Part shown: positions 1 through 64,000 of the stretch, piece after piece | Numbering within the stretch: position 1 is the first letter of the stretch | Layout: each line of letters starts with the position of its first letter | Assembly: GCA_013204605.1 (NCBI GenBank) | Contig: JABMNI010000013.1 | Span: 1 to 64,000 of the forward strand | Source of the DNA: Ignavibacteria bacterium | GTDB lineage: Bacteria; Bacteroidota; Ignavibacteria; Kapaibacteriales; Kapaibacteriaceae | Direction: 5' to 3' | DNA length: 64,000 nt | Program-made: the position numbers and the translations under genes | The notes under the pieces: model-generated | What the model saw: only the letters and a program-made list of their open reading frames with translations | Told to the model about the DNA's origin: nothing | The model's database searches: none

Positions 1-48
1 AATTACGAGTTGCGAATTACGAATTACGAATTAAGAATTACGAGTTGT
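1..48. repeat. Degenerate heptad array, unit GAATTAC
   Basis: aattacgagttgcgaattacgaattacgaattaagaattacgag; same family at about 929-961, 2371-2408, 3342-3458, 47949-47984, 48486-48520, 48594-48609 and 48746-48783. Confidence 0.8.
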
Positions 49-199
49 CACTCACAGAGTGGCGATGAATCAGTTGCCAATTTCACAAAACGAGTCAACC
101 GATGAGTCATTTACGGACGTGTCAAAACTCACCCCTGCGCCCTTCTCACAAGATGAAATGGTAGCCTAGGTCATAATCGAGTACGAGTTACGAGGACTG

Positions 200-856
200 C
201 TAATTGCTTCGCGCATATAGGTGCACGCAGATGTAGGCAAGCGCCAAGGGAGTGAGCAACCCCAACATGCTTACAACGGAAATAAACCTGGGCATCAGCT
301 GAGGTTTAAGGGGCTTCACTGTAGCAAACGCACTTCGAATTCCGTGATGCAAATGATAGGCGAGCATGGTCATGCAAAACACATAGAAGCCGGTATAGTA
401 CACAGAAGAAAAAGCGAGATGAGCTGCTTCGTATAAATTGTAATCTTGGTTTGTATACACTCTGTTTGGAATGAAAAAATTCCAAAGATGAACGATCAAA
501 AACAACAAAATAACGGCGCCAGTCACTCCCACAAATCTGCTAGAAATACTTTTAGGGGGCTTCATGTTTACCACCCGCTTTTTCAATTTCAGGTAGTTCA
601 ACCGCATGTAAAGTCCTACGGTAATGTGTAGAGCAAACGTGCCCAGTAACGCAATTTCAAGTACGCGCACAATCAAGGAATTGCCCATCACTTCGGTGTA
701 CCAAAGGTAGGGGGCTTGATTGGAATTCAACAGCAGGATGTTGCCACATAGGTGTTCTAATAGAAATAATAAAAGCAGGCTGCCGCTGTATGCCTCTAAC
801 TTTTTTCTACCGGATACGGTACCAAAATTCCTTTTTATCAAACCACCCAAACGCAT
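200..856 (-). CDS. sdhC: Succinate dehydrogenase/fumarate reductase cytochrome b subunit
   Basis: 218 aa, five hydrophobic helices; RNFGTVSGRKKLEAYSGSLLLLFLLEHLCGNILL matches the b558-type SdhC pattern. Confidence 0.85.
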   Translation of the reverse strand: MRLGGLIKRNFGTVSGRKKLEAYSGSLLLLFLLEHLCGNILLLNSNQAPYLWYTEVMGNSLIVRVLEIALLGTFALHITVGLYMRLNYLKLKKRVVNMKPPKSISSRFVGVTGAVILLFLIVHLWNFFIPNRVYTNQDYNLYEAAHLAFSSVYYTGFYVFCMTMLAYHLHHGIRSAFATVKPLKPQLMPRFISVVSMLGLLTPLALAYICVHLYARSN

Positions 857-947
857 CTAAATAGTTCCCTAGATTATGAAAACTGCAGCTCGGAACTCGC
901 ATTCGAAAAAATAGAATTCTGCTTCCACAATTGCTAATTGTTACTTG

Positions 948-2378
948 TTAATTATCAATTGATTCTTGTATTGGATTGAACGTTGTCACCTTCATTCTTC
1001 GAATGATATACGTGGAGAAAACGGATGTGAATAATAGCGGCAGCAACAGACCATAGTTACCGGAGATTTCGAACAATAGTATTCCACCTGTTAACGGTGC
1101 AGAAAAGGCGCCGGCAATTACGGCGGCAGCGCCAACAATTGCATAGAGTCCAACGGAGGTTTCTGGAACAAAGAACATCAACACCGTGCCGAAACAAAAT
1201 CCGAAAAGTGCACCAACCTTCAGGGCGGGTGCAAAAGTTCCACCTTCGCCTCCTGAAGCGATTGTAATGGCATTCGTGATAGGCTTAACGAGAACCGTGG
1301 CAAGTGCAATCCACCACAGACCCTGTCCGGCGATTGCTTGGTTGATAGGGTTGTATGAAGTTTCAAGGAGTTGTGGTAGAAAGATTAGCGGTATGCTAGC
1401 AAGTAAACCACCCAATGCCGGACGCAAAACAAACGGAAGTTTCATTACCAGTTTGGTAGTTTTTTCTGCCGAGTACCTATAACTGCGCAAATAATATGCA
1501 GCAACAAAGGCACTTAAAACTCCGGCTAATGCCAGTAGTGGGTAGTCCAACAATGTAATAGGCGTAGCCAATGGCGCCATCAATAACGGCTTGTTTCCCA
1601 AAATTGCACGAACCGTACTAGTAGCTAAAACTGATGCAATCACAATTGGAATGAATGTTCGAGCACGTAGTTCACCGGTAATAGCTTCAACTGCAAATAG
1701 AATTCCACCGAGTGGGGCGTTAAAGATTCCGGAGATTGCAGCCGCTGCGCCGGCTGCGCCAAGTACGCGGATGTGTCGTTTAGACATTGCGCCTATGCGT
1801 CCCAGGCCCGACGAAACCGAGGCCCCCAAGATTACCGTAGGCGACTCACGTCCGGCCCCACCACCAGTACCAATGCTAATAGTGGAAAGTAAAATTGCGT
1901 GAAAAGAAAGCTTCCACGAGATAGGCTGCGTTGACTCCATTTTTAACTGATCAGAAACCGAAGCAAGTCCACGATGCGTGACATCTTTAAAAACATACTT
2001 CTTTAACACACCAACCAGTAAGCCCCCTAACATTCCAATAACCGGGATTAACCACTCTGTCCAAGTAATTGAATGAAACACGCCCGGCGCTAAAAATTGC
2101 AATCCTGTTTCGAAAAGTTCAAGCACCGCATGGTAGGCTACAATTACCAGACCCACAACAATGCCGGCAAGGGCCGAACTCAGTAGAAGGGCGTCGTCGG
2201 TTAATCTGTACAGGCTTGCTTGATTGATCAGTTTGCCCAAGGTTCTGCGCAACCTACTAACCACAAAATTGCTACGGCGAATAATTTTGCGTGTTGATTG
2301 GCGCCATCCGGGCCGGTGATGCATGTTAGGATCGAACAGAGTGTTTCTTTCTAATCCTACAAAACTACCATTAAGCAA
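948..2378 (-). CDS. ClC-family chloride channel/antiporter
   Basis: GTGGGAGRESPTV and GGEGGTFAPALKVGALFG selectivity-filter-like motifs; listed TTG start lies in a heptad repeat, so the true start may be downstream. Confidence 0.93.
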   Translation of the reverse strand: MLNGSFVGLERNTLFDPNMHHRPGWRQSTRKIIRRSNFVVSRLRRTLGKLINQASLYRLTDDALLLSSALAGIVVGLVIVAYHAVLELFETGLQFLAPGVFHSITWTEWLIPVIGMLGGLLVGVLKKYVFKDVTHRGLASVSDQLKMESTQPISWKLSFHAILLSTISIGTGGGAGRESPTVILGASVSSGLGRIGAMSKRHIRVLGAAGAAAAISGIFNAPLGGILFAVEAITGELRARTFIPIVIASVLATSTVRAILGNKPLLMAPLATPITLLDYPLLALAGVLSAFVAAYYLRSYRYSAEKTTKLVMKLPFVLRPALGGLLASIPLIFLPQLLETSYNPINQAIAGQGLWWIALATVLVKPITNAITIASGGEGGTFAPALKVGALFGFCFGTVLMFFVPETSVGLYAIVGAAAVIAGAFSAPLTGGILLFEISGNYGLLLPLLFTSVFSTYIIRRMKVTTFNPIQESIDN

Positions 2379-2446
2379 TTAGCAATTAGCAGTTAACAAT
2401 TACGAATGTCCAGCAACCAAATGTGAACTTCGCAAAAGCAAAAAAG

Positions 2447-3266
2447 TTATTGCGCCATAACTAGTCGTGTTCGATTGGTTGATACGTTTCGAATGATTAC
2501 AGGCGAAGGTGAAACAACACCGGGCGGCAGATGGCCATCCGCAGTAGTGATGGTTGAAAGAATCTTGCGTCCAAGAAGGTCAATCACCTCCACGTTTGCA
2601 TTGCGCCACGTATCTGGATTCACGGTTGGGTCTGGGTTTGTAGTGGGGTCTTCCAGCACGTTGGTGGCAAACGTTGGACGGAAGCTGAACACTGCACCGG
2701 CCGACGGCATACCGGTCAACGGTGGGAACGCAACGGTTCGAGTTGAATCTATGCTAGGTGCATCGGGGTTTCCATACAACCAAATCTTCTGGTACATGTT
2801 ATAAAAATCGGGAGATTGTAACGAGATTCCCACGAAAGGACGCGCGAGCACTTTACTGATGTTGTGTGACCGAATCGTACCGAAGTCTCAGCACGCCACC
2901 ATCCATTGTTGATTCATACTTGTACTGGATATTCGCCCCCGGCGTTGCCGAATCCAACTCCCCAAACAACCCATCTGCCAACACCAACAACTGCGGCGTA
3001 AAAATTTGAAATGTTCCGTTCCCCTGCAACAGCACTTCCACCGAATCATCCACAGGAAAATCAATCCCGAACATGTTGAACGGCTTATTCGGACGCGGCA
3101 CCCGCACCGGCGTTCCCTGCGTCCAATCAACCTGCACCCGCGCACCACCCAGCGGCACCCATTGCACATTCGAAAAACTCTTCGTCATTTGGTAAGGGGC
3201 TTCCCCGGCGTGCGTAATAGTCAGGCCTAGAACGAGCGTTACAAAAACAGATGGGATGAATCTCAC
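2447..3266 (-). pseudogene. Probable frameshifted secreted protein (ORFs 2853-3266 and 2447-2851), T9SS-like C-terminus
   Basis: First ORF has a signal peptide; second, off by one frame, has no SD and ends with IDLLGRKIL...NRTRLVMAQ, a sorting-domain-like tail. Confidence 0.5.
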
Positions 3267-3364
3267 AATTACTCCTATACATTGAATGTACTATTCTGAA
3301 TAGGGGAACAGACAAATCGACTCTTTAATCGGTTACACGAGCAATTAGCAATTAGTATTTAGCG

Positions 3365-3423
3365 GTCCCGAGCGATACGAACTGGACAATTAGCAATTAG
3401 CGGTCCCGAGCGCGACGAGGGAC
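3365..3423. repeat. Two REP-like imperfect palindromes separated by a CAATTAG heptad repeat
   Basis: GTCCCGAGCGATACGAACTGGAC (3365-3387) and GTCCCGAGCGCGACGAGGGAC (3403-3423). Confidence 0.6.
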
Positions 3424-3459
3424 GAGTTCGTAATTCGTAATTCGCAATTCGTAATTGAC

Positions 3460-3786
3460 TCAATCGAATTGCTTTAGCAACGCAAACACGATTCTTGTAG
3501 CAACTACTTCGGTGCCGTAGCGGTCGGTGTGTTCGGCCTGCAGACCCGACGCGTGGGTGTTTTGGTACTCGCGCAATACGTCCATGTTGGCACAGGTGTA
3601 GCGGATAACGTAGGTGGAGCTGCCGGACGTGTGTGGTTCGGCAATAGATAATTCCTCGAGCATTTCGGCCGATTCGAATCCACCAAGCTTCACAACTTCT
3701 GTAATGTGTTTTGTTGTCATCCACTGTAACCAGTCGTCATGCAAATGGCCGGGAACTAATACACGTACTTGATAAACTATTTTCAT
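3460..3786 (-). CDS. DUF4286 family protein
   Basis: MKIVYQVRVLVPGHLHDDWLQWMTTKHI... typical of DUF4286. Confidence 0.7.
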   Translation of the reverse strand: MKIVYQVRVLVPGHLHDDWLQWMTTKHITEVVKLGGFESAEMLEELSIAEPHTSGSSTYVIRYTCANMDVLREYQNTHASGLQAEHTDRYGTEVVATRIVFALLKQFD

Positions 3787-3835
3787 AATTGCGATCTAAA
3801 AATGCGTTCTATGATTGCGCACTTCAACAAGTGAA

Positions 3836-5176
3836 TTACAATGCTGCGGTGGCTTTGCGTGACGAGGCGATTCTTAGAACAACGGTACCGGCAATAGCCG
3901 ACAAAACAGAGCCGGCAAGAATGGCCAACTTTGAAATCGAGTGATATGTTGGAGATGCAAATGCAAGGCTAGAAACAAACAGCGCCATTGTAAATCCAAC
4001 GCCGCATAATAGTGCCACACCGTAGATCTGCGTGAAGTTCACGTTCTGTGGTAGCTCTGCAATATTGAATTTTACCGACAGCCAAACAGCCAAACTCACA
4101 CCTAATTGCTTTCCAATAAACAATCCAAGTATCACACCTAATGATATTGGAGAAGTAAGTTTTGAAATCACCGACATGTCCAACGCTACGCCGGCGTTAG
4201 CCAGCGCAAATACCGGCATAATTCCAAAAGAAACTATCCTACTCAATCCGTGTTCGATTCTGTGAAGGGGCGATTGGGAATGCTCACAAGAACGCTCGAG
4301 CGCGTGAATTGCATCCGCTTGCGCCACGGGTTCAGCCTCATCTTCTTCGTGAGCCTTTAGTACAATTCTCTCAAGCAAATCTTTCGCACGGCGCAAGAAA
4401 GCTGAGGCATCTAATCTGGCCCTTGCAGGGATTGTCATTGCTAACAAGACGCCCGCTATTGTGGCATGAACACCCGAGCCCAAAACGGCTATCCACAATA
4501 GAACTCCAAAAAACGCATAGTACTTCGCCGTTTGCACACCCAAACGGTTGCCTAAGTAAAGCACCGCAGTTATTAACAAGGTGATTAGTAGCCACAGTAG
4601 GTTAAGCGTACCAGTATAAAATATCGCTATCACTAAAACAGCCAGCAAGTCATCCACAATGGCCAGCGCTGCAAGAAACACCTTTAGACCTATTGGAATT
4701 CGTTTACCTAATAATGCCAATATACCTAATGCAAAAGCTATGTCCGTAGCCACAGGAACACCCCAGCCGTGGACGGCATCTGTGCCGGCGTTAAAGGCAA
4801 CGTAGATCAATGCCGGGAACAACATTCCAAGTACGGCACCTATCAGAGGTAGAAGCGCCTTGCGAAGTGATGACAGTTCGCCCACCAAGAGCTCACGCTT
4901 TATCTCCAGACCCACTACGAGGAAAAACAAAACCATTAATCCGTCATTTACGAATTGTTCAAACGTAAACGAAATTGTCTTGGCACCGAACTGAACCTTC
5001 ACCGCATCATGAACCAACCCTGTGTATGATTCATGAAATGGAGAGTTAATCCAAAACATGGCAATGGCTGTGAACACCAAGATGGTAATGCCGGCCGAGG
5101 AGGAACGGGAAAAGAATTCTTGGAAAGAGCTCTGAACTACCTCCCGGATGGAGACAGCCTTTTTTCTAGCGTGCAT
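3836..5176 (-). CDS. nhaA: Na+/H+ antiporter NhaA
   Basis: NDGLMVLFFLVVGLEIKRELLVGEL, ATDIAFALGILALLG, FLAALAIVDDLLAVLVIA. Confidence 0.96.
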   Translation of the reverse strand: MHARKKAVSIREVVQSSFQEFFSRSSSAGITILVFTAIAMFWINSPFHESYTGLVHDAVKVQFGAKTISFTFEQFVNDGLMVLFFLVVGLEIKRELLVGELSSLRKALLPLIGAVLGMLFPALIYVAFNAGTDAVHGWGVPVATDIAFALGILALLGKRIPIGLKVFLAALAIVDDLLAVLVIAIFYTGTLNLLWLLITLLITAVLYLGNRLGVQTAKYYAFFGVLLWIAVLGSGVHATIAGVLLAMTIPARARLDASAFLRRAKDLLERIVLKAHEEDEAEPVAQADAIHALERSCEHSQSPLHRIEHGLSRIVSFGIMPVFALANAGVALDMSVISKLTSPISLGVILGLFIGKQLGVSLAVWLSVKFNIAELPQNVNFTQIYGVALLCGVGFTMALFVSSLAFASPTYHSISKLAILAGSVLSAIAGTVVLRIASSRKATAAL

Positions 5177-5354
5177 GTATTAACTACGTCTCGAAATTTT
5201 GTAAGGAGTGCAAAATTACCACACTTCGCAATGGGAATAGCCGTTCAAGCAACACCGCCCACGTTGAAGCCCCTTATCCAATAGAACTATACAAGAAAGC
5301 AATTCATGAATCTGCTACGGGTGGACCGTTGTGTGGTTTGCAAAAGGGTGTTGC

Positions 5355-6746
5355 TCAGAATCCAACTATGTCGCCAATTCCACTTCGAACTGAAAACCAT
5401 ACAATTTCCATGAACTCATCGTTCGGCTTGTGAACGTAGTTCACCAGCCCTGGTTCTATTTTACCATCGCTGTCCCGAGTGTTGGACCCGTTGAAAACAA
5501 ACAGGTTAGAAAGAAACATTTTTATCGAATTCATTAAGCCTGAATCTTTGTTGGTTTTCTCGTCGAGCGACGTAATGTAGAGATCAGTGTAAACTGCCTT
5601 AACTCTCCCCGTTGAACGACCTTTAGAAACACTAATGTTCATGGTTGCATGCTGTAGCTGTCCGGTGCTTATCCTGATGTGTTCCGCTACTTCGAGAAAT
5701 GTATTAAATTTTGAAAGGGGCATGGCAGATAATGAACCGCTAATGTGCATGGCTAAACCAACCGAGGCGGTTGGGATAGTAATGCGAGTTTTTAAAAGAC
5801 CTGACTTTTGTATTCGACCTAGGGCATGAATTACCATGGCTGTGGCGGGGGTGGGAACGTTGGTTACCCCAACGATATTCATGTTGATTTCATCTATAAA
5901 CACTGCGGCAGATCGAGCCCCTTTAAATGCACGTTCGGCGTAATCAAATTGAGCATTGCTAAAATCAATGCTATCAATTTGTAGCCTACCGGGAACCAGA
6001 GCAAATATTTGATTTGGCATTCGTGGCTTTGCCGCATGCTTATCGTAATCTTTGTCTTTGTTCATATAGACGTCGATGTGTAGACTGTCAACCAGCATGG
6101 ATCGAGCCACATACTGTTTACCATCCAGTGCACCAATAAAATCAACGCCTGCTGATTTGAATTGGCTTGCACTAATTATAAAGCGGGTACTTCGAGTTTT
6201 TTTTAATTCAAAAAAGCCTTCATCGTCGGTAGTCGGCATGACACTTACTACATGAATTTCGCATGACGAGTCGGGGATTGAAACACGAAGCCCCTTACAC
6301 AAGAATTTATAGCGGCCACTGGTTAGCAAAATGTTTTGTGCCGTGGCTGCGGTGTTGCCAAGACTGCTGGTGTGAACATCACCTGACCAAATAATCTGTA
6401 GCCAATCTATTTCACTGATAGAAATTTGTGCTACTTCTAATGCAAACAATGTGTCTTTGGGAGTGAGTTTTACCGAGTCGATTTCGAGTACGTTGTCTAA
6501 AATGGAAATTCGCACCGCTGCTATTTGAACTTCGTGCTGGGGGTAGGCTTTTTGAAGGGCGAGCTCTATCTTACTTTTCAAGTACCCGTTTACAAAGATG
6601 TTGGGAAACAAGACGAGCACTGAAATGCACAACGCAATAACTAAAAGTGCTGAAGCACACACGTAAAGCAATTTTCCAAAAGGAAGTATTCCGATGTTTT
6701 GCTGGAATATTTTGAGCGTCAGGTAGATCCACGATGTTAAATTCAC
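5355..6746 (-). CDS. Hypothetical protein, single N-terminal TM, AsmA-like architecture
   Basis: 463 aa ORF with N-terminal hydrophobic helix and long periplasmic-type region. Confidence 0.5.
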   Translation of the reverse strand: MNLTSWIYLTLKIFQQNIGILPFGKLLYVCASALLVIALCISVLVLFPNIFVNGYLKSKIELALQKAYPQHEVQIAAVRISILDNVLEIDSVKLTPKDTLFALEVAQISISEIDWLQIIWSGDVHTSSLGNTAATAQNILLTSGRYKFLCKGLRVSIPDSSCEIHVVSVMPTTDDEGFFELKKTRSTRFIISASQFKSAGVDFIGALDGKQYVARSMLVDSLHIDVYMNKDKDYDKHAAKPRMPNQIFALVPGRLQIDSIDFSNAQFDYAERAFKGARSAAVFIDEINMNIVGVTNVPTPATAMVIHALGRIQKSGLLKTRITIPTASVGLAMHISGSLSAMPLSKFNTFLEVAEHIRISTGQLQHATMNISVSKGRSTGRVKAVYTDLYITSLDEKTNKDSGLMNSIKMFLSNLFVFNGSNTRDSDGKIEPGLVNYVHKPNDEFMEIVWFSVRSGIGDIVGF

Positions 6747-6755
6747 TAGGCTAGA

Positions 6756-7640
6756 TTACTGATTCACCAAGCTCATACAATAGTCTTTGTACGAAGAATT
6801 TGGCAAAGCTGTCACGGTTTGAATGTACTGTTCCGTGTTTAAGAATTGCATGTGTAGGGCAACCTCTTCGAGGCAACCAATTTTTAGACCCTGACGTTTT
6901 TCGATGGCATGGATAAACGTGCCCGCATCGTGAAGACTCTCGGGCGTTCCCGTATCAAGCCACGCAATCCCGCGTCCTAACGGAATTACGTCTAGCAAGC
7001 CCCTTTCCATATACATCTTGTGCACGTCTGTAATTTCCAGTTCACCGCGCGGACTTGGAGTTAGCGATGCCGCTATTTCGCAAACAGAATTGTTGTACAC
7101 GTACAAGCCCGGGATGGCCATATTTGAAAGGGGCTTTGTGGGTTTCTCTTGAATGGAGATAACGTTTCCGTTGGCATCTATTTCTACAACACCGTAGCGT
7201 GACGGATCCTGCACCTGGTAACCAAAAACCGTGGCGCCACGATTATTGTTTAGTGCCGCGCGCAGAAAGTCGAGCTTGCCATAAAATAGATTGTCGCCCA
7301 GTATGAGGCAAACATCACTCTCGGCAATGAAATTCTTAGCAATGAGAAAAGCATCTGCAATTCCACGGGGTTCATTTTGGATGGCGTACGAAAGTGAAAT
7401 TCCTAGTTGACTACCGTCGCCCAGCAACCGCTCAAACACTGGAGTGTCTTGCGGTGTAGAGATAATCATGATATCCTTGATGCCCGCCATCATCAGCGTG
7501 CTCAATGGGTAAAATATCATCGGCTTATCGTACACAGGTTGGAGCTGTTTAGAAAACGCGGCGGTGAGAGGGTAGAGGCGTGAACCACTTCCTCCGGCAA
7601 GTACAATTCCCTTGGCTGTTGATGAAGGAAGATGGCGCAC
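6756..7640 (-). CDS. rfbA: Glucose-1-phosphate thymidylyltransferase
   Basis: GIVLAGGSGSRLYPLTAAFSKQLQPVYDKPMIFYPLSTLMMAGI; GTG start overlaps phoU stop (TAGTG). Confidence 0.96.
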   Translation of the reverse strand: MRHLPSSTAKGIVLAGGSGSRLYPLTAAFSKQLQPVYDKPMIFYPLSTLMMAGIKDIMIISTPQDTPVFERLLGDGSQLGISLSYAIQNEPRGIADAFLIAKNFIAESDVCLILGDNLFYGKLDFLRAALNNNRGATVFGYQVQDPSRYGVVEIDANGNVISIQEKPTKPLSNMAIPGLYVYNNSVCEIAASLTPSPRGELEITDVHKMYMERGLLDVIPLGRGIAWLDTGTPESLHDAGTFIHAIEKRQGLKIGCLEEVALHMQFLNTEQYIQTVTALPNSSYKDYCMSLVNQ

Positions 7641-8359
7641 TAGTCGCCTTCCGAGGCAATTGGACGCTCCGTGATGCTTTGATTGAAATCTATGCCGTCT
7701 TCATTTACAGTGTGGTGACGCACCAGTTTTGCCTGCACGAGGAATATCACATTCTCGGCAATATTCGTAGCGTGGTCAGCCATTCGTTCCAGGTTGCGGA
7801 GAATGAGCAGCAAATAGGCGCCCGGGGCCACTGCCGCCGAGTCTTTACTCATAACGTCGATCAACGCTGCTTGAATGGAACTGCGCATCGTCTCGATGGT
7901 GCTATCCGAAGGCAATACATGGGCCGCCAACTCAGGGTCGTTATTAATAAATGAATCGATGCTCGACTTAAGCATGGTAAAAACAGCGTCGGAAATTCGT
8001 GTAAAGTCCAATTGCTTTGCCATTGGAACAATGTCCGGGTATTTCACTACCGACTCAGCAATATTACTCGCCATGTCGCCAATGCGCTCTAATTCATTGT
8101 TGATTTTTAACGCAGCAAGAAGCAATCGAAGATCACTCGCAACTGGTTGGTTTAACGCAAAAATTCGTTGACACTGTTTGTCGATCTTGAGGTCCAGCTT
8201 ATCTACCTTGTCGTCACGCTCCGTTACAATTCTGGCCAGCTCAAGGTTTCCCTCTTGCAACGCCTTCAGTGCAAACTCTACCTGCTCTTCTACTAACGAA
8301 CCCATTCTAATTATACGGGTACGGAGTTTATCGAGATCTTCTTCGAATGTTCTATTCAT
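7640..8359 (-). CDS. phoU: Phosphate signaling complex protein PhoU
   Basis: PhoU helical repeat (LERIGDMASNIAE / LERMADHATNIAE). Confidence 0.96.
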   Translation of the reverse strand: MNRTFEEDLDKLRTRIIRMGSLVEEQVEFALKALQEGNLELARIVTERDDKVDKLDLKIDKQCQRIFALNQPVASDLRLLLAALKINNELERIGDMASNIAESVVKYPDIVPMAKQLDFTRISDAVFTMLKSSIDSFINNDPELAAHVLPSDSTIETMRSSIQAALIDVMSKDSAAVAPGAYLLLILRNLERMADHATNIAENVIFLVQAKLVRHHTVNEDGIDFNQSITERPIASEGD

Positions 8360-8365
8360 TTATAA

Positions 8366-9133
8366 TTACCCAAATCTTCCAGTTATATAATCTTCAGTTT
8401 CTTTTTGTGCCGGACTTGTAAAAATCGTTCGTGTTTTATCAAACTCAATCAGTTTCCCCATCAGGAAAAATCCGGTCAGGTCACTAACGCGTGCTGCCTG
8501 CTGCATATTGTGGGTGACCAACACTATGGTATACGTATCCTTCAACTCAGAAATAAGTTCTTCCACCTTGCCGGTCGAAATAGGATCGAGCGCGGAACAA
8601 GGTTCGTCCATCAATAAAATATCAGGGTTTACGGCGATCGCTCGGGCTATGCAAAGCCGCTGTTGCTGTCCTCCAGACAATCCAAGTGCCGAATTTTTTA
8701 ACCTGTCTTTCACTTCTTCCCACAGCGCCGAACGCTTCAAACTCGACTCCACGATTTCATCTAACTCAGCTTTCGTTTTCCGCTCTGTAAGCGTCATCCC
8801 ATACGTAATGTTCTCGTAAATCGATTTCGGAAATGGAATAGATTTCTGAAACACCATTCCAATTCTTCTGCGTAAAGTAACCACATCCACACTCTTGTCA
8901 TACACATCAGTGCCGTCTACAATCATGCGTCCTTCGTTTCGCACACCTTCCACCAAATCGTTCATCCGATTAATCGAGCGCAAAAAAGTTGATTTACCGC
9001 AACCCGACGGACCAATGAACGCCGTTACCTTGCGCTCCGGAATATCCAACGTAACAGAATGCAATGCCTGCTTGTCTCGATAAAAAACAGAGAATGCTGA
9101 GGCGTGGATTTTAGCTTGTAATTCTTTGGCCAT
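8366..9133 (-). CDS. pstB: Phosphate ABC transporter ATP-binding protein
   Basis: Walker [34 protein letters not shown]. Confidence 0.97.
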
Positions 9134-9154
9134 AGGTAGGGGGCTATCTGTTTC

Positions 9155-10063
9155 TTAGTTGCGACGCAATCTGGATCTGACAAAAATCGCTGAAAAGTTT
9201 AACGTAAACGTCAGTGCTAACAACACCAACGTTGTGGCATACTGCAAGGGCAGCGTCTTATCTACATCAGGTGACTGTGTTGCAAGTACATACAAGTGAT
9301 AGCCGAGGTGCATAAACTTATCTGTTATCGAGCCGGGTAACTGCTCGGCAGAATATGTGACCCCAACAAAAAGAATTGTGGCTACTTCTCCAGCGCCGCG
9401 TCCGACGGCAAGAATGGAACCCGTAAGTATTCCACTAACCGCATTCGGCAACACCACCCTAACAATGGTCTGCCAGCGTGTGGCACCCAATGCTAGCGAT
9501 GCTTCTCGAAGTTCCCGAGGTACGGCGCGCAATGCCTCCTCGACACTTACAATTACTACGGGAAGCGTTAGCACAGCCAATGTGGCCGATGCCCAGAGTA
9601 AAGAGCCATCACCAAATGAAGACGATCCTGTGGCGTTGTCAAGCCCCTTTCCCAAAAATTGGACAAAGAAGCCAACACCAAACAATCCAAACACTATGCT
9701 GGGTACGCCGGCCAGTGTGTTAACGGCAAAGCGAACACTGCGAGCAAAAACTGAATCTTGTTTTGCGAACTCAGACAGATAAATGGCGGTGGCTGTTCCA
9801 ATGGGTACACCCATGATGGTCATTATCATCACCAAGAAAGTTGTGCCAATTAAAGCGGGAAAAATTCCACCTTCGGTATTGCTATTGCGTGGGAATTCTG
9901 TAAGAAAGGCGCCAGTAATATTGGGTCCACCTTCAATAATAAAATCGCCAATCATCCCCACTATGATTCCCAGAATTGCAACAGTGGCAATCAGGGCCAC
10001 CATTACAGCGAAAAAACCGAGTACTTTTTTAGAGTAGGGTATGTGTCCGGTAAAGGTCTGCAT
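9155..10063 (-). CDS. pstA: Phosphate ABC transporter permease PstA
   Basis: Permease motif EALRAVPRELREASLALGATRWQTI, position in pst operon. Confidence 0.95.
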   Translation of the reverse strand: MQTFTGHIPYSKKVLGFFAVMVALIATVAILGIIVGMIGDFIIEGGPNITGAFLTEFPRNSNTEGGIFPALIGTTFLVMIMTIMGVPIGTATAIYLSEFAKQDSVFARSVRFAVNTLAGVPSIVFGLFGVGFFVQFLGKGLDNATGSSSFGDGSLLWASATLAVLTLPVVIVSVEEALRAVPRELREASLALGATRWQTIVRVVLPNAVSGILTGSILAVGRGAGEVATILFVGVTYSAEQLPGSITDKFMHLGYHLYVLATQSPDVDKTLPLQYATTLVLLALTFTLNFSAIFVRSRLRRN

Positions 10064-11277
10064 TACCTACCCTGGAAGCGTTTGATGAGTCGTTTTTTCA
10101 CATACAATTCTGTGACGGCGTTTAACGAAAAACTGACAACGAAAAGTATGGTTCCTAACAAAAACAGCACGCCATAATGCTCCGATCCCCATACAACCTC
10201 GCCCATTTCTGAGCCTATGGTTGCGGCAAAGGTGCGAGCCGGCGCAAAGGCCGACCAACTATTTAGGGCAGCATTTCCGGTGGCCATAATGGCAATCATG
10301 GTTTCGCCAAAGGCTCGGCCTATGCCAAGCAACACGGCGGCAAAAACACCCGGCGCTGCGGCCGGCAACATCACGCGGTACGCAGTTTGCCATTTGGTGG
10401 AGCCTAACGCTAGCGATGCCTCCCAAAGCGTTCTTGGAACGGCACTCAATGAGTCTTCGGCAATAGCGTACACAATAGGTATTACGGCAAGCGCCAATCC
10501 TATACCGCCAACTAGCGCGTTAAGGCGAAACGTGTTGTCGAAGTTATCTTGAATGAACGAAGCTACCGTAACCAAACAAAAGAAACCCACAACTACCGAC
10601 GGAAATCCAGCCAGTAATTCAATGGCCGGTTTAACGATGTTCCGTACCCTTGCCGGGGCAAAAAACGCAGTAAATATTGCGGCAAGAATTCCAAGTGGCG
10701 CACCAAGTAAAATGGCGATGACTGTTGTTTTGGCTGTACCAATCAACAACGGAATCATCCCAAACTTTGGCTGAACGCCCACGGGCTGCCAAACGTTACT
10801 GGTCAGATTCTCCCACAATGAAAGCGGCTGCTCTGTTACAGAAAATGTCCCCATTGGTGTAGGGTCGTTAATGTCCGCAGGCAACGAACCAGTTTCCGGA
10901 TTATAAATCTCCGGATAGTTCATGTTAAGCGGCGTAAGAATATTTGTGCCGGGAAGGGGCTCAACCTCGACAGCGGGATTGTATTGTTCGGCCGCTCCGT
11001 CGGATTCACCATAGGTCTCGGGCGCATCGCCGTATGTTTCGGCGGAGTATTGTTCGGGTGCTGCAGCCTGGGCATCGGCAGAACGTGGTGCAGGCGTTTC
11101 CGTTTTTGAATTGGCGGTGCCGACGTTCATTGTAGTGAACAATGAAGCCGCCTCGCGGAATACAAAGAAGAAGATCAGAAAGATTATAACGATGGAGAGT
11201 GAAGCAACAATTCTGATGCTCCACTCTGCCAAAAATTCACCGATAAACTTTCGTTCTTTTCGAAACGGATTCGTCAC
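10063..11277 (-). CDS. pstC: Phosphate ABC transporter permease PstC with long periplasmic insertion
   Basis: EDSLSAVPRTLWEASLALGSTKWQTAYRVMLPAAAPG; low-complexity insert after TM1. Confidence 0.94.
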   Translation of the reverse strand: MTNPFRKERKFIGEFLAEWSIRIVASLSIVIIFLIFFFVFREAASLFTTMNVGTANSKTETPAPRSADAQAAAPEQYSAETYGDAPETYGESDGAAEQYNPAVEVEPLPGTNILTPLNMNYPEIYNPETGSLPADINDPTPMGTFSVTEQPLSLWENLTSNVWQPVGVQPKFGMIPLLIGTAKTTVIAILLGAPLGILAAIFTAFFAPARVRNIVKPAIELLAGFPSVVVGFFCLVTVASFIQDNFDNTFRLNALVGGIGLALAVIPIVYAIAEDSLSAVPRTLWEASLALGSTKWQTAYRVMLPAAAPGVFAAVLLGIGRAFGETMIAIMATGNAALNSWSAFAPARTFAATIGSEMGEVVWGSEHYGVLFLLGTILFVVSFSLNAVTELYVKKRLIKRFQGR

Positions 11278-11287
11278 TATGTGCCAA

Positions 11288-12145
11288 TTATTTTTTCAGA
11301 GGATAGTATCCAACGTCTGATACTACTTTTTGACCCTTTTTGGAGATCACCCAGTCGATAAACGACTTTACTTCTCCCACCGGTCTTTGACTTAAATAGA
11401 AATATAAGAATCTGGAAATTGGGTATTGTCCATCAAGAATTGTTTTCTCTGATGGAGTAACGTATTTGTTGCTTCCGTTTGCAGCAATACCAATGGCTCG
11501 GACGTTTTTTGCATACGCCGCGCCACCAAAGCCAATTCCGAATGGATCCTTCGAAACTGCATTAATAAGTGCGGCAGTTCCGGCCATGTGCTGTGCTTCC
11601 GGTGCAAAATCTTGTTTCAGAAGTACGTGCTCTTTAAAGAATTCATACGTGCCGGAATTGTTCTCGCGTGAGTACAATACAATACGCTTATCGGGTCCGC
11701 CAAGATCTTTCCAGTTTGTTACCCTACCGGTAAATACCAATCGTAATTGGTCCATCGTAAGCTTTTTAACCGGGTTTGATGAGTGGACGTACACGGATAG
11801 ACCATCGCGAGCTACGCGAATTTCCAGACCACGATAATTGTACTTTTCGTAAAGCTGCTTAAGCTCTTCAGCCTTCATCGGACGCGATGAAGCGCAAATG
11901 TCGGTTGTGCCGTTGATTAGTGCGGCGATACCAGTACCTGATCCACCGCCGGTTACTTGAAACTCAACATCTGTTTTTCCAGGGTACACTTCCGACCACT
12001 TTTGAACAAGGATTACCATAGTATCGGAACCCTTGATAGCAATCTTTGTTTTTGGTGCTGAAGCCCCAAACAAAACAGGTGCGCACAGTAGGAGTACTAC
12101 GGGAGCAAATTTTTTCAAAAGAGTAAACATGCTATTTCTTTTCAT
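11288..12145 (-). CDS. pstS: Phosphate-binding protein PstS
   Basis: IKGSDTMVILVQKWSEVY, TGGGSGTGIAALINGTTDICASSR. Confidence 0.94.
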   Translation of the reverse strand: MKRNSMFTLLKKFAPVVLLLCAPVLFGASAPKTKIAIKGSDTMVILVQKWSEVYPGKTDVEFQVTGGGSGTGIAALINGTTDICASSRPMKAEELKQLYEKYNYRGLEIRVARDGLSVYVHSSNPVKKLTMDQLRLVFTGRVTNWKDLGGPDKRIVLYSRENNSGTYEFFKEHVLLKQDFAPEAQHMAGTAALINAVSKDPFGIGFGGAAYAKNVRAIGIAANGSNKYVTPSEKTILDGQYPISRFLYFYLSQRPVGEVKSFIDWVISKKGQKVVSDVGYYPLKK

Positions 12146-12147
12146 AA

Positions 12148-13392
12148 TTATATTCCAAGTTCAAAGTTAAGTCGAGTATAGTAGTTAGCATTTTCAAGGT
12201 TGTTGGCGTTGAGCAGGGTTCGCATGTTCTCGCCAACCTCAAGTTGAGCCTTGATCTTGTGTGCGTCTATGTAATATCCAACCATGGTGGCAAAATTTTG
12301 ATCTTTGTGGTAACTGGAAAGCCCCTTTAACTGATCACTTGGATCTACTTCTGCGTATCGAACTCCAACAGTCCACATAGAAGGAAAGGTATAAGAAGCT
12401 TGTGCCATCCAGCCACTCCCTACAACAACGGTACTAGTGGCTGTAGAGTCTTTAGGATTGACCGTAACGGGGTCTGCAGATGTTCTTTGGCCGTATTCGC
12501 TGTAAATACAAAGACCACTATACTTTAACACGGCGTCAGCATACACAATGTCTTGGTTTCTGAGAGCAAATAGCGGGGTACCCAACGTACCCATGGTTTT
12601 GCCGGCGCCTTCGTTGTGATGCATTGTAATTCCTACTGAAAGCTTGGGAGTAGATTCATGAAGTAGGTCACCTTCGAAATAGTCTCCACCCTTTTTAAAC
12701 TCTCCTAACGGCAAAATCTCCGCGCGTCCGGTATAGGCAAAACCACCGCCTGGATTTGTAAGTTGATTCCGTCCGCCGCCCTCTGTTATTGCGCCACGAA
12801 GATTTAGAATCACATCGCCATGAATTGGTCTCCAAAATGCCTGTAAGCCAAAGTCACGATCGGGGTTGAAGGCTGAATTGACAATAGTGCGGTCAGCATA
12901 CTCCATTTGACTGGAGCTCACAACGCGCTGTCGGTTTCCGGGTAATTTTGTTTGTCCAAATGAAACTTGCAGATTCTTGGTAAAATCCCAAAAAACAACG
13001 GCGTCCAAAATTGGATTTGCAATGTTTGGGTCGCCAGCATTCAAATCCGACCGTGAAAATCCGAGCTCAAGCTTGAAACGAAGCTGTTTTGAAAACAAAT
13101 GCCCATCAAACTTCAAACGCATTCTTCGCACGGCCATAAAGGTTGAAGCGGCTGAAAAATCTGATGTGCTGACGGTAGTATACGTAGCCCAACTCTGTGT
13201 GCGGAAGCCCATTGTTACGTCGCTTACTGAATCGGAACTGGAAAATTTAATTCCTTTTTCCTCAAAATCTACCTTTGTCTCGGCCTTGGACTCCGACTGG
13301 GCGTGTAGGTTTGCTGTTGATAGTGTAAAGCATGCTGAAATCAGCATAAAAAGGGTTATTGCCTCGTACACGGAAGATTTTAGAATTTTCAT
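12148..13392 (-). CDS. Phosphate-selective porin-like outer membrane protein
   Basis: Signal peptide, FMAVRRMRLKFDGHLFSKQLRFKLELGF beta-barrel pattern, adjacent to pstS. Confidence 0.8.
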   Translation of the reverse strand: MKILKSSVYEAITLFMLISACFTLSTANLHAQSESKAETKVDFEEKGIKFSSSDSVSDVTMGFRTQSWATYTTVSTSDFSAASTFMAVRRMRLKFDGHLFSKQLRFKLELGFSRSDLNAGDPNIANPILDAVVFWDFTKNLQVSFGQTKLPGNRQRVVSSSQMEYADRTIVNSAFNPDRDFGLQAFWRPIHGDVILNLRGAITEGGGRNQLTNPGGGFAYTGRAEILPLGEFKKGGDYFEGDLLHESTPKLSVGITMHHNEGAGKTMGTLGTPLFALRNQDIVYADAVLKYSGLCIYSEYGQRTSADPVTVNPKDSTATSTVVVGSGWMAQASYTFPSMWTVGVRYAEVDPSDQLKGLSSYHKDQNFATMVGYYIDAHKIKAQLEVGENMRTLLNANNLENANYYTRLNFELGI

Positions 13393-13625
13393 TACAACTT
13401 ATGCGAATGGAACAAAAACGGGTGCTCTCAAAACTACCGAGCATGGTTTCCGATTCCATGGCTTTCAATGTTACCATTCCATAACACAGGTCGAGGTGAC
13501 AAGGCTACATACTGTTCATTACCGAACAAATCTGAGAGATACTGGACACGGTAACAACCCCCTTTTGTGAAGTCGAATGCAATGATTTTTTTGAAACGGG
13601 CTTCATAGAACTATCTGACGTATTT

Positions 13626-14594
13626 TTGCCGTCTATGAAACGAATAGCGGTATTTACAAGCGGCGGCGATGCACCTGGAATGAATGCTCATATCCGAGCG
13701 GTTGAAAGAACCGCCGGCAAACGTGGGCTGGAAGTGATAGGGATAATTGGTGGGTATGCCGGAATGATTGCCGGACACTTCGAAGTGCTTGATAGAATTC
13801 GCACTGCGAATATCCTTGACCGCGGCGGAACGGTGTTAAAGACTAGCAGGTGCGAGGAGTTCATGCATCCCGATGGACGCACCAAGGCTGCCGAGCAGTT
13901 GGTAAAACATGGTATCGATGCCGTGATTGCCTGCGGCGGTGATGGTACGTTTAGCGGCGCACATTTCCTAAACGCCGAGCATGGCGTTACAATTATTGGA
14001 ACTCCGGGTACCATAGATAATGATTTGTCGGGAACAGATTACACCATTGGTTACGATACGGCAATTAACACGGCAACCGCGGCTATCGACAAAATCAGAG
14101 ATACTGCCGACAGTCATGGCAGGTTGTTCTTTATTGAAGTGATGGGCCGACATGCAGGCTTTATTGCCATGGATGTAGGAGTGGCAACAGGGGCTGAATA
14201 TGTAGCAGTTCATGAAACGCTTACCGACATCGAGGTGCTGTACCAACGAATTATCGCACAAGGTTTAGATAGCCGAACAATCGTTATAGTTGGCGAAGGC
14301 GATGAACTTGGTGGCGCATACGAGTTGTCGCGCACCATGGAAGAGCGATATGGCTTGGCCAGTAAGGTGAGTATTCTGGGTCATATGCAGCGAGGGGGCT
14401 CTCCCACTGTTCGAGACAGAGTTCTCGGAGCTCGGCTAGGCGCAGCCGCGGTTGACGCCTTGCTAGAAGGCTACTCAAATGTGATGATTGGTGAAATTGG
14501 TGGCTCTATTACCTACGTGCCGTTACGAGAAACCTGGGAAAACCGAAAACAAGTTCCACAATATTTACTTGAACTAGCTCATTTATTAGTATGA
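13626..14594 (+). CDS. pfkA: 6-phosphofructokinase
   Basis: IAVFTSGGDAPGMNAHIRAV, CGGDGTFSGA, GTPGTIDNDLSGTDYTIGYDTA. Confidence 0.96.
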   Translation: MPSMKRIAVFTSGGDAPGMNAHIRAVERTAGKRGLEVIGIIGGYAGMIAGHFEVLDRIRTANILDRGGTVLKTSRCEEFMHPDGRTKAAEQLVKHGIDAVIACGGDGTFSGAHFLNAEHGVTIIGTPGTIDNDLSGTDYTIGYDTAINTATAAIDKIRDTADSHGRLFFIEVMGRHAGFIAMDVGVATGAEYVAVHETLTDIEVLYQRIIAQGLDSRTIVIVGEGDELGGAYELSRTMEERYGLASKVSILGHMQRGGSPTVRDRVLGARLGAAAVDALLEGYSNVMIGEIGGSITYVPLRETWENRKQVPQYLLELAHLLV

Positions 14595-14866
14595 AGCCAA
14601 CCTTTCTAACCGTAATTCAAATGTTCCAACTTGAGGGCATGGTTGCATTAGGTAAAATGCTCAACCCTGCGAATAATCAAATCACTAAAAATTTGGAACA
14701 CGCAAGGTATGTTATTGATATTCTTGACTTGCTTCAAGAAAAATCAAAGGGAAATCTTTCCTCGGAAGAAGACACTTTTTTGATGAACGCACTTAGCACA
14801 CTCAAACTGAATTTTGTTGAAGAGTCGAACAATCCTATAACTCCTCCCAACGGAGATCTGACTTGA
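14591..14866 (+). CDS. DUF1844 domain-containing protein
   Basis: LNPANNQITKNLEHARYVIDILDLLQEKSKGNLSSEE typical of DUF1844; overlaps pfkA and nadK. Confidence 0.75.
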   Translation: MKPTFLTVIQMFQLEGMVALGKMLNPANNQITKNLEHARYVIDILDLLQEKSKGNLSSEEDTFLMNALSTLKLNFVEESNNPITPPNGDLT

Positions 14867-15750
14867 TGCACACAATTGCACTATTTGCAAATACAAGTAA
14901 GCAAGAAGCGATTAGTTGGACAGAACTTACGGCGGCGCGTTTGTTAGCCGAGGGAATATCCGTCCTAATAGATCCTGTTCTTGCCGAGTATCTTCCAGAT
15001 AATTTGGTAGAGCTCTGTTCTGTGCGCAAGCCTTCGGAATATGAAAAGCTTGTGGAAATGGTGATCTCGTTTGGCGGCGATGGGACCTTGCTAAGCGTGG
15101 CTCATTTACTGATAGGTACCGATATTCCAATTATGGGGGTAAACGTTGGCCGTCTGGGTTTTCTAGCTGAATTTCCTGTATCGGCCATGGAAGACACCAT
15201 AATGGAAGTCATCAAGGGCGATTACCGAATTGTTGACAGATCAACCATGGTGGTAACCGTAAATGGGAAAAAACACTATGCCTTGAATGAAGTGTTGATT
15301 GAACGATCGGCCGCTGCAAAAATGATTGCAGTGCGCGCGTATGTGAACGAGCACCACGTTGCGGACTACCGGGCAGATGGTGTTATTGTTACAACGCCCA
15401 CGGGATCTACTGCATATTCGTTGGCGGCTGGTGGACCCATCATTGCACCATCGGCGCAGGTGATTTGCATTACCCCAATTTCTCCGCACACGCTAACACT
15501 TCGCCCCCTAATAATAAATGACGGCAGCGTTGTCCGCTTTGAACTTCCATTCGAGAATACGCAAGCGCAAATTGTTTCGGACGGAAACATTGTTGGTACA
15601 GTTAGCACCGGTAGCGTTATCACGATTGAAAAAAGCGATCACATGCTGAAGCTCGTTAAACGGTCAGATAGCACCTACTATGATTTGTTGCGGGATAAAT
15701 TGTTGTGGTCGGTAGATGCCACGAAACTCCCAAAGCAAAGACCTGAATGA
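14863..15750 (+). CDS. nadK: NAD kinase
   Basis: SFGGDGTLLSVAHLL, GVNVGRLGFLAEF, TPTGSTAYSLAAGGPI. Confidence 0.96.
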   Translation: MMHTIALFANTSKQEAISWTELTAARLLAEGISVLIDPVLAEYLPDNLVELCSVRKPSEYEKLVEMVISFGGDGTLLSVAHLLIGTDIPIMGVNVGRLGFLAEFPVSAMEDTIMEVIKGDYRIVDRSTMVVTVNGKKHYALNEVLIERSAAAKMIAVRAYVNEHHVADYRADGVIVTTPTGSTAYSLAAGGPIIAPSAQVICITPISPHTLTLRPLIINDGSVVRFELPFENTQAQIVSDGNIVGTVSTGSVITIEKSDHMLKLVKRSDSTYYDLLRDKLLWSVDATKLPKQRPE

Positions 15751-17087
15751 CGCTTCGCCGCGAACTCTCGTTAGTACACGCAACCGCGCTTAACATGATC
15801 GACATGGTGGGCATAGGGCCGTTCATTACAACTGCCCTTGTTGCCAGCACCATGGGGTTTGGTCCGTACGCCATTCTGGCTTGGATTGGCGGCGCGCTGT
15901 TAGCCTTTACCGATGCGGCTATATGGAGTGAGCTTGGCGCCAAGATGCCCAACGCTGGTGGTACCTACGCTTTTGTAAAAGAGAGTTATGGTGGAAAGGG
16001 GCTAGGTAGAATGATGGCCTTTTTGTTTGTGTGGCAAACAACGTTTCAAGCACCACTTGTAATTACGTCGGCAGCACTTGGATTCTCGAAATATTTCGGA
16101 TACGTAGCGCCCACTACGGCGCTTGAATCGAAGCTCATCAGTGTTGGGGTAATTGTACTTGTTGTGTTTCTTTTGTACCGACGCATAGCAGATGTTGGTA
16201 AAATTTCTGTTGTCCTTTGGGTTACTGTTGTTGGTTGTTTACTTGCCATAATTGGCCTAGGTTTTTGGAATGCAGATCCTTTGGTGATGAGTCAGTTCAT
16301 GGGCGCTGGCGGAACGCCGTGGCCGGAATTCAAGTTTGATCATTTGGGCGCGGCTATGATATTGACCGTGTATTCGTACCTGGGGTATTACAACATCTGT
16401 CACTTGGGGTCGGAAGCTAAGAACCCTCAACGCACCATTCCGCGAAGTATGTATATCTCGGTAGCAGGAATTGCTTTGCTGTATCTACTTATGCAGGCTT
16501 CTATTTTTAGCGTGCTTCCATTCGAGGCTGTTGCAAGATCCCCATATGTAATTAGCACGTTTTTTGAGACGCTATACGGAAGTACTGCCGCAATAATTGC
16601 AACGTGTTTTGTACTTGTGATTGCACTGAGTTCGCTGTTCGCCTTAATGTTAGGCTACAGCAGGATACCGTATGCGGCGGCCAAGGACAAATTGTTCTTT
16701 CCTGTTTTTGGAAGGGAGCACCCCAAACATCAATTCCCACACATAGCATTGTTGGTGCTGGGTGCGATTGGAATACTTTTTACGTTAACAATTACGCTCG
16801 ATGATACAATAAAGGCCATTATAACGATGCGCGTTTTCACTCAGTTCTTGTCGCAAACATTGGGTCTGGTACTACTCCGCCGCCGAGTTGGTGCCGCTGC
16901 TATGCCGTGGAAAATGTGGTTGTATCCAATCCCCGTAATTTTAGTAACAATTGGTTGGCTTAGCATTTTTGCGTCGGCCAAATGGGAACAACAATTAGCC
17001 GGCGTAGTTGCACCATTGATAGGAGCAATTGTATACGTGTTTGTTGTAAAACGGTATTCAGAAAATCAGGAGTCAAAAGTTGCGTAA
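15747..17087 (+). CDS. APC family amino acid permease
   Basis: 12-TM-like hydrophobicity; SELGAKMPNAGGTYAFVKESYGG. Confidence 0.9.
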   Translation: MTLRRELSLVHATALNMIDMVGIGPFITTALVASTMGFGPYAILAWIGGALLAFTDAAIWSELGAKMPNAGGTYAFVKESYGGKGLGRMMAFLFVWQTTFQAPLVITSAALGFSKYFGYVAPTTALESKLISVGVIVLVVFLLYRRIADVGKISVVLWVTVVGCLLAIIGLGFWNADPLVMSQFMGAGGTPWPEFKFDHLGAAMILTVYSYLGYYNICHLGSEAKNPQRTIPRSMYISVAGIALLYLLMQASIFSVLPFEAVARSPYVISTFFETLYGSTAAIIATCFVLVIALSSLFALMLGYSRIPYAAAKDKLFFPVFGREHPKHQFPHIALLVLGAIGILFTLTITLDDTIKAIITMRVFTQFLSQTLGLVLLRRRVGAAAMPWKMWLYPIPVILVTIGWLSIFASAKWEQQLAGVVAPLIGAIVYVFVVKRYSENQESKVA

Positions 17088-17961
17088 CACAAAGCCCCTT
17101 ACCGCATTATTCGTGATGGTTGTGTCGTGCGTTTTGTGTGTGGCGCAACCACGCGTGCTTATTGTTACGGCGCATCCCGATGACGAGAGTGGATGTGCAG
17201 CAACGGTGTATAAAATCACGCACGAACTTGGCGGTACGGCTGATTTGGCCGTGATAACGAATGGCGAGGCGGGGTATAAATATTCTACGCTGGCAAATTC
17301 GATTTATGGAACAGAGTTGACGAACGAAGAGGTTGGAAGGAAAGAGCTTCCGCACATTCGTAAGAAGGAGTTGATGGCCGGTGGAAGTTGGATAGGAATT
17401 ACGAACTACTTTTTCTTTGACCAGTTAGATACGTATTACACGTTGGATGCCGATACGGTGTTGAGTATGGTGTGGGACGTAGCGTGGGTAAAGGAACGGC
17501 TGTCGAAGATTATTCGCGATGGAAACTATGACTTTGTATTTACCATGGTGCCAACGGAAGAAACTCACGGACACCACAAGGCTGCCGGAATAATTGCATT
17601 GCAAACCGTGCAGGCATTAGCGAATAAAAATGTTCCGGTCCCGGTTGTGCTTGGAATGGCCGGCGGGAGAATTGATAGCACAAAACCATACACGCAGTAC
17701 CGCGGTGTTGCAGTTACGGCTCGCGATGAAAACGCACCAATTTTTGAGGTTGATTTGCTAAAGAAATTCGGCTACAACAACAAATTGGATTACCGAATTA
17801 TTGTGAACTGGTTGATAGCGGAACATAAGAGTCAAGGGACAATGCAAACGTATATGAACATAGGGACCAAGGAGAACTTTATTTTTTTTGCGATGAACGG
17901 GCGCAATAGAATTCGGGAGGCGCAAAAACTTTTCCAAGCGTTGAGTGAGAGCACGCCATGA
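17080..17961 (+). CDS. PIG-L family deacetylase
   Basis: VLIVTAHPDDESGCAATVYK, EETHGHHKAAG. Confidence 0.9.
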   Translation: MRNTKPLTALFVMVVSCVLCVAQPRVLIVTAHPDDESGCAATVYKITHELGGTADLAVITNGEAGYKYSTLANSIYGTELTNEEVGRKELPHIRKKELMAGGSWIGITNYFFFDQLDTYYTLDADTVLSMVWDVAWVKERLSKIIRDGNYDFVFTMVPTEETHGHHKAAGIIALQTVQALANKNVPVPVVLGMAGGRIDSTKPYTQYRGVAVTARDENAPIFEVDLLKKFGYNNKLDYRIIVNWLIAEHKSQGTMQTYMNIGTKENFIFFAMNGRNRIREAQKLFQALSESTP

Positions 17962-19619
17962 TAACTCAACGTGACGCCACGATAACTCGACGTGACGATA
18001 TGGTTGCACGATACGAGGGATTAGTCTACGATGCATTCTTGCGTCGTAAATATCCGGGTGTGGTGGTGGTTGAAAATGGAAAGATTGTCTCGGTCACTGA
18101 AGACCCCACTGCTGATGTATCGCGCGCCATTCTACCCGGGTTTGTTGACGCGCATGTGCACGTTGAATCATCGATGCTGATACCTTCTGAGTTTGCGCGA
18201 TTAGCCGTTGTACACGGTACGGTGGCTACAGTGAGCGATCCGCACGAAATAGGAAACGTTTGCGGCATAGATGGTGTGAAGTATATGCTGAGCAACGCCG
18301 AAGGCGTGCCATTTCACTTCGCCTTTGGTGCACCGAGTTGTGTGCCGGCTACAAATTTTGAAACTGCCGGTGCTGAAATAACCGCCGCTAATATCCGAGA
18401 ATTGTTCAACGATCCGCGTGTAGTGTACCTGAGCGAAATGATGAATTGGCCAGGAGTACTGTACAACGATCCTGTTGTGATGGAAAAACTTGCGGTAGCA
18501 AAAGAATGCGGTAGAGTAATTGACGGGCATGCACCAGGACTGATGGGCGTACAAGCTGCCGCGTATGCATCGCACGGAATTACTACCGACCACGAGTGTT
18601 TCACATTACAAGAAGCGCTCGACAAAATTTCGGCCGGGATGAAAATTCTAATTCGAGAAGGAAGTGCAGCTAGGAATTTCGATGCGCTTCACACCTTGCT
18701 TGATTTACACCCAGATGTGGTAATGTTTTGTTCCGATGATATGCACCCAGATGCTCTAGTTGTGGGTCATATTAATGTACTTGTGAAACGGGCTCTCCAG
18801 CTCGGCTACGATGAGTTTGATGTATTGCGTGCTGCCTGTGTTCACCCCGTTGAGCATTATGGTCTACAGGTTGGACAATTGCGTGTGGGCGATTCGGCCG
18901 ACTTTATTATTTGCAATAGCTCTGCATTGTGGAACGTACACCAAACATTCATTGCCGGACAACTTGTTGCTGAAAATGGAGTTACAAATATTTCAAGTGT
19001 TGTCACACAAAGCATCAACACATTCGACTGTGCGCCAATTACTGAAGCGCAAATTTCATTTTCGTCGGACGCTGGTAGCTGCGAAAAAATCCGTGTGATA
19101 GTTGCACAGGATGGTCAGCTGGTAACTACAGAGCAGATTGCCAGCATTAGTGATCCGGACATTTTGAAAATGATAGTTGTAAACAGATACAACAACGCTG
19201 CACCGGCTATTGCATTTGTAAAGGGCTTTAATCTTTCCAGTGGTGCAATTGCATCATCAGTGGCGCATGATTCTCATAACGTAATTGCAGTTGGAGCGAA
19301 TGATGCCGATATTGTGCACGCAATCAATGCCGTTATAGAATGTAAAGGCGGGGTAGCCGCAGCTATCAACAGCAACGTTACGGTGCTTCCACTTCCCGTG
19401 GCCGGTTTGATGAGCGCGAATGATGGGTATCTTGTAGCGGAAAAGTATTCGCAGATTGATGCATTGGCAAAACAATTTGGAAGTACCCTTCGAGCCCCCT
19501 TCATGACATTATCTTTTATGGCTCTGCTGGTTATCCCCGCGCTCAAGTTGAGTGATAAGGGGCTGTTTGATGGTAACAAATTTGAATTCGTTTCGCTTTG
19601 CGTAGACGGAGAAACATAA
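17958..19619 (+). CDS. ade: Adenine deaminase
   Basis: LPGFVDAHVHVESSM, VDGHAPGL, two-domain Ade layout; start may be the ATG near 18000. Confidence 0.94.
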   Translation: MITQRDATITRRDDMVARYEGLVYDAFLRRKYPGVVVVENGKIVSVTEDPTADVSRAILPGFVDAHVHVESSMLIPSEFARLAVVHGTVATVSDPHEIGNVCGIDGVKYMLSNAEGVPFHFAFGAPSCVPATNFETAGAEITAANIRELFNDPRVVYLSEMMNWPGVLYNDPVVMEKLAVAKECGRVIDGHAPGLMGVQAAAYASHGITTDHECFTLQEALDKISAGMKILIREGSAARNFDALHTLLDLHPDVVMFCSDDMHPDALVVGHINVLVKRALQLGYDEFDVLRAACVHPVEHYGLQVGQLRVGDSADFIICNSSALWNVHQTFIAGQLVAENGVTNISSVVTQSINTFDCAPITEAQISFSSDAGSCEKIRVIVAQDGQLVTTEQIASISDPDILKMIVVNRYNNAAPAIAFVKGFNLSSGAIASSVAHDSHNVIAVGANDADIVHAINAVIECKGGVAAAINSNVTVLPLPVAGLMSANDGYLVAEKYSQIDALAKQFGSTLRAPFMTLSFMALLVIPALKLSDKGLFDGNKFEFVSLCVDGET

Positions 19620-19632
19620 TTTTATTTATAAC

Positions 19633-20499
19633 ATGAATTTACTGCACGACTCATCTATTTTACGCCTTATTCAGTTCGCAATTCACGAAGATGTAGAGCT
19701 TGGCGATATCACAACAGAATTGACAATTCCAACACAGGCCGGCGCTGCTGCGCGCTTCTTGATGAAGGAAGATGGAGTGATTTGTGGGTTGCCAATTTTG
19801 CAGTTGGTGTTCCGTGAGTTTTCATCGGAAGTTGATATCGACTTGAAGGTGAAAGAAGGCGACTGGGTAGAGGCGGGGACCGTGATTGCAACTGTTGAGG
19901 GTCCGGCGCATGCGTTGTTGGCAGGGGAACGTACCGGCCTGAATTTTTTGCAACGAATGAGTGGTGTGGCAACTAAGACCAGGCGCTATGTTGACAAGAT
20001 TCAAGGCACCGGTGTAACTGTTTTAGATACGCGTAAAACTATCCCGGGGTGGCGTTTGCTAGATAAGTATGCAACCTCGGTTGGCGGCGCTAAGAATCAC
20101 CGGATGGGTTTGTATGATATGGTGATGATCAAGGACAACCACATTACTGCTGCGGGTGGAATAACCAAGGCTGTAGCAGCGTGTGTAGAAATGTTGGAGG
20201 ATCGGCAGAAAATTAAAGTAGAAGTTGAAGCGCGCCACATGGATGACGTGACGGAAATTATGGAGTGTACTGGCGTTGATCGAGTGATGTTTGATAACTT
20301 TACGCCAGCGCAGGTGCGCCAAGGCGTTGAGATTGTTGGTGGAAAGATTCAAACGGAGGCTAGTGGTGGAATTACTTTTGAAAATATTGCTGATTACGCA
20401 GCTACCGGCGTAAACTTTATTAGTGTTGGTGCAATTACACATAGTGCGGTTGCTTTGGATATTTCGATGAAGTTAATAGTACCGAAACAAGGAGGCTAA
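19633..20499 (+). CDS. nadC: Nicotinate-nucleotide pyrophosphorylase (carboxylating)
   Basis: LNFLQRMSGVATKTRRYVD, TRKTIPGWRLLDKYA, KDNHI, EASGGI. Confidence 0.96.
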   Translation: MNLLHDSSILRLIQFAIHEDVELGDITTELTIPTQAGAAARFLMKEDGVICGLPILQLVFREFSSEVDIDLKVKEGDWVEAGTVIATVEGPAHALLAGERTGLNFLQRMSGVATKTRRYVDKIQGTGVTVLDTRKTIPGWRLLDKYATSVGGAKNHRMGLYDMVMIKDNHITAAGGITKAVAACVEMLEDRQKIKVEVEARHMDDVTEIMECTGVDRVMFDNFTPAQVRQGVEIVGGKIQTEASGGITFENIADYAATGVNFISVGAITHSAVALDISMKLIVPKQGG

Positions 20500-20500
20500 A

Positions 20501-21958
20501 ATGAAAATTTTATTATTGATAACTGTTGCCGTATTCATATGCATACCGTACGATGCATTAGCTCAGCGCGCCGAAACTTTTTTACTGCCAAAGGCTACAA
20601 CCAGCAGACAGTTCCCAAAGATTAGAAAGAATGTAAACGGAACCCTGGTGCTAACCTATGTGCAAAGCATGGGAAGTACGGCCATGGCGTATGTGATTGT
20701 TAGTAAGGACTCTGGCATGACGTGGAGCCATCCGCAGTCGCCTGGCAGCGTGCCCTACGCAAGTATTGGCCTCCAGCGTCAGCCATATGCAATTGCCGAC
20801 AACCAAGGTATCCTGCACTGCATTTGGGAGAACAACAAATCTGGTGAGCCGTTGCGTATCAATTATTCGAGGTCAACAAACGACGGAGCAACGTGGTCTG
20901 TACCTGTTCCCATTGATCCAACTTCGAAGTCGGCGCAAGATTTTTCAAGCATTGCCGCAGACAATTTTGGCAACATTTATGTAACGTGTTTGAATGGTGA
21001 CCTTTCGCTTCCAGATGGATACCAACATGTGTTTCTCATTCGATCAACAGATAGGGGACTTACCTGGGAACCCCGCCGACGAGTGGATCAGTTTATCGCC
21101 GGTGGAGGCTGCGAGTGCTGTCAGCAAAACGTAGCAGTTTCTCCTAATGGAGAAGTAGCCGTTGTATTTAGATCCAACATCGGAAACCAACGCGATATTT
21201 TTCTATCAAGGTCTGCAGATCAAGGTGTATCCTTTGATGTACCTGTGTTGATTCAAAGTGAGAAGTGGATGATTAATGCGTGCCCCGCTACCGGACCCAA
21301 CCTTACGTACGACAAGTCTGGCGACCTGCACATAGCTTGGCGCGATTCAAGAAATTCAGTCGGCAAAGATGTTGCGTATTACGCGCAAGTGCCGATGGGT
21401 AGCAGAGTGACGCCTAAAAATATCGACCTCAACACAGGGTTTAGCGAAAGCGCTGAATATCCTGTTCCAACTGTATTGAAGGAAAACCCGCAAGACGTAT
21501 TGGTGGTGTTTGAGAGCTCACGCGGTGTTGCGTACTCGTATTCGAAAGACGCCGGAAAAACATTCACTACGCAGTTACTTGATGAGTCGATTGTGCGTTC
21601 GTCGAGTGTGTGTGCCGTATTCATTTCACCGGGAGTACCTTTTGTGGTGTGGCAAACTCAGCGCGATGGACTATTCGATATCGCGCGCGCGCAGCCAACA
21701 GTTTTTGTGACTGCAGTTGAAGAACAAGAATTTGAAAAATTATTTTTCGCATCCGCATCAAACCATCTGGTTCGAATAACTTCCAGCGGGCAACTAATTA
21801 GCTCAGTTACAATTCACAACCTTAAAGGGCACTTGATCAACACAACTTCCGAGGTTAGTAGTAGCATTGAGATTCCCGTAACAAGTGCAGGCGTAGTATT
21901 AGTAACTGTCACAACGCTAGAAGGCAACAGCTATCGCAAGGTTTTGCTAGTGGAGTAA
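20501..21958 (+). CDS. Secreted sialidase/BNR-repeat-like protein with C-terminal sorting-like domain
   Basis: Signal peptide, Asp-box-like SxDxGxTW repeats (SKDSGMTWSH, STNDGATWSV, STDRGLTWEP). Confidence 0.7.
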   Translation: MKILLLITVAVFICIPYDALAQRAETFLLPKATTSRQFPKIRKNVNGTLVLTYVQSMGSTAMAYVIVSKDSGMTWSHPQSPGSVPYASIGLQRQPYAIADNQGILHCIWENNKSGEPLRINYSRSTNDGATWSVPVPIDPTSKSAQDFSSIAADNFGNIYVTCLNGDLSLPDGYQHVFLIRSTDRGLTWEPRRRVDQFIAGGGCECCQQNVAVSPNGEVAVVFRSNIGNQRDIFLSRSADQGVSFDVPVLIQSEKWMINACPATGPNLTYDKSGDLHIAWRDSRNSVGKDVAYYAQVPMGSRVTPKNIDLNTGFSESAEYPVPTVLKENPQDVLVVFESSRGVAYSYSKDAGKTFTTQLLDESIVRSSSVCAVFISPGVPFVVWQTQRDGLFDIARAQPTVFVTAVEEQEFEKLFFASASNHLVRITSSGQLISSVTIHNLKGHLINTTSEVSSSIEIPVTSAGVVLVTVTTLEGNSYRKVLLVE

Positions 21959-21969
21959 GCCGGGGTGTA

Positions 21970-23631
21970 CTACAGCTCACGCCTTAACCTAGCAACTGGA
22001 ATCTTTAGTTGCTCCCTGTACTTTGCAACAGTGCGGCGTGCAACGTTGTAACCGAGTGCCTTTAAATCCTTGCCGAGTTTATCATCGCTCATCGGTTTAG
22101 ATTTCGATTCGGCACCAATCAACTCCTTGATTTTTTGTTTGATAACGCGTGTGGAAACTTCTTCGCCATCGTCGGTTATCAAGCTCTCGCTAAAAAAGTA
22201 TTTCAGTTCAAATGTGCCCCATTCCGAAAGCACGTATTTACTATTTACAATCCTACAAATCGTTGAGATATCCAAGCTGGTAATTTCCGCCACATCGCGA
22301 TAAATGAGCGGCTTGAGCGCCTGCGGACCATGAATGAAGAAGTCCTTCTGCAGCCCGGCAATTGCCGTCATCACCTTTAACATCGTACTCTTACGCTGCC
22401 GTATAGCCTGTATAAGAAACTTAGCATCCTCATACTTTTTGCGCAACCACTCTTTTGTTTCTTTATTGAATTTATGGTAACGGGCTTCCCGTTTCAGCCT
22501 ATCGTAGGCTGTGCTCACCTTGAGTGATGGCAAACGACTATCGTTCACCGTAATCAAGAAATCTTGGTCGTCTTCTTCAGAACGTTCAACGCTAAAATCT
22601 GGAGTAACAGTATTTACATCCGGACCAAAGGTGCCTCCACCTGGGCGCGGATTCAGCCGCCTAATCACTTCAATTGCTTCGCGTAGATAGTCTTCAGATA
22701 TCTCGAGATTTTTTTCAATAATGTGGTAATGTTTCATTGCAAAAGCATCATACGCATCTGTCAAAATCAGCAACGCTAATTTTTGTGCAGCGTTAGCTTT
22801 CGGCAACGTGCGAAGCTGCGCAACCAAACATTCCTGAACCGAACGAGAAGCAAAGCCAGGAGGATCGAGGTTGTGAATCTTACGGACAACGGTTTCTGCT
22901 TGCTTTGGAGTAATGGCGGTGAGTACCCGAGATACGTTGGGAATAATATCCTTTTCAAATCCTGAAGTTCTTGTGCCTAATAGCCCAGGAGCCTGAAGCG
23001 CTAAATTGTGCTCGGCAATAATTGCGTTGACTTCTTGAACTAACTCTTCCATGTCTCTGCGGAGATATCCATCAGAGTCAACGTTACCAATAACATACTC
23101 GCCAAAAATCCGATCCTCGTCGGAAATTGATAAGAATCTCCACTGCTCTGCAAGATCATCTTCAAGTGTTGTTACATCTTTAAACTGAAAAATATTTTCA
23201 TCTTCTTCTTCGGTGGCATGTGCGTTGTCGGCAGACTTTGCGCTCGAAGGATCCTCGCCCCAGATAAGCTGATAGAATTCGAATGCATCCTTCGGATCAA
23301 ATTCACTGGAGGATTCATTTGATGTATTTGAGTCCTGGCCAGCCCCCTCATTTTTTTTAAACAACTGTGCCGACTCAGAATTAGCGTCACCATCTGATCT
23401 GTCGTCGGAGTTGTTCTGCCTGGGCATGGCGAAATCTGTTGCTGCGTTGTTGGAATCGTCGTTTTCGTATTCCTGCTCGCTACCATCCTCCAGCATTGGG
23501 TTGTTTTCCATTTCAGTACGCACGTGCTGTTCCATCTGCAACAATGGCAATTGGAGAAGCTTGAGGTACTGAATTTGTTGAGGAGTTAGAGTCTGCTGAA
23601 GTGACGTTTGTAGGCTGAGGCCGAGCTTCAT
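21970..23631 (-). CDS. rpoN: RNA polymerase sigma-54 factor
   Basis: LQTSLQQTLTPQQIQYLKLLQLPLLQMEQ, RRTVAKYREQLKIPVARLRR RpoN box. Confidence 0.96.
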   Translation of the reverse strand: MKLGLSLQTSLQQTLTPQQIQYLKLLQLPLLQMEQHVRTEMENNPMLEDGSEQEYENDDSNNAATDFAMPRQNNSDDRSDGDANSESAQLFKKNEGAGQDSNTSNESSSEFDPKDAFEFYQLIWGEDPSSAKSADNAHATEEEDENIFQFKDVTTLEDDLAEQWRFLSISDEDRIFGEYVIGNVDSDGYLRRDMEELVQEVNAIIAEHNLALQAPGLLGTRTSGFEKDIIPNVSRVLTAITPKQAETVVRKIHNLDPPGFASRSVQECLVAQLRTLPKANAAQKLALLILTDAYDAFAMKHYHIIEKNLEISEDYLREAIEVIRRLNPRPGGGTFGPDVNTVTPDFSVERSEEDDQDFLITVNDSRLPSLKVSTAYDRLKREARYHKFNKETKEWLRKKYEDAKFLIQAIRQRKSTMLKVMTAIAGLQKDFFIHGPQALKPLIYRDVAEITSLDISTICRIVNSKYVLSEWGTFELKYFFSESLITDDGEEVSTRVIKQKIKELIGAESKSKPMSDDKLGKDLKALGYNVARRTVAKYREQLKIPVARLRREL

Positions 23632-24206
23632 ATTCCCTCCACTTTAATTTTTTCGGTGCTTGCTGCTTGCACCATCTGATCTGCTATCTCAGTTCCATAC
23701 GCCCGCTCGATTGCATCCCGCAGGCCAACCACTAGTGGCACGCCGGCAAGTTTGCCTAGTTCGCGCCCCGGGGCACACTCATCGAACTGCTGGTAGTGTA
23801 AGTAAGGTCCACCAAAATGCGCAACCCGAATCGGAAACAAGTGGCAACTAATTGGCTTGCGAAAATCAGATTTACCATCGTGCCAAGCCTTTTCAATTGA
23901 ACAGGCCGCAACACCCTTTTCGTACACCACAAACACACAGTCATTCCCGTCTATGCAATTCGTGAAATACTTGCCCCCATTGCTCTCAAACATGCCGTGC
24001 TTTTCAATGTGTGCACGAGACTTTGCGGGCAGATATTCTTTAACTGCTTCGTAACAGTTCTCAATTTCTGCCAATTCGCCAACCTCTAACGGAGCTCCAG
24101 CCCCGCCAGGCATGGTACAGCAAGCCCCTTTGCACGTAACTACGTCGCATGCAAACTTGGCTTGTAATACCTCTGGGTCTAACAGTAGATGTTCTAGCGA
24201 AATCAT
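23628..24206 (-). CDS. DUF3109 family protein
   Basis: Cys-rich CKGACC...CLF-type pattern, ISCHLFPIRV. Confidence 0.8.
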   Translation of the reverse strand: MISLEHLLLDPEVLQAKFACDVVTCKGACCTMPGGAGAPLEVGELAEIENCYEAVKEYLPAKSRAHIEKHGMFESNGGKYFTNCIDGNDCVFVVYEKGVAACSIEKAWHDGKSDFRKPISCHLFPIRVAHFGGPYLHYQQFDECAPGRELGKLAGVPLVVGLRDAIERAYGTEIADQMVQAASTEKIKVEGI

Positions 24207-24283
24207 GATTTCCGAAAAATAGCACGTTTTTTGCTAGACACAACACATCGGGGCAGATTTTTTGTGTTTTTCTTGTAAGGGGG

Positions 24284-25236
24284 CTACATCAGCAGGTGAA
24301 TTTTGAAGAACTCAATTGCCGCCTCGTTGGCACTTTTTGTGGCCGTTTCATCGTGTTTTGGATTGCTCGGATTAGCAAAGGCGTGATTGGCGTTGTACAC
24401 CCTTAATTCGAGTGTTTTTTTGGCAGACATCATAAGATTGATTGCAACGAATTCACATCGCGTTCAAAGGTTTTAACCACCTCGGGCGTAATCCAGGCAT
24501 CTTGCGAAGCGAAAATTCCCAGTACTGGAGCATTCAACGTTTTTAGAATGTCAACATCTGTTTCGGGCATGCCGTAGTACATAACGCAGGCTCTCGCTTT
24601 CGAATGCGCTATCAGACTGGCCTGTAACGACCAGCCCCCTCCCATACACCAGCCAATGGTTCCAATCTTGGCGTTGGGTCCGCAGTAATCAATTATCGAC
24701 CCAATCACGGCCCTAGCGCGTTTTTCGGTAACGCCTTGCATTGCTTTTCCGGCTTGTGTAGGATCTGTAGCCACCACACCATCATACAAATCCACCGAGA
24801 TCACTGTGGCTTTTCCATCGAGCGCGGAATAAATCCGATCGGCTTCTTTTTTGATGTTGTCGTTCAATCCCCACCATTCGTGAAAAACTGAGATGAACGC
24901 GTTGGAATTTCCGGTGGCTTGAATTTTGTAAAACGACGTGTTGTCCTGACCCAGTGCGGGGATGGTTTCACTGGTACCGGCGGCACTAACGTGCGTGTAC
25001 TCTTTCGGCATCTGGTGTGCATTGCGAAAATCACTCTTCGTAGCCAGCGCAGCAAACTGGGTAGTGGAGGAGCAACAAGAAGGTTGTGTTTGGGTAGACT
25101 GTGCCTGAGCTGACATGGGTACTCCGATAAAAATTGCAGTAGTAAACAGTAAGAAATTTGATACTACCATAAAAATGGACCCTACCAACAAATTCGATAA
25201 TCCTGGAAGAGTAACGGTCAAAACTTTTTTCAGCAT
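24284..25236 (-). pseudogene. Dienelactone hydrolase family protein split by -1 frameshift (ORF 24430-25236 plus C-terminal ORF 24284-24433)
   Basis: GWCMGGGWSLQ nucleophile in the long ORF; catalytic-His segment MMSAKKTLELRVYNANHAFANPSNPKHDE...FFKIHLLM lies in another frame, overlapping at ATGATGA. Confidence 0.6.
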
Positions 25237-25313
25237 GTCAACTCCAAATTACTAGTACAACCACTTCACGAAATTAATCGTTCACGAAACATTAGCGCAC
25301 TTCTTCATACAAA

Positions 25314-25991
25314 TTACTTGTATTCTTTCTTTACTTGGTTGCTGAATTTCTTCATGAATTTTTCGACCTTCGGACGCACCACAAAGGCGCAGTATGACTG
25401 CGACTCGTTTTGGTTGTAGTAATTCTGGTGATAATCTTCAGCAACATAAAATTCAGTAAGGGGGCTTACTTCAGTTACAATGGAATCGGACCAAGTTTTA
25501 GAATCGGCCAGTTGTTTAATGTATGAGGTTGCAATTTCTTTTTGCGAATCTGATGTGTAAAAAATCGCACTCCTATACTGGGTGCCTATATCGTTACCCT
25601 GCCTATTAAGCGTTGTAGGATCGTGGGCCGAAAAGAACACGTGTAGCATTTCTTCGAACGAGATCACCTTGGGGTCGAACGTAATCTTGCACACTTCAGC
25701 GTGCCCCGTAGTTCCCTCACATACGCTTTTGTATGATGGGTTTTTTACCGTGCCTCCAGTAAAGCCGCTCTCCACAGTATCCACACCTTCAAGCCGTTGA
25801 AACACGGCCTCGATGCACCAGTAGCAGCCACCGGCTAGGTAGGCAATTTCGCGATCATTTGTTGTCATTCGACTTTCACTAATAGTTGAGTTTGGTTTCG
25901 GGACTTCTTTTCCGTCACTCGCGCACGACGCCGTAAAACTGACAATCAAGGCAATGATTACGAAAGGCGAAAGTTTTGCAATACGAAACAT
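25314..25991 (-). CDS. msrA: Peptide-methionine (S)-S-oxide reductase MsrA
   Basis: AGGCYWCIEAVFQRLEGV, lipoprotein-like signal. Confidence 0.95.
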   Translation of the reverse strand: MFRIAKLSPFVIIALIVSFTASCASDGKEVPKPNSTISESRMTTNDREIAYLAGGCYWCIEAVFQRLEGVDTVESGFTGGTVKNPSYKSVCEGTTGHAEVCKITFDPKVISFEEMLHVFFSAHDPTTLNRQGNDIGTQYRSAIFYTSDSQKEIATSYIKQLADSKTWSDSIVTEVSPLTEFYVAEDYHQNYYNQNESQSYCAFVVRPKVEKFMKKFSNQVKKEYK

Positions 25992-26065
25992 GATTTTGGC
26001 TTGTAAAATTATTAACGTTTGTGAAATGTGGAAGTAACGACGTGGGAAAGCCCCTTACATAACAA

Positions 26066-26467
26066 CTAGCCAGCTAGAGTTTTTCCAATCCAAATTCCAC
26101 CCATGGCGGAAATCACACCAAGCATAATTGAAGCCGTGATGTACATGGCAAGTGAAAAGTAGGCTTCTTGATGGATCATGTGGGAAAGTTCTAGTGAGAA
26201 AGCTGAAAATGTTGTGAATCCGCCGCATAGTCCAATGCCGGCAAACAACATTGCATCTCTATTCCAATTTTGAGAGCTAAATGTCATATATCCACTAACT
26301 ACACCAATCGCTAACGATCCAATAATGTTAACTAACAACGTAGCCAGTGGCAGGGTGCCCTTGGGAGACGCAACTATAAGCTGCACACCGTACCGAAGTA
26401 GGCTACCAATTCCACCACCGAAAAAAACGATCAAAGCATTTATCATCATAAAGGCTAAAATTACCAC
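26066..26467 (-). CDS. crcB: Fluoride channel CrcB/FluC
   Basis: GGGIGSLLRYGVQ, TLLVNIIGSLAIG, GLCGGFTTFSAFSLE. Confidence 0.93.
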   Translation of the reverse strand: MVILAFMMINALIVFFGGGIGSLLRYGVQLIVASPKGTLPLATLLVNIIGSLAIGVVSGYMTFSSQNWNRDAMLFAGIGLCGGFTTFSAFSLELSHMIHQEAYFSLAMYITASIMLGVISAMGGIWIGKTLAG

Positions 26468-26529
26468 TGATTAGGCTAAATGGCTTATGTTTATTGCCAT
26501 TCTAGAATTAAATGTAAAAGCAAATTGAA

Positions 26530-28986
26530 ATGAAATTGATTCTGCACGCTGGTATTATTCTCGCTTTAACCTTGTTCTTTGCGTCTCAATTAGCGGCTCA
26601 GGGGCTGATTACGCCATCGTTTACCCAACTGGTTGGCAACGGTACGACCCCGCGCGAACACCCTGCGGACATGCTAAGATTAAAATTAGATGTCAAGTTC
26701 GATGCTTTCACCGGTACCGTGTACGGACGGGTAATGCATACGTTTAAAGTGCTTCAACAAAGCGTCGATTCAATTGAATTCGATGCAATGAAAATTACAT
26801 TCCAACAAGTTTTGATTGGCAATAAGCCCGCGCGGTACAGACAGACCGATACTACTGTAATTGTGTACTGTGAGCCGAGGCTGAATTGGGATAGGGTTGA
26901 CAGTATCTCGTTCACCTATTCGGCAAAGCCACGAAGAGGGATCTATTTTGTTGGATGGTCAGACAGTACAGGTACCATGCGGCGTCAGATATGGACGCAG
27001 GGGCAGGGCATAGACACCCGACACTACATCCCACTCTATGATGAAATGAACGACAAAGTAATATCAGAAACCATAATCACCTTCGATTCTTCGTACAAAG
27101 TGTTATCGAATGGAAACTTGATAAGCGGTATCTTCAATTCCGACGGCACCAAAACTTGGCACTATGCAATGACGAAACCCCAAGCCCCCTACCTAATCAT
27201 GATAGCCGTGGGAAAATATGCCATTGCCGATACGCAGGCGCACAATAAAGTGCCAATGCACCTCTATTACTATGCAGACCTCCCTGAAACGCGCGAACCA
27301 ACCTATCGGTATAGCACCGAGGGGATGGACTTTCTTGAAAGTGAAATTGGGGTGCCGTATCCGTGGGAATCGTATAGTCAGATTCCGCTGGCCGACTTCA
27401 TTTTTGGCGCTATGGAGAATACCACGGCCACCACGTTTGGCGATTTTTATGTGACGGATGAAAGGGGCTGGCTGGACCGGTTTTACGTGAACACCAACGT
27501 GCACGAGCTTACACACCAGTGGTTTGGAGATTTAGTAACAGCGCGAAGTATTGCGCATAACTGGTTGCAGGAGAGTTTTGCAACGTATTATCCGCACGTG
27601 TATACTAAAATCTGGCAGGGTGAAGACGCGTATCAATATGGCAGGCGGCATTTACATTCTGCTGCGTTAGCGGCTGGCATGAAGGACCGATTTCCCGTTG
27701 TCCACGTTCAGGCTGGCGGATCGAGAGTCTACCAGAAAGGCGCAGCTGTGCTTGATATGATGCGGTACACCTTTGGTGCGGATCAGCTAAAACGGGTAAT
27801 ACAGCACTATCTGCGTCACCACGCATACAGCAACGTGGAAACCAACGATCTGTTCCAGTCATTTCAAGATACCCTAGGAATTTCTCCAAACTGGTTTTTT
27901 AACCAGTGGTTGTATCAAGGTGGCGAGCCCGAGTTCACCATCTCGTATGCACAAGCCATGGTAGCCGGGATACCTGGAATTTCCAAGGCAACTATTGTCA
28001 ACATTCTGCAGACCCATGAAACCGACAATTTGACCGGCTATTTTACAATGCCCGTGCATGTTGAGGTCCATTATATAGGCGGCGGCACCGATACTGCACT
28101 TGTCACGGTATCCGGTGCTCAAACCACGGTGACAGTTCCAAACGCAACCGGAAAAGCAATTGCGTTTGTGTTGTTCGACCCCGGCAGCTACGTCTTAAAG
28201 CGCGTGGTTTTCAGCCGAACGCACGCCGAACTATTGGCACAGGCTGAAAATGCACCCAACATGATAGATAGGTTCGATGCAATGTTAGAATTGCAGAAGC
28301 CGCAGAATGCTAAGCTGCTATCTCCGTCTGATATAGAGCGCATGTACAATCGCGAAACCTTTCACGCCACAAAGTCGGCCCTACTAACAATAGCCATCCA
28401 GCAGAAAAAGTCGGGCGTGAAGGGTCTTTTAAATTTGATTGAAAGGGGCTTAACCGACCCCGACGTGCAGGTTAGGAAGCACATGGTGGCTAACTTGCGT
28501 GTTGTTGACCTTGAAGTGCGATCAAAGTACGAGCTATTACTGACCGACCCATCGTACAGCATTATCGAAGATGCTTTCCAAAAGCTATGTTTATTCTATC
28601 CGAGTGACCGGCAACGGTATATCGGCATGGTTTCAATGCTTACGTCACCGGGCATGAAGGTTGAAATAGCCGTTTTGGAGCAAAGGTATCTGGCGGGCGA
28701 TGAGAAAGTGATGTCAGATTTGGCGGAACTATCGGGAAATAAATACGAGTTCATTACCCGTCAGAATGCAATGAGGGCAATAAAAAGGTGTGGAGTGCTA
28801 ACTGGCCGGTCATTTGCTAATATGGTGGACGCGTTAAACAATGCGAACACAAGATTATCAGACGTTGCTAATCAAACGCTTTCCTGGTTTGCGGAACAAC
28901 CTCGGTTTAAGGCGTTGATGTTGAGTGAAATGAGCAAGATTAGAGAGCAAGATAGGACGGCATTATTGGCAATAATCCTTCTTTAA
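26530..28986 (+). CDS. M1 family metallopeptidase
   Basis: GAMENTTATTF and HELTHQWFGDLVT motifs. Confidence 0.95.
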   Translation: MKLILHAGIILALTLFFASQLAAQGLITPSFTQLVGNGTTPREHPADMLRLKLDVKFDAFTGTVYGRVMHTFKVLQQSVDSIEFDAMKITFQQVLIGNKPARYRQTDTTVIVYCEPRLNWDRVDSISFTYSAKPRRGIYFVGWSDSTGTMRRQIWTQGQGIDTRHYIPLYDEMNDKVISETIITFDSSYKVLSNGNLISGIFNSDGTKTWHYAMTKPQAPYLIMIAVGKYAIADTQAHNKVPMHLYYYADLPETREPTYRYSTEGMDFLESEIGVPYPWESYSQIPLADFIFGAMENTTATTFGDFYVTDERGWLDRFYVNTNVHELTHQWFGDLVTARSIAHNWLQESFATYYPHVYTKIWQGEDAYQYGRRHLHSAALAAGMKDRFPVVHVQAGGSRVYQKGAAVLDMMRYTFGADQLKRVIQHYLRHHAYSNVETNDLFQSFQDTLGISPNWFFNQWLYQGGEPEFTISYAQAMVAGIPGISKATIVNILQTHETDNLTGYFTMPVHVEVHYIGGGTDTALVTVSGAQTTVTVPNATGKAIAFVLFDPGSYVLKRVVFSRTHAELLAQAENAPNMIDRFDAMLELQKPQNAKLLSPSDIERMYNRETFHATKSALLTIAIQQKKSGVKGLLNLIERGLTDPDVQVRKHMVANLRVVDLEVRSKYELLLTDPSYSIIEDAFQKLCLFYPSDRQRYIGMVSMLTSPGMKVEIAVLEQRYLAGDEKVMSDLAELSGNKYEFITRQNAMRAIKRCGVLTGRSFANMVDALNNANTRLSDVANQTLSWFAEQPRFKALMLSEMSKIREQDRTALLAIILL

Positions 28987-29214
28987 AAATTTGGTTCGGT
29001 AATTGCTACCGTACCGTGTTGCAAAAAAGTCTACCTAATTCGGTTTGAAACACCGAAAAGGTTGACTATTTTTGCTGACGACGAATTGTGGGAGAGGTGT
29101 GTCTGATAGAGATAACCTCCCATAAAATAAGCTACTTAGACTGAATCCGCCATTGAGCGGTTAATGAGAGAAGAAATGAATAAACGACATAATCATATAA
29201 AATGTGGAGGATCT

Positions 29215-32200
29215 ATGAGTCGCAACGCTACCGTTTTTGTATCGTTGCTCGTGGCTGTATTACTGTTCGGGGGACTCCTCGTTCAGCCAGCATACAGTCA
29301 GGGTACCTTCGGTTACACGGTGAGTAACGGCATCTACAGCGAATCGTTCGGAGGAACGGTTTTAGCTTCGGGTAGCGGTATTTCCGGGTTCGAAGGAACA
29401 GTAAATATTGGTTTCACCTATACGTATGGCGGAGTGGCTTACACTACTGTATATGTAAACGGAAACGGATATGTTACGTTTGGTGCGGCGGGAAATAGCG
29501 GTAACGCTACCCCTCTTTCAAGCCCGAACTCTGCTACAGCAGTAATTTCGGCATGGGGTGCGGCTATTAGTGGTGCAACTGGTGCTGAACTACGTTCCGA
29601 GCTTACTGGTGGTGCTGGAAGTCGCGTACTGACGTTGCAATGGAAGAATGTCACGCGTGCTCCAGCGGGTTCTTCGCTTGGACTGTATAACTTTCAAATC
29701 AAGCTGAGAGAAGGTTCTAACAACGCGGAGATTATGTACGGTGCTATGAACATTGCTGGAGCCAAGGGTGCCGAAATCGGAACCTACTCATTGTCTAACG
29801 GCATAATGGCATTCAGAACGCGGTACGAAGAGAACACATGGTCTATGCCAAAGGTTGTTACTGCGTCTCCTTATTACTCGCAAGCCCTAGAAGGATTCGG
29901 TCCGGCAAGTGGATTGACGTATAGTATTTTGGCTCGTGTAGCAAATGATGCTGGAATTGTTGGCATTTCAAATCCTACGAAGTACAATGCTGATGTTTCT
30001 CAAAACGTTCAGATTCGCGTTCGTAACTGGGGTTCAAATAACCTTGATAGCGTGATTATTGACTGGAAAGTAAACGGAGCAACTCTTACGGCAGTTAAAT
30101 ATTACCCACAGCCAGCAATGGCTCCGGGTACTGAGAACACCATTACGATAGGTTCAGTTTCGTTCGCGGCTAACACATTCAACACGATTTGGGTAGGCAC
30201 TCTAGCACCAAATGGACAAACTGATGCGCGAACTTCAAATGATGCTCATCAAATCTATTCTGCACCAAGGGTAACCGGAAAAGTAAATATTGCTGCTAAC
30301 GGAAATCCTGGAGTATTCCCTAATATTAGAGAGTGTGTCCGTCATTTATCAGTAGCTGGTATAGGTGGAAATGTTGATGCGCACATTTTTAATGGTACGT
30401 ACAACGAGCAGGTGATTATTCCATCGTTCGATAATTCGTTAGCTGGTGGAACGGTTACGTTCATGAGTGCTGCTAATAACACACCTAAGATTACTTGGAC
30501 GCCGAGTAATAACCCATCTTGGACCTATTCGCTTGCTGGCGCTTGCCGCGCAATTGCGACTTTAGACCTAACTGCACCTTGCAACACCAATTTCAAGAAC
30601 TTGGTGTTTGAATTGCCAAATGGTCAAAACTGGGGTGGATTTATCTACGGTGATATTCGTGGTGGTACAGTTAACATCGAAAATTGTACGTTTAACGGTC
30701 CTAACAATTTCTTGACAATGACCAACCCATTTGTCGGACTATACTTGTTTGACAAGTCGAACTTCGGTACAATAAACGTACTGGGTAATACTGTTAACAA
30801 CTATCCATCTTCGATGGAATTAGATGGCAGTGATCAAACCGTAGTTAATGTTAGAAATAATACGTGTAATAACACTCGTTTCGGATTGTATTCAGAGGGG
30901 GCTAAGATAGACGTAAGCAACAACAAGATCTATGGTACGAGTGGCTACACCTATTTTTACGGTGTGGTTGTAATTAGTGTTAATGGTTCAGTTGCGAATA
31001 ATCAGATATATGGTGATGTTTCGGCTACAGCTCAAACTACTACGTACGGCATTCAAACGGTACCGGATAATGGTAATCTTTTGGTGACGAATAACATGAT
31101 TGGTGTTGGGGCTTCTGCAAATACCTATGGTATCGCCAACTTATACGCTGGAACCTCTGCTGGTACTGCTCAGTTCTATCACAACACTGTAAATACAACT
31201 GGAACTGCTGTTTCTGCAGCAACTTCAGCGTTTTACAATCAGTCATTAATGGAGAGCTATCCGAACTCAGCTGTTGAGTTGGTAAACAACATTTTCCATT
31301 CCGTTGGTACTGGAACAAATGGTGGATACGCGATTAGGTTAGACGATGCTGGAGTAATCAACAATACAACTTCAAACCCTCTAAAGACTAGTGACTTTAA
31401 CGATCTGTATACATCTGGAACAAATGTGGGATTCTGGAAGAATGTAAATGTTCCTAAGGTTGCAGGTATAAATCCATTGTCAACATGGAGGACTACTTCA
31501 GCTCGTGACAATAACTCTGCAGCTGTTGCTGCAACATTCTATGGCAGTGGCGACCTAAACTTATTGAACATTATTCCTGCTTTGTGGGGATCAGGTTCAA
31601 TTCTAGCTATCGTGCCTAAAGATATTGATGGTGAAACTCGTACAAAACCATATATGGGTGCCGACGAAGTTCGACCTTCAATCCGCTTTGTTCAGCAGCC
31701 AGTTAGTCGTTATGCTTGCCTAGGTGAATCTTTCAATTTGATTGCAATTGCCGAAGTAACGGTTGGCGCAACAGTTACATACCAATGGTTTAAAGATGGA
31801 GTAGAATTGACCGGTCAAACTGGTGCAATCCTTTCCTTCGGTGGCGTCGGATACCAGGCTGCTGGAGTTTTCACTTGCCTAGTAAAGGCATCTGACGGTA
31901 CTAACAACGTACAGCTTATGTCAGATGCAGCATCAATAATTGTAGTCCATTCTACAACTATTATTGTTTGCCCAGCTTCTAAGCCTGTAGCTTCAGGCTC
32001 CACAGTTATTCTTGAAATGGAAGCTGAAGCAATTGGTGGACCTTCTAACTTCAACCCTACATATCAGTGGAAAAAACGCTACTGGAGTCCAACTTCGGTT
32101 GCATACCTAGATAGTAATGTGACTGATAACGGAAGAATTACTGGTTCAAATTCAAATCGTCTTACAATTCGCGAAATAGGTCGTGTAGATACACTTGACC

Positions 32201-33357
32201 AGTACGTTTGCGTTGTAACCGGATATTGTGGAAGTGCTACAACAAAATCAGCAAGATTGTTTATCCCAACCATCGCAGCATCTAACAACACTCCAAATGT
32301 GTGTCTGGGTGGAGTTGTTCAAATTGAATGCTCTGCTATTCCTGGTGTTGTGCCAGGCGCAACAGTTAGCTATCAGTGGCAAAAGAACGGTGTTAACGTT
32401 AGCGATGATGCAAACACCACCGGTTCAATGACCAAGGTTCTTACCATCGGTAATGCTTCGGCAGCTGCGAATGGTGATTATACCTGCGTTGCTAAGTACG
32501 GCGTTGATGGTGATCCAATCCCATCTAACACTATTACAGTTACGCTATCTAATCCAGTTGCTATTACTGGTCAGCCTGATGGCGACACATTGTGTGTTGG
32601 TTCTGAATTGAAAATCACAGTTACAGCTTCAGGATCAAATACTTCGTACCAATGGATGAAGGGAACAACCTCAATTCCAGGTGCGATTGCTAATGTGTTT
32701 ACGGTTGCAAGTGCAACGGCTAATGATGCCGGTACGTACTCGGTTGTAGTTACCAACTCATGTGGTGGCGTTACAAGCGGAACTGTTGACGTTTTTGTTA
32801 ACACTAAGCCTGAGATTACTACTGAGCCTACAAATGCTGCCGTTACTGAAGGCAATGAGATTAAGTTTAGCGTAGTGGCCTCCGGTACTGCAACTCTTAC
32901 ATACCAGTGGTATAAGAACGATACTTCAATAGCTGGAGCAACTACCGCTACATACACAATAGCGTCTGCCGTTGGCTCAGATACAGGATCTTACCGCTGT
33001 ATAGTAACAAATGGCTGTGGTTCTGATACTTCAGCTACAGTTGAAGCCTCGGTTGTAGTAGGTGTTGATGGTGGCGATATCACAATGGGTGCATTCATGC
33101 TTGGTGTTTCTTCGCCAAACCCTACTGCCGATGTTGTGAGATTCAACTACTCAACTCCAACTTCACAATTCGTTAAGATCGCTGTTACTAACGTTCTTGG
33201 ACGTGAGTTAACAACGCTGGTTAACGGATTTGTTGATGCTGGAACTCACCCCGTTGAATTCAGCACACAAGGTTTGAATCTATCACCTGGTATCTACTCT
33301 TACACAATTACCTCGAATGGATTTGTTGCTACTCAACAATTCGTTGTTACGAGATAA
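29215..33357 (+). CDS. Large surface protein with Ig-like repeats and T9SS type A sorting domain
   Basis: ATG at 29215 preceded by GGAGG; repeated YQWxKxGxxxxG units; C-terminal SPNPTADVVRFNYSTP...LSPGIYSYTITSNGFVATQQFVVTR. Confidence 0.87.
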   Translation: MSRNATVFVSLLVAVLLFGGLLVQPAYSQGTFGYTVSNGIYSESFGGTVLASGSGISGFEGTVNIGFTYTYGGVAYTTVYVNGNGYVTFGAAGNSGNATPLSSPNSATAVISAWGAAISGATGAELRSELTGGAGSRVLTLQWKNVTRAPAGSSLGLYNFQIKLREGSNNAEIMYGAMNIAGAKGAEIGTYSLSNGIMAFRTRYEENTWSMPKVVTASPYYSQALEGFGPASGLTYSILARVANDAGIVGISNPTKYNADVSQNVQIRVRNWGSNNLDSVIIDWKVNGATLTAVKYYPQPAMAPGTENTITIGSVSFAANTFNTIWVGTLAPNGQTDARTSNDAHQIYSAPRVTGKVNIAANGNPGVFPNIRECVRHLSVAGIGGNVDAHIFNGTYNEQVIIPSFDNSLAGGTVTFMSAANNTPKITWTPSNNPSWTYSLAGACRAIATLDLTAPCNTNFKNLVFELPNGQNWGGFIYGDIRGGTVNIENCTFNGPNNFLTMTNPFVGLYLFDKSNFGTINVLGNTVNNYPSSMELDGSDQTVVNVRNNTCNNTRFGLYSEGAKIDVSNNKIYGTSGYTYFYGVVVISVNGSVANNQIYGDVSATAQTTTYGIQTVPDNGNLLVTNNMIGVGASANTYGIANLYAGTSAGTAQFYHNTVNTTGTAVSAATSAFYNQSLMESYPNSAVELVNNIFHSVGTGTNGGYAIRLDDAGVINNTTSNPLKTSDFNDLYTSGTNVGFWKNVNVPKVAGINPLSTWRTTSARDNNSAAVAATFYGSGDLNLLNIIPALWGSGSILAIVPKDIDGETRTKPYMGADEVRPSIRFVQQPVSRYACLGESFNLIAIAEVTVGATVTYQWFKDGVELTGQTGAILSFGGVGYQAAGVFTCLVKASDGTNNVQLMSDAASIIVVHSTTIIVCPASKPVASGSTVILEMEAEAIGGPSNFNPTYQWKKRYWSPTSVAYLDSNVTDNGRITGSNSNRLTIREIGRVDTLDQYVCVVTGYCGSATTKSARLFIPTIAASNNTPNVCLGGVVQIECSAIPGVVPGATVSYQWQKNGVNVSDDANTTGSMTKVLTIGNASAAANGDYTCVAKYGVDGDPIPSNTITVTLSNPVAITGQPDGDTLCVGSELKITVTASGSNTSYQWMKGTTSIPGAIANVFTVASATANDAGTYSVVVTNSCGGVTSGTVDVFVNTKPEITTEPTNAAVTEGNEIKFSVVASGTATLTYQWYKNDTSIAGATTATYTIASAVGSDTGSYRCIVTNGCGSDTSATVEASVVVGVDGGDITMGAFMLGVSSPNPTADVVRFNYSTPTSQFVKIAVTNVLGRELTTLVNGFVDAGTHPVEFSTQGLNLSPGIYSYTITSNGFVATQQFVVTR

Positions 33358-33382
33358 TCGTTTAGAAATAAGACTTTAAAAA

Positions 33383-33418
33383 GGCTGCCGTTGGATATTC
33401 CGACGGCAGCTTTTTTTT
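33383..33418 (+). terminator. Rho-independent terminator
   Basis: GCTGCCGTTGGATATTCCGACGGCAGC followed by T8. Confidence 0.9.
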
Positions 33419-33579
33419 AATATCCTTGCAGGGATCTGGCGTTCTACACTTCCAAGATATGTTCGTCAGCGCAAGTGATATCAAGTCAACCATTGCGGGC
33501 TACTCGGAAGGTAGCAGAATCGTCAGACTGTAACAGTAGATTGCGGGAATAACAACGCTAAACGCTCAGGTATTCGGGA

Positions 33580-34236
33580 CTATTTGGTGAGATCAATCAA
33601 CGTCCACCCTTTGGGGACGGTGTAAACGAATGTTGATACAGGGATTCGAGCATTCTTAACCACGTTCTTGATAACCCATGTGGTTGGACTTCCATCCTGA
33701 CTGACGGTAATCTTGATGATTTTCAACTTCGCATCTAACGTAACGTATACTTCAGAAACGCCACCAATAATGGCTGAAGGACCCGGAGGGTAAAGCTTAA
33801 CCACTCTTGCATTGTTGGGAGAATTGACCTGCTGCCTGCTGTACACGTTGAAAAGAATGAAAAATATCTTTTCCAGGCTCATTTCGTTGCTGTTTGGACT
33901 GTATGCATTTACGATAACCGTTTTAGAGTTCTTCTCAGCATTCCAAACAAACTTGTTGTTTGAGACTATCGTTCGAGTTGGAAGGTCTAGTGCATAGCCA
34001 AGGCCTTTTGACGCCACTAGACGTCCGTTTATCCCATAACTACCCTCGAATGTGCACCGGATGGATCGCATGCCGGCATAATGCTTGTAAAATTGGTCTG
34101 AAAGGTCCTGCGCGCGCGCTGGTGAGGTTAAACAGAGTGCAACAGCAATATATGCCAGTTTGATCATTAACCACGAAGGACGTTGAATTCCGCACAGTAC
34201 TTTAGGTTGGATCTCACGCGAGCAACTAATTGTCAT
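33580..34236 (-). CDS. LolA-like outer membrane lipoprotein carrier family protein
   Basis: MRSIRCTFEGSY...GLGYALDLPTRTIVSNNKFVWN...KTVIVN pattern. Confidence 0.7.
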   Translation of the reverse strand: MTISCSREIQPKVLCGIQRPSWLMIKLAYIAVALCLTSPARAQDLSDQFYKHYAGMRSIRCTFEGSYGINGRLVASKGLGYALDLPTRTIVSNNKFVWNAEKNSKTVIVNAYSPNSNEMSLEKIFFILFNVYSRQQVNSPNNARVVKLYPPGPSAIIGGVSEVYVTLDAKLKIIKITVSQDGSPTTWVIKNVVKNARIPVSTFVYTVPKGWTLIDLTK

Positions 34237-35233
34237 TAGTCACTACCTTCGCTGAAATAGCGCCACGTGTTCCTCGATACGATGTCAGTTCGGCGTTAAT
34301 ATTTCCAATTGGGATTTGTGTTGTGACCTTAATCGGAACCTTGCGGTCATCGTCACTTAACCACATTAACAATCGGCCATCAAATTTAAAGGGGCTACCA
34401 ACTTTCACCCCAGGTTCCACTACAATGCAGTTAAAAGTGCCGGCTTCTACGGTGATTTGCTGACGCCCCAATATTTTAACCGTTAAATCATGACTTTCAC
34501 GGTCCATAAAATTCTGCAAGCTAATTAGGTCACCCTTCTTAGCCCCTTTCAAATCATAAGCTCGCACATAATAGAAAGCAGACACTACATCATGCACAAA
34601 CGGTGGGACGTCGAACGTTCCCTCGGTAGTGACCGCCTTATTGCCAATTTGATCAAACGTAGCCTTAAAGTCCTTCTTGAATCCACCTTCGCGTGTATAC
34701 TGTTCGAACTTCCACGGAAAAAGCCCGTCAATATCAATCCAGGTCTTATAAAGGTCGCGAACTCGGTAAATAAAGTCGAGACTCTTGAGTGATGCCACTT
34801 CAAACCTCACCGGGTAACAGGGTCTGCCCTGAATAGTTTCGGGTTCCTTGCTCACAGAAAAAACTGCCGTTCCCGCCGTAATGAACTGGTAACTTATCTC
34901 GTATTCAAGCCGCTCACCCAAGCCATAGGCCTCGTTGGGTACATACCGTAGCATCTTGGGCTCGTCGTGCAGGCCCGCAATGGTTGCCACATTCACGAAC
35001 AAAATACCCAATGCTAACAATAGCACAGCGTTATATCTGGCGATTTTCGAGTACCCAGTGCTTATCATGAATGTGCTGCTTAACGGAGATTTAGTGCTTA
35101 TTGTGAATGTGCTGCTTAACGGAGATTTAGCGCCTATCGTGAATATCCTACAAATCAGAGACTTAGTACTAGCCGCGTGAGTGGTGATTTTTTGAAAGAG
35201 ATTCATTAGTAGTACGACGCCATTCTGATGCAC
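34226..35233 (-). CDS. DUF3108 domain-containing protein
   Basis: YGLGERLEYEISYQFITAGTAVF...FVHDVVSAFYYVR; N-terminal extension is a tandem repeat, true start probably MISTGYSK. Confidence 0.82.
   Translation of the reverse strand: MHQNGVVLLMNLFQKITTHAASTKSLICRIFTIGAKSPLSSTFTISTKSPLSSTFMISTGYSKIARYNAVLLLALGILFVNVATIAGLHDEPKMLRYVPNEAYGLGERLEYEISYQFITAGTAVFSVSKEPETIQGRPCYPVRFEVASLKSLDFIYRVRDLYKTWIDIDGLFPWKFEQYTREGGFKKDFKATFDQIGNKAVTTEGTFDVPPFVHDVVSAFYYVRAYDLKGAKKGDLISLQNFMDRESHDLTVKILGRQQITVEAGTFNCIVVEPGVKVGSPFKFDGRLLMWLSDDDRKVPIKVTTQIPIGNINAELTSYRGTRGAISAKVVTNDN
35045..35165. repeat. Tandem repeat of about 36 bp
   Basis: gtgcttatcatgaatgtgctgcttaacggagattta / gtgcttattgtgaatgtgctgcttaacggagattta, plus degenerate third copy. 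Confidence 0.85.
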
Positions 35234-35260
35234 CTCGTGCAGGTGGTGTTGTGTAGGGGG

Positions 35261-36385
35261 CTATTCAGACGCCGGAAGCTGCAGTGATTTAAACTCGGCT
35301 AGATCTTTTCCGGCAATGCCGGTTAGCGATCCAATAACGCTCGACATCGACAAGATAACTTTTTCTATTTGTTTGTCACGTTGCTTCCACATTTTTTCCA
35401 TGGCAGCACGCTCTCTTGAAACGTCCGATTGCATCTGATGAAAACTATCCATCACGCCTTCGATATTGTTTCGGAACTCTGGTCCCATTAGGTAATCATA
35501 CAGCATTACCATTTTCTCGCCCTTGTTTTCTTGCGTCACTAGAGCTAGGCTGACCGTAAGCACCATTTCTCTGAGTACAAGGCAAAGGCCTTTAAACTCC
35601 TGAAAACTACAAATCCATATTCCGTCCTTACTTCCAAATCTCTCCATTTCTTTAGGCATGGTCTCGGTAACAATCACACCGGCATCTGCCCCAACGGCAC
35701 GCATGTCACTCTTGAGCTTCTCCACCCAATCTGCGCCGAAGGTTTTTGTCCTTTTGCTTTCGTAATAGATCATTCCAACCACAACGCCGTTTTTCTGTAC
35801 GTGATGAATACAGTCGCCACCCCTAGCCCCTTTCACAATGGGTTCTATTACATCCATTGGAAAAGTAGATTGGAGAAATTCTTCTAACGCCAGTTCTTGC
35901 GTTTCGCCTTGAAGCTGTTGACTTCCTTGTTGTGCTTTTTTTTGAAGCTCTTCGATGAGCTTAGCTTGATCGGTCAATTTCTTTTGCAATTCGCGCATGC
36001 CGAGCTCATTGCGTTCTTGTTCCGTTTTGCGGACCTGTTCCTCCGCTTTCACTCTGACTTCCAGCGAACGGCGTTCCAACTCCAGTGCAAACTCTTCGTT
36101 CTTCTTTTCAAGCTCAACCTTGAGCTTCATGTGATCTAATTCAATGCCGCGAATTCGTTGCAGTTCTTTCTTGCTGTCGGCACTCTGCGCTTCTAACAGT
36201 TTGACTTTTTCTTCGTAATTGGAACGCTCTTCCTTTTTTGCATCGGCCACAAGTTGGGTGCGTTCAGCGCGGGCTTTCTCTGCAAATTCGCTACGCACAC
36301 GTTCTTCAACATCGTGAGCAAGCAATTCTTCGATGTCGATTTTTTGTCCGCAATTGGGACAGGTAATTTGACGTTGTGTGCTCAT
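35261..36385 (-). CDS. DUF2130 domain-containing protein
   Basis: MSTQRQITCPNCGQKIDIEELL...; the ORF-track N-terminus MAGGSNPSRPT is translated tRNA sequence. Confidence 0.85.
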   Translation of the reverse strand: MSTQRQITCPNCGQKIDIEELLAHDVEERVRSEFAEKARAERTQLVADAKKEERSNYEEKVKLLEAQSADSKKELQRIRGIELDHMKLKVELEKKNEEFALELERRSLEVRVKAEEQVRKTEQERNELGMRELQKKLTDQAKLIEELQKKAQQGSQQLQGETQELALEEFLQSTFPMDVIEPIVKGARGGDCIHHVQKNGVVVGMIYYESKRTKTFGADWVEKLKSDMRAVGADAGVIVTETMPKEMERFGSKDGIWICSFQEFKGLCLVLREMVLTVSLALVTQENKGEKMVMLYDYLMGPEFRNNIEGVMDSFHQMQSDVSRERAAMEKMWKQRDKQIEKVILSMSSVIGSLTGIAGKDLAEFKSLQLPASE

Positions 36386-36387
36386 TG

Positions 36388-36460
<73 letters not shown>

Positions 36461-36472
36461 TTTCGACGTACT

Positions 36473-37249
36473 TTAGTTAAACAGGCCGATAAACAAACCA
36501 ACCTGGGCATTGAATGCCGAAACGTTAATACTTGTGGGCACACCTGATACTACGGCAATCTTGTTTCCTATCCAATCATTCGCACCAACTTGCAACGTGT
36601 AAGCGGCCTGAGCGCGGACGGCCACAAATGGCGTGAAGGCATATTCAACATTGAGTCGGGGAGCTAGATAAAGAATAGCCCTAGTCAAATCTGCATAGGC
36701 ATCTGGCGACGTTGAAATGCCCGTGGTGTCGGCATAGTTATCCCAAGTTCTATTCTTCATTGACTGGTATGTAGCAATAGTTTGATTTCCCCAACCAAAG
36801 CCAATACCAGGTAATACTGTAAAGCGTTTAAATGGCACCCACGCATAATCAATGTGAATGGTACGTGAACTCAAAGAATATTTCATTGTTCGTGAAACTG
36901 TGAATGTGTCGATCATTTTATCAGCCGTAGTTGACAACGAACCAGCAACCCAAGAAAAACCAACGCGAAGATTCTTGACTAATCCAACTGCCGTGAACAG
37001 TTCGCCACCAATTTGGAGAAGGGGTGAATCCAACGGGCCCAATCCTAATTGAGTAGCGCGCGCGTTCAAATCGTCCATGTTTGGAAATGAAAACTGAAAC
37101 ACCGGACCAACCCCAATAGCAAAGTACGGTATTGGCTCGTCCTTAAGTGGTACTTCCTCAAAAGCAAATTCGTCTAAACGATCATCTTGAGCTAGTAACG
37201 GACTTGATACTAAAACCATAATGAAGAGAGCTACTAGAGCCAAACGCAT
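36473..37249 (-). CDS. Outer membrane beta-barrel-like hypothetical protein
   Basis: Signal peptide and alternating amphipathic strands ending with aromatic-rich GLFIGLFN. Confidence 0.6.
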   Translation of the reverse strand: MRLALVALFIMVLVSSPLLAQDDRLDEFAFEEVPLKDEPIPYFAIGVGPVFQFSFPNMDDLNARATQLGLGPLDSPLLQIGGELFTAVGLVKNLRVGFSWVAGSLSTTADKMIDTFTVSRTMKYSLSSRTIHIDYAWVPFKRFTVLPGIGFGWGNQTIATYQSMKNRTWDNYADTTGISTSPDAYADLTRAILYLAPRLNVEYAFTPFVAVRAQAAYTLQVGANDWIGNKIAVVSGVPTSINVSAFNAQVGLFIGLFN

Positions 37250-37329
37250 TCAAATCTCCTGCAAAGTTAAGAGCGCAAATATACGGAAATCAGGAAGCCC
37301 AATGATTTCAGTATTTGTAGTTTGCAGGT

Positions 37330-38421
37330 ATGAAAATAGTTTCTGTAGTAATGGCCGGCGGACTAGGCACAAGGCTGTGGCCTAGAAGTACCGAGAAAAA
37401 GCCAAAACAATTTGTGCACGTGCATGGAAATGGCACCCTAATTCAAAACACTGTGGCTAGAATGCTACCGCTAATAGCAGCCGAAGACCTGTTCGTGGTA
37501 GCCACCCAGCCCCTTACCCATCACATTCACGATCAGCTTCCAATAGTTCCCACTGCGAACGTAATTGAGGAGCCGTTTGGCAGGAATACCGGACCGTGTA
37601 TTGCGCTTGCCGCGCACTTTTTGAACCATTTGTATGGGCCAGATGCCGTTATGGTGGCTATGCCCAGTGACCACGTGGTAGTAAATGTGCGTGAATTTCT
37701 GAGTACCCTCGAGCAAGCCTGCGTGGCTGCCGATGCTACCGCGAATATTGTGACAATAGGCGTCAGCCCAACGCGTGACGAAACCGGGTTCGGGTACATT
37801 CAAGTGGGAGACGAACTTTCGGTTCCGAATAAGTCGTTCACCGACACCTTGCATAAAGTGAAAACATTTGCTGAAAAGCCCGATTCGGCTACCGCGCAGC
37901 GTTTTATAGATGCCGGTGACTTTGTGTGGAACAGTGGAATTTTTGTAGCCAGAATTTCTACCATGCTCGCAGCAATCGATAAGCATCTGCCGGATCATGC
38001 GCCGCTGTTTAACATTCTGGAAAAGCACGTTGGCAAAGACACGTATTCGTCGATGTTGGAAAACGTGTATCGTCAAATGCGCTCAATTTCGTTCGACAAC
38101 GGAGTAATGGAAAAAGCAAAAAATATTGCCGTTGTTGATGGAACTTTTGGATGGAGCGATGTAGGCTCGTGGGACGAACTGTATCGTCTGTCCATGAAGG
38201 ACGGGAAAAACAACGTCATCGAGGGCAATGTTGTAACGATGAATTCCGACAACAACTTCGTAACCGCCGCCACGGGTAAACTCATCTCACTCATCAATGT
38301 CGACAACCTAATTGTTGTTGAAACCGAGAGCTCAATTTTGATTGCTGAAAGGGGCTCATCAGCCGCAGTAAGAGATTTAGTAGATCTGATTAGGCGGCGT
38401 CATATTGGAAATCACTTGTAA
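37330..38421 (+). CDS. Mannose-1-phosphate guanylyltransferase
   Basis: VVMAGGLGTRLWPRSTEKKPKQF, EPFGRNTGPCIALAA, FAEKPD. Confidence 0.95.
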   Translation: MKIVSVVMAGGLGTRLWPRSTEKKPKQFVHVHGNGTLIQNTVARMLPLIAAEDLFVVATQPLTHHIHDQLPIVPTANVIEEPFGRNTGPCIALAAHFLNHLYGPDAVMVAMPSDHVVVNVREFLSTLEQACVAADATANIVTIGVSPTRDETGFGYIQVGDELSVPNKSFTDTLHKVKTFAEKPDSATAQRFIDAGDFVWNSGIFVARISTMLAAIDKHLPDHAPLFNILEKHVGKDTYSSMLENVYRQMRSISFDNGVMEKAKNIAVVDGTFGWSDVGSWDELYRLSMKDGKNNVIEGNVVTMNSDNNFVTAATGKLISLINVDNLIVVETESSILIAERGSSAAVRDLVDLIRRRHIGNHL

Positions 38422-39326
38422 TGCGGATGCCACTTGCACGAAAAATATCTTTGTTCTTGCTGTGTTTTTTGTCGATGCAACTAACGTTCATTTTATTCGA
38501 CGGTTCGCAATCTGCGGTCGCACAATCTACTAACGCAATTGATAGCTTGTTGCAACAGTCCGAGAATGCCAAACGTGGCAGCGACTCACTCAAAAAAATG
38601 TGGTCGGTTCAATGGCGCAAGTCCGACAGTCTTAGAGTAGAATCGATGTTCCTACGCATGCGCTCGGATAGTCTGCTGCGCATTGCGAATGGCTTAATTG
38701 CAAACGCCAAAAAATTAAGAAAAGATAGTATTCAAGATGTATACGCATCTTCTGCACCAACAGATACCATGGCATCTGACAACTCGGCGGAAACTACAAA
38801 AGCTAACGTTGAGATTATTGCAAGAACTGGCGTTGAAACTCATGCAAGAACTAACGTAGAAACTGACGCAGAAGCCAGCGCCGAAGCCGACGCAGAAATT
38901 CTGACGTCGCTTGCAACCGCTCGACGCATGAACAATTCTGTTACGAAGGCCAAACAAAAAACAACCGCGCAGAAAGTTCCAGACGGAAAAACTTTTTCCG
39001 ACACTCTGACTGCCTTGGTGTTAGAATTCGAACCCGATACCGGCATGGCCTCATACTACGGTGAGCAATTTCACGGCAAAAAAACATCAAGTGGGGAAGT
39101 GTACAACATGCACGCCAACACCTGCGCGCACCGGTGGCTACCGTACGGAACCTTGTTACGCGTCACAAATATTTCCAACGGCAAAAGCGCGGTTGTACGA
39201 GTTACAGATCGCGGTCCATTCAAACATGGAAGAATGATAGACATTTCAAAAAACGCCGCAAAAGAAATCGATCTAATTCGACGTGGAACGGGCGTGGTGG
39301 AAATCAAAGTTGTTGCGCCAGAGTAA
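38421..39326 (+). CDS. RlpA-like (double-psi beta-barrel) lipoprotein
   Basis: GMASYYGEQFHGKKTSSGEVYNMHANTCAHRWLPYGTLLRVTNISNGKSAVVRVTDRGPF. Confidence 0.9.
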   Translation: MRMPLARKISLFLLCFLSMQLTFILFDGSQSAVAQSTNAIDSLLQQSENAKRGSDSLKKMWSVQWRKSDSLRVESMFLRMRSDSLLRIANGLIANAKKLRKDSIQDVYASSAPTDTMASDNSAETTKANVEIIARTGVETHARTNVETDAEASAEADAEILTSLATARRMNNSVTKAKQKTTAQKVPDGKTFSDTLTALVLEFEPDTGMASYYGEQFHGKKTSSGEVYNMHANTCAHRWLPYGTLLRVTNISNGKSAVVRVTDRGPFKHGRMIDISKNAAKEIDLIRRGTGVVEIKVVAPE

Positions 39327-39362
39327 CGGTGCGCGCGTTCTAGTTCTACAAAAGCTTTGCTC

Positions 39363-40454
39363 CTACAAAAACGGCATCTTCACAACCTCAGCCGGAAACG
39401 TAGTATTCCGCGCAAACACATCTATCAACGTACCGGGAGTTGCGTACTCCGTGGCAACGTAGGCCATTCCAATTCCCACATTCAACCCCGGGCTAATGTT
39501 CCCACTGGTGGTTTTTCCAATTTCTTTTCCATCAAGCTGAAGTTGGTAGCCAACTCGTGGAATCAGTTTCTCGGTGAGCATTTTGAATCCTACAAGCTTT
39601 CGTTTAGCCCCCTCGCCCTTAACTGCGGCAATTACATCACTCGCAACAAAGTCGCCCTTGGCAAGCTTGGTTATCCATCCCAGGCCGGCCTCGATGGGGT
39701 TGGTGGTGGCGTCGATGTCGTTCCCGTACAGACAGTACCCTTTTTCCAACCGCAGGGTATCGCGTGCTCCCAGGCCTATCCAGGCAATTCCGTGGGCCGA
39801 GCCCTCTTTCCACAGTGCTGCAATAACGGCGTCGGCAACTGCCTCATCGCCGCGGAAATACAGCTCAAATCCCATTTCACCTGTATAGCCCGTGCGCGAA
39901 ACTATCATGGGGATGCCCGCTAATTCGGTCTCGACAAACGAGTAGTAGGGGATTTCTGAAAGGGGCGTTGTGGTTAGTGGCTGAAGGGTGTCGGGGCTTT
40001 TCGGACCCTGCACTGCCAGTAGGTTTACTTTGTTGCTAGCGTCTACAACGCTCACATTCGGGAACATCTCAGCGTGCTTTGTAACCCATGCCAAATCCTT
40101 CGTTACGTTTGCGCCGTTAACCACCAACATGTAGTTGTTCTCACTCATCATATACACAAGAAGGTCATCTACAATTCCGCCATCATCGAAGCACATCGCG
40201 GAATACTGTGCTTTTCCAGGAACCAACTTCGAGGCATCGTTCAATGTGATGTGTTGGATTAGGGCCAGCGCATCAGTTCCCGTTACTTCGAATTCGCCCA
40301 TGTGCGAAACATCAAAAACACCTACAGCATTTCGAACAGTTCTATGTTCTTCTAGAATGCCTGTGGGATATTGAATAGGCATTTCAAAGCCGGCAAACTG
40401 GACCATTTTTGCGCCAGCATTTGTGTGGTGCTTATGAAAAATTGTATGAATCAT
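39363..40454 (-). CDS. gcvT: Glycine cleavage system aminomethyltransferase GcvT
   Basis: FAGFEMPIQYPTGILEEHRTVRNAVGVFDVSHMGEFEV. Confidence 0.96.
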   Translation of the reverse strand: MIHTIFHKHHTNAGAKMVQFAGFEMPIQYPTGILEEHRTVRNAVGVFDVSHMGEFEVTGTDALALIQHITLNDASKLVPGKAQYSAMCFDDGGIVDDLLVYMMSENNYMLVVNGANVTKDLAWVTKHAEMFPNVSVVDASNKVNLLAVQGPKSPDTLQPLTTTPLSEIPYYSFVETELAGIPMIVSRTGYTGEMGFELYFRGDEAVADAVIAALWKEGSAHGIAWIGLGARDTLRLEKGYCLYGNDIDATTNPIEAGLGWITKLAKGDFVASDVIAAVKGEGAKRKLVGFKMLTEKLIPRVGYQLQLDGKEIGKTTSGNISPGLNVGIGMAYVATEYATPGTLIDVFARNTTFPAEVVKMPFL

Positions 40455-40489
40455 TCAAATATCCTTCGTATCATGGAGCGCAATATTAG

Positions 40490-40984
40490 GTGAAAAAAAT
40501 GATTCAGTTGTTTTGGGGCGCAATTTCAGCCGTTTTAGGGCTGTTCTATTTAGTTATTGAAAATGCTAGTGGCATTCAAGACTCCAATGCATCCTATGCC
40601 ACTGTAGTACTGTGGCTGGTGCTTCCGCCGGTGTGTGTTGTTGGATCTATGTTGCATTATCGCATGCGTTCAGACGGGACAATATCGTATGGTAACTCGG
40701 TCAAAATCGGGATTCTGACTACCGTGTGGTCGGCGACCTTTTTACTAATTGTGTGGATCTTCTATGTGGTAGTAATTCACCCGGGCTTCTATACGCTCAT
40801 GCAAGATTATGCTGGTTTGAAGGCAGTAGCGCAGCATCATACGCCAGAAAGAGTAGTGGCCGAGTTACAAGCCGCGCAACAAATTTTTTCATCTCCTAAC
40901 TTTACTATTGTCAGTGCCTTAGTTCCCTTTGTAGCGGGAACTATTACGGCGCTTGTGGCTGCGTTTGGAATAAAAAAAGGGTAG
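40490..40984 (+). CDS. DUF4199-like membrane protein
   Basis: Four TM helices, SYGNSVKIGILTTV... Confidence 0.55.
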   Translation: MKKMIQLFWGAISAVLGLFYLVIENASGIQDSNASYATVVLWLVLPPVCVVGSMLHYRMRSDGTISYGNSVKIGILTTVWSATFLLIVWIFYVVVIHPGFYTLMQDYAGLKAVAQHHTPERVVAELQAAQQIFSSPNFTIVSALVPFVAGTITALVAAFGIKKG

Positions 40985-41209
40985 TGTGGAAAAAAAGTCT
41001 TTTGTTCAGTCAGGTAATTAACTACGTTTGTCATGGGTGAGACGTGTGGCAAATGTTACACACATTAGTTTTTTGAAAATAAATGGAAAGGAATTGTCAA
41101 TAAAAATTTAAAGACTATGGGACTGGGACGAAAAAAGGTGGGTGCCTATAAATAAATCGCCCCTCGTATTACGAACAATTCAGTTCACTCACTAAATGGA
41201 AACGGGTGT

Positions 41210-44200
41210 ATGAAAAAGAAATTACTTCTTTTCATTGTCCTACTAGTGGGCATTGTGGTTACAAATGCTCAGGACAGAACGATTACCGGTGTGGTTAAGG
41301 ACAACAAGGGAGATGGCCTAACCGGTGCAACAATTCAAGCTAAGGGAACAACCTTAGGGGCGTTTGCCAAGGCAGGCGGTAAATATAAGATTACTGTTCC
41401 TTCATCAGTAAATACTTTGATTTTCAAGTATGTTGGCATGAAGAATACCGAGATGACTATCGGCGAGAAAGATGAAATCGACGTAGTTATGCAAGAAGAT
41501 GCTCTAAAGTCAGACGAGGTTGTCGTTACAGCCATGGGTATTGAGCGTAGCAAAAAATCACTTGGTTACACCACACAAGAAGTTAGCGGCTCCGAGTTAG
41601 TTGGTTCGCGCGAAACAAACATTGTGAACGCAATTTCTTCGAAGGTTGCCGGTGTTCAGGTTACAAATTCCAGTGGTTCGCCGGGCGGAGCCTCGTTTAT
41701 TCGAATTCGCGGCTCTTCTTCTATTCAGGGGAGCAATCAGCCCCTTTTCATTATCGATGGTATTCCGATTGACAACTCTCAGTCGTATTCTGGAAATCCA
41801 GATGATGGCCAGAATAACTTGTTGAGCAGTGTTAACAATTCAAACCGGGCAATAGATATTGACCCATCAACAATCGACAACATCAACGTACTAAAGGGAC
41901 CAGCAGCAACGGCACTTTATGGTATTCGCGCTTCTGGTGGTGCGGTGATTATTACCACAAAGAAAGGTAAGCCTACCTACGGTGACAAAGTGAACATTCA
42001 AATGAACTCATCTTGGAGTTTTGACAATGTAAATAAGTTGCCCGAGATTCAATCAAAGTATTCTCAAGGTGGTGGCGGTACGTATGCGGCTCCGTCTCCT
42101 GGTGCTTCTAGAAGTTGGGGAGCATTGAACGATACTTTGTACTGGGATGGAAATGCCAGTTACAAGTGGGACAAGAACGGTGCCATCGTTGGCCAGAGTA
42201 GTCCTAATGCGAAAACCAAGATTACTCCTTATGATAACATGGATACATATTTCAAAACGGGCTTAACAGCAAGTAATGGAATAAACATGTTTGGAGGCGA
42301 TGAAAACGCCACGTATTACTTCTCGTTCAACAATCTTACATCAAGCGGTGTTGTCCCTAACAGTACTTGGACGAGGAACAACTTTAAAATATCGGGCTCG
42401 GCTGCGATTGCAAAATCATTTAAGGCTTCAGCCAACTTGAACTATGTGAACTCGGGTGGAACTCGTATTCAGCAGGGATCGAATACTTCCGGTGTGATGT
42501 TGGGACTGACTCGGACTCCAAATACGTTCGACAACTCGAATGGTTTTAGTAATGCGGCTGATCAGGCTTCATCCTATCAGTTTGCCGATGGTTCTCAGAG
42601 AAATTATCGCGCTGGATCTGGTTATGACAACCCGTATTGGGCTTCGAATAACAGCCCTATGACGGATGATGTTAACCGCATGTTCGGTAATATTCAGTTG
42701 GACTGGAATTTAGCGGATGGCATTGACCTAATGTACCGTCTAGGTGCTGACTTTTACACCGACCGACGCAAGCAGATTTTTGCTTTGGGTTCTAGAACAG
42801 CACCGGCAGGACGTGTGTTTGAGGATCACAACTTTAACAGAGACATCACGGGCGATCTAATCCTGACCATGAATACCAACTTCAATGATGATTGGAGTGG
42901 TCAGTTGCTATTAGGAAACAACATGTTTTCTACTGAAAATCAGCAATTGTTCGTTCAAGGTGATGGACTGGGTGCACCTGACTTCTTCCACCTTTCTAAC
43001 GCTCAGGGTCAGATCTCTCGAGAATCCATCGGACGTAAACGTACTGCTGCGTTTTACGGAGACGGACGCTTGTCGTATAAGAATGCGTTATTCTTCAACG
43101 TGACGGGTAGAAATGAGTGGTCAACCTCACTTCCTGTTGCAAACAACACATTCTTCTACCCATCCGCCTCGGTAGCTGCGGTGTTTACGGAGTTGTTCCC
43201 TGATTTGAGGAGCGACGTGCTTTCCTTTTTGAAACTTCGTGTAAACGTGGCTTCAGTTGGAAAGGATGCTCCTATCTATGCCACGGTAACAACGTTCGGT
43301 CAAGGCTTCTACCAAGATGGCTGGACAAACGGGGTTTCTTTCCCATTCGACGGAACAATTGGCTATCAGAAATCTGATGTGCTGGGAAATCCGGACTTAA
43401 AACCAGAGAGTACCACTTCCTGGGAGATTGGTGCTGATATCAGACTGTGGGAAAATAGGTTGGCATTCGACCTAACGTATTACAATCAAACTTCGAAGGA
43501 CCAAATCTTTCAAGTTCCAATTGCGGCAACCAGTGGTTATTTGGCGCAGTTGAAGAATGCGGGTTCTATCGAGAATAATGGAATTGAGGCTGTTATCACC
43601 GGAAGTCCCATAGTAAGCGAAGACCTACGTTGGGATATCACGGTAAACTTCACCAAAAACAATATCACAGTGCTGTCGTTGGCTGATGGTGTAGACAACA
43701 TCTTCCTTGGTGGCTTTGAGGGATCTTCTGTACGTGCCGTTGCTGGACAACCTTACGGGTCGATTTTCGGTTTTGGTTGGTTACGTAACGCCAATGGCGA
43801 TATCGTAATCGACGACGACCAGACTTCTGATAACTACGGTTATCCTGTGATGGATCCGGAAGAGAAAAATTTCGGTTCCGCCAACCCGGATTGGATGATG
43901 GGAATTCGAAACACCTTGAACTGGAACGGCTTTAACTTTTCATTCTTGTTTGATATTCGCCAGGGTGGCGTTATATGGAATGGAACGAAATCGGCTTTGT
44001 ACTTTTTTGGTACAGCCAAGGAAACAGAGAATCGTGAAGGCACGAAGGTATTCACTGGTGCAAAGCAATCTGACGGATCAACGAATGACATTGCTGCCCC
44101 ATATGATGAAAACTGGTTGGCATTTGGCAACGGTAATGGGTTCATTGGTAGTAACACGGAAGACTTTATCGAAGACGCATCATTCGTGCGTTTGAGAGAA

Positions 44201-44419
44201 GTAAATCTTTCGTACACTTTCCCTTCTGACCTCATGAAAGGGTCGCCATTCTCAGGCTTAGTTGTAAACTTCACCGCAAGAAATTTGTGGTTGAGCACCA
44301 GCTATACCGGTGTTGACCCCGAGACAAACCTAATGGGTGCGAACAACGCACAGGGCTTGGACTACTTTAATATGCCTAGTACGAGAAGCTATGTTTTCTC
44401 TGCTAGCTTGAATTTTTAA
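41210..44419 (+). CDS. SusC/RagA family TonB-linked outer membrane protein
   Basis: CarboxypepD_reg-like N-terminus, plug VVTAMGIERSKKSLGYTTQEV, GPAATALYGIRASGGAVIITTKKG. Confidence 0.96.
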   Translation: MKKKLLLFIVLLVGIVVTNAQDRTITGVVKDNKGDGLTGATIQAKGTTLGAFAKAGGKYKITVPSSVNTLIFKYVGMKNTEMTIGEKDEIDVVMQEDALKSDEVVVTAMGIERSKKSLGYTTQEVSGSELVGSRETNIVNAISSKVAGVQVTNSSGSPGGASFIRIRGSSSIQGSNQPLFIIDGIPIDNSQSYSGNPDDGQNNLLSSVNNSNRAIDIDPSTIDNINVLKGPAATALYGIRASGGAVIITTKKGKPTYGDKVNIQMNSSWSFDNVNKLPEIQSKYSQGGGGTYAAPSPGASRSWGALNDTLYWDGNASYKWDKNGAIVGQSSPNAKTKITPYDNMDTYFKTGLTASNGINMFGGDENATYYFSFNNLTSSGVVPNSTWTRNNFKISGSAAIAKSFKASANLNYVNSGGTRIQQGSNTSGVMLGLTRTPNTFDNSNGFSNAADQASSYQFADGSQRNYRAGSGYDNPYWASNNSPMTDDVNRMFGNIQLDWNLADGIDLMYRLGADFYTDRRKQIFALGSRTAPAGRVFEDHNFNRDITGDLILTMNTNFNDDWSGQLLLGNNMFSTENQQLFVQGDGLGAPDFFHLSNAQGQISRESIGRKRTAAFYGDGRLSYKNALFFNVTGRNEWSTSLPVANNTFFYPSASVAAVFTELFPDLRSDVLSFLKLRVNVASVGKDAPIYATVTTFGQGFYQDGWTNGVSFPFDGTIGYQKSDVLGNPDLKPESTTSWEIGADIRLWENRLAFDLTYYNQTSKDQIFQVPIAATSGYLAQLKNAGSIENNGIEAVITGSPIVSEDLRWDITVNFTKNNITVLSLADGVDNIFLGGFEGSSVRAVAGQPYGSIFGFGWLRNANGDIVIDDDQTSDNYGYPVMDPEEKNFGSANPDWMMGIRNTLNWNGFNFSFLFDIRQGGVIWNGTKSALYFFGTAKETENREGTKVFTGAKQSDGSTNDIAAPYDENWLAFGNGNGFIGSNTEDFIEDASFVRLREVNLSYTFPSDLMKGSPFSGLVVNFTARNLWLSTSYTGVDPETNLMGANNAQGLDYFNMPSTRSYVFSASLNF

Positions 44420-44460
44420 TGCCCGTTTTATTCAATAACCAACGTAGGAAACGTACAATT

Positions 44461-45813
44461 ATGAAACGTTTAGTTCTTGGATTCTGCGTGTTGTCTGTAA
44501 GCTTGCTTATTTCGTGCAACTCGTGGATCGACTCGGGCCTCAACACGGATCCAACATCTCCAAAAGATGGGTCGTTTGCTGTTGTATTGCCCACCACTCA
44601 AGTAGGTATGGCCTATGTTCTAGGTGGAGACCTCGGACGCTATACCAGTTTAATCACGCAACATAACGTTGGCGTTGACCGCCAGCATTTAGGAATCTAT
44701 CAGTACGTGATCAAGGAAAATGACTTGGATAACGCTTGGAGATTTAATCTTTATGGCGGTCCAATGAATGACCTTCATATTCTAATGAAAAAAGCTGATG
44801 ATACAAAGAGTCCTCACTACAAAGGCATTTGCCAGGTATTGATGGCTCACGCTCTTGGTACAGTAACTGATCTTTGGGGCGATGTACCTTTTTCAAAAGC
44901 ATTCGAAGGTAGCGAAGCCATTAGTCCTGGATACGATTCTCAGGAGGCCATATACACTTCAATTGCAGCTATGCTTACGGATGCCGTTGCCAATTTGAAT
45001 GCTGCTTCTAGTACGTTCAAACCGGGATCTGACGACCGCATCTACGGTGGAGATCTTGCAAAGTGGAAAATGGCAGCGAATGCACTTGCTGCTAGATATG
45101 CCATTCACGTAATCAAGAGAAACCCTGCCGCTGGTGCAGTCGCGTTGTCAGCTGTAGCAGGGGCATTTGCCTCGAACGCAGATGACATGCAATTCACTTT
45201 TGGCTTGGTAGAAACTCAAGCAAATCCGTGGTATCAGTTCACTACTCAGCGCGCGGGTGACCTGAATTTTGGAGAAACACTTTCTACGTTGATGAACGGA
45301 TTGAGTGATCCTCGCCGACCTTTCTATGCTGTAGTAGATGACTCTGGCACATACTCCGGTCTTTCTCAAATGGGACCATTATATGCATCAATTAATTCTG
45401 CCATACCGTTCATTACGTATACGGAGGTAAAATTCATTGAAGCAGAAGCCCAAATGAGAGCGGGTATGCGCACAGAAGCGCATGCAGCCTACTTAGCAGC
45501 CGTTACTGCATCGTTGGAGCGCACGGGCGTTGCAGCGGCGGATATCACGGCCTACTTGGCTCAGGCCACGGTTGACGGTGGAGCAGCCGATTTGACGATT
45601 GATCGTATAATGACCCAGAAATACATTGCAATGTATACGCAGTGCGAGTCATGGGTTGATTGGCGTAGAACCGGATCTCCTGCGTTGACCCCAGTCTCTG
45701 GCGCTGAAGTTCCGCGTAGGTTCCCTTACGCTCAGTCAGAACGCCTTTATAATTCAGCAAACTACAAGGCTGGAGTAACCATCTTCGACCGTTTGTGGTG
45801 GGATGTTCCGTAG
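44461..45813 (+). CDS. SusD/RagB-like lipoprotein
   Basis: Lipoprotein signal SVSLLISCNSW, follows SusC. Confidence 0.9.
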   Translation: MKRLVLGFCVLSVSLLISCNSWIDSGLNTDPTSPKDGSFAVVLPTTQVGMAYVLGGDLGRYTSLITQHNVGVDRQHLGIYQYVIKENDLDNAWRFNLYGGPMNDLHILMKKADDTKSPHYKGICQVLMAHALGTVTDLWGDVPFSKAFEGSEAISPGYDSQEAIYTSIAAMLTDAVANLNAASSTFKPGSDDRIYGGDLAKWKMAANALAARYAIHVIKRNPAAGAVALSAVAGAFASNADDMQFTFGLVETQANPWYQFTTQRAGDLNFGETLSTLMNGLSDPRRPFYAVVDDSGTYSGLSQMGPLYASINSAIPFITYTEVKFIEAEAQMRAGMRTEAHAAYLAAVTASLERTGVAAADITAYLAQATVDGGAADLTIDRIMTQKYIAMYTQCESWVDWRRTGSPALTPVSGAEVPRRFPYAQSERLYNSANYKAGVTIFDRLWWDVP

Positions 45814-45904
45814 GGTTCAGTTTGGCTCTCTACGCACGGTCAATAAACCGTCGGGTAAAAGACGGACATTAGATAGTGGGTAGACAGTTGGTAGTCTATA
45901 AATA

Positions 45905-45944
45905 GTCGGTTCTGTAGAAAAATCTGCAGAACCGACTTTTTTTT
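45905..45944 (+). terminator. Rho-independent terminator
   Basis: GTCGGTTCTG...CAGAACCGAC followed by T8. Confidence 0.9.
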
Positions 45945-46024
45945 GTGTTAACTGTAACCTGATCCACATAGCCCCGTACACAATGCCAAATCGAACTTCT
46001 ACACTTTATACTCTAGGAATTATC

Positions 46025-46450
46025 ATGAAAAAGCAAACATCACTTTTCGCAGCCGTCGTACTCTTTTGCGGTATAGCCCTTGCAAGCACAGCAAATGCGA
46101 GCCCAGCAAACGCTAGCCCTGCAAATGCCAACCAAGTCGCAGCTAAAAACGTAGCCGTTGTTCACGCGAGCTTCGATACAGCTGAACTACAGAAAAATCT
46201 ATCCACAAACGAGATCAAGCTTTCAACTGATCAATTGGAAAAAGTAACGTTTAAGGTTTCGGTCGACGTAACTGGTGCCGTTGAAGATCTAACATACACT
46301 CACAACATCTCGGCCGAGAGCGCAAAAAAAACCGATGCGTGTATTGCAAAAGCATACAAAGCCATCATGGCAACCGAATTCTATCCTGCCAAAAAAGATG
46401 GAAAAAACATTGCCGACGTGGTCACCATCGAGTTTGTGGTTGTCGACTAA
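46025..46450 (+). CDS. Small secreted hypothetical protein with ASPAN repeats at signal cleavage region
   Basis: MKKQTSLFAAVVLFCGIALASTANASPANASPANANQ. Confidence 0.65.
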   Translation: MKKQTSLFAAVVLFCGIALASTANASPANASPANANQVAAKNVAVVHASFDTAELQKNLSTNEIKLSTDQLEKVTFKVSVDVTGAVEDLTYTHNISAESAKKTDACIAKAYKAIMATEFYPAKKDGKNIADVVTIEFVVVD

Positions 46451-46512
46451 AAACCGTCTAGTAAAAAGTTACTGTCCCGTAAATAAGTAACTCTCCCAAT
46501 ACCCCGTACAAA

Positions 46513-46553
46513 GGGCGATCTGTCACTCCGTAACGACAGGTCGCCTTTTTTTT
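46513..46553 (+). terminator. Rho-independent terminator
   Basis: GGGCGATCTGTCACTCCGTAACGACAGGTCGCC followed by T run. Confidence 0.9.
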
Positions 46554-46666
46554 GTGCGCAAGTCGCCGTGTGTTTTGTGTATGCTATTGTGAATTGTGCA
46601 CATCCTGTTGAGTGTTGTGCGTAAGCTGTTCTTTGTTATGTTGTGACAAATCACATTGAGGTACGC

Positions 46667-47962
46667 ATGCCATCCCGACGCCAACTCCTGCAATCTGCCT
46701 TAGCCTTTGCGCCAGCCATGCTGGTAAACACTTCCGTACTTTCCAAAACCACAGCGTGGATTGAGAGCGCAAATGGTAGGGGGCTTTATGGTTCAGGCGC
46801 GGCCGATGAAGATTTTTGGCGGTTCATTCAACAGTCGTATGACATTGATAGAGCCATCACAAATCTGAACAATGGTGGTGTTGCACCTTCACCTCGAACA
46901 GTGATGAATGCGGTGCATCAACTACAACAACAAACAAATAATTTACCGGCCATGGAGTTGTGGCAGAATTTAGAACCGCGCGCAGAAACCGTGCGTTCAG
47001 ACCTTGCAACATTCTTCGGAGTGTCGGCAAACGAAATTGCCATTACACGCAATGCTAGTGAGTCGCTACAAAATGTACAAATGGGAATGCCCCTTTCAAA
47101 AGGAGATGAAGTACTAACTTCCGATCAGGATTATCCGCGCATGTTAACGGCGTGGGACCAGCGGAGTAGGCGCGAGGGAATTACGGTAAAGAAGGTTTCG
47201 TTTAAGGTGCCGGTGATGGATGAGGACGATGTAGTGCAGGCGTTTGCCGATGCTGTTACCACGAGGACAAAGGTGATGCATATTTCGCACGTCGTGTTTT
47301 TAACGGGACAAATTTTGCCGGTGCGAAAACTGTGCAATCTTGCTAGGTCGAAAAATATTCCGTGTATTGTTGATGGTGCGCATTCGTTTGCCCACTTCCC
47401 GTTTATGCAATCAGATTTAGAGTGTGATTATTTTGGAACCAGTTTGCACAAGTGGCTAAGTGGTCCTATTGGTACGGGAATGTTGTACGTGGCTGAGCCC
47501 AAAATCAAGGACATTTGGCCCCTCATGGCGGCGGCGAAAGAGTCGGACGGAAATATCCGCAAGTTCGAAGAAATCGGCACGCACCCCGCGGCATTGCACA
47601 ACGCACTATCTGAAGCCGTTGCGTTTGCAAACGCAATAGGCCTAGAACGCAAGGCGAAGCGTCTGCGGTACCTGCACTCACTTTGGACTGACCGTCTAAA
47701 AAATTACGACAACGTCTGGTTTGGCACCAACATCAACAAAGAATCGCAACAGTGCGGTATCCGCTTGGTGAACATTGCGGGTGTCACTCCAGCCAAACTC
47801 TCGGCACACCTAATGGACAAGCACAAAATCTTCACTGTAGGCATCACGCACGATCAGTTTCAAGGGATCCGGGTAACACCGAACGTGTACACCACGCCGG
47901 AAGAGATACATAGGTTTGGAGACGTGATGGAGGAAGTGGCTAAGAATGGAATTGCGAATTAG
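46667..47962 (+). CDS. Aminotransferase class V-fold PLP-dependent enzyme with Tat-like signal
   Basis: PSRRQLLQSALAFAPAML; DGAHSFAHFPF...GTSLHKWLSGPIGTG. Confidence 0.88.
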   Translation: MPSRRQLLQSALAFAPAMLVNTSVLSKTTAWIESANGRGLYGSGAADEDFWRFIQQSYDIDRAITNLNNGGVAPSPRTVMNAVHQLQQQTNNLPAMELWQNLEPRAETVRSDLATFFGVSANEIAITRNASESLQNVQMGMPLSKGDEVLTSDQDYPRMLTAWDQRSRREGITVKKVSFKVPVMDEDDVVQAFADAVTTRTKVMHISHVVFLTGQILPVRKLCNLARSKNIPCIVDGAHSFAHFPFMQSDLECDYFGTSLHKWLSGPIGTGMLYVAEPKIKDIWPLMAAAKESDGNIRKFEEIGTHPAALHNALSEAVAFANAIGLERKAKRLRYLHSLWTDRLKNYDNVWFGTNINKESQQCGIRLVNIAGVTPAKLSAHLMDKHKIFTVGITHDQFQGIRVTPNVYTTPEEIHRFGDVMEEVAKNGIAN

Positions 47963-48049
47963 GAATTACGAATTACGAATTTAGGAATGGAAATTGAATC
48001 TGATGATTTGATCATTCCAAAGTCAATGCCGATGCCAATGCCGACGTCA

Positions 48050-48186
48050 CTCGTCCTCGGCGACCCGCACCGACCCGCACCGACCCGCACCGCGACGCGC
48101 ACAGCTACCCGCGCAGCAACCCGCACCGCGCTGTATCCGTACCGACCCGTACCGCGCAAAGCTACCCGCGCCGCGACCCGCGCAGC
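48050..48186. repeat. GC-rich imperfect tandem repeat
   Basis: cgacccgcaccgacccgcaccgacccgcaccgcgacgcgcac...taccgacccgtaccgcgcaaagctacccgcgccgcgacccgcgcag. Confidence 0.85.
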
Positions 48187-48480
48187 TTATCTAACGTTTG
48201 TCCAAGGTCCGGCATTCAGTACGTTGAAGCCGGCTTTTTTTGCAGTTGAGGTCGCGCTGCCGCTCCTGCCTCCGGAGGCGCAACAGAAAATTATTTGCTG
48301 AGCTTTGTCTTGGTTCTGCAACCAACTACCTACTTCTTGAAGCGGTACGTTAGTAGAGCCTTTTACGTGACCTCCGCTGAATTCAGACGGTGAACGAACA
48401 TCTATTACAATGGCTCCAGCCTGGAGTGCTTCTTTGATTGTGTCGGCGCTGCCGCCGAAGAGGTTGGTTAAAAATCCCAT
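48187..48480 (-). CDS. Rhodanese-like domain protein
   Basis: AIVIDVRSPSEFSGGHVKGSTNVPL, FCCASGGRSGSA (Cys loop). Confidence 0.88.
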   Translation of the reverse strand: MGFLTNLFGGSADTIKEALQAGAIVIDVRSPSEFSGGHVKGSTNVPLQEVGSWLQNQDKAQQIIFCCASGGRSGSATSTAKKAGFNVLNAGPWTNVR

Positions 48481-48680
48481 TTAATCAATTTTCAATTATG
48501 AATTAACAATTATCAATCTACGAACATGTCATCCAGTGCGTAGCTATGGGGCGAGCCCATCATCCAGAACAAAACTACGCAAACAAAAACGCACGAATTA
48601 CGAATTACGATGAGAGACGGAAAGAGTAGATAGCACGTGGTGAATTTGCTCGGAATTATTGTGATTGACATTGTGTTGAT

Positions 48681-48742
48681 AAAATGATCAAATGATCAGA
48701 TTCTTCGATTGTGATGATCAAACGATCAAATGATCAGATTCT
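48681..48742. repeat. TGATCA-rich direct repeats
   Basis: aaaatgatcaaatgatcagattct and aaacgatcaaatgatcagattct; inverted relative at 47994-48016. Confidence 0.8.
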
Positions 48743-48772
48743 CATGAATTCGCAATTCGTAATTCGTAATTC

Positions 48773-50140
48773 TTAATTGACAATTGTCCCTTCAAGTCTT
48801 CGTATCTCGCTCTCAGCAATCTTCGCCGAATATCGTGTTGTAACAAGACGGGTTGCGGCTTCTTCGTAACTGCGCTGGACGAGTAATACTTCTAGTGCGC
48901 TGGTTCTGCCTGATTGATAGCCTTGAAGTGCAATGCTTAGCGCTTCTTGCGCGAGTAGGATACTCTCTTCTTCCAATTGAAGTGCAGCCACAAGGTTTGT
49001 GTAGGTTGAAAAAGCGGCCGAGAGCGATGCATTGAGAATTGATTCCATGTTGGAGTATTCCAATCTGCGTTGATCTGCTAAAATTTGCGCAGCCTGAATC
49101 TGTGTGTTGTGTTTGAATCCGTTGAATAGCGTCCATGACGCGTTCAGGCCAATAGAGAAACCTTGATTCTGGTTCAGCAAAAAGAAACCAACCTGATTGA
49201 CCGATTGATTAAAACTGTATCCGGCAAAGACGTTTAACTGCGGCAACCGCAAGCCACTGAGCTCACTCACCACGTCATCTGCAATTCCTATTTCGGTTTT
49301 TGCAAACAACAATGTGCTGTTGACAGTTAGCATGTTGTTGCGAATGTCGGCGTACATGGGTTTGTAGTCGATGCTGACCCGACCTGAAACTGCTAGGGGG
49401 CTATCTGTTTTTCGAGATAGAAGTTGGTTCAATGTTGCGCATACTTTTTGAAGTTCATTTTGCTGCGTGAGTAATTGAGATTTATACGCGTTCATGTCTA
49501 CAGTGGCTCGTAAAAGATCTACCTTCGACGCCGAACCGATTTCAAACTTCAACTTTGCAATCTTAATAACCTCAGTGTAGATTCTGATAATCTCTGTTGT
49601 GGTTTGTATCAACTGTTGTTGTCTTGCCACATCGAAATATGCCGACGTGATTTTCAGGACTGTGTTCTCAATTTCCACTCGCAACCCAATTGAACTCTGC
49701 GCTTCCAATGCATTCAATTTGTCGCGTGTTGCAAACATCCGCAGCCCGTCAAAAATCGTCCAATTCAACTGCACCTGTGCGCCAAGCACCGAGGAAGTTG
49801 CTCCGCCCCGATTTATCGAACCGCCTGTATTGAAGTCCTGACGAATGCTTGTGTTGCTGGCAGCAATATTGCCCTGCGCTACCACCGAAGGGTAAAAGCC
49901 TGCGTTACCGAGGTTGTTGTTGTTGGCTGCGATATCGACCCTACTCTTTGCAATTTGAATGGTGTAGTTGTTTTGCAACGCTTCTTCAATTGCCGACTGC
50001 AAACTCAGTGTGTCTTGCGCCGCAGCAACAGAAGAAAAAAGCGCTGTAGCAACACAAGAAAAAACTAGAACTAGTACAAGTATTACCAATGGCATCACAA
50101 AAGTTGTAAGGGGCTTTGTGATACGTGCAAAAATCATCAT
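48773..50140 (-). CDS. TolC family outer membrane efflux protein
   Basis: SLQSAIEEALQNNYTIQIAKSRVDIA, coiled-coil repeats, downstream of RND permease. Confidence 0.92.
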   Translation of the reverse strand: MMIFARITKPLTTFVMPLVILVLVLVFSCVATALFSSVAAAQDTLSLQSAIEEALQNNYTIQIAKSRVDIAANNNNLGNAGFYPSVVAQGNIAASNTSIRQDFNTGGSINRGGATSSVLGAQVQLNWTIFDGLRMFATRDKLNALEAQSSIGLRVEIENTVLKITSAYFDVARQQQLIQTTTEIIRIYTEVIKIAKLKFEIGSASKVDLLRATVDMNAYKSQLLTQQNELQKVCATLNQLLSRKTDSPLAVSGRVSIDYKPMYADIRNNMLTVNSTLLFAKTEIGIADDVVSELSGLRLPQLNVFAGYSFNQSVNQVGFFLLNQNQGFSIGLNASWTLFNGFKHNTQIQAAQILADQRRLEYSNMESILNASLSAAFSTYTNLVAALQLEEESILLAQEALSIALQGYQSGRTSALEVLLVQRSYEEAATRLVTTRYSAKIAESEIRRLEGTIVN

Positions 50141-53100
50141 AGACTCAACTGCTCCCCAGCCGAGGCTGACTTCTTGGTTCTGGATAAATATGAGTACACA
50201 CTTGGAATTACGAATAGCGTTAGGGTGAGCGAAAACAGTAAGCCCCCTACAATTACAATACCCATGCCCATTCGGCTTTTGGCACCGGCGCCTATTGCCA
50301 GTGCAATTGGTAGTGCGCCGAGGGCGGTTGCGAGGGTTGTCATGAGAATTGGACGCAATCGCGCTGCCGCGGCCTGTTTGATAGCCTCGTGTACGGGCAT
50401 CCCACTTTCTTTGAGTTGGTTTGCAAATTCCACAATCAAGATTCCATTTTTTGTAACGAGACCTATTAGCATGATGATGCCGATCTCGCTAAAAATATTT
50501 AGGGTCTGATTGAAATACCAAAGCGATGTTAGTGCGCCCGCTAATGCAAGGGGCACAGTGAGCATGATGATAAATGGATCGACAAAACTTTCAAATTGGG
50601 CGGCGAGAATGAGGTAGATGAGTAGCAGTGCAAAAAGAAAGGCGAACAAAATATTCGACGAACTTTCTGAGTAGTCGCGTGATGGACCGGTTAGAGCAGT
50701 CGAGAAGGAATCGTCCAAAACGTTGTCGGCAATCTTTTGCATTTCATCTATACCATCGCCAATGGTTTTGCCGGGAGCCAGCGCAGCTGTAACAGTGGCG
50801 GATTTGTAACGGTTGTAGTGGTAGAGTTGCGACGACTTGCTTTGCTCTTCGAGTTGCACTACGCTTGATAGCTGAATCATTTCGCCGCGAGTGCTTCGGA
50901 CGTACATTGAAAGTATGTCGGTTGGTTCGTCGCGATTCTCGCGCGTGAACTGACCTATCACTTGGTATTGTTTTCCGTTCATTGTGAAGTAGCTAAACCG
51001 CTGACCACTCAATGCCAGTTGCAAGGTTTGTGCAATGTCGAAGGTAGACACGCCTAGCAACTTCGCCTTGTCTCTGTCGATAGTTAAATTCAATTCCGGT
51101 TTGTTGAATTTCAAATTGCAATCAACAATGAGAAACGTTTCGTTTTTGTTTGCTTCATCCAAGAACTTCGGAATTACTTGGATAAGCCGTTCATAGTTTG
51201 GCGCTTGCAAAACAAATTGCACGGGGAGTCCAACGCCAGCGCCACCACCGCTAGAAGAAATAGTTTGTTCTTGAATGACAAAAGTCTTTGCCTCTGGGAA
51301 TTGCTTTGTGACCTTGGTTATGTAATCTGCTATGTCTTGCTGACTCCGTGCACGTAACGAAGAATTAACCAATCCAAAACGTCCAAACCCTGTGTTAACA
51401 GCCCCAGAGCCCGCAAATCCAGGTGCAGTAACTGTCAAAACAATTGCCTTCTCCGGCACCGAGTCAGAAATAAACGTCGCCAATTTGTCCATGTAGGCGT
51501 CGGTGTAATCGTAAGATGAACCCTCAGGCGCAGCAACAATCAGACGTAACCAGTTGCGATCTTCAAGCGGTGCAAGCTCGGAAGGTAGGACTTTAAACAA
51601 CACAACAATCAATGCCACCGAACCCAACACGATTACTATCGACCACCAACGAACGCTCAAGAAATTTCCTAGCCACTCTGAATATCGATTGGTCATTCCC
51701 ACAAAGTATTTTTCAGTACGCAAGTAAAATCTACTTTTATGGTGTGGATTCTTCCTCACCATATAAGCGTTCAACATCGGTGTTAATGACAGGGAAACAA
51801 AGGCGGAAATAAGCACGGCTCCGGCTATCACTATTCCGAATTCTCGGAAAAGTCGACCCACAAAGCCCTCTAAAAAAATTACAGGCAGGAAGACCACAGC
51901 AAGTGTAAACGATGTAGACATCACGGCGAAAAATATTTCGTTCGACCCCTTTATAGCAGCCTCAACGGGTTTCATCCCGCCTTCGATTTTCTTGTAGATA
52001 TTTTCTGTAACTACAATTCCATCATCAACCACTAAGCCCGTTGCCAAAACTATAGCCAGCAATGTGAGCACATTAACGGAGTAGCCCATGAAATACATGA
52101 TGAAGAATGCGCCGATGAGCGAAACGGGGATATCGATTAGCGGACGAAATGCAACCAACCAGTCGCGGAAGAAGAGGTAAATTATTAGTACCACCAAGAT
52201 GATGGCAATCACTAGAGTTTCCTGAACTTCGAGCACCGACATCTTGATGAATATTGTGTTGTCTAACGCGATGTTAAGTTGGTAATCTTTTGGTAGGTCG
52301 CGCCGGATGTCTTCTACACGTTTATAAAACTCATCGGCAATTTCTAAATAGTTCGCTCCGGGTTGTGGCACTAGTCCAAGACCTATCATTGGGACGCCTG
52401 AAATTTTCAGAATGGTTTCTTCGTTCTCCGGACCCAACTCCGCGAAACCAATATCCTTTAATCGCACTACGTTGTCGCCGTCGATCTTGATAATCAGATT
52501 GTTAAAACTTGCCGCATCTGAAAATCGCCCCTTCGTGTTCACTGTTAACTCGGTGGTATTGCCCGCAATTTTTCCTGCGGGAAGTTCCACGTTTTCCAAA
52601 TCGAGTGCTTGCTTCACATTGATCGGCGTCAAACCAAAAGCCGAGAGTTTCGCCGGGTTTATCCAAATGCGCATTGCATATTTTTTCTGACCCCAAATTT
52701 GCACCGAACTAACGCTTGGAATTGTCTGCAGTCGTTCGGCAATTACGTTCTCCGCATAGTCACTCACCTCAAGCTGCGTCTTCGTATCCGACTGCAGCGT
52801 CAGCGCCAAAATCGAATTCGAATTCGCGTCCGACTTCGTCACCGTTGGCAGCCCATCGATATCCTGCGGGAGTTGGCGCACCGCCTGCGACACCTTATCT
52901 CGCACATCATTCGCCGCCGCCTCGAGGTTCGCATCAAGATTAAACTCTACCGTAATCTGACTATTGCCCAGATTACTCGACGAAGAAATCGACCGAATTC
53001 CCTCAATACCATTTAATGCTTTTTCAAGGGGCTCTGTGATTTGTGATTCCACCACTTCGGGATTGGCGCCCACATAACTTGTGCGTACCGTAATAATCGG

Positions 53101-53226
53101 CGGATCGATTGATGGATATTCGCGCACACCCAAAAACGTGTAGCCAATAATTCCAAACACCACAATGGCAATGCTCATCACCCACGCCAACACCGGGCGC
53201 TTTATGCTAATTGTCGATAAACTCAT
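50137..53226 (-). CDS. Efflux RND transporter permease subunit (AcrB/MexB-like)
   Basis: 1029 aa; SLSTISIKRPVLAWVMSIAIVVFGIIGY, GLVVDDGIVVTENIY. Confidence 0.96.
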   Translation of the reverse strand: MSLSTISIKRPVLAWVMSIAIVVFGIIGYTFLGVREYPSIDPPIITVRTSYVGANPEVVESQITEPLEKALNGIEGIRSISSSSNLGNSQITVEFNLDANLEAAANDVRDKVSQAVRQLPQDIDGLPTVTKSDANSNSILALTLQSDTKTQLEVSDYAENVIAERLQTIPSVSSVQIWGQKKYAMRIWINPAKLSAFGLTPINVKQALDLENVELPAGKIAGNTTELTVNTKGRFSDAASFNNLIIKIDGDNVVRLKDIGFAELGPENEETILKISGVPMIGLGLVPQPGANYLEIADEFYKRVEDIRRDLPKDYQLNIALDNTIFIKMSVLEVQETLVIAIILVVLIIYLFFRDWLVAFRPLIDIPVSLIGAFFIMYFMGYSVNVLTLLAIVLATGLVVDDGIVVTENIYKKIEGGMKPVEAAIKGSNEIFFAVMSTSFTLAVVFLPVIFLEGFVGRLFREFGIVIAGAVLISAFVSLSLTPMLNAYMVRKNPHHKSRFYLRTEKYFVGMTNRYSEWLGNFLSVRWWSIVIVLGSVALIVVLFKVLPSELAPLEDRNWLRLIVAAPEGSSYDYTDAYMDKLATFISDSVPEKAIVLTVTAPGFAGSGAVNTGFGRFGLVNSSLRARSQQDIADYITKVTKQFPEAKTFVIQEQTISSSGGGAGVGLPVQFVLQAPNYERLIQVIPKFLDEANKNETFLIVDCNLKFNKPELNLTIDRDKAKLLGVSTFDIAQTLQLALSGQRFSYFTMNGKQYQVIGQFTRENRDEPTDILSMYVRSTRGEMIQLSSVVQLEEQSKSSQLYHYNRYKSATVTAALAPGKTIGDGIDEMQKIADNVLDDSFSTALTGPSRDYSESSSNILFAFLFALLLIYLILAAQFESFVDPFIIMLTVPLALAGALTSLWYFNQTLNIFSEIGIIMLIGLVTKNGILIVEFANQLKESGMPVHEAIKQAAAARLRPILMTTLATALGALPIALAIGAGAKSRMGMGIVIVGGLLFSLTLTLFVIPSVYSYLSRTKKSASAGEQLSL

Positions 53227-53270
53227 GTGCAGATCTTTTTTACGTACTTATCATTTTGGTTAGTGTTGTG

Positions 53271-53332
53271 TCCCCGGCCAAAGTTCCCCGGCCAAAGTTC
53301 CCCGGCAGAGTGGCTTCTTCCCCGGCAGGAAT
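53271..53332. repeat. 14-bp tandem repeat CCCCGGCCAAAGTT, copy A
   Basis: tccccggccaaagttccccggccaaagttccccggca; same sequence at 56882-56915. Confidence 0.9.
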
Positions 53333-53346
53333 TGCACTTGGAGTGG

Positions 53347-54408
53347 TCATCGTATTACTCGCACTGGCGAATCATTTATCAGTTGCACAAAGCCCGTTGT
53401 AATAACAGAGTCACCCGGCGAGATGCCCGAAATAATTTGTATTGATTCGTCAGTTCGGATTCCAGTTTCAACTTCTGCCTCTCGTGCTTTGCCGCCCTTG
53501 TATAGGAATACTTTTTTACCCTTCAAAATTGGGATGATGGCCTGTGTAGGTATCATGATTGCATCGGAAATATCTCTTAACGGCAGCACTACTTTTACAA
53601 ATGCCCCCGGATACAACATGCCATGGTTAACTGCTAAGGCGCGCAATTGAATTGTTCTGGTAGTGGGATCGATCTTCGGTTCAATGGCGTACACTCGAGC
53701 GTGGAACACCGTTGAGTTATCCGACAACGTAAAATCGATCACCGAGTTTTTCCGCATAACATTGAAGTAGCGCTCGGGCACGGAGAAATCTATCTTCACT
53801 TTATCTAGTTGTTGCACCGTGGCGATTCTTGTAGTGTTGGTAACAAAGCTTCCTGTGCTAATGTATTTGAGTCCTACTACGCCATCGAACGGGGCACGAA
53901 TCTCCGTCTTCGCAATCTGACTCCTCACAAACTCAATGTCTGTATCAACAGTGCGCGCCAGGTTTACCATCACATCGTATTCTTCTTGACTTGCACCGCT
54001 CACCGCCAACAACTGCTTCAGCCTGTCAATTTTTTCCTTGGTTATCGCCGCTTGTAATTCCAGCTTTTTCAACTGTGCTTGAAAATCCGAATCATTGATC
54101 TTCACCAGCAGCTGTCCCCGCTTAACCGCACCACCTTCGTTGATGTTCAGCTTTACCACCTTACCCGAAATCTCCGGCATCAACACCACTTCCTCATTGG
54201 CGATTATGCTCCCCGTGGTGTACACATCATTCGTCATTTCCTGCGATGCAGCCACAAAAACATTCACCGCCGTGGGCATCATCGCGCCAGGTTTGCCAGG
54301 CCCTTTAGCCCCCTTACCAGCACTGCCCGACGTAATGAAAAAGAATTTGATCGCCGCGAACAGCACTACTACCGCAGCAATAGCTGCCAGAATTTTTAAC
54401 GACTTCAT
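53347..54408 (-). CDS. Efflux RND transporter periplasmic adaptor subunit
   Basis: GSIIANEEVVLMPEISGKVVKLNINEGGAVKRGQLLVKIND lipoyl-type domain. Confidence 0.95.
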   Translation of the reverse strand: MKSLKILAAIAAVVVLFAAIKFFFITSGSAGKGAKGPGKPGAMMPTAVNVFVAASQEMTNDVYTTGSIIANEEVVLMPEISGKVVKLNINEGGAVKRGQLLVKINDSDFQAQLKKLELQAAITKEKIDRLKQLLAVSGASQEEYDVMVNLARTVDTDIEFVRSQIAKTEIRAPFDGVVGLKYISTGSFVTNTTRIATVQQLDKVKIDFSVPERYFNVMRKNSVIDFTLSDNSTVFHARVYAIEPKIDPTTRTIQLRALAVNHGMLYPGAFVKVVLPLRDISDAIMIPTQAIIPILKGKKVFLYKGGKAREAEVETGIRTDESIQIISGISPGDSVITTGFVQLINDSPVRVIR

Positions 54409-54507
54409 ATAAAATTGTCTGCACGATGTTTTACTATCACTCTCTCTCCAAAATATTACGCACTCAAGAATCTGAAATTTACGGCTAACGGGCTTAGTGT
54501 TACTCCC

Positions 54508-54542
54508 GCTTTCGCCTTCAGCTTTCGCCTTCAGCTTTCGCC
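54508..54542. repeat. 13-bp tandem repeat GCTTTCGCCTTCA x2.7
   Basis: gctttcgccttca gctttcgccttca gctttcgcc. Confidence 0.85.
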
Positions 54543-54557
54543 CCCTGGGTTTTGCCT

Positions 54558-55874
54558 TCAGTCTTTCTTCCGCATCGTGGCCACAAACAGCCCGTCCGTT
54601 CCATGCGTGTACGGATCGGCTTGGTACCAGTAGGCGTTGGGGTCAAGGTTTGGAAGGTGGACGCCATGCTTTTCAAAAATCGGAAGAAGCGGAAGGGGTT
54701 CGAAGTTTGGATTCTGTTTTAAGAAACGCTCGGCCACTTTTTGGTTTTCCTCGGCAAAAATTGCGCAGGTGGAATACACCAGCACTCCGCCGTTGCCAAC
54801 AAACTTGCTGTATTGGTTTAGCATGGCTAGTTGTTTTTTGCCGTGGCGTAGTAGTTGATCTTCCGTTAGACGCCACTTCACCATTGGTAGACGGCGCACG
54901 GTGCCTGTCCCGCTGCAGGGGGCGTCTACCAGAACTACGTCGAAGCCCTCGGTAGGTAGTCCGCGCGGTTCCTGCAAAACGGGCCGGTTGCCCTGGGTGT
55001 ATTTGTATTGCCAAAGATGCGTTCGAATGCTTTCCACTCCCGCACGGCGGGCACGAGTTGCAATTTCCTTCACACGCGATGCTTCTATGTCGGCGGCAAT
55101 AATGCGTCCTTTGTCGTTCTGTAGGTCCGCCAAGTGCAGCGTCTTACCACCCGCACCTGCACATGCATCCAACACAATGTAATGCGGCTCAACGCCGCAG
55201 GCGTATCCAATAAGTTGACTTCCTTCATCTTGAATTTCAATCGCACCGCGTAGGTACATTGCATCATCTGTCAGGCGAAATCTTTTTAGCAACGTAATAG
55301 CCGACGGACTATACTTTCCAATTTCAAACGGCAATTCTAAAACCGTGAGTGCTTTTGCAATCTGCGGCACGGTAGCATTCCGGAGGTTCACTCGAATTCC
55401 AACGGGAGCAGAATCAATCATCGACCGAAAAACATTCTGCGTGTAGGCCGCATCCCAATTTGGGTTGCATGCATCTAGAATCCATTGTTGCGTACAACAC
55501 CACTCAGCCAACGTGCAGTGCTTTTGCGCATCCTCCCACGTTAACAAATTTTTCTCGCACCACTCTTTTGCCGCCTGTAATTCAGGGGCCAATTCATCTT
55601 TAATCACTAACGTATGTTTTACACCGCCGGCTAGTGCGTAACACATAGCCCCTTGCACAACATCAACCAAGTTGCAATTACGCATTACAACTTCGCCCAA
55701 CGAGTGGATGCGGAGCGTGATAAATACGAGCTCGCTAATTACTCTGCGGTCGGTGCTGCCAACATATTTTTTCGAGCGTAAAAATTCCGACACTAACACG
55801 TCGGCCGCACGCGGCGAATTCCAAACAATTTGAATAATCTCTGAGGCGTGGCCAACTAACGATTCAAGTCTCAT
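54558..55874 (-). CDS. RsmB/NOP family SAM-dependent RNA methyltransferase
   Basis: VLDACAGAGGKTLHLA, VDAPCSGTGTVRRLPMVKW, VYSTCAIFAEEN. Confidence 0.92.
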   Translation of the reverse strand: MRLESLVGHASEIIQIVWNSPRAADVLVSEFLRSKKYVGSTDRRVISELVFITLRIHSLGEVVMRNCNLVDVVQGAMCYALAGGVKHTLVIKDELAPELQAAKEWCEKNLLTWEDAQKHCTLAEWCCTQQWILDACNPNWDAAYTQNVFRSMIDSAPVGIRVNLRNATVPQIAKALTVLELPFEIGKYSPSAITLLKRFRLTDDAMYLRGAIEIQDEGSQLIGYACGVEPHYIVLDACAGAGGKTLHLADLQNDKGRIIAADIEASRVKEIATRARRAGVESIRTHLWQYKYTQGNRPVLQEPRGLPTEGFDVVLVDAPCSGTGTVRRLPMVKWRLTEDQLLRHGKKQLAMLNQYSKFVGNGGVLVYSTCAIFAEENQKVAERFLKQNPNFEPLPLLPIFEKHGVHLPNLDPNAYWYQADPYTHGTDGLFVATMRKKD

Positions 55875-56851
55875 AATGCTATGACAATCTTTCCCATCTG
55901 TTGCGATGATACCATTCTTTCGAAGGCGGATAGTGATTCTTCAAATGGAAAAACGGTGTCGACAATTGGCACTATTTCGCGCTCATGCACAAAGTCGAGC
56001 ATCTCAGCGAAGTCGTTCTCGGTACCCATCGTACTGCCTAAAAGTGAAATCTGTTTCCAAAAAATTCTCTGCATGTGTACGTCAGGTGCAGCCCCCTTTG
56101 ATGAACCGTAAAACACAATACGTCCACCGGGATTTATTACCGAGCACAAGTCGTTCACAGTGTCGCCGCCAATGCTGTCGATTATTAACGATACACCACC
56201 GCGTTCAGCAATTTTCTTTTTCCAATCTTCATTGTTGATGTTCACGCCGTAGGACGCGCCTAGCATTTTTGCCTGCGCAAGTTTTGCATCGCTGCGGCTA
56301 CTAACTATTACTGTCGACCCAAGCGATAATGCTATTTGCATGGCACCCGCTGCCACTCCGCCTCCGATGCCGGTAATCAGGACCGTATCGTTCACACCAA
56401 TTCCACCGCGCACAACCAAGGCACGCCAAGCTGTTACTGCGGCAAGGGGCAAGGCAGCAGCCTGCACATTAGTTAGGTGGGCGGGAGCTTCGAACACATT
56501 TTGCACGGGCACACAAATGTACTCGGCCAGCGTGCCCTGATGCGGCATTCCTAAAACGCTAAAATGTTTGTCTTGCGCCAGCGGGTTGTCGCCCCAATGC
56601 AATGTTGGGTTCAACACCACGCGCTGTCCTTGCAAATCCGGCTGCAACTCACACGAAACAACTTCACCACACGCGTCAGAACCCAACACGCACGGCAGTT
56701 TTATGCCCGCATATTTACCACTGCGGATATACTCATCGCGATGGTTAAGCGCAGCATGACTAACTCGAACTAGTGCTTCTTGTTGTGTTGGGATAGGTAT
56801 CGGCAGGTCGGCAAATTCCAGACCCCGCTCGGTGCATTGTAAGGCTCGCAT
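55871..56851 (-). CDS. Zinc-binding alcohol dehydrogenase/quinone oxidoreductase family protein
   Basis: ALVRVSHAALNHRDEYIRSGKYAGIKLPCVLGSDACGEV; GIGGGVAAGAMQIA. Confidence 0.9.
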   Translation of the reverse strand: MRALQCTERGLEFADLPIPIPTQQEALVRVSHAALNHRDEYIRSGKYAGIKLPCVLGSDACGEVVSCELQPDLQGQRVVLNPTLHWGDNPLAQDKHFSVLGMPHQGTLAEYICVPVQNVFEAPAHLTNVQAAALPLAAVTAWRALVVRGGIGVNDTVLITGIGGGVAAGAMQIALSLGSTVIVSSRSDAKLAQAKMLGASYGVNINNEDWKKKIAERGGVSLIIDSIGGDTVNDLCSVINPGGRIVFYGSSKGAAPDVHMQRIFWKQISLLGSTMGTENDFAEMLDFVHEREIVPIVDTVFPFEESLSAFERMVSSQQMGKIVIAL

Positions 56852-56881
56852 GACCGCAAATTACGGCAGCCACAGTTAGTC

Positions 56882-56915
56882 CCGGCCAAAGTTCCCCGGC
56901 CAAAGTTCCCCGGCA
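56882..56915. repeat. 14-bp tandem repeat CCCCGGCCAAAGTT, copy B
   Basis: cccggccaaagttccccggccaaagttccccggca. Confidence 0.9.
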
Positions 56916-56921
56916 AGAATA

Positions 56922-58451
56922 TCACTGCACAGCAAAAATTCGCACGAGCGATTTGTCTGGGCTAGACAGGCGCAGCACGTACGCACCGGGCGGCAAGGAT
57001 TCAGTAGCCATTTGGTAACTACGTTGCTCGCTCTTGGTGCTTATCAGCAGTTTGCCGTTCAATGAATACACATCAACCGAAAAGGGAGCGTCCTCGAATT
57101 CCACCGTCAACACGCCCACGCTCGGATTTGGATAAAAATTCAGGTAGGGGGCTTTGTGCTCCTCCACAGAGGTGGTGGGCTTGCCTTCCATTGCGCCAAT
57201 AGATGGTGGATTTGCAAAGGGCTTGCCGGTGAAGTCGAGTATGTTTGAAGGGAGTGCCGCGCCAGCCGCAATTGCCCCGCTAGATGGAAGAAGCGAAAAG
57301 TCTTTTGTTGCTGTGTCGGCGAAGAGGGGATTCATGCCCACTAGCGAATTTACTTGAGTTACGCCTCCTACGTTCCATCCGGATGCAGTAGGATTTGTGT
57401 GACGGTAGAATAAATTGTTCGTGATCAAGAAAGTTTCAGGACTAGTGTTTGATCCAACGTTTACCATGACAGAAACGCCGCTATTAAACCAAACAATATT
57501 ATTCCGAAAAATATTATTCCCGCACTTTTCAAAACGAGTTTCATCAACAGTTTCTTGCAGAATTCTAAAGCCCCATTTTTCAGGATTGATAAATGTGTTG
57601 TTCGAAACATCGGCGCGAACAACTCCTACATATCCAATGGGCGTTACTCCGCCAATAACAATATTTGCGGTCACGGAAATGTCGGCGGCTTCGAACGTAG
57701 CATTCGCTGGACGGAAAAATTGCAGACCCGTAGAGCCCCCTACATTAAATGCGCGCTGTCCACCATTCGCCACAAAATTCCGCTCGATACTTATATGGTG
57801 CGTTCCGCCCTTTGCCTGAATGCAATTGGAACCAAGATTTGTAAACGTGTTTTTGCGAATAATTCCGTAGTGACATCCAACCATGTCAATGCCACTCCCA
57901 CCCTCGGCACCATTTTTGAACGAGCAATCCTCGATGAGAAAACTATCGAGTCCGGAGAGTTTCAAAAAGTCATTGTTCCCCGTTGCATTCATGTCTTCGA
58001 ACGAAACGTTGCGCACAACAATGTTTGTAGTTGGTTGCGTAATCGTGCCGCCGTCGTCGATATTAAACCCATTCCCGGTCTGCCGGCGAACGGTAAAGTT
58101 TTCAAAAGTTAAATGGTGACAACTTGAAAGATGAATTGCTTCGGAAGCTCCTAAAAAAACCACCGAGCTACGGTCAACACCACGAACTGTAATGGGATTA
58201 CCTTTTACGCCTTGAACATCAATAAGGAAAAACGCACCCAAATAATTTCCTGGATGAATCAACACTGTGTCGCCAGGAGTGGCAGCGGAAAAAGCAGCCG
58301 ACAGATTGGTGTAGGTCTGCCCGGGACCAACGTTCAACGTGGTTGCCAACAGGTCGCGCGGACACAAGGCGAGTATTACTGCAGTAGTAACTGCGACGAA
58401 AAACACGTTCAAATTAATTTTCACATCAATGTTACATTGATTTTTCAACAT
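56922..58451 (-). CDS. Right-handed parallel beta-helix protein with T9SS-type sorting domain
   Basis: LNVGPGQTYTNLSAAFSAATPGDTVLIHPG; C-terminal YPNPSVGVLTVEFEDAPFSVDVYSLNGKLL. Confidence 0.87.
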   Translation of the reverse strand: MLKNQCNIDVKINLNVFFVAVTTAVILALCPRDLLATTLNVGPGQTYTNLSAAFSAATPGDTVLIHPGNYLGAFFLIDVQGVKGNPITVRGVDRSSVVFLGASEAIHLSSCHHLTFENFTVRRQTGNGFNIDDGGTITQPTTNIVVRNVSFEDMNATGNNDFLKLSGLDSFLIEDCSFKNGAEGGSGIDMVGCHYGIIRKNTFTNLGSNCIQAKGGTHHISIERNFVANGGQRAFNVGGSTGLQFFRPANATFEAADISVTANIVIGGVTPIGYVGVVRADVSNNTFINPEKWGFRILQETVDETRFEKCGNNIFRNNIVWFNSGVSVMVNVGSNTSPETFLITNNLFYRHTNPTASGWNVGGVTQVNSLVGMNPLFADTATKDFSLLPSSGAIAAGAALPSNILDFTGKPFANPPSIGAMEGKPTTSVEEHKAPYLNFYPNPSVGVLTVEFEDAPFSVDVYSLNGKLLISTKSEQRSYQMATESLPPGAYVLRLSSPDKSLVRIFAVQ

Positions 58452-58686
58452 ACATAACTCCTGTAAAGCGATGTCGAAATTACAAAGAAGTCGTTTGAGA
58501 AATTACACTCCTGTACTACACGACAATGTCTTATATTAACCATCGGTCAGGTAATGGCGTCGGATAAGACGGCGATCACGTGTACTCGAATGAAAAAGAA
58601 TGTGTAACAGGTGCTTCGCAGCCGTTATGCCAATCACAGACCCGATTGCAAAAACAAATTAGTCAAGAAGTATTGAAAACAGTGAT

Positions 58687-60972
58687 GTGCGAAATCAAAC
58701 AGGAATTAGTATGAGTGTGTATCGACGATTGTTAACTGCATTTTTCATACTTGCTATAGCTTCGGCAATGCTGAAAGCGGCAGAAATTCCCGTTGACCTG
58801 CCGGCAACACTATCATTGTATGCATCTGGTGGAAAAACTGAGGTGATAGGAAGTGGTCGTGCATTGTTCGTGTCGACGAATGAAGGAGAGACTTTTGTCA
58901 AGATAGGAATGCCCCCTACATTAAATAATGAGTTCCCTTACGCAATAGTCCAAGGTATTCAAGTCTCCGCAGATGGCAAGTACCTCTTTGTCAGAGTTTA
59001 CACTGCAAACGGGCTTTATAGGTACGAGATAGAATCACGTTCGTGGAGAACGATACTACCCCCGGATGCATCTACAGTAGTTTCGGTATTGGTAACTGAT
59101 AAAAAGGGTGGAATATATGTTGGTTGTGGAGGTAGCTCGACCGATCCTAGTGATGCCCGTGGACTCTTCGTTTCACACGACGCTGGAGATACGTGGGATC
59201 AGGTTGTAGTTGATGTCGAGAATAAGGATAAGCCCACTGGAATTAATTTACTATCCATTTCGCCTTCGGGAAATATGTTGGTTAGCTACGTTGTTCATGG
59301 AGTAGGCGTAGGAACGAAACGAACATATTTAGCTTATAAGCCTTCAGATTCGGAAATCTTTAATAGGTCGGTCTTTTCGGTTTACGACCTTACCTCCACT
59401 GACAAAAATAAATACCTCTATGATGGCGATGTTTTATTCGTACATACTGGCAGTGATTTAAATCAAGGTAAGATCAAACCACTTGTTTACAATCTGACAG
59501 TAAAGCGAATGGAACCATGGCAGAATGATTCAGTGTTTGTACATGCATATGATCGGGAATCAAAAAGGGATACATTTATGTTACTGATAGACAGCACGGT
59601 TATCGGATTGAAGGTCGGCACAGTAGAAAGTATCAGTCGACCGGTCGTGGGTGTTCGATCAAACAACAATAGTTCTTTATACTGGTTTGGAAGCGGTAGA
59701 AATGTGTTTATGGATTTAAGCGATTACACCTTAACTCCAATAGTTCCACCTGAACCAGTGTATAGCTTGGGGCAGCAAGCGTTTTCGTGTGATTCATTTT
59801 GTGTGGTCCAGGTTGGAAATCATGGCTGGTACAGGGTGTTCCCTAATGGAACTAGTGAATTGATGAATCGGTCAGACCAGGAAGCCATGAGCAACGGTTA
59901 TTTTGACCAAGTTGAGGTACGAGGCAGCAACATCTTAGTAATTAGTCGTAACAGCAGGAACATTCTTAGAATCGGCAAAAATCGTGTGGATACCTTATTG
60001 AAGTTACCTTCAAGCATACCAGCTAGCAGCTTGTGTGTCAGCGGAGAAAATAAGATCTACGTTTCAACTGGAGGTGCAATTGTCCACTTCGACCTTTTAT
60101 TGCAGAAAGCAGACACAATTCCGCTAGCAGGCTGGCCGAGTTACGATAATCAAGGAGCTCTACTACCACTGGGGATAAGTGCAGCTTTTGTGATGGATAG
60201 CAAGCTATTTGCGTGGGCTAGTGGTAACTACTTTCCCGTAGATCATTGGAAAGCTGGAGGGTTGTTTTCTTTTGAGAATGATGTTTGGAGCAGAGCCGAC
60301 GGTGGTATGTTTGACAGCCGTTCATCCTATCGGCTAGGTAAGTACAACAACAGTAAATTAATCATTGCAGCGGTAGAACAGTCTGCTGGAGCTCAGGTTT
60401 CGAACGTAACTGTTGGTGAATACTCTGTCCTGTCCGGAAACATGAGTAATGTTGGCAGTGACGAGGCTGTTAGCCCTTACATATCGACGATGGCGGTTAC
60501 CGATTGGTGCGCGTCATGGAATACATTGTACAATCGTTTGTGGGTAAATGATGGAAAGCTGAACCAGATTGATAAGTATGGCAGTGTGTACCAAGTTGCC
60601 TCGGTGGGGGACAAGTTGCTGGTAAATACAGAAAAAAACGGTGTTCTATTATTGAGTAAAAATGATATCGTCTCAAGTGTCGAAGACGATGGTGTAATTG
60701 CAATTCCAACGTCGAGTGTATTTACCATTCCGCATCCGGTAAATCAGCATAACGAGTGCAAGGTGCTTGTACACGGTTGCAACAACGTCCACAGTAGTTT
60801 CGAAATTCATTCTGTTGAAGGGAGCATATTACTCAGTGATTCATTTACTCATAGTTCTGAGACCGGCGACTCGAGTGCAATGTTGCTGCCTTCAATTTCG
60901 CATACAGGCTTGGTGCAGATTGTGATCTTTGGCGCCCAGTGTAGTCATCACGGCAGCTTGATAGTTTACTGA
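58687..60972 (+). CDS. Secreted hypothetical protein, beta-propeller-like
   Basis: 761 aa with signal peptide; LFVSTNEGETFVKIG, LFVSHDAGDTWDQV Asp-box-like motifs. Confidence 0.6.
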   Translation: MRNQTGISMSVYRRLLTAFFILAIASAMLKAAEIPVDLPATLSLYASGGKTEVIGSGRALFVSTNEGETFVKIGMPPTLNNEFPYAIVQGIQVSADGKYLFVRVYTANGLYRYEIESRSWRTILPPDASTVVSVLVTDKKGGIYVGCGGSSTDPSDARGLFVSHDAGDTWDQVVVDVENKDKPTGINLLSISPSGNMLVSYVVHGVGVGTKRTYLAYKPSDSEIFNRSVFSVYDLTSTDKNKYLYDGDVLFVHTGSDLNQGKIKPLVYNLTVKRMEPWQNDSVFVHAYDRESKRDTFMLLIDSTVIGLKVGTVESISRPVVGVRSNNNSSLYWFGSGRNVFMDLSDYTLTPIVPPEPVYSLGQQAFSCDSFCVVQVGNHGWYRVFPNGTSELMNRSDQEAMSNGYFDQVEVRGSNILVISRNSRNILRIGKNRVDTLLKLPSSIPASSLCVSGENKIYVSTGGAIVHFDLLLQKADTIPLAGWPSYDNQGALLPLGISAAFVMDSKLFAWASGNYFPVDHWKAGGLFSFENDVWSRADGGMFDSRSSYRLGKYNNSKLIIAAVEQSAGAQVSNVTVGEYSVLSGNMSNVGSDEAVSPYISTMAVTDWCASWNTLYNRLWVNDGKLNQIDKYGSVYQVASVGDKLLVNTEKNGVLLLSKNDIVSSVEDDGVIAIPTSSVFTIPHPVNQHNECKVLVHGCNNVHSSFEIHSVEGSILLSDSFTHSSETGDSSAMLLPSISHTGLVQIVIFGAQCSHHGSLIVY

Positions 60973-61143
60973 ACCAATGCTTTCCCGCTTCATTCCTGAT
61001 CTCCAATTCTGAAATAGTGTAAGGGGCTCAGTGGAATTTTCTAGTGAATGTGGACGGTTATTTTGTTGACAAAGTAGTGCTAAGATAGTCGGCCTCCAAA
61101 GGTTTGCACGTAATTTTGCACTCCCACAAAGCCCCTTTCAATT

Positions 61144-63534
61144 ATGATTTCAATTTTGCTGCTGAGTTTTTTTGCGATGGGCGAATCGCACGTGCATGGT
61201 GTTGTGCGCGATAGTGCCAGCCGCGAGCCGCTGGTGGGGGCGGTGGTGCAGGTGGTGGGGACGAAGATTGGTTCGGTGACGGATCACCACGGCGCGTTTC
61301 ACTTGCATGATGTAACAACCGATACCACCCTGATTGATGTGCGATACGTGGGGTACGCCATTAAACGTGCTACGTTGTTTGCACCGTATACAAATTCAGT
61401 TGAGGTTCTTTTGGGTATGGGCGAGAGTAATAATGCACGTGTGTTGAAAGGGCGAAATCCGGACGGACCAGACCTTCAGACGCAACCGGTAATTGTTACT
61501 GCCGATGTTTTGTCGAGCGCGGGGATGCACACGCAATCGCAAACGGTGTTGACTGAAACCGAGCTGCGTGAAAATTCGGGTCAGAATTTTTCGGCGGCAC
61601 TTACGGAGATCCCAGGCGTTACAACCATTCAGACCGGACCCACCGTTCAAAAGCCGATTATTCGCGGTCAGTCCGGCAATCGAATTGTGATCAACAACAA
61701 CGGCATCAATCAAGAGGGTCAGCAGTGGGGCACAGAGCACGCACCGGAAATTGACCCGTTTACGCCTATGCGCATTCAAGTGGTGAAGGGGGCTGCGGGG
61801 GTTGTGTATGGTCCGAACGCCTTGGGCGGTATCATCCGCTCTGAACCTTCACCGCTCGACGTGTACGAGAAATTATCGGGCGAGGCATCGGTGAATTTGT
61901 TTACCAATAATCAGCAAGGTGCCGTTGGCGGCTATGTGCAAACTGGTGGTGTGCTGGGAAAGCCCCTTGCCATTCGCGTGTATGCAAATGCGCGCAGAGC
62001 GGGGAGTTCGAGTGCGCCGGAGTATTCGTTGCAGAATACGGCGTTTGGGAGTTGGAGCGGTGGACTCTACACGACGTTTGGGAATAATGATCTGGGCGGC
62101 TGGGCAACATTGAGTGAGTTTCAAACTACGCTGGGAATTTTTTCGGGCTCGCACATTGGAAATCCGGCCGATATGCAACGCGCAATTGAACGCGGAAATC
62201 CGGTAACGAATCCGGAGTTTTCGTACGATATTTCTAATCCGAAACAAGAGGTGCAGCACACTATGTTCTCCGGACAATTTCATAACTACATCAAGAATTT
62301 TGGAACGCTGAGCGTAACGTATGGTTGGCAGCGAAATAATCGCAGCGAATATGATGCCCACAACTTGCGGATTATTGGGCGTGGCGACAATCCGGATGAA
62401 CGCGCCGCCGATAGCATTGCGCGGCTGAACAATGCGTTGCAAACGCCGGCCATGAATTTGGTACTGGTTACGTATTCGCTCGAGGCAAAACTGGAGCACC
62501 GGCTGAATGATGTAACGTCGGGATCGATTGGCGTAAATGCCTTGCGCCAGAGTAACAGTCGCGGCGGAAGTGTAGCTCTCATTCCCGATTATTTGCTGTA
62601 TGGGGTAGGGGGCTATGTGTTAGAAAACTCCATGATTAGAAATGTGCAATTATCTGCCGGACTCAGGTACGATGTTCGATGGCTCGATGCAAGGTTGGAT
62701 GTTCTGGGGAGCACTCAACAGACCATAAAAAATAATTTGTACACGTCGTTTTCGGGAGCGTTGGGTGCGCAAACGCAACTCACAGACAACCTCAGATTAT
62801 CGGCCAACGTTGGCTCAGCGTGGCGTCCACCGCAAGTAAACGAACTCTACAGCAACGGTCTGCACCACGGCGTAGCCACCTACGAAATTGGCAACGCGGA
62901 ACTTCAAGCAGAACGCAACATCAATGCAGATGTGACGCTGCACATCAATACGAGTGATGTGCAGTGCGAAGTAAGCGGATACGCAACCAAATATTTCGGC
63001 TACATTTACACTAAGCCCCTTCCCAATAATCCCACCACCACCGTGCGCGGAACGTTTCCTACCTACGTTTACACAAGTAACAATGCGTGGATAAACGGAG
63101 TAGATTTCAGTGCCACCGCCGAGTTGACAACGGTGATTTCGGTGTCGGCAAAAGGCTCAGTAGTGCGCGGCACAACCACCGAAGGAATTCCATTGCCCCT
63201 CATTCCTGCTGATCGGCTACGGCTGAGCGTGCACGCGCATGCGCATGACGTGTGGCTCGCGCACGATGCCTACGTGGAAGTCGGTGTGAGCGGAGTGCGG
63301 CGTCAGGACCAGTACCTCGACAGTTCCGACTACGCGCCGCCGCCACCTGGCTACATTTTGACTGATCTCAAATTCGGCGCAACAATCGATGTCTTCGACA
63401 AACCGGTCTTCGTGGGTCTGTCGTGTTCCAACCTCTTCAACCATCGTTACCGCGACTACCTAAATCGATTTCGATATTTTGCTGATGATGCGGGGCGGAA
63501 TTTTACTATAAGATTTTCGGTGCCCTTTCACTAA
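61144..63534 (+). CDS. TonB-dependent receptor with CarboxypepD_reg-like N-terminus
   Basis: VHGVVRDSASREPLVGAVVQVVGTKIGSVTDHHGAFHL; plug and barrel, C-terminal F-H. Confidence 0.95.
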   Translation: MISILLLSFFAMGESHVHGVVRDSASREPLVGAVVQVVGTKIGSVTDHHGAFHLHDVTTDTTLIDVRYVGYAIKRATLFAPYTNSVEVLLGMGESNNARVLKGRNPDGPDLQTQPVIVTADVLSSAGMHTQSQTVLTETELRENSGQNFSAALTEIPGVTTIQTGPTVQKPIIRGQSGNRIVINNNGINQEGQQWGTEHAPEIDPFTPMRIQVVKGAAGVVYGPNALGGIIRSEPSPLDVYEKLSGEASVNLFTNNQQGAVGGYVQTGGVLGKPLAIRVYANARRAGSSSAPEYSLQNTAFGSWSGGLYTTFGNNDLGGWATLSEFQTTLGIFSGSHIGNPADMQRAIERGNPVTNPEFSYDISNPKQEVQHTMFSGQFHNYIKNFGTLSVTYGWQRNNRSEYDAHNLRIIGRGDNPDERAADSIARLNNALQTPAMNLVLVTYSLEAKLEHRLNDVTSGSIGVNALRQSNSRGGSVALIPDYLLYGVGGYVLENSMIRNVQLSAGLRYDVRWLDARLDVLGSTQQTIKNNLYTSFSGALGAQTQLTDNLRLSANVGSAWRPPQVNELYSNGLHHGVATYEIGNAELQAERNINADVTLHINTSDVQCEVSGYATKYFGYIYTKPLPNNPTTTVRGTFPTYVYTSNNAWINGVDFSATAELTTVISVSAKGSVVRGTTTEGIPLPLIPADRLRLSVHAHAHDVWLAHDAYVEVGVSGVRRQDQYLDSSDYAPPPPGYILTDLKFGATIDVFDKPVFVGLSCSNLFNHRYRDYLNRFRYFADDAGRNFTIRFSVPFH

Positions 63535-63576
63535 GTGTCACACTTTACCTACTTCATTACACGATCAACATTAAAC

Positions 63577-63597
63577 ACACCTATATGGCAAAGGTGT
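63577..63597. promoter_or_regulatory. Inverted repeat ACACCT-N9-AGGTGT upstream of dinD-like gene
   Basis: acacctatatggcaaaggtgt; possible operator. Confidence 0.3.
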
Positions 63598-63629
63598 ACT
63601 TGTTAAAGTTAATGTAGGTTGCGACGAAC

Positions 63630-64000
63630 ATGAAAAACAACACAAACACTTTTGAAGAAATCAAACGCACCAATAAGATTGGACAAGAGTTTTGGAGTGC
63701 ACGAGAGCTTTTCACAGCGCTGGGATATTTCAAATGGGACAAATTCCTTAACGTAATAAGTAAGGCAAAAGAGGCATGCATCAACTCGGGTCAGGGTGCA
63801 GATGACCATTTTCCCCAAGTGGAGAAAATGGTCGATATAGGCTCTGGCGCTTTTCGAGATGTTGGTGATTTGCACCTGACTAGGTATGCCTGCTACCTGA
63901 TAGTACAGAACGCCGATCCTTCAAAGGAAGTCGTGGCATTGGGTCAAACGTACTTCGCAATTCAAACAAGAAAAGCCGAGCTGATTGAACAAGCATTCGA
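63630..64000 (+). CDS. dinD: DNA damage-inducible protein D-like (partial, runs off window)
   Basis: My translation: MKNNTNTFEEIKRTNKIGQEFWSARELFTALGYFKWDKFLNVISKAKEACINSGQGADDHFPQVEKMV...LTRYACYLIVQNADPSKEVVALGQTYFAIQTRKAELIEQAF; absent from the ORF track. Confidence 0.9.
   Translation, partial: MKNNTNTFEEIKRTNKIGQEFWSARELFTALGYFKWDKFLNVISKAKEACINSGQGADDHFPQVEKMVDIGSGAFRDVGDLHLTRYACYLIVQNADPSKEVVALGQTYFAIQTRKAELIEQAF

What the first reader, a model, noticed from the sequence alone, without database searches (positions are those of the whole stretch)
308..63021. Over-represented dispersed octamer ARGGGGCT, candidate DNA-uptake-like or HIP1-like genome signature
By eye I found about 53 exact copies of AAGGGGCT or AGGGGGCT on either strand. 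Plus-orientation starts: 308, 554, 709, 3194, 7128, 9138, 10954, 14393, 15996, 19557, 24278, 25459, 27462, 28443, 30896, 34389, 35255, 38349, 46778, 49395, 50108, 53026, 57146, 61021, 61787, 62607. Minus-orientation starts: 2021, 5268, 5916, 6289, 7008, 9642, 12320, 17093, 19493, 23341, 24123, 24633, 26049, 27183, 34541, 35825, 37508, 39606, 41739, 50241, 54307, 55647, 56090, 57734, 61130, 61961, 63014. A composition-only model gives about 3-4. Density is about 1 per 1.2 kb, with near-equal orientation (26 vs 27), unlike Chi or KOPS. Most copies are inside unrelated conserved genes. Established knowledge: Neisseriaceae DUS and Pasteurellaceae USS have this density and dispersal, and HIP1 in cyanobacteria is similar but palindromic. 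I know of no such element in this phylum. The function is inference.
Basis: partly seen in the sequence, partly recalled or inferred. Interest (0 to 1): 0.92.

Follow-up and report, generated by a model that had tools for sequence, protein, structure and literature searches.

The report
Uptake-like DNA tag in Kapaibacterium family
One bacterial family (Kapaibacterium relatives, phylum Bacteroidota) carries a short DNA word about every 1.4 kilobases all over its genome, with genus-specific "dialects", as if to mark DNA as its own for import; such tags were known only from two proteobacterial families whose import machine these bacteria appear to lack.

Summary
ARGGGGCT occurs 53 times in the window (52 of 53 coordinates right; 7008 should be 6998) against 2.45 expected, and 1,871 times in the 2.69-Mb genome against 82 for the reversed word. 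Codon-preserving shuffles leave about 15 of 266 coding copies. The octamer is the core of a footprint of about 28 bp (T-rich, KGW-ARGGGGCT-TWSYGG, weaker to +18), present in all codon phases and outside genes. It shows no replication-strand bias, is maintained at orthologous positions within one group of relatives, turns over between genera, and is scarce in low-GC islands. Of 297 genomes across the phylum only this family is clearly enriched, with genus dialects: ARGGGGCT, ARGGGGCT/R, ARGGGGCR, ARGGGGCC, none. This matches uptake sequences (DUS/USS) better than Chi, KOPS or HIP1. ComEC (beside recA), DprA and a ComEA-like protein are present; no type IV pilus ATPase, secretin or pilin was found in the genomes tested. 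A conserved operon (outer-membrane barrel, DUF4397, DUF5689-nuclease) resembles the pair essential for pilus-independent transformation in Riemerella anatipestifer. Best reading: a new, independently evolved uptake-sequence family in Bacteroidota. Uptake itself is inferred, not shown.

The parts
308..315 (+). ARGGGGCT element
   Evidence: exact match
554..561 (+). ARGGGGCT element
   Evidence: exact match
709..716 (+). ARGGGGCT element
   Evidence: exact match
2021..2028 (-). ARGGGGCT element
   Evidence: exact match
3194..3201 (+). ARGGGGCT element
   Evidence: exact match
5268..5275 (-). ARGGGGCT element (intergenic or gene edge)
   Evidence: exact match; context
5916..5923 (-). ARGGGGCT element
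   Evidence: exact match
6289..6296 (-). ARGGGGCT element
   Evidence: exact match
6998..7005 (-).
   Evidence: exact match
7128..7135 (+). ARGGGGCT element
   Evidence: exact match
9138..9145 (+). ARGGGGCT element (intergenic or gene edge)
   Evidence: exact match; context
9642..9649 (-). ARGGGGCT element
   Evidence: exact match
10954..10961 (+). ARGGGGCT element
   Evidence: exact match
12320..12327 (-). ARGGGGCT element
   Evidence: exact match
14393..14400 (+). ARGGGGCT element
   Evidence: exact match
15996..16003 (+). ARGGGGCT element
   Evidence: exact match
17093..17100 (-). ARGGGGCT element
   Evidence: exact match
19493..19500 (-). ARGGGGCT element
   Evidence: exact match
19557..19564 (+). 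ARGGGGCT element
   Evidence: exact match
23341..23348 (-). ARGGGGCT element
   Evidence: exact match
24123..24130 (-). ARGGGGCT element
   Evidence: exact match
24278..24285 (+). ARGGGGCT element (intergenic or gene edge)
   Evidence: exact match; context
24633..24640 (-). ARGGGGCT element
   Evidence: exact match
25459..25466 (+). ARGGGGCT element
   Evidence: exact match
26049..26056 (-). ARGGGGCT element (intergenic or gene edge)
   Evidence: exact match; context
27183..27190 (-). ARGGGGCT element
   Evidence: exact match
27462..27469 (+). ARGGGGCT element
   Evidence: exact match
28443..28450 (+). ARGGGGCT element
   Evidence: exact match
30896..30903 (+). ARGGGGCT element
   Evidence: exact match
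34389..34396 (+). ARGGGGCT element
   Evidence: exact match
34541..34548 (-). ARGGGGCT element
   Evidence: exact match
35255..35262 (+). ARGGGGCT element (intergenic or gene edge)
   Evidence: exact match; context
35825..35832 (-). ARGGGGCT element
   Evidence: exact match
37508..37515 (-). ARGGGGCT element
   Evidence: exact match
38349..38356 (+). ARGGGGCT element
   Evidence: exact match
39606..39613 (-). ARGGGGCT element
   Evidence: exact match
41739..41746 (-). ARGGGGCT element
   Evidence: exact match
46778..46785 (+). ARGGGGCT element
   Evidence: exact match
49395..49402 (+). ARGGGGCT element
   Evidence: exact match
50108..50115 (+). ARGGGGCT element
   Evidence: exact match
50241..50248 (-). 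ARGGGGCT element
   Evidence: exact match
53026..53033 (+). ARGGGGCT element
   Evidence: exact match
54307..54314 (-). ARGGGGCT element
   Evidence: exact match
55647..55654 (-). ARGGGGCT element
   Evidence: exact match
56090..56097 (-). ARGGGGCT element
   Evidence: exact match
57146..57153 (+). ARGGGGCT element
   Evidence: exact match
57734..57741 (-). ARGGGGCT element
   Evidence: exact match
61021..61028 (+). ARGGGGCT element (intergenic or gene edge)
   Evidence: exact match; context
61130..61137 (-). ARGGGGCT element (intergenic or gene edge)
   Evidence: exact match; context
61787..61794 (+). ARGGGGCT element
   Evidence: exact match
61961..61968 (-). ARGGGGCT element
   Evidence: exact match
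62607..62614 (+). ARGGGGCT element
   Evidence: exact match
63014..63021 (-). ARGGGGCT element
   Evidence: exact match

Best explanation
ARGGGGCT is the core of a DNA-uptake-sequence-like element of about 28 bp in one family of Kapaibacteriia (phylum Bacteroidota). A surface or periplasmic DNA-binding component of the natural-transformation machinery is proposed to bind it preferentially. Fragments of kin DNA that carry a copy are then imported through an outer-membrane pore, passed as single strand through ComEC, protected by DprA and recombined by RecA. Because imported and recombined fragments are biased towards perfect copies, copies accumulate at non-disruptive positions in both orientations (molecular drive). 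Shown here: the element, its footprint, its dialects, its maintenance, its scarcity in low-GC islands, and the presence of ComEC, DprA and a ComEA-like protein without detectable type IV pilus parts. Inferred: that uptake is the cause, and which protein reads the motif. The best machine candidate is a conserved operon of an outer-membrane barrel (CarboxypepD_reg + OMP_b-brl_4), a DUF4397 protein and a DUF5689-nuclease that usually carries a type IX secretion tail.
For: Genome-wide excess of 23x over the reversed word, equal orientation. Codon shuffle: 266 vs 14.6 in G000 and 339 vs 30 in G004. Most single-mismatch neighbours are at baseline, the main exception being last-base variants. Flanks conserved from -9 to +18, e.g. 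G at -2 in 61% of copies, p=2e-44, in all codon phases and outside genes. Of 297 genomes across the phylum only family f1 is clearly enriched. Genus dialects share ARGGGGC and the G at -2, while the last base and 3' block differ: T in G000, G004 and G013; T and R in g2, g4 and G009; R in G005 (1,131 vs 154); C in G006 (679 vs 54); none in g3. Positional maintenance: 6/9, 6/10, 12/12 sites kept against octamer backgrounds of 9%, 10%, 45%. Foreign-like low-GC windows carry 1 site where 17.6 are expected, P=4e-7; one holds an integrase, a DNA methylase and metal-resistance genes. No leading-strand bias, 196 vs 185. ComEC next to recA, DprA and HHH_3 present. Operon parallel to the Riemerella transformation-essential RS04915-RS04920 pair.
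Against: No uptake or transformation has been measured; I found no report of competence in this family in the papers searched. ComEC, DprA, HHH_3 and the operon are present also in relatives without the motif, so they do not explain the specificity. Inverted pairs forming terminators, reported for Neisseriaceae DUS, are not enriched. A motif-free 12.7-kb stretch carries housekeeping genes (recR, dnaX), though its GC is atypical. A methylation- or repair-driven origin, as proposed for HIP1, was not excluded by testing for a cognate methyltransferase.
Confidence: 0.72

Rival explanations
1. HIP1-like signature: the word is created and maintained by DNA methylation coupled to a mismatch-repair bias, with no role in uptake.
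For: Similar density and dispersal. HIPs also have alternate versions, and deviations cluster at the end bases (PMC4390886), as at the last base here.
Against: HIPs are palindromic; ARGGGGCT is not. A repair bias at a short word does not predict a conserved flanking footprint from -9 to +18. Cognate methyltransferases were not searched for.
Confidence: 0.13
2. Chi-like recombination hotspot word read by a RecBCD/AddAB-type nuclease.
For: G-rich octamer, frequent across the genome, scarce in foreign-like DNA.
Against: No leading-strand bias: 196 vs 185, p=0.61, in a complete relative. Footprint of about 28 bp with degenerate flanks, longer than a Chi octamer. Chi orientation bias is taken from general knowledge.
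Confidence: 0.06
3. Binding site of an abundant chromosome-organising or nucleoid protein, selected directly as a structural mark.
For: Even spread around the G004 chromosome, variance below Poisson. Long footprint.
Against: Does not explain depletion in foreign-like islands as naturally, nor rapid dialect change between genera. Known organising sites are far fewer and regionally placed (general knowledge).
Confidence: 0.07
4. By-product of codon, dipeptide or composition bias.
For: Mostly inside genes.
Against: Codon shuffles remove about 94% of coding copies in G000; all frames and both orientations are used; non-coding density is as high or higher.
Confidence: 0.01

Closest known systems
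DNA uptake sequence (DUS) of Neisseriaceae
   Same: Comparable abundance (1,892 DUS copies in N. meningitidis, PMC7811141), both orientations, invariant core with clade-specific dialects and some members without it (PMC3630211).
   Different: Unrelated sequence; other phylum; no type IV pilus parts found, so no ComP pilin; no excess of inverted pairs; function untested.
Uptake signal sequence (USS) of Pasteurellaceae
   Same: Short core with long, weaker and partly T-rich flanks; lineage variants; over 1,400 copies in H. influenzae (PMC7811141).
   Different: Unrelated sequence. The AT tracts of USS are not reproduced: here the T-rich side is 5' and the 3' block is G/C-containing. The predicted USS receptor is a type IV minor pilin (PMC12616744); no pilins were found here.
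HIP1 (highly iterated palindrome) of cyanobacteria
   Same: Density, dispersal, existence of alternate versions.
   Different: HIPs are palindromic and linked to methyltransferases (PMC4390886); this word is asymmetric with a long footprint.
Self-DNA preference of Riemerella columbina and pilus-independent transformation of R. anatipestifer
   Same: Same phylum; R. columbina transformation is competed best by its own DNA (PMC7965970); outer-membrane CarboxypepD_reg plus DUF5689 operon essential in R. anatipestifer (PMC8459023) and a similar operon here.
   Different: The R. columbina study listed only A/T-rich k-mers as candidates, no distinct uptake sequence. The DUF5689 protein here carries a nuclease domain not listed in the Riemerella one; orthology not tested by sequence comparison.

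Membership tests
DUS/USS-type uptake sequence (functional class) | Short asymmetric word at about 1 per 1-2 kb, far above expectation, both orientations | tested here: met
   1,871 copies in 2.69 Mb, 960 vs 911
DUS/USS-type uptake sequence (functional class) | Extended weaker flanks around a strict core | tested here: met
   -9 to +18; one-mismatch cores mostly at baseline
DUS/USS-type uptake sequence (functional class) | Dialects among related clades with a shared inner core | tested here: met
   ARGGGGC + T / R / C by genus; fit to phylogeny inconclusive
DUS/USS-type uptake sequence (functional class) | Depleted in recently acquired DNA | tested here: met
   G004: 1 vs 17.6 expected in 36 kb below 43% GC; foreign origin judged from composition and an integrase
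DUS/USS-type uptake sequence (functional class) | Genes for natural transformation present | tested here: met
   ComEC, DprA, HHH_3, RecA; also present in relatives without the motif
DUS/USS-type uptake sequence (functional class) | Increases DNA uptake or transformation | not testable with these tools
   needs an uptake competition assay
Neisserial DUS / Pasteurellacean USS (named families) | Sequence GCCGTCTGAA-like or AAGTGCGGT-like, read by type IV pilus-type proteins | tested here: not met
   different word; no T2SSE over cut-off, no secretin, no N_methyl pilin
HIP1 | Palindromic | tested here: not met
   ARGGGGCT is asymmetric
HIP1 | Cognate DNA methyltransferase | not tested
Chi / KOPS | Co-orientation with replication | tested here: not met
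   196 leading vs 185 lagging, p=0.61, in G004

The most novel reading that the evidence does not exclude
Sequence-specific DNA uptake that evolved outside Proteobacteria on a machine without a type IV pilus: a TonB-receptor-like outer-membrane barrel working with DUF4397 and DUF5689-nuclease partners selects kin DNA by the ARGGGGC element, and the specificity drifts into genus dialects.
Probability: 0.35. Interest if true: 0.95.

Novelty: new variant of a known kind. Interest (0 to 1): 0.83.

Why it matters
Uptake sequences have been described in two proteobacterial families (PMC7811141), both with pilus-type uptake. A third, independent origin in Bacteroidota would show that self-marking by biased uptake is a general evolutionary outcome and not a quirk of pilin receptors. 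It would offer several genera with different dialects for finding the receptor by co-evolution, imply frequent recombination in a group known here mainly from metagenome assemblies, and give a handle on how Bacteroidota move DNA across the outer membrane, which is largely unknown.

Tried and rejected
Codon or dipeptide bias: rejected by synonymous shuffles and by use of all frames. Chi/KOPS: no strand bias in a complete relative. Terminator-forming inverted pairs: not in excess. Copies spread by transposition: flanks show only weak positional preferences, no extended homology. Type IV pilus receptor: ATPase, secretin and pilin families not found. Alternative dialect in genus g3: no sharp word, only 2-4x codon-context words such as CCTTGCCG. 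Gain or loss in g3: a ComEC+DprA tree is too weakly supported (30-49% at key nodes). DUF5689 protein against solved structures: no hit. One genome-contig scan gave only four named relatives. Literature searches found no uptake sequence in Bacteroidota; most subscription papers and preprints are not in that library.
Full report
OBSERVATION. The window holds 53 exact ARGGGGCT words, 26 plus and 27 minus. One coordinate in the finding is off by ten (7008 is 6998). Dinucleotide shuffles give 2.45 on average and never more than 6. In 409 kb sampled from the same genome, AGGGGGCT and AAGGGGCT are the top two of all 8-mers (138 vs 3.2 and 160 vs 5.4 expected). The whole 2.69-Mb draft genome has 1,871 copies, against 82 of the same word read backwards.

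NOT CODON USAGE. Genes were called with a simple longest-ORF rule, so the counts are approximate. Synonymous codon shuffles leave about 15 of 266 coding copies in this genome (G000) and about 30 of 339 in a relative with a complete chromosome (G004). All three frames and both orientations are used. Density outside genes is as high or higher (0.89 vs 0.71 per kb in G000, 0.88 vs 0.45 in G004). Most one-mismatch neighbours sit at baseline; the main exceptions in G000 are last-base variants (A or G, 2.7x) and one third-position variant (2.1x).

A 28-BP FOOTPRINT. Aligning 298 copies of G000 and 400 of G004 shows conserved positions outside the octamer from about -9 to +18: a C-poor, in G000 T-rich, 5' side; K at -3; G at -2 (61% and 64%); W at -1 in G000; T at +8; a 3' block at +10..+13 that differs between the two genera (SYGG vs GGCW); and a low-A position at +17. 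G at -2 is enriched in every codon phase and in non-coding copies, so a DNA-level reader is implied. Twenty octamers with a wrong first base lack it (7/20).

DISTRIBUTION AND DIALECTS. In 60 relatives and in 297 genomes across the phylum, ARGGGGCT stands far above its control only in family f1; a few distant genomes show mild excesses. Named relatives brought in through GcvT are Candidatus Kapaibacterium, UBA10438 and an Ignavibacteria MAG, all with 0.66-0.92 copies per kb. Within the family the core ARGGGGC is kept and the last base changes: T in G000, G004 and G013; T and R in genera g2 and g4 and in G009; R in G005 (1,131 vs 154); C in G006 (679 vs 54); nothing in g3. G at -2 is shared by the dialects and absent in g3 (6/21), while G005 has G at +10 in 90% of copies. 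A ComEC+DprA tree does not resolve whether g3 lost the element or never had it.

EVOLUTIONARY BEHAVIOUR. Among the four named relatives, sites are kept at orthologous positions far above octamer background (for example 6 of 9 against 9%, 12 of 12 against 45%), while none of the few sites aligned to the window are shared. In G004, 36 kb of low-GC windows carry 1 site where 17.6 are expected (P=4e-7). About half of that region is one island with an integrase, a DNA methylase and metal-resistance genes. In G000 a 12.7-kb, 54%-GC stretch has none, although it carries housekeeping genes. Sites are spread more evenly than Poisson around G004 and show no replication-strand preference (196 vs 185).

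MACHINERY. ComEC is found in 30 of 32 genomes searched and lies beside recA in G000. DprA (18 of 18) and a ComEA-like HHH_3 domain (15 of 15) are universal in those tested. No genome passes the cut-off for the T2SSE ATPase, none has a secretin, and none has an N-methyl pilin. In Riemerella anatipestifer, also Bacteroidota, transformation needs ComEC, DprA, ComF, RecA, an outer-membrane CarboxypepD_reg protein (RS04915), its operon partner with DUF5689 (RS04920), a periplasmic HHH protein and a DUF1343 protein (PMC8459023). DUF5689 is found in 16 of 18 genomes here, once in 15 of them. In most loci examined it ends a three-gene operon: a barrel of about 1,100 aa with CarboxypepD_reg, often a TonB plug, and OMP_b-brl_4; a DUF4397 protein of about 230 aa; and a DUF5689 + endonuclease/exonuclease/phosphatase protein of about 600 aa, usually with a type IX secretion tail. 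Domain content was checked by Pfam in five barrels and three DUF5689 proteins; the other loci were matched by gene size and order. By eye, the nuclease motifs of the G000 protein look intact. This is a resemblance in domains and gene order; orthology with Riemerella was not tested. The operon and the competence genes also occur in relatives without the motif, so specificity, if it resides there, evolved on an older machine.

INTERPRETATION. An asymmetric, sharply bounded core with long weak flanks, dialects around a fixed inner core, maintenance within and turnover between genera, and scarcity in foreign-like DNA are together the pattern of uptake sequences in Neisseriaceae and Pasteurellaceae (PMC3630211, PMC7811141). 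Shown: the pattern. Inferred: biased uptake as its cause, and the barrel operon as the machine. The strongest rival is a HIP1-like methylation or repair process, which also produces alternate words (PMC4390886); the long footprint argues against it, but no methyltransferase was searched for.

LIMITS. The literature library lacks most subscription papers and preprints.

Noticed in passing
window 1-43, 3427-3456, 47949-47981, 48747-48778: Tandem arrays of a 7-bp unit (AATTACG / TTCGTAA); genus g2 genome G016 has a different 7-bp unit (AATAGCG) among its over-represented words.
   Followed up: no
L003 2636-15337 (G000 contig 3): 12.7 kb at 54% GC (genome 46%) without a single element, carrying recR, dnaX and a Cys/Met PLP enzyme: possible replacement by DNA from a higher-GC relative, or an assembly or binning join.
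   Followed up: partly
L084 (G004 557001-577000): 40%-GC island with integrase, C5 DNA methylase, copper/heavy-metal efflux genes; only one element in 20 kb.
   Followed up: partly
L176 6581-12605 and L177-L190: Conserved operon of outer-membrane barrel, DUF4397 protein and DUF5689-nuclease across the order; in G004 the last two appear fused.
   Followed up: partly
L015 8173-10347: RecX domains and an OmpA/PD40 region in one 724-aa reading frame beside recA: fusion or a frame artefact of the draft.
   Followed up: no
G002 samples (L037-L041, L110-L119): Motif-less genus g3 shows 2-4x excess of CCTTGCCG/GGCGGCAA over codon shuffles; looks like codon-context bias but a weak separate word is not excluded.
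   Followed up: no
window 53271-53306 and 56881-56914: Two arrays of the same 14-bp unit (TCCCCGGCCAAAGT / CCCGGCCAAAGTTC) 3.6 kb apart, both next to gene ends.
   Followed up: no
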